From positions 1 through 39,140 of the forward strand of contig JAPKCC010000020.1 of NCBI GenBank assembly GCA_028823105.1: a DNA stretch of 39,140 nucleotides, written 5' to 3'. Below the pieces are notes generated by a model. The model was not told where the DNA came from. It ran no database searches and saw nothing but the letters and a program-made list of their open reading frames with translations. Shown piece after piece: positions 1-39,140 of this stretch. A program made the position numbers and the translations under genes. The DNA is from Phycisphaerales bacterium. Its GTDB lineage: Bacteria > Planctomycetota > Phycisphaerae > Phycisphaerales > SM1A02. Each line of letters starts with the position of its first letter. Position 1 is the stretch's first letter.

Positions 1-24
1 CTCGGAACTCGAAAGGAAGTCACC

Positions 25-1089
25 TTGATCGGCCACCAAGTAAAGCCCATTCTGGATCGTCGAATTCGCCTTGGCCTCCTCGGTTGCGGCCGGATCTCCC
101 GGAATCACTTTCGATCGCTCGAGGAACTGAGCGACGATCTCGAGCTCGTCGGCGTCTGTGACACCGATCCTGGCCGGATGGCGCAGGACTTCGTTCCCTC
201 GGAGGCAGCTCGCTTCGAGCGACTCGGCGACATGCTCGAGACCGCGGAACCGGACATCGTGGCGATCTGCACGCCCAGCGGCTTCCATCCGAAACAGACC
301 GTCGACGTGGCACGTGCCGGCGTGCACGTACTCACCGAGAAGCCGATGGCGACCCGCTGGAACGACGGACTTCGCATGGTCGAAGCGTGTGACGACGCCG
401 GAGTTCGACTCTTCGTGGTGAAGCAAAACCGGTTCAATGCGACGCTCCAGCTCCTTCGAAGAGCCATTCAGGAAAAGCGGTTCGGCCGCATTCACATGGC
501 GACCGTCAATGTCTTCTGGACGCGACCGCAGGAGTACTACGACAGCGACAGTTGGCGAGGAACCTGGGAACTTGACGGCGGCGCGTTCATGAATCAGGCG
601 AGCCACTACATCGATCTTCTCGACTGGCTCGTCGGCCCGATCGACCGCGTCAGCGCCATGACTGCAACCCTGGGCCGGGACATCGAGGTCGAGGATTCTG
701 GTGTGATGAACGTTCGCTGGCGGAACGGCGCGCTTGGTTCCATCGCCGTCACCATGCTGACCTATCCGAAGAATCTCGAAGGTTCACTCACTATTCTCGG
801 CGAAACGGGCACGGTTCGAATCGGCGGCGTGGCCGTCAATGAAATCCAGGCCTGGGAATTCGCGGATGAACGCGAGTACGACGAGCAGGTCCGCTCGGCC
901 AACTACGAAACGACCTCGGTCTACGGATTCGGCCATCCGGCGTACTACCGAAACATGATCGAAGTCCTCCGTGGGAAGGCCGAACCAGAGACCGATGGCC
1001 GCGAGGGACTCAAGAGTCTTGAGGTGCTCATTGCGACCTACCTCTCGGCCCGCGACGGAAAGACCGTCAGTCTGCCGCTCGAGTATTGA
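25..1089 (+). CDS. wlbA: Gfo/Idh/MocA-family sugar-nucleotide dehydrogenase (WlbA/WbpB type)
   Basis: Probable NAD-dependent oxidase of UDP-N-acetylglucosaminuronate at C3, the first committed step to UDP-2,3-diacetamido uronic acids; cytosolic. Seen: an N-terminal Rossmann motif GLLGCGRIS (about residues 17-25), the family EKP motif (105-107) whose Lys is catalytic, and [18 protein letters not shown] (about 185-202) with the active-site His of the WlbA group. At 354 aa it has the usual family length. The start is TTG at 25, preceded by an AGGAAG-like site at 13-19; no ATG fits the start of the Rossmann fold. The stop is 24 nt before the acetyltransferase start, so the two form an operon. The family contains many sugar dehydrogenases; the WlbA assignment rests on the HYIDLL region and on the WlbB-type neighbour. 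The substrate is inferred. Confidence 0.8.
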
Positions 1090-1112
1090 CCGTGCGATTC
1101 GGAGAACCATCG

Positions 1113-1748
1113 ATGTCCACAATCGCTCCAGATGCCACCATTCACCATTCCGCCATCGTCGACGAGGGCGCCAGCATCGGCTCGGGAAGCCGAGTCTGGC
1201 ATTTCGTTCACGTCTGCGGTGAGGCGGTCATCGGACAGCATTGCTCGCTCGGCCAGAACGTCTTCGTGAGCAATCGCGTGACCATCGGCAACAACGTGAA
1301 GATCCAGAACAACGTCTCGGTCTATGACAACGTGACACTCGAAGACGATGTCTTCTGCGGCCCAAGCATGGTGTTCACGAACGTCTACAACCCGAGGTCG
1401 GCGGTTTCCCGAAAGGACGAGTATCGGGACACGCTGGTCAGGCGCGGTGCCACCCTCGGAGCCAATTGCACCATCGTCTGTGGCGTCGAGATCGGCGAAT
1501 ATGCCTTCGTCGGCGCCGGCGCGGTGATCAACCGAGATGTCCCCGCATTCGCCCTGATGGTCGGTGTTCCCGCTCGACAGATCGGATGGATGAGCAGGGC
1601 CGGCGAGCGGCTTGACCTGCCCCTCGATGGCGACGGGAAAGCCACCTGTCCGGGAACTCGCGAGCGTTACGCCCTCAAGTCTGGGCGATTATGCTGTGAG
1701 CGTTCCCCGGATACGAGTGGATTCGAGGACAAGGGGCAGGCCATTTGA
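1113..1748 (+). CDS. wlbB: WlbB/WbpD-type UDP-amino-uronate N-acetyltransferase
   Basis: Predicted acetyl-CoA-dependent N-acetyltransferase acting on the 3-amino group of UDP-GlcNAc(3N)A, the step after transamination in the WlbA pathway. Seen: about 150 residues of hexapeptide repeats forming a left-handed beta-helix, and strings typical of WlbB/WbpD such as [27 protein letters not shown] and [12 protein letters not shown]. The ATG at 1113 is chosen because GGAGAA (1101-1106) lies 6 nt upstream; an in-frame TTG at 1086 has no such site. The protein is 211 aa, about 20 longer than usual, because of a tail after the normal [10 protein letters not shown] end that contains an extra Cys pair. The last codons overlap the next gene by 4 nt (TTGA), suggesting translational coupling. 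Confidence 0.85.
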
Positions 1749-3646
1749 AGTTGACTTCACAGCGAATGACCCAGATCGCGATCACCATTGTCGATGCAAT
1801 GGTCTTTGCCTTGTCGTTCTGGATTGCGATCACGATTCGATACGGGACGCCGGTACCGCCCCCTGAGACCCAATGGGTCTTGTACACGGCCCCCGCCGTC
1901 GGCGTGCTGTGCCTGCTCCCATTCCGGTTCTATCATGAGATCCTTCGGTACGTCGGACCCAACGTGCTCTACCGATGCGGCATGGGCGTCTCGCTCACGA
2001 CCCTCGTACTCCTGTCGATCAGCTTCCTCCGAAGCGACGAGACCTCGATCTCGAGACTTGTCTTTCTGCCGTTCTGGATGAGTTCGATCCTTGGACTCAC
2101 CGGAATTCGACTGTCCGGCAGGTATATCCTCCAGCGTTCGTTCGGAACGATTGTTGGTCTTGACCAGAGAAGAGTTCTGATCTACGGCGCTGGGCAGGCG
2201 GGCGTCGGACTCTCCTCGATGCTCGGCCAAGACGGTTCGATTCTCGTCCAGTGCTTCGTCGATGATGACCGCCGGATCACGGGGCGGGACATTCGCGGGA
2301 TCCAGGTGCACCACCCGGAGTCGCTTGGCAGGCTCCTCAAGAAGTTTGATATCAACACTGTGATGCTCGCGCTCCCCTCGGCGAGCCAAAGACGACGGCG
2401 CGAAGTCATCGACCAACTGAAGGAGTTCAAGGTCGAGATCCTCACCGTTCCGGACCTGCAGGAACTCGACAGTGGCCATGCCACCGTCACCGATCTTCGT
2501 CCGATCAATATCGAGGATCTGCTCGGCCGCGAGTCCGTCCATGCCGATACCTCGCTCCTCTGGTCGAAGATCAAAGGGCGAGTGGTGCTGGTGACCGGGG
2601 CCGGCGGATCGATCGGCAGCGAGCTTTGCCGCCAGATCGTCCAGCTCGCGCCCGCCCGCCTCATCCTCGTCGACAACAGCGAGTTCAACCTCTACCAGAT
2701 CGAGGCGGAGCTCCGTGCTTCTGAATCATCAGGTGTGGCGATCGTTCCGATTCTCGGAAACGTGTGCAACGGCCTGCAGATGCGTCAGGTGATGACCCAG
2801 CACATGGTCGACACGGTCTACCACGCCGCCGCCTACAAGCATGTTCCGATCGTCGAAGACAACGCCATCGTGGGCGTCGCGAACAACGTCCTGGGAACCC
2901 TCCGAACCGCCGAGGCGGCAAAGGACGCACAGGTACGCGACTTTGTTCTGGTCTCGACCGACAAGGCCGTCCGACCCACCAGCGTCATGGGCGCGAGCAA
3001 GAGAATGGCCGAACTGGTCCTGCAAGCGATTCACGAGGAAGAAGCTTCAGAAGATGCTTCGAATGAGGTAACGCAATTCTGCATGGTGCGATTCGGGAAC
3101 GTGCTGGGCTCGTCCGGCTCCGTGGTTCCCAGATTCACCGAACAGATCGAGAGTGGCGGCCCGGTCACGGTGACCCACCCGGAAGTCACTCGATTCTTCA
3201 TGACTATGCGTGAAGCTGCCAGCCTCGTGATCCAGGCCGGATCACTTGCCCAGGGGGGCGATGTTTTCGTCCTCGACATGGGCCAGCCGGTCCGAATCAT
3301 CGATCTCGCGACGCGAATGATCGAGCTTTCCGGCTCTACGGTGCGGTCGGAGATGAATCCCTCCGGTGACATCGAGATCAAGTTCACCGGACTCCGACCG
3401 GGTGAGAAGCTCTACGAGGAACTCCTGATCGAGGGTGACCTCGAAGCCACCGACCATCCGAAGGTCATGCGATCGGCGGAATCATTCCTGCCCTGGGAGG
3501 ACCTCTCGAGGATCCTCCAGCGTCTCGAAGCCGCCATTGATCGCCGGGACGAGGAGACGGTGCTTCAGATCCTGCAGCAGAGCGTCTCTGGATATCGCGG
3601 TCGTGCGAACCTCTCCACCACGAAGACCGACCCGAGAACCGCCTGA
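1745..3646 (+). CDS. pglF: Membrane nucleotide-sugar 4,6-dehydratase (WbpM/PglF/CapD family)
   Basis: Predicted UDP-GlcNAc 4,6-dehydratase giving a UDP-4-keto-6-deoxy sugar, the substrate of PglE-type aminotransferases. Seen: four hydrophobic segments in residues 8-125, a first nucleotide-binding fold beginning [12 protein letters not shown] (about 142), and the catalytic SDR domain beginning [14 protein letters not shown] (about 279-292). The active-site stretch [17 protein letters not shown] (about 403-419) has Met in place of the usual catalytic Tyr before xxxK, which is characteristic of the large 4,6-dehydratases. At 633 aa it is full length. The TTG start at 1745 overlaps the upstream stop; the next ATG (1766) has no ribosome-binding site. 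The TTG is the least certain part of the call. Confidence 0.88.
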
Positions 3647-3656
3647 ATTCGACCGC

Positions 3657-3675
3657 CCGATCCGTTCAGGATCGG
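3657..3675. repeat. Perfect 7-bp inverted repeat between dehydratase and flippase
   Basis: CCGATCC, a 5-nt loop GTTCA, then GGATCGG. It starts 11 nt after the dehydratase stop and its right arm touches the TAGGCT hexamer (3676) proposed as the -10 of the flippase. There is no T-tract, so it is not a classical intrinsic terminator. It could be a weak terminator or an operator. Confidence 0.5.
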
Positions 3676-3681
3676 TAGGCT
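3676..3681 (+). promoter_or_regulatory. Candidate -10 element of flippase (leaderless layout)
   Basis: TAGGCT lies 7 nt before the ATG at 3689 and no Shine-Dalgarno is visible. A -10 hexamer here would start the RNA at or next to the start codon. No convincing -35 is seen. It is supported mainly by recurrence of the same layout at other genes of the window. Confidence 0.35.
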
Positions 3682-3688
3682 GGCGATC

Positions 3689-4894
3689 ATGACCGTCTGG
3701 AGACAATCTGGTCTGGTCTGGCTTGGCGCGTTGATCGCGGCCGGTATGGCGTTGCTGACCCAGGTCCTCCTGGCCCGCCACTTCGACACCGAGCTCTTCG
3801 GCGCCATTTCCTACGCCTATGCGATCGCGATACTCGTCTCGACCTTCGGGTTTCAGGGCATCGGAGAAGTAGCCATCCGTCATCAAGGTCGGCTCGACCC
3901 CGCCCGGTGTCTGCGGGCCGCCGCAGCGCTCTTCACGCTCGGCCTCATCGGTGCGTTGGTCTGGATTCTGACCGTCGGAAGCCCGGACACGGAACCCGCG
4001 CTGCTGGCCCTCTTCCTTCCATTCGCCATCGTCCAGATCGGTCTGATCGCAGGGATGATTTCGTTTCAGATGGATCGAAACACAATTGGGATCGCCCTCT
4101 GGCCGGTCGGATTCCAAGGCACCCGTCTCTTGGTGGTGATCGGCATCGTCGTCGCGGGGGGCGCCGCGATCACCGTTCCGCTCGGTTGGACGATCGCCCT
4201 CGTGCCCGTCGCCATCTTCGGTCTTCGCCGGCTTGGCCGGACGGGTGACTGGCGAACCCGTGAGGATGGCGAGGCGAATTCTTCCATCACACGATCCGCA
4301 TTTCCTTTCTCCGCCACCCGACTGCTTGAATTCGCCGAGATTCAAATGCCGGTGGTGCTGGCCATGCCGCTGCTGGGAGCCGCGGAAACCGGTCGAATCG
4401 CCGCGTCCCTCGCGATCATCCAAGGGCTCCTGCTCCTCCCCATCGCCATCTTTCAGCGACTCCTCCGCCCGCGATTCCATGAATGGACCCGCGATGATCC
4501 GGGACGGCTTCGCCGAATCGCATTGATCGGTACCGGCTCGATGCTGGTAATCGGAGCAAGCCTCGGCCTCCTGACGCGGCCATTCTCTTCCGAGATTCTC
4601 GCCCTTCTCTTCGGCCCTGAATTCGCTGCGGCGGCGAGTTTCTTGGACCCCATTCTCCTCCTGCTTCCGATCTGGTTCGCGTCGATCGCCATCAATGCGA
4701 CGCTCGTCTCCCACCGGCTCGCCGACCTTCGCCTCGGTACCCAACTCGTCGGGGTGGCGATCCTTGTCATGACCCCGTTGGTCATGGGCCCTCAGATCGG
4801 GCCACACGGAATCATCTGGGGGATGATCGGTAGCCAGAGTTTCCTTCTCGTCTCCGGCATGACGCTGCTGTTGTTCAGCCGACCCAGAGACTGA
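3689..4894 (+). CDS. wzx: Wzx-like polysaccharide flippase (MATE/MOP superfamily)
   Basis: Predicted inner-membrane flippase moving lipid-linked oligosaccharide units to the periplasm. Seen: 401 aa with about 12 hydrophobic segments, the N-terminal pattern of polysaccharide-export MOP proteins (Ala/Leu-rich helix followed by LLARHFDTELFGAISYAYAIA), and a second symmetric half beginning near FPFSATRLLEFAEIQMP. There are no catalytic residues to check. It sits between sugar-nucleotide enzymes and an O-antigen ligase-family protein, as expected of Wzx. The stop is followed 51 nt later by the amidotransferase gene. The transported repeat unit cannot be read from the sequence. Confidence 0.75.
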   Translation: MTVWRQSGLVWLGALIAAGMALLTQVLLARHFDTELFGAISYAYAIAILVSTFGFQGIGEVAIRHQGRLDPARCLRAAAALFTLGLIGALVWILTVGSPDTEPALLALFLPFAIVQIGLIAGMISFQMDRNTIGIALWPVGFQGTRLLVVIGIVVAGGAAITVPLGWTIALVPVAIFGLRRLGRTGDWRTREDGEANSSITRSAFPFSATRLLEFAEIQMPVVLAMPLLGAAETGRIAASLAIIQGLLLLPIAIFQRLLRPRFHEWTRDDPGRLRRIALIGTGSMLVIGASLGLLTRPFSSEILALLFGPEFAAAASFLDPILLLLPIWFASIAINATLVSHRLADLRLGTQLVGVAILVMTPLVMGPQIGPHGIIWGMIGSQSFLLVSGMTLLLFSRPRD

Positions 4895-4912
4895 TGCCCC
4901 CCACTCGCCCGC

Positions 4913-4918
4913 TATAGT
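4913..4918 (+). promoter_or_regulatory. Candidate -10 element upstream of asnB-like gene
   Basis: TATAGT, 5/6 matches to TATAAT, in the 51-nt gap between flippase and amidotransferase. It would give a leader of roughly 20 nt. No good -35 is visible. This gene has a normal short leader rather than the 6-9 nt spacing seen at several other genes. Confidence 0.35.
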
Positions 4919-4945
4919 CAGGACCTCCCGTTCCGGTGCCACCTC

Positions 4946-6829
4946 ATGTGCGGATTCGCAGGCTTTATCGATCGACCGAATCGCTTCGCGGATCCCGCGA
5001 GCGTGATGGCGTCGATGAGCGAAGCGATCCGCCACCGCGGCCCCGATGGCGAGGGCCACTCCTTTGATGCGTCGAGGCGAATCGGCTTGGTGCATCGCCG
5101 GCTCGCGATCCAAGATCCGAGCGAAGCCGGGGCCCAGCCGATGCGCTCCACGAGTGGACGCTTCGAGATCGTCTACAACGGCGAGATCTACGACTTTCCC
5201 GAGAGGCGAGCCGACCTCGAGGCGGCCGGGCATCAATTCACGGGGAAGAGCGATACCGAAGTCCTGCTTGCGGGGTTCGAGACATGGGGCATCGAGGCCA
5301 CCCTCGGCCTCGTCGACGGCATGTTCGCATTCGCGGTGGTCGACCACGTCGAGGCCACGGTCACCCTCGCCCGTGACCGAGCAGGCCAGAAGCCGCTTCT
5401 GCTCGCGGTGTCCGGCGAGGCCATCGCCTTCGCCAGCGATCTTCGCGCCCTTGAGTCGCTCCCCGCACCGTTCGCCGATCGACTCGCCGGAATCAACGAT
5501 CACGCCCTCCATTGGTTTCTCGCGAATGGCACCGTTCCGTGGCCCCTCTCTATCCGGCCGGGCGTCGAGCAGGTCGCGCCGGGCGGACTCGTCGAGATCT
5601 CGGTGGCGAATGGACGAATCAACCGTCGCAAATGGTGGTCGCCCTCGATCCCGCAAAACGATTCGACGCCGGAGATCGCGGCGCCGTGCGGACACGACGA
5701 CGAGACCCTCGCCGCGATTCGTACCAGCGTGCACCGCCGATGCCGGTCGGATCGGGAGATCGGCGTCTTCCTGTCCGGAGGACTCGACTCACGGCTCATC
5801 GCGGCGCTCGCGGCGGAAACCCGTCCCGGCATCCCCGCGTTCACCCTCGCAATGCCCGGGGGACTCGACGAATCCGAGACCGCCGGCTCGATCGCGTCGG
5901 CACTCGGACTGCCCCACCGGATCATCCGCCCTGGCGAAGCCGAGGTGCTCGACACCGCCACCCGGATCGCGGAGATCGCCGACGAACCGTTCGCCGACTC
6001 CAGTCTCATCGCCGTGGCACTCCTCGCGCGACATGCTCGGAAAGAGATCGTCGTCGCGCTCGGCGGAGACGGCGGCGACGAACTCTTCGGCGGCTATCGT
6101 CGACATCGTGCCGCGGCGTCGAGTCTCGGGTCGCGTTCGTTGCTGCGATCCGTCAGGGCGGCGGCTCGTCTCGTCCCCGACGCGGTGCTCGACCGGATTC
6201 CGATGGGCCGCTCCACGCTCCGAGGTTCGGCAGACCTCTTTGCAGCCGCCCACGACGGATTCGAAGGGTATCTCCGACTCCGAGCGACCCAGGGCGACGC
6301 CGCGTCGCTTCTCGATCGACAGGTGCTTCGGTTCGACGGCCGATCACCGAGAAACCCCTGGGACGGGCTGACGCCCGAGTGGATCGGCGTCCGGAGCATG
6401 ATGGCCGCCGACTTCCGCGAGTATCTGCCGGACGATCCATTGGCCAAAATCGATCGTGGAACGATGGCGGTCGGGCTCGAAACCCGATCCCCGATGCTCG
6501 GCCGCGAGGTCATCGAGACGGCGAGCAGAATCCGAACATCGGACCTCTTCGATCGAGGTGGTGGAAGGCTACCGATCCGGAATGCTCTACAAACGCTCGG
6601 CCTCCCATCGACCTCGAAGAAAGCGGGATTCGCGGTTCCGCTTGCTCAGTGGCTTCGCGGTCCGCTTCGCGAATGGGCCACATCGTTGCTCCTCGAAGAT
6701 GCGAACGATCCGATCGACGCAGGGCTCGTCAAGTCCGATTGGACACGGCTGATGGATGGACGTGACACGGTGGCGACAAGGCTTTGGACCGTCACGTGTT
6801 GGCGAGCTTGGCTTCGGAGCCGATCCTGA
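4946..6829 (+). CDS. asnB: Glutamine-hydrolysing asparagine synthase-type amidotransferase
   Basis: Class-II glutamine amidotransferase fused to an ATP-pyrophosphatase synthase domain. Seen: Met-Cys at the N-terminus (Cys2 is the glutaminase nucleophile and fixes the start), HRRLAIQDP, YNGEIYD and KSDTEVLL in the glutaminase domain, the PP-loop SGGLDS (277-282), and LGGDGGDELFGGYRRH in the synthase domain. All key residues appear intact and 627 aa is normal. True AsnB makes asparagine from aspartate. In polysaccharide loci, homologues amidate sugar uronic acids or are otherwise dedicated to the glycan, and the WlbA/WlbB neighbours, which act on uronates, make a uronamide plausible here. Function in the glycan pathway is inference; housekeeping asparagine synthesis remains possible. 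Confidence 0.85.
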   Translation: MCGFAGFIDRPNRFADPASVMASMSEAIRHRGPDGEGHSFDASRRIGLVHRRLAIQDPSEAGAQPMRSTSGRFEIVYNGEIYDFPERRADLEAAGHQFTGKSDTEVLLAGFETWGIEATLGLVDGMFAFAVVDHVEATVTLARDRAGQKPLLLAVSGEAIAFASDLRALESLPAPFADRLAGINDHALHWFLANGTVPWPLSIRPGVEQVAPGGLVEISVANGRINRRKWWSPSIPQNDSTPEIAAPCGHDDETLAAIRTSVHRRCRSDREIGVFLSGGLDSRLIAALAAETRPGIPAFTLAMPGGLDESETAGSIASALGLPHRIIRPGEAEVLDTATRIAEIADEPFADSSLIAVALLARHARKEIVVALGGDGGDELFGGYRRHRAAASSLGSRSLLRSVRAAARLVPDAVLDRIPMGRSTLRGSADLFAAAHDGFEGYLRLRATQGDAASLLDRQVLRFDGRSPRNPWDGLTPEWIGVRSMMAADFREYLPDDPLAKIDRGTMAVGLETRSPMLGREVIETASRIRTSDLFDRGGGRLPIRNALQTLGLPSTSKKAGFAVPLAQWLRGPLREWATSLLLEDANDPIDAGLVKSDWTRLMDGRDTVATRLWTVTCWRAWLRSRS

Positions 6830-6855
6830 GTCGAACGCCTCACTCATCGAGGGCG

Positions 6856-6861
6856 TAAGAT
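6856..6861 (+). promoter_or_regulatory. Candidate -10 element of O-antigen ligase-family gene (leaderless layout)
   Basis: TAAGAT lies exactly 6 nt before the ATG at 6868, which would put +1 on the A of the start codon. No Shine-Dalgarno is present. The -35 region is weak. Confidence 0.4.
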
Positions 6862-6867
6862 CACCGC

Positions 6868-8142
6868 ATGTCCTCATGGTCGGACGATGCCGGGTCACTG
6901 TCAGAACTCGTCGAAGTCGATCGTTTTGGTGACCGCATCCACCTCTGGCTCGCGGCCGCGACCCTGATCACGCTTCCAATGAATGGGTGGATCGCGGGAC
7001 TCACCCTCGGGCCTCTATTCGCTTGGTCGTCGCTTCGCACGCTCTTCTGGCGGAAATATCTGCCCACCGGACCGGGCGAGGTCCTCTTCCCAGCAATTGC
7101 CTGGCTTGGGTTCCTGGCGATCAGTCTGACTTGGAGTCCAGACTTCAACGAGGGCTGGCATCAGTTGTGGAGCCAGCGATGGCTTCTTGTCGTGCCAATG
7201 CTCTGGCCGCTGATGGACCGATGGCGGCTGCTCCTCGTTTTTATTCTTCTGGGATGCCTCGCCGGGACGAGTTTGCAGACGGTTCAGGGCTTCCGCGAAT
7301 GGAGCGACCCTCAGAACGTCACGATCAGCGGTTTCAATAGCCATCCGAGGACCGTCGCAGTCTGGTCCGCCGGAGCGGTCGTGGGCGTCTTGGGCCTCTA
7401 CCTCGCAGGCACCCTCCGTCATTGGACCTGGTTGCTCGCGTGCATCCCACCGATCCTCGCGATCGTCCTGAGCGGCTCGCGCGGCGGGCTGCTCGCAGTC
7501 ATCATCGCCGTTCCCGCGACCCTCGGCATCATGCTTCTCACCGGGTTCACGTCGAAGAGACGACTCCTGGGCGTTCTTCTGGTGGCGGTGATCGGAGTTG
7601 CCGGTCTGTTGACGTTCCAGAATCGAATCCTTCCGCAGTTCCAAACGGCAGTCGCATCCGGCGTCGCCGTGATTGCGGACGAGCAGGCTTCCGACATTCG
7701 CATCGTCTGGTGGCGGTCGTGTCTCAGGCAATGGCGAAACCACCCTGTGACGGGGTACGGCCTCGGAGGAACCGCGACCGCGCTGGCGGCGGATCCGCTG
7801 CTCCTCCAAGATGACGGGCTCGATCGAAGCCACGAGGAGATTGCCGTCTTCAATCAACCCCATTCGGTGTACTTCCAGGTGTTGTTGGAGGGGGGCCTGG
7901 TTGGCGTACTGCTCCTGACCGTCCTCCTTGGGGCCGTCATCCGTGTCGGACTGCAGCGGGCTCGGTCGAGCCCCCTCGGTGCGATCGGCGTTGGGTGCGT
8001 CATCGTCTGGATGGTCACCGCCGCCTTCGACGCGTGGCACACCCAGCCGCAAACGCTCGCATTCCTCTGGATCGCCGCCCTCTTCTGTGCCTTCGATCCA
8101 ACCTGGACTTCGGCCGCGGACGAAGAACCCTTGGACGGATGA
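6868..8142 (+). CDS. O-antigen ligase / Wzy-family membrane protein
   Basis: Polytopic membrane protein of 424 aa with about 10-12 hydrophobic helices. The large periplasmic loop and Wzy_C-type signature are visible: GYGLGG followed by NQPHSVYFQVLLEGGLVG, where the conserved His precedes a glycine-rich helix. Families with this signature either polymerise O-units (Wzy) or ligate glycans to a lipid carrier or protein (WaaL/PglL-like). Both use undecaprenyl-diphosphate-linked sugars at the periplasmic face. Being the only such protein in a locus with a flippase, it could fill either role; sequence alone does not separate them. The N-terminal 20 residues are polar. Confidence 0.75.
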   Translation: MSSWSDDAGSLSELVEVDRFGDRIHLWLAAATLITLPMNGWIAGLTLGPLFAWSSLRTLFWRKYLPTGPGEVLFPAIAWLGFLAISLTWSPDFNEGWHQLWSQRWLLVVPMLWPLMDRWRLLLVFILLGCLAGTSLQTVQGFREWSDPQNVTISGFNSHPRTVAVWSAGAVVGVLGLYLAGTLRHWTWLLACIPPILAIVLSGSRGGLLAVIIAVPATLGIMLLTGFTSKRRLLGVLLVAVIGVAGLLTFQNRILPQFQTAVASGVAVIADEQASDIRIVWWRSCLRQWRNHPVTGYGLGGTATALAADPLLLQDDGLDRSHEEIAVFNQPHSVYFQVLLEGGLVGVLLLTVLLGAVIRVGLQRARSSPLGAIGVGCVIVWMVTAAFDAWHTQPQTLAFLWIAALFCAFDPTWTSAADEEPLDG

Positions 8143-8211
8143 ACCACGAGGTTTCGGTCCGCGTTGTCCAAGTCATCCGGCCGAATCGGTCGATGATCTG
8201 AGAGGACCACG

Positions 8212-9738
8212 ATGCCCGATCTCGCCGACATCCTCGTTCAGCGACACGACACCATTCGGACGGCCCTCGAGCGGATGAACCACTCGGGTCGAACGATCCT
8301 ACTCCTCGTCGACGGGAGGGGATGCCTCCAACGAACGGTGACCGATGGCGATCTGCGCCGGTTCCTCCTCTCGAACCAGAACCTCACGGAGGTCCTCAAC
8401 CACGATCTCGGAGGCCTCGGATCGTCGACGCCAAAAACGGTTCGGAGCGGGACCGCCGGGGAAGCGGTCCTCGAACTCATGAATCGGCATGGGATCGATC
8501 AGGTTCCGGTACTTGATGCCGAAGGACGACCGACCAACGTTCATCTGCGCCGCGATCTGGATCAGCCGATCCTCCTCTCCACGCCCCATCTCGCCGAACA
8601 CGAACGAGACTTCGTCGAACAGGCCTTCCGTACCAACTGGATCGCGCCGATCGGTCCGAACGTGGACGCCTTCGAGTCCGAACTCGCGTCGAAGGTCGGT
8701 ATGGGTCACGCCGCCGCCCTCTCGAGCGGGACTGCGGCGATCCACCTCGGTCTCCACCTCCTTGGCGTCGAACCCGGCGATCGCGTGTTCTGCTCCTCGT
8801 TCACCTTCGTCGCGACCGCTAATCCGATCAGATATCTCGGCGCTGAGCCCGTCTTCATCGACTCCGAGCCCGAGACCTGGAACATGTCACCAGCGGCGCT
8901 TTCCCGGGCGCTCGCCGCGGCCGACGCGGAAGGACGCCTCCCAAAAGTGGTCGTTCCCGTCGGGTTGTACGGACAAAGCCCCGACATGGAACCGATCATC
9001 GATCTGTGCCATCGATACGACGTGCCGATTCTCGAAGATGCCGCAGAAAGCCTTGGGGCGACCTACCGCGGACGGTCGGCCGGCACCTTCGGCCGCCTCG
9101 GGATCTACTCCTTCAACGGAAACAAGATCATCACGACCTCCGGCGGAGGCATGCTGGTCGGTGACGATCCAGAGTTGATCGAACGAGCCCGCTTTCTCGC
9201 GACGCAATCGCGAGAATCCGCCGGCCACTACGAACATCGAGAGACCGGCTTCAACTACCGGATGAGCAATATTCTCGCCGGCATCGGCCGAGGCCAGTTA
9301 GAGGTCTTGGATGAACGGGTCCGACAACGACGAGCGGTCTTTCAACGCTATGTCGAAGCGCTCGACGGGCTGAAGGGACTTGACTGGATGCCCGAGCCCG
9401 CAGCCTTCCACTCGACGCGATGGCTGACCGCAATGACCATTGACCCCAGCCGGTTCGGCGGCACCGCCGAGGATCTGATCGGCCGCCTCGCGGAGGCCCG
9501 AATCGAGGCTCGACGAGTTTGGAAACCGATGCATCGCCAACCACTCTTCGATGGGGCCGCCTACTGGCCGCACCATGACGGGCAATCCGTCTCGGACCAA
9601 CTCTTCGAGATCGGCGTCTGTCTCCCCAGCGGTTCCAACCTCGATCTGGCGCAGCAGGGCCGGGTGGTCGAGCGGATCCTGGAGGGGGCCCCGCCGGCTG
9701 AGAAGACCTGGTCCAGTTCGACCCTCTCCCTCGGGTGA
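8212..9738 (+). CDS. pglE: PglE-type PLP aminotransferase with N-terminal CBS domains
   Basis: Fusion protein of 508 aa. Residues 1-120 are a CBS pair: the first repeat carries DTIRTALERMN and TVTDGDLRRFLL, the pattern found in CBS-containing sugar-nucleotidyltransferases; the second (GIDQVPVLDAEG) is degenerate. From about residue 123 a DegT/DnrJ/EryC1/StrS aminotransferase follows. Its PLP lysine is K305 in SFNGNKIITTSGGGM, and it shares HYEHRETGFNYRMSN, WKPMHRQPLFDGA and GVCLPSGS with PglE, the UDP-4-keto-6-deoxy-GlcNAc aminotransferase of bacillosamine synthesis. AGAGGA (8201-8206) lies 5 nt before the ATG. With the 4,6-dehydratase at 1745 it would form a two-step path to a 4-amino sugar. 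The CBS fusion is unusual; allosteric control by a nucleotide is an inference. Confidence 0.85.
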   Translation: MPDLADILVQRHDTIRTALERMNHSGRTILLLVDGRGCLQRTVTDGDLRRFLLSNQNLTEVLNHDLGGLGSSTPKTVRSGTAGEAVLELMNRHGIDQVPVLDAEGRPTNVHLRRDLDQPILLSTPHLAEHERDFVEQAFRTNWIAPIGPNVDAFESELASKVGMGHAAALSSGTAAIHLGLHLLGVEPGDRVFCSSFTFVATANPIRYLGAEPVFIDSEPETWNMSPAALSRALAAADAEGRLPKVVVPVGLYGQSPDMEPIIDLCHRYDVPILEDAAESLGATYRGRSAGTFGRLGIYSFNGNKIITTSGGGMLVGDDPELIERARFLATQSRESAGHYEHRETGFNYRMSNILAGIGRGQLEVLDERVRQRRAVFQRYVEALDGLKGLDWMPEPAAFHSTRWLTAMTIDPSRFGGTAEDLIGRLAEARIEARRVWKPMHRQPLFDGAAYWPHHDGQSVSDQLFEIGVCLPSGSNLDLAQQGRVVERILEGAPPAEKTWSSSTLSLG

Positions 9739-9829
9739 ACCGAGCCCCTGAAGTTCACGCCCGCTCGTTTTCATCGTTTGCGTCCAAAAAACCACCCCGA
9801 TCGACCTCGAACGCCGATGATCCCAATCG

Positions 9830-11641
9830 ATGTGGACCGTTGCCGCCATCCTCTTGTTATTCATCCTCGCGGTTCTGCTGACCACGGCGCCACTTGACCT
9901 CGCGATGGTCGGCACCCTGGTCCTCCTCGTCCTGACCGGCCAAGTCGATCCCTCAGAGGCCTTTCTGGGCTTCTCGAATCCCGCCGTCCTGATGATCGCC
10001 GCGCTCTTCGTGGTCGCAAGCGGCCTTCGCCAGACCGGCGCCATCGACCGACTCGCCCCGATGCTCATTGGTCGACCGACCAGCGTTCGCGGAACCATCG
10101 GCCGCATCAGTCTTCCCGTGGCGGCGCTCTCGGGATTCATGAACAACACTCCGCTGATCGCCATGTTCCTCCCGGTCGCCATGGATCAGGCGCGACGACT
10201 CAAGGTGAGCCCAAGCCGGCTTCTGATCCCACTGAGTTTCGCCGGAATACTCGGCGGTCAACTCACCTTGGTCGGAACGTCGTCGAATCTGCTGGTCGAC
10301 GGGCTGTACTCAGATCAGATCGCCACGTGGACAGATCAAGGTGTCGAGGTCAACCCCGCCTGGGTCCTTTCCGACTCCCTGCGATTCCTGGCCGTCGGTG
10401 TTGCCGGCGGCGTGACCGCGGTGATCGGACTCGCGTTCCTATTCATTGCCGGACCCCGACTGCTGCCCGACCGAGGCTGCGCCAAGAACGAAGAAGACCC
10501 TGAGCGATATGAACTCCGATTCGAAGTCATCACCGGCGGGCCCATCGTCGGCAAGACCATCGAACAAGCCGGCCTTCGGCATCTATCCGATCTCTTCCTC
10601 TCGGGAATTGATCGTGGCGACCGACACCTTGGCGCGGTCACGAGAGATGAGACCCTCGAAGTGGGTGACATTCTCTGCTTCGTGGGAAACACCACGGGCG
10701 CGAAGGAGTTGCGCCGCGTCGCCGGGCTGCGACCCGAAGATGCCCAGACCGCGAAGGTGGATGCACCACCGGCGATTCGAACCCTCGTCGAAGCCGTCGT
10801 AGCGCCGTCGGCGGCGTTCGTCGGTCGCACCGTCCGGGAGAGTCAGTTCCGAACGATCTACAACGCCGCGATTCTCGCGGTCCACCGCCGAGGCACCAAG
10901 GTGAAAGGCCGGATCGGCGACATTCAGATCGAAGCGGGCGACGTCCTGCTCCTTGAGACCAACAAGGGCTTCCTCTCATCCCATGGACGTGGGAACGCCT
11001 TCTATCTGGCGACCTCAGTCAGCGACGCCGAGTTTCCGCGACATGAACGGGCCTGGATCGCGGGCGCCATTCTTCTCGCGATGGTCGTGTTCCTCGCCTC
11101 GGGCATACTCACGCCGGTCATCGCAACCTGGCTCGCCGCCATCCTGATGGTCGGACTCCGGTGTGTGAATGCCGCAACGGCACGAAAATCCATCGATTTC
11201 TCGGTCCTCATCACGATCGGCGCCGCCATCGGCGTCGGCGCCGCCGTCTCGAACAGTGGCCTCGGAGAGAAAATCGCCGAGGTCTTCGTCAACGGAGCTT
11301 CAGCGGTCGGGGGCGGAGATCATCTCCTTCTCGCGGCCATCGTCCTTGGTACGGCATTGGTCGCGCAGATCGCGACGAATTACGGCGCTGCGGTCATCCT
11401 CTTTCCGATCGCGATCAGCACCGCGATGGGCGTTGGCGCCAGCCCGCTGCCGTTCGTTCTCGGTGTGATGGCGGGAGCCGGCAGCAGCTATCTGACCCCG
11501 TTCGCCTATCAGACGAATCTCATGATCTACGGCCCCGGCCGATATCGATTCGGCGACTTTGCCCGCCTAGGGATCCCCCTCCTGCTGATCGTCGTGGTGA
11601 TCGCCGCGGTCATGATTCCGCTGGTCTTTCCGTTCCGCTGA
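9830..11641 (+). CDS. SLC13 (DASS) family anion permease with two RCK_C domains
   Basis: Predicted sodium-coupled or proton-coupled divalent-anion importer, 603 aa. Hydrophobic helices occupy about residues 1-215 and 400-603. Between them are two TrkA-C/RCK_C domains, roughly 223-286 (ending TLEVGDILCFVG) and 316-380 (ending IEAGDVLLLET). The first membrane half carries GFMNNTPLIAMFLPV and LVGTSSNLLV and the second QIATNYGAAVILFP, the Asn-Thr substrate-binding signatures of the family. Proteins of this architecture often sit with sulfate-assimilation genes, and the next three genes are cysC, cysD and cysNC, so sulfate is the likely cargo. It is separated from the aminotransferase by 91 nt in which I find no clear terminator or ribosome-binding site. 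Confidence 0.85.
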   Translation: MWTVAAILLLFILAVLLTTAPLDLAMVGTLVLLVLTGQVDPSEAFLGFSNPAVLMIAALFVVASGLRQTGAIDRLAPMLIGRPTSVRGTIGRISLPVAALSGFMNNTPLIAMFLPVAMDQARRLKVSPSRLLIPLSFAGILGGQLTLVGTSSNLLVDGLYSDQIATWTDQGVEVNPAWVLSDSLRFLAVGVAGGVTAVIGLAFLFIAGPRLLPDRGCAKNEEDPERYELRFEVITGGPIVGKTIEQAGLRHLSDLFLSGIDRGDRHLGAVTRDETLEVGDILCFVGNTTGAKELRRVAGLRPEDAQTAKVDAPPAIRTLVEAVVAPSAAFVGRTVRESQFRTIYNAAILAVHRRGTKVKGRIGDIQIEAGDVLLLETNKGFLSSHGRGNAFYLATSVSDAEFPRHERAWIAGAILLAMVVFLASGILTPVIATWLAAILMVGLRCVNAATARKSIDFSVLITIGAAIGVGAAVSNSGLGEKIAEVFVNGASAVGGGDHLLLAAIVLGTALVAQIATNYGAAVILFPIAISTAMGVGASPLPFVLGVMAGAGSSYLTPFAYQTNLMIYGPGRYRFGDFARLGIPLLLIVVVIAAVMIPLVFPFR

Positions 11642-11683
11642 CGAAGACCACTCGGCCTATCGGCATGCTTCCAGGGAGGACTT

Positions 11684-12319
11684 TCAACCCTTGCCCACGA
11701 GCCCCTGCACTTCGAGCATGGCGATGACGGCCGCGGCCGACTCCTCGACCGAACAGGTCGCGGTGTGGACGACGAGTTCCGGAGACTCTGGCGCTTCGTA
11801 CGGCTGATCGATCCCTGTGAAACCGCGGATCTCCCCCGCTCTTGCCTTCCGATAGAGCCCCTTGGGATCGCGAGATTCGGCCACTTCGAGAGGCACTTCG
11901 ACATAGACCTCGAAGAAAGGCATCGATGCGGATCGATGCATCGCGCGGACCTGATCCCGATCCGCCCTGAACGGGCTCACGAAACTCGCCAGAACGATGA
12001 TCCCCGCATCCACGAGTAGTCGGCAGACCTCACCGGTCCGCCGGATGTTCTCGGTTCGATCAGCCTCGCTGAATCCGAGATCGCCGTTCAATCCATGGCG
12101 AAGATTGTCCCCGTCCAATCGATAGCAGAGCCGGCCGGCCTCCGCGAGCACCCGCTCGACCTCGACCGCCACCGTGCTCTTCCCGCTTCCGGAAAGCCCG
12201 GTGAACCAGATGGTCCCGGCTTTCTGCCCGAGTTGGCGCTCTCGCGACGATCGGTCCACCGACCCGGAATGCCAGACGACGTTATCGCTCGTCGAAGAAT
12301 CTGAATGAGATTCGGCCAT
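11684..12319 (-). CDS. cysC: Adenylyl-sulfate kinase (stand-alone)
   Basis: ATP + APS to PAPS + ADP. All family motifs are canonical: P-loop GLSGSGKST (41-49), [28 protein letters not shown], and [21 protein letters not shown]. At 211 aa it is normal. The ATG at 12319 is chosen because AAAAGGAG (12327-12334) lies 7 nt upstream; an in-frame TTG at 12337 would sit upstream of that site. The gene faces away from cysD across a 95-nt divergent region and converges on the SLC13 permease. Because the CysN-fused kinase domain is diverged, this protein may be the main APS kinase. Confidence 0.93.
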
Positions 12320-12399
12320 TTTTTCGCTCCTTTTCAACTACCCGATCAACGGGTTCGATCTCACTGAAACTGCATCGGTCCATTCCTACTCCAGCCTGT

Positions 12400-12405
12400 T
12401 ACTCT
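12400..12405 (+). promoter_or_regulatory. Candidate -10 element of cysD (leaderless layout)
   Basis: TACTCT ends 9 nt before the cysD ATG at 12415. No Shine-Dalgarno is seen in the gap. It lies in the 95-nt divergent region shared with cysC, so both directions could be controlled together. Confidence 0.3.
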
Positions 12406-12414
12406 TCGGCTCCT

Positions 12415-13329
12415 ATGACTGTCGTCCGCGACCAACTCTCCCACCTGCAATCGCTTGAAGCGGAGTCAATTGACATCATCCGCGAGGTTGCGGCGAGCTT
12501 CCAGCGGCCCGTCATGATGTACTCGATCGGCAAGGATTCGAGCGTCATGCTCCATCTGGCCCGGAAGGCGTTCCATCCAGGCCCGATCCCCTTCCCGATG
12601 CTTCACGTGGATACCACTTGGAAGTTTCGTGAGATGATCGCTTTTCGAGATCGGACCGCGAAAGAGTTGGGCCTAGATCTCATCGTCCATTCGAATCCCG
12701 ACGGAGTCGCTCAGGGAATGAGCCCGTTCGTGCATGGCAGTCGGGTCTATACCGACGTGATGAAGACCCAGGCCCTCAAGCAGGCGCTCTCGGCGGGGCG
12801 ATTCGACTGCGCGATCGGCGGCGCCAGACGAGACGAAGAAAAAAGCCGGGCGAAGGAGCGGATTTTTAGTTTCCGCGACCGGAATCATCGATGGGATCCC
12901 AAGACCCAGCGTCCCGAACTCTGGAACCTCTGGAACACCCGGATCGGTCCGGGCGAGAGCGTGCGGTCTTTCCCCCTTTCAAACTGGACCGAACTCGACG
13001 TCTGGACCTATATCCACCTCGAGAAGATCGATGTCGTTCCGCTCTATCTCGCCGCGAAGCGTCCGGTCGTCGAACGGGACGGCGTCCTCATCATGGTGGA
13101 CGATGACCGGATCCCGCTGGAAGCCGGCGAAACCCCTGAGATGAAGAGCGTTCGATTCCGGACCCTCGGCTGCTACCCGCTTTCCGGCGCCGTGGAGAGC
13201 GAAGCCGCAACTCTGGCCGAAGTCATCACCGAGATGCTCGTCGCCCGGTCCAGCGAGCGACAGGGCCGGGTGATTGACCACGACGGCGACGGCAGCATGG
13301 AAGACAAGAAGAAAGAAGGGTATTTCTGA
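12415..13329 (+). CDS. cysD: Sulfate adenylyltransferase small subunit
   Basis: Catalytic subunit of the CysDN ATP sulfurylase, making APS from ATP and sulfate. Seen: PP-loop motif [12 protein letters not shown] near residues 35-46, [12 protein letters not shown], the conserved [20 protein letters not shown] stretch, and the C-terminal DDGDG..KKKEGYF-like end. At 304 aa it is full length. The stop TGA overlaps the ATG of cysNC by one base (TGATG), so the two are translationally coupled, as expected for obligate partners. Confidence 0.96.
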
Positions 13330-15257
13330 TGGACCCTCGCTTCGACGCCAACACCGAAACCATCGACGAGTACCTGCTCCGCCACGAGCGTAAGCAACTG
13401 CTTCGCTTCCTCACGTGTGGCAGCGTCGATGACGGAAAGAGCACGCTCATCGGCCGACTTCTGCACGACACCAAGGCGATCTACGAGGATCAACTTGCCG
13501 CCGTCGAAGGCGCGTCGAAGAAGTACGGGACTCAGGCCGGCCAGGCGGATCTCGCACTACTTGTCGATGGCCTCCGCAGCGAACGCGAACAGGGCATCAC
13601 GATCGACGTCGCATATCGATACTTCTCGACGGAGCATCGGAAGTTCATCGTCGCCGACACGCCCGGACACGAGCAATACACCCGAAACATGGCGACCGGT
13701 GCCAGCACCTGCGATCTTGCGGTTCTTCTGGTGGATGCCCGGCATGGCGTGAGCGTCCAGACCCGACGGCACTGCGTGATCACGTCGCTTCTGGGAATTC
13801 CCAAGATCATCGTCGCCATCAACAAGATGGACATCGTCGACTGGGACCAATCCGTCTACGATCGGATCAAAGCCGACTTCGAAGCATTCTCCGAAAAACT
13901 TCCGAGCCGGGAACAGGTCTTCGTGCCGATGTCTGCACTCCACGGAGACTACGTCGCCGAGGGTTCCGAGAAAGCGCCTTGGTACGACGGACCCTGCCTG
14001 CTCGAGCTTCTGGAAACGATGGACATCGGAAGCAATGAGCAAGACACGCCGTTCAGACTTCCGGTGAATCACGTCATCCGACCGGACCTTGATTTTCGTG
14101 GATTCGGCGGACGGATCGAATCCGGCATCGTCCGGCCCGGCGACCGTGTCACCGTGCTCCCCGCGGGAACCGAGAGCACCGTCTCCCGGATATCGACGTT
14201 TGATGGCGATCTTGAAATAGCGGGCGCTCCAAGAAGCGTCGCGATCGTGCTTGACGACGAGATCGATGCCAGCCGAGGCGACATGATCGTCGCCCTCAAG
14301 GATCAACCGACGGTGGCCGATCGAGTCACCGCCGATCTGGTCTGGATGCATGAAGACCCACTTCAACCCGGACGGGAGTTCATTCTCCGCCACGGAACGA
14401 GAGTCACGCCCTGTCGAGTCCGGCGAATCGCTCATCGCCTCGACATCGACACGCTCGAGACGGTGCCCTGCGACGGGCTTGGCTTGAACGAGATCGGACG
14501 CGTCGAGCTCGAGACCGATGTCCCCCTCGTCTTCGATCCGTACGAACGTGTTCGAGGCACTGGAAGCCTGATTCTGATCGATCGGATCGGAAACTGGACC
14601 ATGGCGGCCGGGATGATTCGAGGAAAATCCTCCGATCTTCGCTGGACCGCAGCCCCGCTCTCCGGAGCCGATCGGCACGGCGACGAAGGACTGGTCACGC
14701 TGGAGGAACGCGAGAAGCGATTCGGGCAGAAGCCTGCCACGATCTTGCTGACCGGACTCGCTGGAAGTGGCAAGACCCGGATCGCCCTGATGCTCGAGCG
14801 AGCCCTGTTCGACCTTGGGCGGGTCGCCATTCGCTTCGACGGAACCACCATGCGGCAGGGATTGAACCGAGACCTCGGTTTCTCCGCCGAAGACAGATCC
14901 GAGAATCTTCGCCGCGCCATGGAGACCGCGAAGCTCGTGAACGATGAAGGCATCATCTGTGTGGCGGCATTCGTGGCGCCTCGTTCGACGACACGGGAGA
15001 AGGCCGCAGACCTGGTTGGGCCCGACCGCTTCCTCGTCGTCCATTGCAACGCCCCCTTGGAGCACTGCCGGTCACTGGACCCGACAGGGCTCTACGCCGA
15101 TGCTGAGGCCCGATCCCTCGAGGGCATCCCTGGCATCTCGTTCGACTACGAGACGCCCGAGAATCCGGATCTGAGCCTCCCCAGCCATCAGATCGATCCC
15201 GAGGAGAGCGTGAACCGAATCCTCGCTCTGATGAACGAGCGAGGCTTCCTTCGTTGA
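13329..15257 (+). CDS. cysN: CysN GTPase fused to an APS-kinase-like domain (CysNC)
   Basis: Large GTPase subunit of ATP sulfurylase, residues about 1-440, with G1 GSVDDGKST (31-39), DTPGHEQY and NKMD. After a linker, an APS-kinase-like domain starts with P-loop GLAGSGKT (476-483). In that domain the usual DGDNxRxGLN is DGTTMRQGLN, the SPFRxDR motif is APRSTTREK, and the KGLYxKARAG lid is TGLYADAEARS. Several substrate-binding residues of canonical APS kinases are therefore changed, although the overall length (642 aa) matches bifunctional CysNC. It may be a weak or inactive kinase complemented by the stand-alone CysC at 11684-12319. GTPase function is near certain; kinase activity is doubtful. 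Confidence 0.92.
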   Translation: MDPRFDANTETIDEYLLRHERKQLLRFLTCGSVDDGKSTLIGRLLHDTKAIYEDQLAAVEGASKKYGTQAGQADLALLVDGLRSEREQGITIDVAYRYFSTEHRKFIVADTPGHEQYTRNMATGASTCDLAVLLVDARHGVSVQTRRHCVITSLLGIPKIIVAINKMDIVDWDQSVYDRIKADFEAFSEKLPSREQVFVPMSALHGDYVAEGSEKAPWYDGPCLLELLETMDIGSNEQDTPFRLPVNHVIRPDLDFRGFGGRIESGIVRPGDRVTVLPAGTESTVSRISTFDGDLEIAGAPRSVAIVLDDEIDASRGDMIVALKDQPTVADRVTADLVWMHEDPLQPGREFILRHGTRVTPCRVRRIAHRLDIDTLETVPCDGLGLNEIGRVELETDVPLVFDPYERVRGTGSLILIDRIGNWTMAAGMIRGKSSDLRWTAAPLSGADRHGDEGLVTLEEREKRFGQKPATILLTGLAGSGKTRIALMLERALFDLGRVAIRFDGTTMRQGLNRDLGFSAEDRSENLRRAMETAKLVNDEGIICVAAFVAPRSTTREKAADLVGPDRFLVVHCNAPLEHCRSLDPTGLYADAEARSLEGIPGISFDYETPENPDLSLPSHQIDPEESVNRILALMNERGFLR

Positions 15258-15264
15258 CCTTCGG

Positions 15265-15281
15265 GGCGCGGATTCCGCGCC
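15265..15281 (+). terminator. Hairpin after cysNC
   Basis: GGCGCGG, loop ATT, CCGCGCC: a perfect G+C-rich 7-bp stem 7 nt after the cysNC stop. No T-tract follows, so termination would be weak or factor-dependent. A 10-bp palindrome ATCCTAGGAT follows at 15286-15295. Confidence 0.4.
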
Positions 15282-15333
15282 GCAGATCCTAGGATTCATT
15301 GCCGACCTTCGATCACAAACTGATCGGGGGTCG

Positions 15334-15339
15334 TATCAT
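15334..15339 (+). promoter_or_regulatory. Candidate -10 element of GH57 gene (leaderless layout)
   Basis: TATCAT lies 8 nt before the ATG at 15348; no Shine-Dalgarno is visible. A TTCGAT-like -35 at 15309 would give a 19-nt spacer and is weak. Confidence 0.4.
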
Positions 15340-15347
15340 CTTCGGCC

Positions 15348-16583
15348 ATGGCATCCGTCTGCTTCTATTTTCAGGTTCATCAGCCCTTCCGACTTCGCCG
15401 GTACTCCGTCTTCGATACGGACCCGTTTTACTTCGACGAGACGTCGAACAGCGAAATCATGCAGAAGGTCGCAGACAAGTGCTACCGCCCGGCCACTGCG
15501 AAAATCCTCGACCTCGTGAAACGACACGAGGGCCGATTCCGCGTGAGCTATGCGATCAGCGGGACCTGTCTCGAGCAATTCGAGAAATGGGCCCCAGACG
15601 TGATCGACCTGTTCAAGGAACTGGCCGATACCGGTGCCTGCGAATTCATCGGTGAGACCAGCCATCATTCGCCGAGCTTTCTCTTCAGCCGGGACGAATT
15701 CGATCACCAGGTGGATACGCATCGGGACAAGATCAAGGAGCTCTTCGGCCAGACGCCGACGATCTTCCGGAACACCGAGTTGATGTACCACGATGATCTC
15801 GCCTGGCACATCGCAAAACGTGGCGAACATCGCGCCATCCTCTGCGAGGGCGTCGATCGTCTCCTGAAGTTCCGCTCGCCGAACTACTGCTACGTCCCCC
15901 CCCGCTTCGAGGGCCAGCCGGAAGCACTGAACGAGCGACCGGTCAAACTGCTGCTGAAGAACTATCGACTCTCGGACGACGTTGCGTTCCGCTTCGGCAA
16001 TCGCGACTGGAAGGAGTATCCGCTGAGCGCCGAGAAGTTCGCCAAGTGGGTGAACGACATCAATGGCGACGGGTATTGCTGCAATCTCTTCATGGACTAC
16101 GAGACGATCGGCGAGCACCAGTGGGCCGACACGGGAATCTTCGAGTTCCTCGATGCGCTGCCGGAGAAAATCTACGACGTCAATCCGGGCGAGAATGACT
16201 TCCTGACGCCTTCCCAGGTCCTTGATACATACAGTCCGCCAGTTGGTGAGTATGCCGCCCCGGAGTGGGTGAGTTGGGCGGATACCGAACGCGATCTCTC
16301 GGCGTGGCTTGGGAACCCGTTGCAGGACAACGCGGTCGAAGAACTCTACGCCATCCGCGATGCCGTCTACGCGAGGAACGAGAACCCTCGAAACGAGAGC
16401 GACGAACATGTCCTCGAGGACTGGCGGAAGCTCACCACGAGCGACCACCTCTACTACATGTGCACCAAGTACTGGTCGGACGGGGACGTCCACAAGTACT
16501 TCAGCCCATACGACAGCCCGTACGACGCGTACATCAACTTCATGAACGTTCTCGACAACGTTAAGCAACGGGTTGAAGACTGA
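15348..16583 (+). CDS. Glycoside hydrolase family 57 alpha-glucan enzyme
   Basis: Retaining alpha-glucan-active enzyme, likely cytosolic since no signal peptide is present, acting on glycogen or maltodextrin. The conserved GH57 regions are visible in order: VHQP (residues 10-13), GETSHH (102-107), RNTEL with the predicted nucleophile E144, and FMDYETIGEHQW with predicted acid/base D250. At 411 aa it is the short single-domain form often annotated as alpha-amylase; 4-alpha-glucanotransferase or branching activity cannot be excluded. It is transcribed alone and converges with the next gene. The region after the acid/base Asp is unusually acidic and aromatic. Confidence 0.88.
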   Translation: MASVCFYFQVHQPFRLRRYSVFDTDPFYFDETSNSEIMQKVADKCYRPATAKILDLVKRHEGRFRVSYAISGTCLEQFEKWAPDVIDLFKELADTGACEFIGETSHHSPSFLFSRDEFDHQVDTHRDKIKELFGQTPTIFRNTELMYHDDLAWHIAKRGEHRAILCEGVDRLLKFRSPNYCYVPPRFEGQPEALNERPVKLLLKNYRLSDDVAFRFGNRDWKEYPLSAEKFAKWVNDINGDGYCCNLFMDYETIGEHQWADTGIFEFLDALPEKIYDVNPGENDFLTPSQVLDTYSPPVGEYAAPEWVSWADTERDLSAWLGNPLQDNAVEELYAIRDAVYARNENPRNESDEHVLEDWRKLTTSDHLYYMCTKYWSDGDVHKYFSPYDSPYDAYINFMNVLDNVKQRVED

Positions 16584-16628
16584 CTTCGATCGCCCGCGAC
16601 GTCGTTCAGATCCCCTGCAAACGGAGGA

Positions 16629-19421
16629 TCAACCGGGCGGAAGTTCGAGATCCTTCTCTTCCTGTTCAAACCTCGCCACGATAAAATCGCGAACCGCGGT
16701 TCCCGCCCGAACGAGGGATTCGTCCCCGGACGATGTGGCGATCGTGATCGGCCGTGCCGACGGAGTGTCGGCGAAGCGAGCGAGCGAGACGAGGATCGCG
16801 GCTGGATCTCCCGATTCGAGCGCGATCTCGACGAATGGATCGAGATACTCCGATCTGCTCCTGGGAATCACCGCGAGGAACCACGTTTGCGACGCGGTCG
16901 GCAGTTGCTTGAATGACGCAAGCACCCCTTGGTAGATCTGCCCCTTTTCCTCCCGCGTGGCCTGTTCATCCGACACCTCGATATCCGTCATGAGAAGCCG
17001 CCCGAACAGGGTCGCCAGTGCCTTTAGATCCGCCACCGTCCTGGGAACCGGAAGTTGCGCTTCGCTGCCCTCCTCGGGTTCCTCGCCTTCCATCCGCCTC
17101 GACGACTGCTTGACGATAAAGAACGGCGATGAGTTCTTTTCGCGGCCAAAGAGGTTGGGCGTGAGTTCCACGTCACTCCGAGCCATAAAGTTATTCGCCA
17201 CGCGGACCGCGAGTCCGCCGCCGAAGAGCGCCCCCTGTTCGATAATCGACGCCATCCAGGTCGCAGATAAATCGATGGAACAGGTCAACGACTGCTGCGA
17301 CGGAAGTTGTAATCGTCGCTGAATCGACACCACCAACTGCTTCGCGGCCCCTTGCATTCCCGGAATCGTCACATCGAACGGCGAGATGGCGATTTTTGGT
17401 GACAATGGCCCGCCGGGTTCGATCGCGAGGGTGATCCCGGAGAGATTCGTGATCTTGACATCGATGATCACCGGTTCGTACGGCTCGAAACGGAGCTTGC
17501 GAGGTTTGACTTCTAGGGCGATCACTCCCCGCTCACGATCCTGAACCGCCATTCCGACGGCTCGCGGAAGCGTTGCATCGATCGCCTCCTGGACTGGTCC
17601 TGCTGCGGGCGGGAGCGGTATCTCCGTATTCAGAATCTTGGAGAGCCGACTCCGGCACCACAGCCCGACCAACTCGCCAGGCCGTCCGTAGTACACGTCG
17701 CGATAGCCCTGTGCCGCTTCCTTCGTCCGTCCTCCGAGTTCATCGATCAGCGCGATGCCGGCGGCGGCATACACGGAGACTTCGGCGATCGGCGCGAGCA
17801 GTAGTCGTGCTTCGTCGAATCTCTTTCCTGAAATGGCGGACCATCCCTCGATGATGAGCCCCTGCTCTGAATTCAGCGAGCCTGCCTCCAGGGAAACCTC
17901 AAGGAGTTTCTCGAGCGAAGCCCGTGGTGTGGCACCATCCTTCGGAGCAGACGGAGACCAACCAAACCAGGCCCTCGCCCAGGCTTCATCCGCCCAGAGC
18001 GCCGCCAGCTGTGCCTCAAAACCCTCCTGTTTGGCCGCGTTCTGCTTCCGGGTGTTCTCGCGGGCCTGCTCATCTGCATCAATATTGTTCGCGTCGAGTT
18101 CTTCCGACTCGAGTGTAAGTTCCGACCGTTTGCGAGTGTTTTCGGCCAGGGCGAAGTCGAAGGCCTCGAACAGGACCTCGACCGCCTCGTCTCGAGCATT
18201 CTCCGTGCCATGCTGGGCGATAATCACGGCCCGAAGAAGCGCCAGCGGGGGCGGTGGGGGAAGTACCATCGCCATGAGTTGATCACGCTGCCATTCTGTG
18301 AAATCCTCCCCGAGGACACGAAGTTGCTTGAACACCTGCGTGATCGACTTGGTCCGCTTGTCGATCGTTCTGAGCGCCGCCTCCGACTTTCCTTCGCCCC
18401 ACAATGCCAATGATTCATTCGTGGCCAGCAGCAGGTAGCTAGGCTGCATCGGATGGCTCAGCAGAATCGCCGACTCCAGCACCTCAGATGCGGCGGCATA
18501 GGCGCCTTGCTGCAAGGCAAGTGAACCCAGCGAATTCGCGATGGCACCCTTCCGCGGGTCTGCGGTGAACGCCGCCGCGAGCAATTCCGCATTCGCCGCC
18601 GGACTCTGAAACTCGCCCCCGAACATCTCCAAAGCCTGGTCTATAGCCTCTGGGAAGGCCGGGTCGAGCGTGATGGCTTCAGCCAACCAGCGGGACGCGG
18701 CATCGAATCGACCGGACATCGTCTCAAGTCGAGACAGGTCCAGCGCGATTCGCGCGGCCGCCGGCGCCCCCAGTCGTTTGATATTCTCGGGTTGCAGCAA
18801 TACTTCGCAGGCATTGATCCTCGCCTGTACCGTCGTTCTCGACTCGATGCGATCGACGAGCAGAAGAAGCCGGACCACCTCGTCGTCAGGATCGAGTCGG
18901 ACCAACGCTTCAACCGACTCACGCTTCATGGCTTCCGCAATCGGCATGTCATCGGACAGACTCGTGGAGAGTTCCAGCATCCATCGCCACGCCGGAATTG
19001 AATCGGGATCGCTGCGGACACCAGCGATCGCCAACTCCAGGGCCAACCTGACCTCGGGGATCGAGACTGAAGACTTCGACTGGAGCATGCTGGAGGAGAA
19101 CGAGGCGAAACTTGACGCCAGACGCTGCCGACTCCAGCCTTCGAGTTCCGAAGACTCAACCTCGTGCCCTTGAGCCAGGGCCACCGAGTGCCCGAGGCCG
19201 CAGGCCCCCATCACGATAAATATCGCAATGGCAATTCGACCGAGAAACCCAGTTTTCGGATCCCGCGATGCCCCAAAATCGACCGGCGACAGGGTTTCGA
19301 CCGCCGGATAAATGAGGCGTGAGGGCCACTCCGGAGCCACCTCTCCGACTTCGCGGCGGCGGGCCTGACATGGGTCGGAGACGGCCGGGGAGGCTGCAAC
19401 GCTATGAGGATGGGTAGTCAT
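16629..19421 (-). CDS. Large exported or membrane-anchored TPR-like protein, unknown function
   Basis: Not recognised as a named family. The 930-aa protein has a polar N-terminus of about 60 residues, then one hydrophobic segment (GRIAIAIFIVMGACGLGHSV) that could be a membrane anchor or an atypical signal, then alpha-helical repeats resembling tetratricopeptides (AARIALDLSRLETMSGRFD, RWLAEAITLDPAFPEAI, LLLATNESLALWGEGKSEA). A mid-to-late segment (PVIIDVKITNLSGITLAIEP) reads as an immunoglobulin-like or beta-sandwich domain. ATG at 19421 is preferred over the adjacent TTG at 19424. It is divergent from the secreted protein at 19602 and convergent with the GH57 gene. A scaffold or envelope role is only a guess. 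Confidence 0.85.
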   Translation of the reverse strand: MTTHPHSVAASPAVSDPCQARRREVGEVAPEWPSRLIYPAVETLSPVDFGASRDPKTGFLGRIAIAIFIVMGACGLGHSVALAQGHEVESSELEGWSRQRLASSFASFSSSMLQSKSSVSIPEVRLALELAIAGVRSDPDSIPAWRWMLELSTSLSDDMPIAEAMKRESVEALVRLDPDDEVVRLLLLVDRIESRTTVQARINACEVLLQPENIKRLGAPAAARIALDLSRLETMSGRFDAASRWLAEAITLDPAFPEAIDQALEMFGGEFQSPAANAELLAAAFTADPRKGAIANSLGSLALQQGAYAAASEVLESAILLSHPMQPSYLLLATNESLALWGEGKSEAALRTIDKRTKSITQVFKQLRVLGEDFTEWQRDQLMAMVLPPPPPLALLRAVIIAQHGTENARDEAVEVLFEAFDFALAENTRKRSELTLESEELDANNIDADEQARENTRKQNAAKQEGFEAQLAALWADEAWARAWFGWSPSAPKDGATPRASLEKLLEVSLEAGSLNSEQGLIIEGWSAISGKRFDEARLLLAPIAEVSVYAAAGIALIDELGGRTKEAAQGYRDVYYGRPGELVGLWCRSRLSKILNTEIPLPPAAGPVQEAIDATLPRAVGMAVQDRERGVIALEVKPRKLRFEPYEPVIIDVKITNLSGITLAIEPGGPLSPKIAISPFDVTIPGMQGAAKQLVVSIQRRLQLPSQQSLTCSIDLSATWMASIIEQGALFGGGLAVRVANNFMARSDVELTPNLFGREKNSSPFFIVKQSSRRMEGEEPEEGSEAQLPVPRTVADLKALATLFGRLLMTDIEVSDEQATREEKGQIYQGVLASFKQLPTASQTWFLAVIPRSRSEYLDPFVEIALESGDPAAILVSLARFADTPSARPITIATSSGDESLVRAGTAVRDFIVARFEQEEKDLELPPG

Positions 19422-19429
19422 CAATGGGC

Positions 19430-19435
19430 AGTGTA
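19430..19435 (-). promoter_or_regulatory. Candidate -10 element of TPR-like gene (leaderless layout)
   Basis: On the minus strand TACACT ends 8 nt before the ATG at 19421 (5 nt before the adjacent TTG). No Shine-Dalgarno is visible in the gap. Confidence 0.35.
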
Positions 19436-19601
19436 TCCAACCGACTGGCTTCTCCGTTGACGCTCACGCTGTAAGTGCGGTACCGTCCCTTGTTCCGAAC
19501 CACGGTCCCGTTCCGATGGTTCGATCTCAGACTGACGCCGAATCAATTTGGTGCCAGAACGACCCACCCTTCCGCTCCGGCGGAATGAGACCGGAATTCC
19601 G

Positions 19602-20624
19602 ATGCGGCTGGCACTGCGAATCGCGGCATTTGTTCTTCCTTCGACCTTGGCGACGATGGCAATCGGCCAGACGACCCTGCCACAGGACATCGTCGGGTCG
19701 ACCCGCCCACTCTCCAGTGAACAACGATCAGCGGTCAAGGAATTCGCGTCCGACCAGATGACCGAGATGGCGAATGGTGACCCAACGGAAGTCGTGGCGG
19801 CCAGGAATACCTTGGTGCAGACGGCACGACGAGCCGGCGTCACGGGGGTCTTCCTCCGCGCCTACTCCAACGCCATCCTTCCGCAGGCGACGGCGATCCT
19901 CGACGCCGCCGAGCCCATGCGAGCAGAGAACACGCTCCGTGTCCTCGCGTTCCTCCGGACGCCGGAATCCGTGGGCATCTTGGTTTCCTCGACGGATCCG
20001 ATGAAGATCAACGACGAGGGGCGCCGACTCGTCGCCGCCGGACTCTTGAAGATCGCCGTCGATGGCGACGCCAAATCAGGCCTCGATTCCGCAGTGCTCA
20101 CCTCGACTGCACGATCCATCGCCAAGAATCTCAGTGATGACGCCAGTTGGATCGTCGTCCTCGAAGAACTTCGAGCCCTCAACGCGATCGCCCTGTCCTC
20201 CTCCCTTACGAAGGAGAACCGCGGCGAGCTCCGAGGCATTCAATTCAGCGCCTTCCAGCAGCTCTCGAACAGAATCGAGGCATCGGACCAACCGAGCGAT
20301 CTCATTCAGGCGGTGTATCGCGCGATGCTGGGGCTTCGAGAGAAACTGCTCGACAAGAGTACTGCGGGAGATATCAGCAACAAGGAGATCGCCAAGACCC
20401 TCCGAATGATGCTGAAGAACATCGCTGACGCCGCGATCAAGCAGTGGAGCGGCCTCCAGACGAATCGCCGGAGCTTCATGGCCTACGAAGGCGTGCTCCG
20501 GGTTGGCTCGCAACTGCTTTCGCTTCTCGACGGACGGCCCGACCCGAAGGCGGAAGCCTTGCGGGAAGGCATCGAGACGGGAAGAAACGAGCTCGCCGCA
20601 GCGGTGAGAGACTTCCAGTCCTGA
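19602..20624 (+). CDS. Secreted alpha-helical protein, unknown function
   Basis: Unrecognised 340-aa protein. The ATG at 19602 starts a clear Sec signal peptide, MRLALRIAAFVLPSTLATMA, with a likely cut after AIG and before QTTLPQ. A longer frame from a GTG at 19548 would bury this signal, so it is rejected. The mature part is rich in Leu, Ala and Ser in amphipathic helices (for example RAENTLRVLAFLRTPESVGI and EGRRLVAAGLLKIAVDGDAK), reminiscent of HEAT or ARM-type repeats. It has no Cys in the mature part and no evident catalytic motif. The gene is divergent from the large TPR-like protein across about 180 nt, so the two may share regulation. Confidence 0.8.
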   Translation: MRLALRIAAFVLPSTLATMAIGQTTLPQDIVGSTRPLSSEQRSAVKEFASDQMTEMANGDPTEVVAARNTLVQTARRAGVTGVFLRAYSNAILPQATAILDAAEPMRAENTLRVLAFLRTPESVGILVSSTDPMKINDEGRRLVAAGLLKIAVDGDAKSGLDSAVLTSTARSIAKNLSDDASWIVVLEELRALNAIALSSSLTKENRGELRGIQFSAFQQLSNRIEASDQPSDLIQAVYRAMLGLREKLLDKSTAGDISNKEIAKTLRMMLKNIADAAIKQWSGLQTNRRSFMAYEGVLRVGSQLLSLLDGRPDPKAEALREGIETGRNELAAAVRDFQS

Positions 20625-20667
20625 TCACCGCCCGCCCGGTCAGACGCCTGGCCAGCCCGATTCGGCA

Positions 20668-20673
20668 TACTGT
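20668..20673 (+). promoter_or_regulatory. Candidate -10 element of oppA-like gene (leaderless layout)
   Basis: TACTGT ends 9 nt before the ATG at 20683; the overlapping CATACT (20666-20671) is an alternative with an 11-nt gap. No Shine-Dalgarno is visible. Confidence 0.3.
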
Positions 20674-20682
20674 TCCGTCAGC

Positions 20683-22590
20683 ATGCTGAAGATTCTCCTT
20701 CCGATACTGATTCTCGCCGGCCTCATCGGCCTCGTCGTCTCTCTCGATGATGAGCGTCCACGAGCGGATGTGGTTCTGGTTCATGGAACCGACCTCTTCA
20801 CGCTGGACCCCCAGAAGATGAGTTACCTGCACGATCTCCGGGCGTCGCGCGCGATCTACGAAACGCTGGCGACAATCAGGCCGGACGGGTCGGTGGGCCC
20901 CGCGGCCGCAGAGTCCTGGGAGATCTCCGAAGACGGCACCCGGTATGTCTTCCACCTGCGGGACGGACTGAAGTTCAGCAACGGCGATCCGGTGACCGCC
21001 GAGGACTTCAAATACGCCTGGCGAAGAGCCATCCTCCCGGATACCGCCGCAACCTATTCGAGCCTGTTCATGGACATCGCGGGAGCCGAAGCGTTCTTTG
21101 AGTGGAGGTCCGATCTCCTCGCGCTTCGAACCGATCCGGATCTTCGCGATGAAATGGTCGCCGACGGCGCCTTCTCGCCGGTCGATGCTGATGCGATTCT
21201 GGCCGAGGACGAGAAGGCCTCTCACCGGAGAACGCTCGAACGCTTCGATGCGATGGTGGGAATCGATGCCATCGACGATCGAACCCTAGTGGTCGACCTT
21301 GAACGCCCACTCCTTTACTTCCTCGACCTCGCGGCGTTCGGGACATTCAGCCCCGTCCATCGTCCGACGCTCGAAGCGGCCACCACGCTCGAACCGGATT
21401 CAGGCCGTATCAAGGAGGATCGTGGTTGGACCAAACCCGGCCGTCTCGTCGGCAACGGCCCCTTCGAGTTGACCAGATGGCGCTACCAGCGTGATTGCCG
21501 CTTCGAGCGGAACTCGCACTATTGGAATACCGCCAACGTCCCGTCCGACAGCATTGAAGCCATCGTGATCGAAGATCCCAACACCGCGATCATGGCCTTC
21601 GAGGCCGGCGAAGCCGACTGGCTTCCCGACGTCCTTGCGGACTTCCGGGCCGACATGATCGAACAACGAATCGCCTACGAGACCAGACATCGAACGGCGA
21701 TCGATGCGGCGATTGAGACCGGCCGTGAGATCGACGAGATTCTGGCATCGCTCCCGGCTCCGTCATCTGGAGAACGCCGGAACATTCATAGCGTCGACGC
21801 CTTCGGGACCGATTTCTTCCATGTGAACTGCCGGGAGCTCTTGGCCAACGGCGATCGGAATCCCTTCGCCGATCCGCGGGTGCGCCGCGCCATCGCACTG
21901 ACCATCGACAAGCAGGCGCTGGTCGAACGAGTCACCAGACTCAACGAACGCACCAGTGGTTCCTTCGTCCCCGCCGGGAGCATTCCCGGTTACCAGCCAC
22001 CGGCCGGACTCCCCTTCGACCCCGAACGCGGGCGCGCCCAACTCGACGCCGCCGGCTGGAAACTCGCCAGCGATGGTGTTCGACGAAATGCCGACGGCGA
22101 GCCGTTCCCCACCCTCGAGATCCTCTTCTCGACCGGGAGTCCCCGATACAAGGATCTTTCGCTGGCCTTGCGGGACATGTGGAGGCGCGAACTTGGGATC
22201 CCCTGCGAGATCGGTGGAAGACCAGGTAACGAATATCGCGCTCAACTAGAGAATGGAAACTTCATGGTCGCCAGAGGGGGCTGGTACGGCGACTACGGAG
22301 ATCCGACCACGTTCCTTGATCTCAACCGGACCGACGATGGAAATAACCATCGGGGGTATTCCAACCCAGCCTATGACGACCTGCTCGAGCGGGCGGCCAT
22401 CGAACCCGACCCCGAACGCCGCATGCGACTCCTCGAGGAGGCCGAGGTGATCTTGGTCGAGCAAGATCTCCCCATCCTTCCGATCTGCACCTACGTCACG
22501 CTCTACATGTACGAGCCCGGACGGCTGACCGGTCTGACCAAGCATCCTCGCCTTGACCAGAATCCCGCTCGATGGGCGATTCGTCCCTGA
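20683..22590 (+). CDS. oppA: Oligopeptide ABC transporter substrate-binding protein (SBP family 5)
   Basis: Extracytoplasmic solute receptor for peptides or related molecules, 635 aa. It begins with a single hydrophobic helix (ILLPILILAGLIGLVV) and no lipobox Cys, so it looks membrane-tethered rather than lipidated. Family-5 features include TLDPQKMSYLHD, AESWEISEDGTRYVFHLRDG, SNGDPVTAEDFKYAWRR, DPRVRRAIALTIDK, RGGWYGDYGDP and the C-terminal LPILPICTYV. A charged insertion of about 50 residues (around 140-195) follows the TYSSLFMDIAGAE region. The permease OppB is two genes downstream with a UbiA-like gene between. No OppC, OppD or OppF is in the window. Confidence 0.9.
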   Translation: MLKILLPILILAGLIGLVVSLDDERPRADVVLVHGTDLFTLDPQKMSYLHDLRASRAIYETLATIRPDGSVGPAAAESWEISEDGTRYVFHLRDGLKFSNGDPVTAEDFKYAWRRAILPDTAATYSSLFMDIAGAEAFFEWRSDLLALRTDPDLRDEMVADGAFSPVDADAILAEDEKASHRRTLERFDAMVGIDAIDDRTLVVDLERPLLYFLDLAAFGTFSPVHRPTLEAATTLEPDSGRIKEDRGWTKPGRLVGNGPFELTRWRYQRDCRFERNSHYWNTANVPSDSIEAIVIEDPNTAIMAFEAGEADWLPDVLADFRADMIEQRIAYETRHRTAIDAAIETGREIDEILASLPAPSSGERRNIHSVDAFGTDFFHVNCRELLANGDRNPFADPRVRRAIALTIDKQALVERVTRLNERTSGSFVPAGSIPGYQPPAGLPFDPERGRAQLDAAGWKLASDGVRRNADGEPFPTLEILFSTGSPRYKDLSLALRDMWRRELGIPCEIGGRPGNEYRAQLENGNFMVARGGWYGDYGDPTTFLDLNRTDDGNNHRGYSNPAYDDLLERAAIEPDPERRMRLLEEAEVILVEQDLPILPICTYVTLYMYEPGRLTGLTKHPRLDQNPARWAIRP

Positions 22591-22598
22591 AGCGTTCG

Positions 22599-22629
22599 GT
22601 CATCCCCCGGCCGTTCGAGCCGGAATGAC
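22599..22629 (+). terminator. Two-part hairpin after oppA-like gene
   Basis: GTCAT (22599-22603) pairs with ATGAC (22625-22629), and inside it CCGGC (22607-22611) pairs with GCCGG (22619-22623) around a 7-nt loop. It begins 9 nt after the oppA stop. No T-tract follows; it may be a weak terminator or an mRNA 3'-end stabiliser. Confidence 0.4.
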
Positions 22630-22664
22630 AGGCAATGTCCCGACCGGCCCGATCACGACCGGAG

Positions 22665-22670
22665 TACCGT
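22665..22670 (+). promoter_or_regulatory. Candidate -10 element of UbiA-like gene (decides the start)
   Basis: TACCGT followed by exactly 6 nt and then ATG at 22677. This favours the ATG at 22677 over the in-frame ATG at 22635, which has no upstream signal and would lie upstream of this promoter. Confidence 0.35.
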
Positions 22671-22676
22671 CCAAAG

Positions 22677-23603
22677 ATGCCTCCGGAATCCGAACGCACA
22701 CCCGGTCATCCCGAATTGAAGTTGCCGCGGTCCTTGGTCTCAGATTTCATCCTGATCCAGATTCCGATGGCGGCCAGCGCCGCCGCCCTGCTCTTCGCGG
22801 TTTCTCGACTCCTCGATCGCCCCCTCGATGCGGCGTGGTACGTCGCCGCGTTCCTGGGAACCTGGTGTGTCTACCTCCGCGATTCCGCCGCATCGTGCGA
22901 TGCCGAGGATCGAATCAGCCAGCCTCGACGAGCCGCGAAGTTTCGATCGAGCCGCCTTCTCAGGACCGGGCTTCCGATCCTGAGCGCGGTACTGGGCATC
23001 ACCGTCCTCTTCTGGATCCGACCGGAGCGACTCACCCTCGCATTGCTGCTCTTCGTCGCCATCCTGGGGCTCCTGCACGCGATACCGTTCGGCGGTGCCC
23101 GCGGCGCCGGGCGAACCCGTGTTGATTTCAAGCGACTCGCGGTGGTCAAGTCTCCCCTCGTCTCGATCGCTTGGGCCGGTGCGGCAGTCGCGCTTCCACT
23201 TCTCGAAGGAAGAGGCGAATCCAGCACCGCCAACGACTGGATCATCGGCATGTGGCTCGCTGGTCTCTTGATGCCGCTTCTCCTCGCGGATTCCCTTCTG
23301 TTGGACATCCGGGATCTCGAAGCCGATCGAGCGTTCAACCTGCACACCATCGCCGTCCGCGCAGGTTCGAACCGCGTCCATCTGCTCGTGGGGAGTCTCA
23401 TCGCCGTCTCAATCGTGGTGGCCTTTCTGGCCACGACCCAAATCAGCGCACCTCCAGACTGGATGAGCGACAGTCTGACCGCTGGCATCGGCCTTGGTCT
23501 CGGCTGGGCGTGCTGGCCGTGGCTTCGCCGCCGGGAAGCCGCAATCTCCATGTCGATGATGGCCTGGCGATTCCTGCTGCTGATCCCGGTCACGCTCGGC
23601 TGA
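22677..23603 (+). CDS. UbiA-like membrane prenyltransferase homologue, diverged
   Basis: Polytopic membrane protein of 308 aa with about eight hydrophobic segments, resembling the UbiA superfamily. The second Asp-rich motif is clear (LDIRDLEADRAFNLHTIAVRAG, given here in part as DIRDLEADR). The first motif position reads YLRDSAASCDAEDR, which keeps acidic residues but not the standard NDxxDxxxD spacing. UbiA enzymes join isoprenyl diphosphates to quinone, haem, chlorin or lipid acceptors; the substrate here is unknown and the altered first motif leaves activity uncertain. It sits between oppA and oppB in the same direction. An upstream ATG (22635) would add 14 arginine- and proline-rich residues and is less likely. 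Confidence 0.7.
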   Translation: MPPESERTPGHPELKLPRSLVSDFILIQIPMAASAAALLFAVSRLLDRPLDAAWYVAAFLGTWCVYLRDSAASCDAEDRISQPRRAAKFRSSRLLRTGLPILSAVLGITVLFWIRPERLTLALLLFVAILGLLHAIPFGGARGAGRTRVDFKRLAVVKSPLVSIAWAGAAVALPLLEGRGESSTANDWIIGMWLAGLLMPLLLADSLLLDIRDLEADRAFNLHTIAVRAGSNRVHLLVGSLIAVSIVVAFLATTQISAPPDWMSDSLTAGIGLGLGWACWPWLRRREAAISMSMMAWRFLLLIPVTLG

Positions 23604-23645
23604 CGCTTCATGAAGGAGCGATTCCGGCTTTGGATCGTCACGAGG

Positions 23646-23651
23646 TAGAAT
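23646..23651 (+). promoter_or_regulatory. Candidate -10 element of oppB-like gene (leaderless layout)
   Basis: TAGAAT lies exactly 6 nt before the ATG at 23658. An AAGGAG-like string occurs at 23613-23617 but is more than 40 nt from the start codon, too far to be a ribosome-binding site. The 10-bp palindrome CTTCATGAAG (23606-23615) lies upstream. Confidence 0.4.
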
Positions 23652-23657
23652 CTCGCC

Positions 23658-24608
23658 ATGCTTGGCCTCATCGCTCGGCGGTTGATCCAACTGCCGGTGA
23701 TCATCTTCGTCGTCTACACCGTCACGTTCGTGCTCGCCTGGCTCGTCCCCGGGAATCCCCTCGAATCCCCGGACGGCCGACGCCCTGACCAGGCCGTGGT
23801 TGACGCGATGCTGGCGCAGTACAAACTGGATGATCCCGTCGCGTTCTACTTCGACTATCTCGGTAAGGCAACGGGGATCTCATACGTCTTTGGCGATGCG
23901 CCTTACCCGTTCGACCTTGGCCCCAGCCTCAGCCATTCGGACTGGACGGTGAACGAGATCCTCGCCGCCGGGCTCCCGGCCTCGATCTCTCTCGGCCTCG
24001 CGGCGATCCTCATCGCTTTGGTCCTTGGGCTCCTCGCCGGAGTGATTGGAGGCTTGAAACCGAACACGCCCCTGGATGCTGGGACGCAGGTGCTCGCCGT
24101 GGTCGGGATATCGCTACCGACCTTCGTGATCGGCGCGATCCTGCTCATCCTTTTTGCGGTGAAGTTGCGCCTATTCCCCATCGGCGGCTGGGGCGATCTC
24201 CAACACCTGGTGCTTCCTGCCTTCGCGCTCTCGCTTCCCTTCGCCGCCTATATCGCGCGGCTCACCAGGTTCGGAATGATCGACGAGATGCGGAAGGACT
24301 ACATCAGGACCGCACGGGCCAAAGGGCTGCCGGAGCATCGGGTCGCGCTCGGCCACGCCCTCCGGAATGCGTTCCTTCCGGTGCTCAGCTACCTCGGACC
24401 CGCGACCGCCATCGCGATGACCGGCTCGTTCGTCGTCGAAAAAGTGTTCGCCGTGCCGGGCATCGGTCGTAACTTCGTAGACGCCGTCATGGCGAAGGAC
24501 ATCACCCTGATCATGGGCGTGGTCCTCGTCTATTCGACTTTGCTGGTGCTGTTCAACCTGATCGTCGACGTGCTCTACAGTTGGATCGACCCGCGAATCT
24601 CACTCTGA
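23658..24608 (+). CDS. oppB: Oligopeptide/dipeptide ABC transporter permease (OppB/DppB type)
   Basis: Inner-membrane permease of 316 aa with six hydrophobic helices. The N-terminus (RRLIQLPVIIFVVYTVTFVL) and LVPGNPLE are typical of OppB/DppB, and the cytoplasmic EAA loop reads YIRTARAKGLPEHRVALGHA, the site that docks the ATPase. FVVEKVFAVPGIG and the C-terminal SWIDPRISL are also family features. The partner permease OppC and the ATPases are absent: the next gene is on the opposite strand 15 nt away. It must use subunits encoded elsewhere. Confidence 0.92.
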   Translation: MLGLIARRLIQLPVIIFVVYTVTFVLAWLVPGNPLESPDGRRPDQAVVDAMLAQYKLDDPVAFYFDYLGKATGISYVFGDAPYPFDLGPSLSHSDWTVNEILAAGLPASISLGLAAILIALVLGLLAGVIGGLKPNTPLDAGTQVLAVVGISLPTFVIGAILLILFAVKLRLFPIGGWGDLQHLVLPAFALSLPFAAYIARLTRFGMIDEMRKDYIRTARAKGLPEHRVALGHALRNAFLPVLSYLGPATAIAMTGSFVVEKVFAVPGIGRNFVDAVMAKDITLIMGVVLVYSTLLVLFNLIVDVLYSWIDPRISL

Positions 24609-24623
24609 CTCCGCCGCCCGGAC

Positions 24624-25310
24624 TCAGGCGGGGGCAAGTGATTCCTGAACCTCCGCAAGTAATCGACGCTCCATCGATTCGTCACGGCCGACCGGCGTCC
24701 AAAGACCGGAACTCCGAGTGGTTCCGTCATCCGGCGGAATGGTCTCCAGCGGATTGGTGCTGTAAGAACGGCCGATGCGGCTCCAAGCACTGCGGCGAGC
24801 CCCCGCTCGATGCGCCCGCTCGACGTAGACCCAGACCCGAACTTCGACCGGCCCCTCGAAGGTGGTGAGATCCGTCAAACGCATCTCGCCCTCGAGCGAT
24901 CCGGGCAGTGGCGCGCCCACGAGTTCTTCGTCGCCATCCGGTTCTGGCGGGATGAAGTCAACGGGGAGGAATTCGAATCTCACTCGACGACGCTGCTTGT
25001 GGAGTGTGTTCTCGCCCCACTGTTGAAGACTCGAATTGTCGACTCGCCAGGGCTCGATCACGCTGCCAGCGATACGGGGCCTTCCTTCGATGACGCCGCC
25101 GACCCGATCCGACACCAACGGTGGCATTCCAGCCTTGCGGGCCGCCTGGCCGGCGGCGTCGAACGCATCGTCGTATTGACCGGATTGGAGTTCGAGTCGG
25201 TCTGGCCCCTTCGCAGTGCATCCAACGCCCAACCCGGGCAGGAGCAAGGCGGACAGGAGGGCCGGGAAGAGGCAGCGAAATTTGATAGGGGCAGAGGGTC
25301 CTGAGGGCAT
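24624..25310 (-). CDS. Predicted lipoprotein, unknown function
   Basis: Unrecognised 228-aa protein. The N-terminus has a hydrophobic stretch FPALLSALLLPGLGVG ending at Cys31, a probable lipobox (LGVGC), so the mature protein would be lipid-anchored. The mature part begins with a helical segment (DDAFDAAGQAARKAGMP), followed by a beta-rich, Arg-rich core (RRRVRFEFLP, PVEVRVWVYVERAHRAG). No catalytic motif is evident. The gene converges on oppB with 15 nt between stops and is divergent from the cytochrome at 25627. The lipobox has Leu at -4 rather than -3, so lipidation is likely but not certain. Confidence 0.75.
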   Translation of the reverse strand: MPSGPSAPIKFRCLFPALLSALLLPGLGVGCTAKGPDRLELQSGQYDDAFDAAGQAARKAGMPPLVSDRVGGVIEGRPRIAGSVIEPWRVDNSSLQQWGENTLHKQRRRVRFEFLPVDFIPPEPDGDEELVGAPLPGSLEGEMRLTDLTTFEGPVEVRVWVYVERAHRAGARRSAWSRIGRSYSTNPLETIPPDDGTTRSSGLWTPVGRDESMERRLLAEVQESLAPA

Positions 25311-25626
25311 GTTGTGAAGATTATCGCACCTCCGACGACTCCGGGGGAGATTGAAACTATCCGCTTCAGACGCAACTCAGACCCGATCTTCTGCGAACTG
25401 ACCTCTTGGTAGAACCAATCCCCTTTCTCGAACGTCAAACAACTGGACCAAGCAGTTCGATTCTCCGGGTAGAAAAAGATTATCGGTTCCATATTTCGCG
25501 CCTCCACCTTGACCCGGAAGCCCTTTGTAATACCCTCTTCAGGGGGTATTTCGACCCAACCTGCCGTGGCCACGCAGGCTCAGATCCAGTCGCGAGCATG
25601 ATCCCCCCAACGGTGATTCAGATCCC
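25311..25626. other. 316-bp divergent intergenic region with an inverted repeat
   Basis: This A+T-richer gap separates the lipoprotein (minus) and cytochrome (plus) genes. It holds the lipoprotein -10 candidate and a 7-bp inverted repeat, AATACCC (25529-25535) and GGGTATT (25544-25550), separated by 8 nt. A shorter repeat TTGGT-AGA-ACCAA lies at 25406-25418. I find no convincing sigma-70 promoter for the cytochrome: TTGACC at 25509 is followed by TAATAC after only 13 nt. A minus-strand frame of about 85 codons crosses the gap but enters the lipoprotein gene out of frame and is not called. Confidence 0.5.
25318..25325 (-). promoter_or_regulatory. Candidate -10 element of lipoprotein gene (leaderless layout)
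   Basis: On the minus strand GATAAT (5/6 to TATAAT) ends 9 nt before the ATG at 25310, and the overlapping TAATCT ends 7 nt before it. No Shine-Dalgarno is visible. Confidence 0.4.
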
Positions 25627-27594
25627 ATGATTCAAAGATTCCTCGATATGAACCGCAAGCCCCGGTTGATCACATCCATCTTCATTGGATCGATCGTGGT
25701 GACCGCGATGGTGGTCCCGCTGGCAACCGCCGCCAAGGGTGGCGGCCGAGGAGATCAACAGAAGACGCTCCCGACATCACTCGAAGACTTCATGGCCCCT
25801 GGGACGCAGCCCAATTCCGACACGAACGAGTTCCGAGGCATCGTCTCGTCGGTGAACTGCATGTTCTGCCACGCCGATTACGGCCTCGAGACCCCTCCCT
25901 ACGACACTTGGGTCGTCAGCCTGATGGCCCAGTCCGCCCGGGACCCCGTCTTCCATGCCGCCTTCACCATCGCGAATCAGGACGCGGACAAGGCCGGCTC
26001 GTTCTGCATCCGTTGCCATGTTCCCGCGGCGCACTATCGCGGCGACGGTGATTCCTCCGAGATCCCAGAGTTCGACGTCGAGATGATGGACGGCATCAAC
26101 TGCCACTTCTGCCACCGCGTGGTCAATCCCGCCGGCGGCGCGATGGGATACGAAGGCGATATCGCCGATCCAGATACGGCGATCCTCGCGGATCTCGCCG
26201 CCGCAGGACACCTGCCCGTCTCGATCGGCAACGGCCAGAACATCGTCGATCCGGACGATGTCCGCCGGGGTCCCTACGACGACGTCCCGGCCAACTATCA
26301 CGGATACGACCAAGACGGTGTGCAGATCCGAATCGTCACGTCACCGTTCCACCGGGACAGCGCGTTCTGTGGCAGCTGTCACGATGTGAGCAACCCGGTC
26401 TTCGTCCTCGACACCGCTTCCGGACAGGGTGAGCTCTCGGTGATGGGCACGGAACACCCGACCCACGACATCTACGACATGGTTGCAGAGCAGCGAACCT
26501 ACTCCGAGTGGCTCAACAGTGATTTCGCCGACGGCGGCGTGGTCTTCGAAGATGGCCGATTCGGCGGCGCGCTCCCCGATGACGCCGCGATCTCCAGTTG
26601 CCAGAACTGCCACATGCCCATCCAGGTCGGTGGCGCCTGCAGCTTCTATGAAGGCCCCCCATTCTTCGAACGTCCTGACGTCGGCGCCCACGCCTTTGCG
26701 GGTGGAAACACCTGGGTGCTCGACGCGATCGCGGAAGCGGCCGGCATGGATGCCGAGTACTACGGTCTCACCGAAGATCGCCTCGACGCCGCCAACGCTC
26801 GCACCGCGCAGATGCTCCGCGATGCCAGCGACATGGAACTCGTGGTCAATGGCGATTCCCTCGACGTCCGAATCATCAACCAGGGCGGGCACAAACTCCC
26901 GACCGGATACAGCGAAGGCCGCCGGATGTGGCTCAATGTTCGATTCTTGGACGCCAATGGCGACCTCGTCATCGAACACGGCGCCTACGACCTGGACACC
27001 GCGGAACTCCATGAGACCGACACCAAGGTCTACGAGAAGACGATGGGCATCAGCGCAGACCTTGCGAAGGTGGTCAACCTCCCGGCCGGCGAGTCGACCC
27101 ACCTGGCCTTGAACAACGAGGTGCTCTTCGACAATCGGATTCCGGCCCGCGGATTCACCAACGCAGCCTACGCCGCGTTTGGCGGTGCTCCGATGGGCGC
27201 CATCTACGAGGACGGCCAGTACTGGGATGACACTTCCTTCGACGTTCCCGAGGGAGCTGCCGAAGCCGTGGCGACCCTTTACTTCCAGACCAGTTCCCGC
27301 GAGTACATGGAGTTTCTCCGCGACGCCAACGTCACCGATGACCGCGGCCAGGTCGCCTACGACCTCTGGGTCTCCAACGGCAAGAGCGCCCCACTGGCGA
27401 TGGACGTGATGAGCATCGCACTCGTCACGGAAGTGCCCGGCGATCTCAACGGCGATGGATACGTGTCCGGCGCCGACGTTGGTTTACTGCTGGTCCAATG
27501 GGGACCGTGCAAGGGTTGCAGCGCTGATTTCAACGGCGATAACATCGTGGACGGCGCCGACTTCGGCATCCTCCTGACGTACTGGTTCGGTTGA
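25627..27594 (+). CDS. Secreted pentaheme c-type cytochrome with C-terminal dockerin-like repeats
   Basis: Exported electron-transfer protein of 655 aa. A signal peptide is visible (ITSIFIGSIVVTAMVVPLATA), then five CxxCH haem sites with Cys at residues 78 (CMFCH), 127 (CIRCH), 159 (CHFCH), 248 (CGSCH) and 325 (CQNCH), resembling multihaem cytochromes of the c554 or NrfA-like type. The C-terminal half has no further haem sites and reads as a beta-rich domain (LNVRFLDANGDLVIEHG). The last 50 residues hold two calcium-loop repeats (DLNGDGYVSGAD and DFNGDNIVDGAD), as in type I dockerins and common planctomycete C-termini. The start could be ATG 25627 or ATG 25648; neither has a clear ribosome-binding site. 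Redox partner and electron acceptor are unknown. Confidence 0.9.
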   Translation: MIQRFLDMNRKPRLITSIFIGSIVVTAMVVPLATAAKGGGRGDQQKTLPTSLEDFMAPGTQPNSDTNEFRGIVSSVNCMFCHADYGLETPPYDTWVVSLMAQSARDPVFHAAFTIANQDADKAGSFCIRCHVPAAHYRGDGDSSEIPEFDVEMMDGINCHFCHRVVNPAGGAMGYEGDIADPDTAILADLAAAGHLPVSIGNGQNIVDPDDVRRGPYDDVPANYHGYDQDGVQIRIVTSPFHRDSAFCGSCHDVSNPVFVLDTASGQGELSVMGTEHPTHDIYDMVAEQRTYSEWLNSDFADGGVVFEDGRFGGALPDDAAISSCQNCHMPIQVGGACSFYEGPPFFERPDVGAHAFAGGNTWVLDAIAEAAGMDAEYYGLTEDRLDAANARTAQMLRDASDMELVVNGDSLDVRIINQGGHKLPTGYSEGRRMWLNVRFLDANGDLVIEHGAYDLDTAELHETDTKVYEKTMGISADLAKVVNLPAGESTHLALNNEVLFDNRIPARGFTNAAYAAFGGAPMGAIYEDGQYWDDTSFDVPEGAAEAVATLYFQTSSREYMEFLRDANVTDDRGQVAYDLWVSNGKSAPLAMDVMSIALVTEVPGDLNGDGYVSGADVGLLLVQWGPCKGCSADFNGDNIVDGADFGILLTYWFG

Positions 27595-27610
27595 TACGTC
27601 CAACGAATGC

Positions 27611-27717
27611 AATCGGCCTCGGTATCTCACTCCATGAGATGCCGAGAGATGCCATGAGATGCCATGAGATGCCATGAGATGCCGAGAGATGCCGAGAGAT
27701 GCCGAGGCCGGTTTTTT
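27611..27717 (+). terminator. Intrinsic terminator with a repeat-filled loop
   Basis: The left arm 27611-27628 (AATCGGCCTCGGTATCTC) pairs with the right arm 27696-27713 over 18 positions, including two G-U pairs, and the right arm runs into six Ts at 27712-27717. It starts 17 nt after the cytochrome stop. The 67-nt loop consists mostly of a 10-bp tandem repeat. On the minus strand there is no T-tract, so it should not terminate the convergent ABC permease. Confidence 0.8.
27634..27703 (+). repeat. Seven tandem copies of a 10-bp unit
   Basis: Consensus RWGAGATGCC, in order: ATGAGATGCC, GAGAGATGCC, ATGAGATGCC three times, GAGAGATGCC twice. A partial unit GAGGCC follows. The unit shares GAGATGCC with the right arm of the surrounding terminator, so the array looks like slippage copies of that arm. 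Confidence 0.95.
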
Positions 27718-27762
27718 CGTATTCGCAGGCGAACGTGTTGCGACGATCGCCACGCTTCGGGG

Positions 27763-29577
27763 TCAGCGGGTCCCGGCGAGTCGGCGGACGGTCATCATGA
27801 ACGACCGCTTCATGCTCGCATGCATTCCAAACACGATGAAGCCGTAGAGGACTGCCGCGACGGCAGCTCCGATCAACATCGAAAGCCCTCCGACATCCCC
27901 TTCGCGGACCGTCTCGGAGATCGTTGCTTCGGGGAGAAAAGCCGCCCCAACCAAGTTGAACGGACTGATCGCGGAAACCGCTGAACCAAGAAACGGAATG
28001 CCGTTTCCACTTGCAAAACCGCAGAGCCCGATCACCCCGGTCACGGCAAAGACCACCATCACCGCCGCCACCACCGAGCCGATCGTGCCCTTGCTTCGAA
28101 TCGACCATTGCAAGCCGACCATCACGGTGAAAGCGACGAACGCCGGCATGAGCAGCGTCATGCCGAAGACGGCGCCCCAGTTGAGAAGCGGCACCGACTC
28201 TGACGCCGTACCCACCGAAACGACCGCGATCGTGGCTTCGGGCCTGGCCAGCGCGTAGATCCAGGCGATCAACATGCAGACCACGGGGACCACGAGCATC
28301 GGCAACAGGTACTGGATGAGCCCGCGGAGTTTTCCGGCGATATAGGGACCGGGCTGGATGGGCGTGGTGAGAATGAGGTCCAGCGTGCCATCCTCACGTT
28401 CTCGACTCACCGCGGTGGCACTCATGTTGACCGCCGCCAGCACCACGATGGTGATCTCCGCGGCGACAATGGCCAGCAGGGTCACGCGAAGATCCATGAT
28501 GGTCATCGCACCGACATGGAAGATCCAAAGCGAGACCAGCGTCGCCGTCGCTCCGGCCGCAATGAACCCCCACCGTCCGATCACACCCGCCAACGAGAGC
28601 GTGCGCGAACTCGTCTCACGCCAGGCGATCGGATTCTGACTCGGCACCCGCGGCGCCCGGCCTTCGCCTTCGGCGCCGCCCAGTCGAAGCATCGTTCGGT
28701 ACCAGGGCGTCTGTCCGGCCTTGGCGCCGATCACTCGAAGTCGCAGCGTGGAATATGCGACCAGGAATACACTCAGGAGGATCGAAGACCAGACGAAAGC
28801 GCTGACCGGAGAGCCGAGCCACCAGCGACGCAGTACCGATCCGTCGACGTCGGACTCGACCGGTACGTAACTGTTGCTCAACAGCAGGCTTTCCAGCGCC
28901 AGAAAAGGATTCAATGGCGTCATGATCGTCGTGGCGGACGCCAGACTTCCGACGGAGACGGGCGTCCGAAGCCGATTGTCGATCAACCAAGTCAGAAACA
29001 GGTAGACGACGACCGAGACGTAGAAGGCGAATACCGCCCGCCGACCCGCCGTTCGAGTCACGCTAAGCGTGACGGCGACCGACGCCACGACCAGAGCGCT
29101 GCATCCTGCAACGAAGTAGCTCAGCACGATCGATTCGCCGGGGACGCCACCGAAGGATTGGATGAAGAGGAACAAGGGGAGCGACGAGAAGAGCAATGCG
29201 AGGATGAAGAAGAGTCGCCCGAACAGGTTGCCTAGGACGATCTGCATCGAGTTCAAAGGCGTGGTGAGGAGGATGTCCCACGTCCGTGGGTTGGCCTCCT
29301 GCGCGATCGCACCGGCCATGAAGACTGGCGTCAACAGACAGATCAGCAAGACCTGCCCGAACGCCACGATCGTGAATGCAGAAGCGCCACGTTGGGCCAA
29401 CTCACGAAGACTTGCCGCCGGCCCGAGCAAGGCCAGAAGGAGGGAGGCGATCAGAATGGCGAGATAGCCGCTTCGCAGGTAGAGGTGCCGGATTCGAGTC
29501 GATCCACCCTGAATGAGCCGAACGCAGATCGGATTGGTGAGAAGGAGACTGAGGAACCACTCGATGGGAGCTGGCAT
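27763..29577 (-). CDS. ABC-2 type transporter permease (long, two-half form)
   Basis: Membrane protein of 604 aa with two sets of about six hydrophobic helices, each set containing an ABC-2-type signature: NPRTWDILLTTPLNSMQIVLGN in the first half and SREREDGTLDLILTTPIQPG in the second (both quoted in part elsewhere as DILLTTP and DLILTTP). The repeat of this signature suggests a fused or duplicated permease. Such proteins export lipids, polysaccharide or drugs together with a separate ATPase, but none is adjacent: downstream is the terminator region and upstream the long non-coding gap. The ATG at 29577 has an AAGGAT-like site about 10 nt upstream. Cargo is unknown. Confidence 0.8.
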   Translation of the reverse strand: MPAPIEWFLSLLLTNPICVRLIQGGSTRIRHLYLRSGYLAILIASLLLALLGPAASLRELAQRGASAFTIVAFGQVLLICLLTPVFMAGAIAQEANPRTWDILLTTPLNSMQIVLGNLFGRLFFILALLFSSLPLFLFIQSFGGVPGESIVLSYFVAGCSALVVASVAVTLSVTRTAGRRAVFAFYVSVVVYLFLTWLIDNRLRTPVSVGSLASATTIMTPLNPFLALESLLLSNSYVPVESDVDGSVLRRWWLGSPVSAFVWSSILLSVFLVAYSTLRLRVIGAKAGQTPWYRTMLRLGGAEGEGRAPRVPSQNPIAWRETSSRTLSLAGVIGRWGFIAAGATATLVSLWIFHVGAMTIMDLRVTLLAIVAAEITIVVLAAVNMSATAVSREREDGTLDLILTTPIQPGPYIAGKLRGLIQYLLPMLVVPVVCMLIAWIYALARPEATIAVVSVGTASESVPLLNWGAVFGMTLLMPAFVAFTVMVGLQWSIRSKGTIGSVVAAVMVVFAVTGVIGLCGFASGNGIPFLGSAVSAISPFNLVGAAFLPEATISETVREGDVGGLSMLIGAAVAAVLYGFIVFGMHASMKRSFMMTVRRLAGTR

Positions 29578-29667
29578 GGCGACACGATCCTTGAATCAGA
29601 GCTCGAATTCGATTCGGGCGCTCAAAAAGTGCGATCTCCGACGCTCAGCGCCGAAATCGGCTGGCTC

Positions 29668-29695
29668 TTGACAGCCTCGATCGCTCGGCAATACT
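29668..29695 (+). promoter_or_regulatory. Candidate sigma-70-type promoter for the rny leader
   Basis: TTGACA (perfect -35) at 29668-29673, a 16-nt spacer and AATACT (4/6) at 29690-29695. It would start RNA near 29702, giving a leader of about 516 nt before rny. This is the only perfect -35 hexamer I found in an intergenic region of the window. Confidence 0.45.
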
Positions 29696-30166
29696 ACAGG
29701 GGCATTCCCGGTACGGCCCGCGTGGCGGACCGCCGGTTCATACGGCAATCCCGGCCTGGTGGCTGGGTGACGTCCGATCTCTCGTTCGACGGTTTGAATT
29801 CGCGCTTCTGCCATCTTTTGGCCGAATGCCGAGGAGAACGTTGGACGACAGGTCCCCGAACTCACGGTGGTTTTAGTCCTCCTGAGTGCGATTCGCTCGA
29901 TCAAGAGAGCGAAGGCGACCTGAATAGATTGATCTTTGATTTCTGCGTGTTCAGCGAGTATCCCCTCTCACCGACCGGAGTCATTTAGAGCCGAGCAATG
30001 ACCTTTCCTGCTCGAAGACCACGTTCTCCCGAATTGGCCCGACAGAGCATTATTCACTTTCGTTTTGGCCCATTTCACATGGTCTGCTCCATCGATATCC
30101 GGTCGAGCTCGAAGAAATCTTCGAGCAGAATTCCGCTGAACGACTGAAATTAGAGCCTCGTCACCT

Positions 30167-30213
30167 TCCGCTCAAGACTTCTCAGTCTTGAATGGCCGTT
30201 TCTGAGCGGAGAG
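30167..30213 (+). promoter_or_regulatory. Nested hairpin covering the rny ribosome-binding site
   Basis: TCCGCTCA (30167-30174) can pair with TGAGCGGA (30203-30210), whose last three bases belong to the Shine-Dalgarno GGAGAG (30208-30213), 4 nt before the ATG at 30218. Inside it CAAGACT (30173-30179) pairs with AGTCTTG (30184-30190) around TCTC. The two helices share two bases, so they stack with slight adjustment. This arrangement would hide the ribosome-binding site. Confidence 0.6.
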
Positions 30214-30217
30214 TGAC

Positions 30218-31807
30218 ATGTTCCAACACCCCATAATTCTCGCGATCGAAGCCCAGGACCTGGCGATTGCCGGTGGTGCTGCCGCCATCGGAGCGATCGC
30301 CGCCTGGCTGTTCATCGCAGCCACCACCGCCAAGTCCATCTCAACGGCCAAGGCCGAGGCTGGGACCATCGTCGAAGCAGCCCGGAGCGAGGCTCAAGCC
30401 GCCGCTCGGGCCATCGAGGCTGAAACTGAGGCCACGGTGCAAGAACGTCGGAAAGCCGTCGAGAAGGACGCTACGGAGATTCTCCGCGATGCCAAGGAGG
30501 CCCAAGCCCGGGCAAACAAGCGGGAGGAGACGCTGGACAACAAACTCTCGCAATTGACCCGCCGGGAAGAGAAATTTGAGGTCAAGGAGGGCCGTCTCGA
30601 GGACCTCACCACCGAGCGGGAGGCGTTGGTCGCGAAGGCAGCCAAGGCTGCTGAAGATCTCAAGGACCGCCTCGCCGCGGCCGCTGATATGAGTCGAGAA
30701 GAAGCAAGATCGCATCTTTTCGAGGAAATTCGGCTCGATTCCCAGCATGAAGCCGCCAAGATCGAGCAAGAAGTCATCGAGGAAGCGGAGAATAACGCCC
30801 GTGATAAGAGCCGTGAAATCACGCTCCTGGCCATCCAGCGGTACGCCGCCGAGAATGTCAGTGATTCCACCGTTCGCGCGGTGAAAATCCCATCGGATGA
30901 CCTCAAGGGGCGAATCATCGGCCGCGAAGGTCGAAACATCCGAGCCCTCGAAAAGGCGACTGGCGCCGACATCATGGTCGACGATACGCCCGGCGTCATC
31001 AGCGTCTCCTGTTTCGACCGAGTCCGACAGGCGATCGCGGCCGAGAGCCTTCAGAAGCTCGTGGCAGACGGGCGAGTCCATCCCTCACGGATCGAAGAGG
31101 TCGTCGCCCAGACCAAGCGCGACATCGAGGAGCGAATCAAGCAAACCGGGCAGGACGCCTTGGTGGAAGCCAACATTCGTGGCGTCCATCCCAAGATCGC
31201 CGAAGCGATGGGCAAGATGCAGTTCCGAACGAGTTACGGCCAGAACATCCTTCGCCACTCGATCGAAGTCGCCTTCCTCTGCCAGATGATCGCCGACCAA
31301 CTCGGCCTCGATGGCACGATCGCCCGACGTTGCGGTTTCCTCCATGACATCGGGAAGGCGATGGACCACGAAATGGAAGGCGGCCACCCCGCCATCGGCA
31401 TGGAATTCGCCAGGAAGTTCGGCGAGAAGTCCGAGGCGGTCCTGAATGCGATCGGCGGCCACCACAGCGATATCCCGGCGACGACGCCGTACACCGCGAT
31501 CGTCATGGCAGCCGATGCCGTCAGTGGCGCTCGACCCGGTGCCCGACGCGAATCGATGGAGATGTACGTCAAGCGGCTCGAGCAACTCGAGGGAATCGCG
31601 ACCGAACAGCCGTTCGTCGACGAAGCTCATGCCATTCAAGCGGGGCGCGAAGTCCGCGTCATCCTCGATGCGAAGAGAGCCGACGATGCCACGGCTCATA
31701 AGATCGCCAGAGATGTTGCCAAGCGGATCGAGGACGAAATGACCTTCCCAGGCGAGATCAAGGTCACGGTACTTCGAGAGGTGCGAGCAGAAGCCATCGC
31801 CAGATAG
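30218..31807 (+). CDS. rny: Ribonuclease Y
   Basis: Membrane-anchored endoribonuclease initiating mRNA decay. Seen in order: an N-terminal hydrophobic helix (about residues 12-32, AIAGGAAAIGAIAAWLFIA), a long Ala/Glu/Lys/Arg coiled coil (about 40-190), a KH RNA-binding domain with GRIIGREGRNIRALE near 230-245, and an HD domain with catalytic H376-D377 in FLHDIGKAMDHE and the downstream GGHHSDIP. At 529 aa it is full length. GGAGAG lies 4 nt before the ATG but is predicted to be in a hairpin. A zinc-ribbon membrane protein follows 8 nt later and is probably co-transcribed. Confidence 0.97.
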   Translation: MFQHPIILAIEAQDLAIAGGAAAIGAIAAWLFIAATTAKSISTAKAEAGTIVEAARSEAQAAARAIEAETEATVQERRKAVEKDATEILRDAKEAQARANKREETLDNKLSQLTRREEKFEVKEGRLEDLTTEREALVAKAAKAAEDLKDRLAAAADMSREEARSHLFEEIRLDSQHEAAKIEQEVIEEAENNARDKSREITLLAIQRYAAENVSDSTVRAVKIPSDDLKGRIIGREGRNIRALEKATGADIMVDDTPGVISVSCFDRVRQAIAAESLQKLVADGRVHPSRIEEVVAQTKRDIEERIKQTGQDALVEANIRGVHPKIAEAMGKMQFRTSYGQNILRHSIEVAFLCQMIADQLGLDGTIARRCGFLHDIGKAMDHEMEGGHPAIGMEFARKFGEKSEAVLNAIGGHHSDIPATTPYTAIVMAADAVSGARPGARRESMEMYVKRLEQLEGIATEQPFVDEAHAIQAGREVRVILDAKRADDATAHKIARDVAKRIEDEMTFPGEIKVTVLREVRAEAIAR

Positions 31808-31815
31808 GACTTCCG

Positions 31816-32790
31816 ATGATGCGTGATGCAGGGAACGCCGCGATCAGCGATTCCGGGAACGACGCCATGCTCGCCGGGGTCGTCGAGAAGTGGCCCGTTG
31901 ATCCGCGGAAAGCCGGGGATGCCGTTCTTCAGTATCGAACGATGCCCCTCTTTACCATCGCCTTGAAGGGAGTCGCCGGGCTGATCCTCCTCACCCTGGC
32001 GATCATCACGATCTTCGGGGCCTGGAATTCGCTCGGGCTCCCCGAGGCCCATCCTGCCTTCGGATACATCCTGCTCGTCGTGGCGGCCATCATCCCCTTT
32101 GAGTTGGGCCGCCAGTTCCGCGTTCGAAGACGCATGCGGTGGGTCACCCTCGCCCTCTCCGAGCATGGCACTTCAACCTGCCCGCAGTGCGGGACCGTGC
32201 CATTCGAAGCCGCGTCGTGTTGCCGGCTCGCCCCGGAAGGATGGTCACGGCTGGACCTTTACGGCTTCTGGCACGAAATCGGGGCTAAGAGACGTGACCC
32301 TCCCGTCGGAGGGACTCGAACCCTGCGCGACCTGGGGATTACCACCCGCCGGTCTCGATCCGAAGCCGAGCGGACCAAGGAGGCATGGCAGCGCGGCCGC
32401 GGGCGACTCGGAACCTCCTTGAAGCAGCCCCTTGCGAAGCCGGGGCAGCAGTCGATTCGATTGATCCTCGGGTGGTGGAAGGCACTCTGGCCCCTGCTCT
32501 TCGTTCCCATCGCAGTCGTGGCCGTGGTCCCGCTCGTCACCCGAGGCGGACCGATCGGCGCGGGAAGCCTGGTGTTCCCAGGGCTGATCGGCATCGCCGC
32601 GATCTGGGGCATCCGCGAGTCGATCAAGCGACTCCGATCGATCCCACGGGCGGGTGGCCGGACTTTGCCGCGATGTGCCGGGTGCGGATATCGACTCCAT
32701 CCTCCGTTCCCGGATCGATGTCCCGAGTGTGGCGAGAACCTCGACGAGCCAGAAGCGGTATCCCTCCTGCCTCAGCCGCGGGACGAATGA
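31816..32790 (+). CDS. Membrane protein with two zinc ribbons, unknown function
   Basis: 324 aa with two pairs of hydrophobic helices (about residues 48-95 and 220-265). A first Cys cluster, STCPQCGTVPFEAASCC, follows the first helix pair; a C-terminal zinc ribbon, CAGCGYRL with CPECG after 11 residues, closes the protein. Such four-Cys ribbon membrane proteins are common in planctomycetes and have no established role. The middle (residues about 150-215) is very basic. It lies 8 nt downstream of rny and reads as its operon partner, which raises a possible link to RNA or ribosome-associated membrane processes, but this is speculation. ATG 31816 and 31819 are adjacent alternatives. Confidence 0.8.
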   Translation: MMRDAGNAAISDSGNDAMLAGVVEKWPVDPRKAGDAVLQYRTMPLFTIALKGVAGLILLTLAIITIFGAWNSLGLPEAHPAFGYILLVVAAIIPFELGRQFRVRRRMRWVTLALSEHGTSTCPQCGTVPFEAASCCRLAPEGWSRLDLYGFWHEIGAKRRDPPVGGTRTLRDLGITTRRSRSEAERTKEAWQRGRGRLGTSLKQPLAKPGQQSIRLILGWWKALWPLLFVPIAVVAVVPLVTRGGPIGAGSLVFPGLIGIAAIWGIRESIKRLRSIPRAGGRTLPRCAGCGYRLHPPFPDRCPECGENLDEPEAVSLLPQPRDE

Positions 32791-32824
32791 ACTCATCACA
32801 ACGGGACCGGGAACGCAATCTCGC

Positions 32825-33832
32825 TCAGTCCCGTTCGACCCACTGCCGCCACCAGTCGATGAAGGCCGGAACACCGATCTCCACCGGCGTGCGCGGCGCC
32901 CATCCGAAATCCCGCCGCATCGGCTCGACGTCCGCGGCACTCGCCTCGACGTCGCCGGGCTGTTTGGGCAGCAGGATCGTCTCGGCCTTCCGACCCATGG
33001 CCTCTTCGATGAGTCCGACGAATCGAAGCAGGTCGACGTTGGTGTCATTGCCAAGGTTGTACAGCCGGAACGGCGCATCACTTCGATCCAAACGTGGATT
33101 CGCCGGATCGAAGTCCGGATCCGCCGCCGCGGGCTGATCAAGCACTCGAAGCACACCGTCGACCACGTCGTCGACCCAGGTGAAGTCGCGCCGATGACGG
33201 CCGTGGTTGTAGAGTTCGATCGGACGACCGGCCCGAATCGCATCGGCGAACTTCCAGAGCGCCATGTCGGGACGTCCCCATGTCCCGTAGACACTGAAGA
33301 ACCGCAGGCCGGTGGTCGGAATTCCGTACAACCGAGCATATCCGTGGGCCATCAACTCCGCGCTTCGTTTCGTCGCCGCGTAGAGGGACAGAGGATGATC
33401 AACCGGATGTTCCGTCGCGAACGGCATCATCTCGTTCAAGCCGTAGACCGAACTGCTACTGGCGAAGACGAGGTGAGAAGTCTCGATCGCGCGGGCGAGT
33501 TCGAGGATCACGAGCGTCGCCGCGAGGTTCGCGTCGAGATAGGCAAAAGGCTGCTCGATGGAGTGACGCACGCCGGCCTGCGCCGCGAGATGGACGATCC
33601 GATCGATGCCTCGATCTCGAAGCGAGTGGACAACGGCTTGATCCGAAAGATCCATCTTCTCGAAGGCGAACCGATCGTGAGCCTGCAGCCGTTCGAGCCT
33701 TGCCGACTTGAGCGCCGGGTCGTAGTAGTCGTTGAGCGAGTCGACCCCCAGCACGTCATCCCCCCGCGCCAGGAGCGCTGTGGCGACGTGATATCCGATG
33801 AAGCCGGCAGCACCGGTGACGAGGATCTTCAC
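32825..33832 (-). CDS. UDP-glucuronate 4-epimerase (extended SDR)
   Basis: Interconverts UDP-glucuronate and UDP-galacturonate. Seen: NAD-binding GAAGFIG (7-13), the catalytic Y151xxxK155 (SLYAATK), SSSSVYG, and the family-specific RFFSVYGTWGRPDMALWKF. The GTG at 33832 begins VKILVTGAAGFIG, exactly where the fold starts; the frame is open for another 108 codons upstream, but that stretch has no SDR character and covers the divergent intergenic region. At 335 aa the length is as expected. No Shine-Dalgarno is visible. It stands apart from the main polysaccharide locus but could supply galacturonate for the same glycan. Confidence 0.9.
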   Translation of the reverse strand: MKILVTGAAGFIGYHVATALLARGDDVLGVDSLNDYYDPALKSARLERLQAHDRFAFEKMDLSDQAVVHSLRDRGIDRIVHLAAQAGVRHSIEQPFAYLDANLAATLVILELARAIETSHLVFASSSSVYGLNEMMPFATEHPVDHPLSLYAATKRSAELMAHGYARLYGIPTTGLRFFSVYGTWGRPDMALWKFADAIRAGRPIELYNHGRHRRDFTWVDDVVDGVLRVLDQPAAADPDFDPANPRLDRSDAPFRLYNLGNDTNVDLLRFVGLIEEAMGRKAETILLPKQPGDVEASAADVEPMRRDFGWAPRTPVEIGVPAFIDWWRQWVERD

Positions 33833-34040
33833 GTGAGGAGGTCTCAAGGGGGTGGTTGGAAACACAGCGACACCGACGACGCACGGTGCCCCCACCATGG
33901 TACGAAGTCGCACCAAAACGACCATCCATCGGTTCATCCCCGGATTTGGGGAGACTGCCCCCACCAACCGGCCACTCAGCAGAGGTATCGTGCCTTCGGG
34001 GTAATCCACCCCACCACTCGTCTTTTTCCGGAGACCCTTG

Positions 34041-35585
34041 ATGAACCTGACGACCACCACCCGCATCCTGGCTTCCAGCCTGATCCTCTGTGCCGCCCCA
34101 TGGGCCTTGGCGACCGAGCGGCCCATCGCCGCCGAGGACTCCGGAACCAGCGTCACGATCTACTCCTCCGCGGATCCCGGCGGATTCGATCCCCAGCGAT
34201 TCATCGACCAGCAGCGCAACGGGAACAACTCGTCATACGCCTGGCAGGTCCCGGGATTCGGTGTGGTCCGGCAGACCCGCGAATTCGAACTCACAAACGG
34301 ACTGAACGAAGTTTCGTTCACCGACGTGGCGGCATTTCTGGACCCCACCACCGTCGGTTTCAAGGACCTCACCGACGCAAAGACATCCGTGCTCGAACAG
34401 GCCTTCAAGTTTGATCTGGTCAGCCCCTCCAAGTTGCTCGAGAAATTCCTCGACCAACCGATCAAGGTCACGATCAACGAAGGCGATCAATCTCGAACGA
34501 TCTCCGGCGAGCTCCTCTCCTCGACCCAGGGGAAGCTGGTGATCCGCACCGCGACCGGCCTCGAGATGATCGACGCCAATGACGCTCGCGTCTCGCTTGG
34601 AGAGCTTCCGGAGGGATTCCTGACCAAGCCGACTCTGGTCTGGCTGCTGACCGCGGGGAAGGCCGGCAAGCACGAGATTCAATCGACGTATCAGACCGCC
34701 GGTATCACTTGGCGAGCGGACTACAACCTCGTACTCAACGACGATGACACCGCCGCGGATCTCACCGCCTGGGTGACGCTGCTGAATCTCTCGGGCATCG
34801 CCTACCCCGACGCGACATTAAAACTCGTCGCCGGCGACGTCCAGCGCATCGAACCGAGGGGATACGTGGGAGGCCGCTCCATGAGAGGCGGAGAGATGAT
34901 GATGGCGGATTCCAAGCAGGGATTCGAAGAGAAATCCTTCTTCGAGTACCACCTGTACACGCTTCCTCGCAAGACCACCATCGCCAACAACAGCACCCAG
35001 CAGTTGACTCTCTTCCCCGCGGTCTCGGGAGTGAAAGTCTCAAAGGAGCTTCTCTACGACCCAACGTCCGCGAGAGGATGGAACAACGAGCCGTACATGA
35101 ATCCTGGTTTCGTCCCCAGCGGTTCCGACAAGATTGGAGTCTTCGTCGCCTTCAAGAACGACAAGAAGAACCGTCTGGGCGTTCCGCTTCCGAAGGGACG
35201 AATCCGTGCCTACAAGCAAGATTCTGCGGATGGCTCACTGGAATTCGTGGGTGAGGACCTCATCGATCACACCCCTCGAAATGAGACGGTTCGAATCAAG
35301 CTGGGGAATTCCTTTGATGTGGTCGGCGAACGCAAAGTTGTTGACTTCAAAATCGACAAGGCCCGAAAGACCATGACCGAAACAATCGAACTTCAGGTTC
35401 GCAACCAGAAGGACGTGATCCAGAACGTCGTGGTCCGCGAGCATCTCTACCGATGGCGCAACTGGGAGATGACCGAGCGGAACCTTCCCTTCGAGAAGAT
35501 CGATGCCAACACCATCGAATGGCGACTCTCCGTCGCGCCCGAAGGCGAAAAGACGATCCGCTACACCGTTCGTTACACCTGGTGA
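34041..35585 (+). CDS. Secreted DUF4139-type protein
   Basis: 514 aa with a Sec signal peptide (TTTRILASSLILCAAPWALA, cut before TERPIA). The protein matches the DUF4139 pattern: mostly beta structure, with VWLLTAGKAGKHEIQSTYQT and ITWRADYNLVLNDDDTAADL in the middle and YRWRNWEMTERN and EKTIRYTVRYTW at the end. The role of this family is not established. The ATG at 34041 has GGAG at 34030-34033; the TTG directly before it (34038) is an alternative. It is divergent from the epimerase across about 200 nt and convergent with rsmA. Confidence 0.8.
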   Translation: MNLTTTTRILASSLILCAAPWALATERPIAAEDSGTSVTIYSSADPGGFDPQRFIDQQRNGNNSSYAWQVPGFGVVRQTREFELTNGLNEVSFTDVAAFLDPTTVGFKDLTDAKTSVLEQAFKFDLVSPSKLLEKFLDQPIKVTINEGDQSRTISGELLSSTQGKLVIRTATGLEMIDANDARVSLGELPEGFLTKPTLVWLLTAGKAGKHEIQSTYQTAGITWRADYNLVLNDDDTAADLTAWVTLLNLSGIAYPDATLKLVAGDVQRIEPRGYVGGRSMRGGEMMMADSKQGFEEKSFFEYHLYTLPRKTTIANNSTQQLTLFPAVSGVKVSKELLYDPTSARGWNNEPYMNPGFVPSGSDKIGVFVAFKNDKKNRLGVPLPKGRIRAYKQDSADGSLEFVGEDLIDHTPRNETVRIKLGNSFDVVGERKVVDFKIDKARKTMTETIELQVRNQKDVIQNVVVREHLYRWRNWEMTERNLPFEKIDANTIEWRLSVAPEGEKTIRYTVRYTW

Positions 35586-35622
35586 GCTTTGAGACCAAAC
35601 CGGCTCGCTGAAGTCGCCGCCC

Positions 35623-36471
35623 TCATCCCTCCGGTGGTTGGGCGGCGTCTTTGCTTGTGGGCCCGCCGTGACGGCAAGCCCGATACAGGGCGAGCAGCGT
35701 CTCTGGGCGAAGTTGCTCCGGACGCAGGATGGGATCGAATCCTGGCGGAATCCGGTCTCGACCGAGGATCGTTCCGATCTGCTTCCTTCGTGTCCGGAAG
35801 AGATCACCAACGAAATCAGCGAAGGCCTCGGGATCCTCGACGCCATGATCACGGTTTGGAACGATCGCCACCACCGCACTGGTGACCTTGGGCTGCGGCC
35901 AGAAGCAGCCAGGTGGCACCACCGTCACTCGTCGAATCGATCCGAGCACCGCAGTGATCGCCGAGATCGGGCCATATTCCCCTCCCCCGGAGCTGGCGGC
36001 GAGTCGGTCCGCGACCTCCTTCTGGATCAGCGCGACCTGCCCCAGACAATTCGGGCGGCGAATGAGGAGATCCATCAGGAGTGGCGTCGCCGCCTGATAC
36101 GGCAGATTGGCCACCATACGAAACGGACGGTCGCCGATTGCCTCGAGAATCTCCGGCGACAGGTGCCGTCGCCGATCCAGGCAATCACCGAGGACCAGGT
36201 GGACACGGTCTCCGAGTCTCGACTCCACGATTGAAGCCATCTCTCGATCGATCTCGGACGCGATCACCTCGGCCCCTGCTTCTACCAACGCCTCGGTGAG
36301 CGTGCCGGTGCCGGGCCCGACCTCGAGGACGACATCACCGGGCGAGACCTCCCCGGCCTCAACGATCTTCCGAAGCTGGTTGTGATCGTGAAGGAAGTTC
36401 TGGCCCAACCGATAGCGGGGCGACAATCCGCGAGACGCCAGCAGTTCTTTGATTTCGGTCAACGTCTGCAT
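35623..36471 (-). CDS. rsmA: 16S rRNA (adenine1518/1519-N6) dimethyltransferase
   Basis: KsgA/RsmA dimethylates two adjacent adenosines in the 3'-terminal helix of 16S rRNA using S-adenosylmethionine. Seen: LGQNFLHDHN at the N-terminus, the SAM-binding motif VLEVGPGTGTLTEAL, the acidic IASEIDREM and the catalytic NLPY. At 282 aa it is full length. It is the last gene of a minus-strand run after rsbV and rsbW, 32 nt downstream of the rsbW stop. A dedicated promoter may exist: TGTAAT is found 17 nt before its ATG. Confidence 0.95.
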   Translation of the reverse strand: MQTLTEIKELLASRGLSPRYRLGQNFLHDHNQLRKIVEAGEVSPGDVVLEVGPGTGTLTEALVEAGAEVIASEIDREMASIVESRLGDRVHLVLGDCLDRRRHLSPEILEAIGDRPFRMVANLPYQAATPLLMDLLIRRPNCLGQVALIQKEVADRLAASSGGGEYGPISAITAVLGSIRRVTVVPPGCFWPQPKVTSAVVAIVPNRDHGVEDPEAFADFVGDLFRTRRKQIGTILGRDRIPPGFDPILRPEQLRPETLLALYRACRHGGPTSKDAAQPPEG

Positions 36472-36503
36472 GGTCGCTCGATCAGATGATTACAAATGCT
36501 TGC

Positions 36504-36998
36504 TCAGACGTTGCGTTGAAAACGCATCTCGATCCGATTCCCGGGCGGAATCACGTTCACTTCGGTCATATACGCTCGCATGAGCATCAGGCCTCGACCC
36601 GACGGAATCTCCAGATTCTCATCCTCGGTCGGATCCGGAACTGCCTCGGGATCGAAACCGCTTCCTTCGTCCTCGATCGAGACCTGCAGGTCGGATGGAC
36701 TGATCGCGTGGGTGATCTTCACCGTCTTCCTTGGATCACCCTCATTGCCATGCCGAAACCCGTTGGCGATCGCCTCCTCCATGGCAAGGCGAACTGCGAA
36801 GATCTGGCCCTCGTCATACTTGCTCTTCTTCAGCGCATCGAAGAACGCGGCCTCGAACGCCTTGAGGCCTGCGGTGTCGCCATGCTGGAGGATCGTCTCA
36901 CCGACCAGCGACACCTCGGCATCCTCGTCCGACGGATTCATTCCATTTGGCGCCATGCGTACCTCGTTGCGGACGCGATTCAATCGAAGACTCGGCAT
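36504..36998 (-). CDS. rsbW: RsbW-type anti-sigma factor / serine kinase
   Basis: GHKL-fold kinase of the partner-switch type. Seen: N-box LAMEEAIANGFRHGNEGDP, G1 box DEGSGFDP and G2 box GRGLMLMRAYM. It would phosphorylate the STAS protein encoded immediately upstream and bind a sigma factor or other target. The start could be ATG 36998 (164 aa) or ATG 36956 (150 aa); the latter has GAGGT 4 nt upstream and begins closer to the usual N-terminus, so it may be the true one. No sigma-factor gene is in the window, so the output is unknown. Confidence 0.9.
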   Translation of the reverse strand: MPSLRLNRVRNEVRMAPNGMNPSDEDAEVSLVGETILQHGDTAGLKAFEAAFFDALKKSKYDEGQIFAVRLAMEEAIANGFRHGNEGDPRKTVKITHAISPSDLQVSIEDEGSGFDPEAVPDPTEDENLEIPSGRGLMLMRAYMTEVNVIPPGNRIEMRFQRNV

Positions 36999-37028
36999 GG
37001 GATCGCATCGGCGATCTTGATCCGACCG

Positions 37029-37388
37029 TCAGGCGAACGCCGACAGACCTTCCGCGGTCGTGTCATGAATTTGGAACAGCCGGTCAAGCCGCGTGATCTG
37101 GAATATCTCGAGAATCTTCGGGTCGATGTCCGAGAGATGCAGCTCTCCGTCTTTTGACTTGACTCGGTTACTCACCGTAATCAGGGCGCCGAGCGCGGCG
37201 GATGAAAGATGGGCGACGTCCCGGAATGAAATCAGAAGGCGAGGCGTATCCTGAGCGTCGACGATTTCTCCGAGCGCGTCGCCGATCTGCTGGATGTTCG
37301 CCTCGTCGAGGATGTTTTGCTCGATGAATTCGACCCGGGTGACTCCGTTCTGGTCGCTCACTCGTAGTCCGGCGGATTCTGGATTCAT
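37029..37388 (-). CDS. rsbV: RsbV-type STAS anti-anti-sigma factor
   Basis: 119-aa STAS-domain protein. The phosphorylatable Ser is S62 or S63 in VAHLSSAALGAL. The N-terminal strand pattern (VTRVEFIEQNILDEANIQQI) and the C-terminal EIFQITRLDRLFQIH are typical. AGGAG (37396-37400) sits 7 nt before the ATG. It precedes rsbW by 30 nt in the same direction, the standard antagonist-kinase pair. Unphosphorylated RsbV would bind RsbW and free its target. Confidence 0.92.
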   Translation of the reverse strand: MNPESAGLRVSDQNGVTRVEFIEQNILDEANIQQIGDALGEIVDAQDTPRLLISFRDVAHLSSAALGALITVSNRVKSKDGELHLSDIDPKILEIFQITRLDRLFQIHDTTAEGLSAFA

Positions 37389-37492
37389 GGTCGCGCTCCT
37401 GCTGATTGAGATGCCAGCGTAATTGGACGGTGGCGGGGATTCAACCTCGAGGCCTTGCCCGCGTCCATCGGGTCGGCTCGTTGGAACGAGAA

Positions 37493-37520
37493 CCGCCGTG
37501 ACGATTCTTCGTCACGGCGG
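37493..37520 (-). terminator. Perfect 12-bp hairpin after the secretin gene
   Basis: CCGCCGTGACGA and TCGTCACGGCGG flank a 4-nt loop. On the minus strand it lies 28 nt past the secretin stop and is followed by TTCTCGTT, a short U-rich run, so it fits an intrinsic terminator ending the secretin transcript before rsbV. A second small palindrome, CTCGTT-GG-AACGAG (37477-37490), follows directly. Confidence 0.7.
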
Positions 37521-37547
37521 AACATTTTCTCGTGAATACCCGATCGA

Positions 37548-38978
37548 TCAGTAACCGAGGTAGGACCCGGAGCCGATCTGATCTTCCAAGCCCGGGAAGA
37601 GGATGGCCTCGTTCTCCTGCTGGATGATGATTTCGGGTCGGACCAGAAGAAGCGTGGTCAGTTCGACCTTCTCGCTGGCACGGTTGGTGAAGAGACGGTT
37701 GAGCCACGGGACCTTCGAAAGGACCGGGACGCCGACTTCGATTTCGAACTCCGCGACCTTTCGCTGGCCGCCCAGAAGAGCCGTGCCCTTGTCGGGAACG
37801 CTGACCGTGGTGGCGATCTGCGTACCTTCGAGTTCCGGAAGCTGAATCTCACCTGCAAAGTTCGAGGCACGACCAAAGTCCGAGCCGCCGCCCGCTGCAC
37901 CGGTGACCGGAATGGTCCGGAACTGAACGTTCTCGTTGAGACCGAACTGCACCGTCATGGTGACGTATCGCCGATCCGCGGAGATCACACCTTCAACATC
38001 AAGGACGAAGCCCTGATACACGACCCCGGGAATCGGCTGGAAGGCACCTGAGTTGTCGCCCGTGACTGGAACGAGGTTGGAGATGTACGTGGTCGCCTTG
38101 GCAACCGCGATCCAAGCTCGCTGGCCGTTGAAGAGCGTCAGACGAGGTGCCGTGAGAATCACGTTTCGCTGGTCGGCCTGTGTGGCCTGCACCAGAAGGT
38201 CAACCTGCACGTCATCCAAGAAGCTGACGCCGACGGTCAAGGCCGGGTTCGCCAGAGCCGCCACACCAAGTGCACCACGGACAGCGGTGCCTGCAAGTGT
38301 GTCGATCAGGGCGTTGGATTGCTGGTTCACTCCGACCATGCCCCAACCGCTTGAAGCTTCACCGTTGGCATATTGCGTACCGCGCTTCATCTGTCGAATC
38401 GGCGACCCGACGGCACCCGTCTGGTACTCGATGCCGGTACCAGCGGCATTGGGAATGCCGAAGGCCGCGCCGTATGCCGTCGTGTTCTCGAAAGTCGTAT
38501 CTTGGCCGAGACCACTGAAGATCACCGCTTCCTTTGGTGTTCCAGCCGGGCCTGCCTGGTTGGCACCGTAAAAGAAGTCCGACAGCTGCATCGAGGGATC
38601 AACCGCCCGAGCGGCGTCGAACATGCCGTTGTTGGTATTGAAGTAGATGTCGAAGTCGACACCGATCTGCTCAAACCACTCCATCGCCACGTTAATCAGG
38701 CGTCCTTCGATGTTGATCTGAAGGGCGCGAATCGTACGCAGTTGGCTGAGAAGGCCTTCGATCTCGCGGTGATTCTTCGGCGTGTTGGTGATGATCAGGT
38801 TGCCGTTGAGCTCCTGAAGCGAACCCGTGTCGCCACCCAAGTCACGCCAGCCTTCGGGATCGACCTGCTCCTGAATGATCGTGACGATCTGTTCGATCAG
38901 TTCTTCGCGATCCTTCCGGTCAGGCTCGCCTTCGGGGTTGCCGAAGGGGGCACCGCCGCCGCCTTGCCGCCGCCGCAT
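37548..38978 (-). CDS. gspD: GspD-like secretin, C-terminal part; 5' end unresolved
   Basis: Outer-membrane secretin of type II secretion or type IV pilus type. The frame begins with a Gly-rich stretch (RRRQGGGGAPFGN), a last N-type domain (NGNLIITNTPKNHREIEGLL, ALQINIEGRLI) and the secretin domain with VPVLSKVPWLNRLF and VELTTLLLVRPEIIIQQ near the end. It is 476 aa; whole GspD proteins are about 600-1000 aa with N0-N3 domains and a signal peptide, none of which is present here. An in-frame TAG lies at 39048-39050, and no good ribosome-binding site precedes ATG 38978. Either this is a short secretin or the reading frame is broken near the 7-C run at 39016-39022. Secretins with Gly-rich linkers are common in planctomycetes. 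Confidence 0.75.
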   Translation of the reverse strand: MRRRQGGGGAPFGNPEGEPDRKDREELIEQIVTIIQEQVDPEGWRDLGGDTGSLQELNGNLIITNTPKNHREIEGLLSQLRTIRALQINIEGRLINVAMEWFEQIGVDFDIYFNTNNGMFDAARAVDPSMQLSDFFYGANQAGPAGTPKEAVIFSGLGQDTTFENTTAYGAAFGIPNAAGTGIEYQTGAVGSPIRQMKRGTQYANGEASSGWGMVGVNQQSNALIDTLAGTAVRGALGVAALANPALTVGVSFLDDVQVDLLVQATQADQRNVILTAPRLTLFNGQRAWIAVAKATTYISNLVPVTGDNSGAFQPIPGVVYQGFVLDVEGVISADRRYVTMTVQFGLNENVQFRTIPVTGAAGGGSDFGRASNFAGEIQLPELEGTQIATTVSVPDKGTALLGGQRKVAEFEIEVGVPVLSKVPWLNRLFTNRASEKVELTTLLLVRPEIIIQQENEAILFPGLEDQIGSGSYLGY

Positions 38979-39140
38979 GTCATTACTTCGATGCAGTCGC
39001 AGGGACCTCCTTCCACCCCCCCGATGGTAATGCCCCCGCCGCGCCCACTACTGTCGCCACCGCTTCCCTTCCCGGCAGTGGAGCGGAGCGGGCACCTTTT
39101 CTTCGATGAAAACGCGCACTCGGCTTTCCGCGCTGCCTCG
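38979..39140. other. Right edge upstream of the secretin frame
   Basis: 162 nt with no assignable gene. On the minus strand one frame is closed by the TAG at 39048-39050; a second stays open to the edge and would read Gly-rich residues (GSGGDSSGRGGG) just before a run of seven C (plus strand, 39016-39022); the third ends in TAA 4 nt before ATG 38978. A missing secretin N-terminal part or the end of another gene could lie here. Confidence 0.4.

Follow-up and report, generated by a model that had tools for sequence, protein, structure and literature searches.

The 39,140-nt window analysed here, i.e. the whole stretch of contig JAPKCC010000020.1 (assembly GCA_028823105.1) from a Phycisphaerales bacterium (SM1A02), raises the question of why a TANNNT hexamer stands just before the start codons of nine of its genes, and whether these hexamers are promoter elements of mRNAs that begin at the start codon. 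The first-pass annotation had assigned each of the nine a position and a spacing, and all (9/9) were located, at the exact gaps before ATG (the gap being the number of nucleotides between hexamer and start codon). The ATGs open reading frames of 228–930 aa. The predicted elements are as follows.

3676..3681, plus strand: predicted -10 element TAGGCT, gap 7 to ATG 3689; flippase-like product, weak Polysacc_synt match
6856..6861, plus strand: predicted -10 element TAAGAT, gap 6 to ATG 6868; Wzy_C O-antigen ligase domain
12400..12405, plus strand: predicted -10 element TACTCT, gap 9 to ATG 12415; CysD, sulfate adenylyltransferase small subunit
15334..15339, plus strand: predicted -10 element TATCAT, gap 8 to ATG 15348; GH57 family
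19430..19435, minus strand: predicted -10 element TACACT, gap 8 to ATG 19421; 930-aa protein, weak TPR matches
20668..20673, plus strand: predicted -10 element TACTGT, gap 9 to ATG 20683; solute-binding protein, SBP_bac_5
22665..22670, plus strand: predicted -10 element TACCGT, gap 6 to ATG 22677; weak UbiA match
23646..23651, plus strand: predicted -10 element TAGAAT, gap 6 to ATG 23658; binding-protein-dependent transporter permease
25318..25323, minus strand: predicted -10 element TAATCT, gap 7 to ATG 25310; 228-aa protein, no Pfam match

The nine genes had been described as devoid of a Shine-Dalgarno (SD) sequence, and no good SD was found in front of any of them; ATG 23658 has a GAGG 12 nt before the start, upstream of the hexamer. 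The chance rate of 0.008 per position adopted at first proved too high, and the excess over chance itself stands: TANNNT occurs at a frequency of 0.0012 per base on both window strands (95 in 78,280) and, at gaps 16–53 ahead of starts in other parts of the genome, at a background of 0.38% per position. Against this background, nine boxes among 26 starts lie far beyond chance (p ~1e-10); the value is post hoc, the pattern having been picked inside the window. Boxes are denser in the window than in the rest of the sampled genome (9/26 versus 42/370, p = 0.0016), perhaps because the starts in the window were set with the signal in view; a gene finder blind to the signal called 28 window genes and disagreed with two of the nine starts (22677 and 19421).

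The independent test was confined to sampled stretches outside the window (the genome sample, window included, covers 17.6% of 3.35 Mb), with starts called signal-blind, from coding statistics only, and with starts having <60 nt of upstream sequence excluded from position profiles. Outside the window, TANNNT was present at gap 6–9 of 42/370 starts versus 5.6 expected (p = 7e-23) and was the top-ranked gapped 3-mer among those tested, above SD words, whereas only 11 of 2,879 internal ATGs carry it. The first-pass annotation had foreseen, for the genome, that TANNNT would peak at -12 to -15 and be anticorrelated with SD; both points were borne out when tested on this 17.6% sample, the SD figures being those of the pooled genus sample (below). 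A chance pattern recognized post hoc among few starts, which the choice by eye in a single window might suggest, is refuted by these independent stretches and is barely credible. In a count over the whole genome that uses no start calls, TANNNT occurs 253 times at gap 6 versus 94 times at gap 15, a displaced position that preserves the codon phase. The reversed pattern as the sole control at gap 6 is uninformative for this genome (253 versus 240), and the gap 15 control was therefore used.

The distance to the start codon has a sharp lower edge: with signal-blind starts, gaps 3–5 are empty (0, 0, and 0) and gap 6 is occupied at 20 of 397 starts, whereas, if every gene is begun at its leftmost candidate start, gaps 3–5 are occupied (2, 1, and 2 of 390). 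A housekeeping sigma-70 -10 element so placed would have RNA polymerase begin the transcript at the start codon's A or no more than about 3 bases ahead of it. At gap 6, +1 would fall on the A of the ATG and a closer box would truncate the codon; gaps 7–9 would allow leaders of 1–3 nt. The empty gaps and the onset at gap 6 are expected of such messages because the transcript must retain the whole ATG. It is also conceivable that the boxes are real -10 elements whose adjacent ATG is not translated, either because +1 lies inside the codon and translation begins at a start further downstream, or because the box is a secondary promoter beside a leadered main transcript. Starts called from coding statistics only, and the several boxes at gap 9, where +1 could precede the codon, leave some room for this; the abrupt onset at gap 6 speaks against it, as do the start codon and SD preferences of the same genes and the behaviour of the start codon in orthologs (both below), and we regard it as unlikely.

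In the pooled genus sample, SD sequences occur in 6/89 box carriers versus 241/675 other starts (p = 2e-9), and ATG is the start codon of 84/89 box carriers versus 554/675 others. The remaining five box starts are GTG, unlike in mycobacterial leaderless genes, in which GTG is commoner. A same-strand gene lies ≤25 nt upstream of 2/84 box genes, 66/228 SD genes, and 59/396 of the remainder; judged by the 2/84, a measure of sequence spacing rather than of mapped units, box genes would mostly be first in their transcription unit. An origin of TA(A/G) in the stop codon of the upstream gene was considered for the own-genome set and rejected as a general explanation, as 1 of 24 same-strand upstream neighbours lies <20 nt away. 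The anti-SD tail pattern had no match in this genome, whose 16S contig stops short of the 3' tail; 11 of 21 genomes, counting this one among the 21, had the tail. The genome as a whole mixes starts with a strict box (~11–17%), SD-led starts, and many starts with neither.

A purely translational role of TANNNT, as an A/U-rich S1-type signal or an unstructured standby site with no promoter activity, would have to be reconciled with the rarity of carriers as the second gene of a tight pair, a position that would need a translational signal no less, and with the specificity of the three bases T1, A2, and T6, enriched 7.5-fold versus 2.6-fold for the next triple of the same form. Pribnow and S1 signals have been described as inseparable in non-SD genes (Nakagawa 2017, PMC5397173), which lends this explanation some footing; we consider it very improbable all the same. 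By their position, exclusivity, conservation, and gene context, the TANNNT boxes are very probably sigma-70 -10 elements of leaderless or near-leaderless mRNAs, without an evident -35. Since a core promoter box lies directly before the start codon, we infer that the messages very probably begin there, and they would be translated by recognition of the 5'-terminal AUG rather than by SD pairing.

The genome had been called planctomycete-like from its sequence, in keeping with its nearest named relatives, which are Phycisphaerales MAGs. Comparison with relatives yielded 92 ortholog pairs, of which 79 were used and 13, having no start codon at the aligned place, were omitted; none of the 13 is from a box-carrying gene. 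The box is retained in 27/28 pairs (9 genes; 24 of the 28 pairs derive from five window genes) and is present in 0/51 pairs whose window-genome member has no box, a pattern that again disfavours chance. T1, A2, and T6 are identical in 27, 26, and 27 of the 28 pairs versus 16–20/28 for the six bases after the hexamer, and the start codon adjoining the box is present in 28/28, which together with the absence of box genes from the omitted pairs argues against an unused ATG. Bases 20–21 upstream of the hexamer are also highly identical (26 and 23 of 28 pairs).

Among individual genes, all same-genus orthologs (7/7) of the ATG 3689 gene have a gap-7 box that reads TAGGCT or TACCCT; the box of CysD (12415) is retained in 3/3 relatives (at gap 10 in one), and that of ATG 20683 in 5/6 close relatives, the exception (L045) reading TCGTGT. 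In all six close relatives (L044–L049), ATG 23658 is preceded by TAGAAT or TAGACT at gap 6, a box seldom found in remoter relatives, and ATG 25310 (minus strand) by TAATCT or TAGGCT at gap 7. For the GH57 gene (15348), TANNNT is found at gap 6–9 in 21/23 relatives among the matches listed and in 0/19 homologs sampled phylum-wide. Homologs of the ATG 6868 gene were sought for box conservation and none aligned at the N-terminus. The box of ATG 19421 (minus strand) is retained in 3/3 relatives, all of which have the in-frame ATG and lack the TTG 19424, 3 bases upstream. The box of ATG 22677 is retained in 4/4 relatives sharing the N-terminus. The preference of the first-pass annotation for 22677 over 22635 as the start of this gene is borne out by the same relatives, in which GGAGTACCGT and ATG 22677 are present in 4/4 and a start codon at the 22635 site in 0/4. 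The pooled loci L044–L123, in which 172/882 starts have a box, all surround one gene; they are for that reason non-independent and were kept out of the main evidence.

A TTGACA-like -35 (at least 4/6 matches, spacers 15–19) was found at 14/89 box starts versus 19/89 for the shifted box; in the relatives' loci, the figures for at least 4/6 matches were 25/172 versus 18/172. None was evident among enriched 4- and 5-mers either, TTGACA not exceeding the shifted or no-box controls, and the case for a promoter therefore depends on the -10. Weak composition biases at -20 and -23, seen in 47 sequences, no longer reached the listing limit once 89 were used. A G at -2 of the hexamer, the extended -10 position, is present in 47/89 box starts versus 25% of 858 internal TANNNT; the promoters would thus be ones without an evident -35, many of them with this G. 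The genome appears to have an ordinary housekeeping sigma factor fit to read a standard -10: its RpoD scores above the cut-off of the RpoD_Cterm model (361 versus 354 bits) and below those of several full-length RpoD models, and in the alignment its region-2 stretch, the part that contacts the -10, is almost identical to that of E. coli RpoD.

The procedure recovered the signal in the positive control, D. radiodurans (Deinococcus) MP1 (12/110 versus 2.3 expected, mode at gap 6), and gave 1/144 versus 3.2 expected in the negative control, Sinorhizobium pSymB. In a start-free count, the signal was present in 45 of 118 Planctomycetota genomes and 19 of 55 families; the reversed-pattern control of these whole-genome counts gave |z| > 4 in 0/118, which likewise opposes a chance origin. 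In gene samples, G007 (same genus) had 7/125 versus 1.8 expected, and G018 and G087 (same order) also used gap 5 (5 cases versus 7 at gap 6). Small samples from the class and phylum gave 12/82 (1.4 expected) for G085 and G126, 2/42 (0.9) for G038, 3/40 (2.6) for G119 and G127, 2/37 (5.2) for G060, 0/18 (0.1) for G039, and 0/25 (0.5) for G032 and G121; further small samples gave 6/63 (7.2) for G109 and 2/53 (2.5) for G037. Whole-genome counts show a strong excess in G039 (354 versus 73) and G121 (131 versus 20), and a zero in a small sample is therefore no proof of an absent signal.

A mixture of SD and leaderless starts with a TANNNT -10 in a high-G+C genome was reportedly described in Mycobacterium and Streptomyces by Cortes and colleagues in 2013, and the present genome shares the high G+C content, the TANNNT box, and the coexistence of SD and (here predicted) leaderless starts. 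In Deinococcus-Thermus, as described by Zhong et al. 2025 (PMC12340547), bases 1, 2, and 6 of TANNNT are nearly invariant, the motif lies ~6–7 bp before the ORF as a -10 without a -35, and a second gene class with GGAG exists beside the -10-motif class. The start-adjacent TANNNT without a -35 and the SD-type class alongside it are common to both systems, whereas the ~30% of ORFs reported for Deinococcota (PMC12340547) contrasts with ~11–17% of starts here, the same pipeline giving 11% for MP1; the phylum here is Planctomycetota, and promoter function is predicted from sequence, unlike in PMC12340547. TANNNT ~12 bp upstream of the start also served as the signal for calling leaderless genes in Zheng et al. 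2011 (PMC3160421), and the box found here, ~12 nt upstream of the start, resembles that TA-like signal. The main text of PMC3160421 has no mention of Planctomycetes, whose possible place in it is 'Other Bacteria' in Table 2. Leaderless initiation had been noted at the outset as established in Actinobacteria and Deinococcus-Thermus, which is correct; it is not confined to them, as leaderless genes have been predicted in many bacterial phyla (PMC3160421 and PMC9581028), and the planctomycete case is therefore notable but not new in kind.

The mechanism is thus one known from other phyla, and the understanding of leaderless gene expression is unchanged; what appears to be new is the sequence statistics for an instance in a group with hardly any description. 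For this little-studied group, TANNNT offers a signal by which starts and promoters may be located, with the preference for 22677 over 22635 as a worked case, and relatives are pointed out as candidates for leaderless-translation tests. The patchy distribution within one phylum may open the gain and loss of leaderless expression to comparison. We give even chances to the broader proposal that leaderless expression from -35-less -10 elements, often with the extended G, is both native to and common in much of Planctomycetota, having been gained or lost repeatedly; if so, many planctomycete starts and promoters would be mis-modelled in databases.

The window lies in a 3.35-Mb genome of 194 contigs, as contig C107. 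All nine TANNNT hexamers that the first-pass annotation had read as -10 boxes of leaderless genes are present at the positions it assigned, ahead of the start codons at 3689, 6868, 12415, 15348, 19421 (minus strand), 20683, 22677, 23658 and 25310 (minus strand). Its estimate of 0.008 for the chance occurrence of TANNNT, based on base composition, was too high; the hexamer was counted at 0.0012 per base on both strands of the window, a scarcity that suggests either that stray -10 boxes are selected against or that TA is avoided in general.

Starts were called over 588,435 bases in 41 stretches (17.6% of the genome) using a gene finder written for this analysis, which relies on coding statistics and is blind to start signals, and the gap between hexamer and start codon was profiled for the 397 starts having 60 nt upstream. 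TANNNT counts were 0, 2, 1, 0, 0, and 0 at gaps 0–5; 20, 12, 9, and 8 at gaps 6–9; 3, 2, and 2 at gaps 10–12; and zero at gaps 13–15. Gene-internal ATGs carried the hexamer at gaps 6–9 in 11 of 2,879 cases. When the window was excluded, TANNNT preceded 42 of 370 starts at gaps 6–9 against 5.6 expected from positions farther upstream (p = 7e-23), and the genome-wide peak anticipated by the first-pass annotation is thus found in this 17.6% sample. Of the gapped 3-mers examined, each with three of its six bases fixed and beginning 12–15 nt ahead of the codon, TANNNT ranked first, again with the window excluded, followed by the Shine-Dalgarno (SD) words GGA and GNAG. Where no possible start preceded the first ATG and the finder chose that ATG, 23 of 137 starts had the box. 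The peak persisted when the leftmost possible start of each gene was used (22 at gap 6), yet gaps 3–5 then contained 2, 1, and 2 of 390.

Boxes are conserved among relatives. In 27 of 28 ortholog pairs in which the gene of this genome has a box, the relative also has one, at gap 6–10 (nine genes: five window genes with 24 pairs, and four in L040, another stretch of the genome, with one pair each), whereas a box was found in the relative in 0 of 51 pairs (37 genes) lacking one here. Within the 28 pairs, T1, A2, and T6 are identical in 27, 26, and 27, respectively, the three middle bases in 24, and the six bases after the hexamer in 16–20. Bases 20–21 upstream of the hexamer are also unusually conserved (26/28 and 23/28 pairs; nine genes), though without an enriched -35 consensus. 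The box of 3689 is located at gap 7 in 7/7 same-genus orthologs, and the GH57 gene at 15348 has TANNNT at gaps 6–9 in 21 of 23 relatives among the matches listed, with varying surrounding bases. None of the 19 homologs taken from the phylum as a whole has the GH57 box, indicating that single sites turn over. The start at 22677, preferred over 22635 in the first-pass annotation, is favoured here as well, because box and ATG are kept in four relatives, none of which has a start codon where 22635 lies here. Among the homologs sought for 6868, none was comparable at the start. The best named relatives of the solute-binding protein at 20683 are Phycisphaerales MAGs, four at 90–92% protein identity.

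In the pooled genes of this genome and two others of its genus, SD sequences occur in 6 of 89 box carriers and 241 of 675 others (p = 2e-9), the anticorrelation that the leaderless proposal had predicted, and 84/89 carriers start with ATG compared with 554/675 others (p = 0.002). A close same-strand gene lies upstream of 2/84 carriers versus 66/228 SD genes (p = 2e-8), and of 59/396 genes with neither box nor SD. SD avoidance, ATG use, and few close upstream genes are, as sequence features, marks of a putative promoter that would make transcripts begin right at the codon. The most telling detail for such a promoter is the onset at exactly 6 nt: six bases separate the last T of a -10 element from +1, so that a nearer box would cut the ATG. 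Two genomes of the same order (G018 and G087) also use gap 5 (5 cases versus 7 at gap 6), and the onset therefore shifts by one base among genomes. Whereas the position of the box, its exclusivity with SD, its conservation, gene context, and spread are shown by the sequences, we infer that the A of the ATG serves as +1; ribosomes would then start on a bare 5' AUG.

Position 3 of the hexamer is biased toward C, and position 5 toward A or C. A G two bases upstream, the G of an extended -10, is present in 47/89 carriers versus 25% of 858 gene-internal TANNNT (p = 2e-8), and no -35 element is enriched upstream of the boxes. The genome encodes an ordinary RpoD, whose region-2 stretch aligns almost unchanged with that of Escherichia coli RpoD, and a second, weaker match to sigma-70 region 1.2; sigma-70 would be the factor that reads the box. 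The 16S rRNA gene (5760–7063 of L004, another stretch of the genome) stops at the contig end, short of the anti-Shine-Dalgarno tail.

Run on controls, the same pipeline detected the box at 12/110 starts in D. radiodurans MP1 (2.3 expected; mode at gap 6) and at 1/144 on S. meliloti pSymB (3.2 expected). The two same-genus genomes gave 33/242 (G006; 4.1 expected) and just 7/125 (G007; 1.8 expected), and G018 and G087 together gave 12/129 (2.4 expected). No box excess was found in G109 of the same class (6/63; 7.2 expected) or G037 of the same phylum (2/53; 2.5 expected). In a gene-call-free comparison of TANNNT-N6-ATG with TANNNT-N15-ATG over whole genomes at equal codon phase, this genome contained 253 and 94 copies, respectively. 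The N6 excess is patchily distributed across 118 Planctomycetota genomes (this one included): z exceeds 4 in 45 of them and in 19 of 55 families, and is below -4 in none. The reversed pattern gave |z| > 4 in 0/118 (largest among the rows listed, 3.0 in G013). The strongest N6/N15 ratios occur outside the class of this genome, in families f45, f30, f28, and f22, and a significant excess is absent in four same-class genomes (G060, G109, G119, and G127; z = 0.9, -1.0, 2.2, and 1.2, respectively). In A+T-rich genomes, a background in the thousands lowers the power, so that a missing signal does not prove absence there. G077 alone approaches a significant deficit (234 at gap 6 versus 327 at gap 15; z = -3.9).

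In the window, CysD (12415) has a start-adjacent -10, and the next gene, a CysN/CysC fusion (13329), begins on a TGATG overlapping the CysD stop; this region (12415–15257) probably comprises a leaderless first gene and a coupled second one. Exopolysaccharide-type genes, some recognized from weak matches only, occupy 1766–8142, with start-adjacent -10 boxes at two of the four named:
1766, nucleotide-sugar dehydratase-like gene
3689, flippase-like gene
4946, asparagine-synthase-like amidotransferase gene
6868, Wzy-like gene

The box signal is the same as the TANNNT-before-start signal with which Zheng et al. (2011) identified leaderless genes in many listed phyla; the main text does not name Planctomycetes (PMC3160421). 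The StartLink paper (PMC9581028) likewise has leaderless genes predicted in many bacterial phyla, beyond Actinobacteria and Deinococcus-Thermus. In Deinococcus, Zhong et al. (2025) reported that bases 1, 2, and 6 of the motif are irreplaceable and that it works as a -10 (PMC12340547), and Nakagawa et al. (2017) described species, one planctomycete among them, with a bias of the leaderless and/or S1 type (PMC5397173). No planctomycete start-site map was found among the literature matches listed, whose coverage excludes most subscription journals. The kind of system is thus already known, and the present genome is a new, well-supported member.
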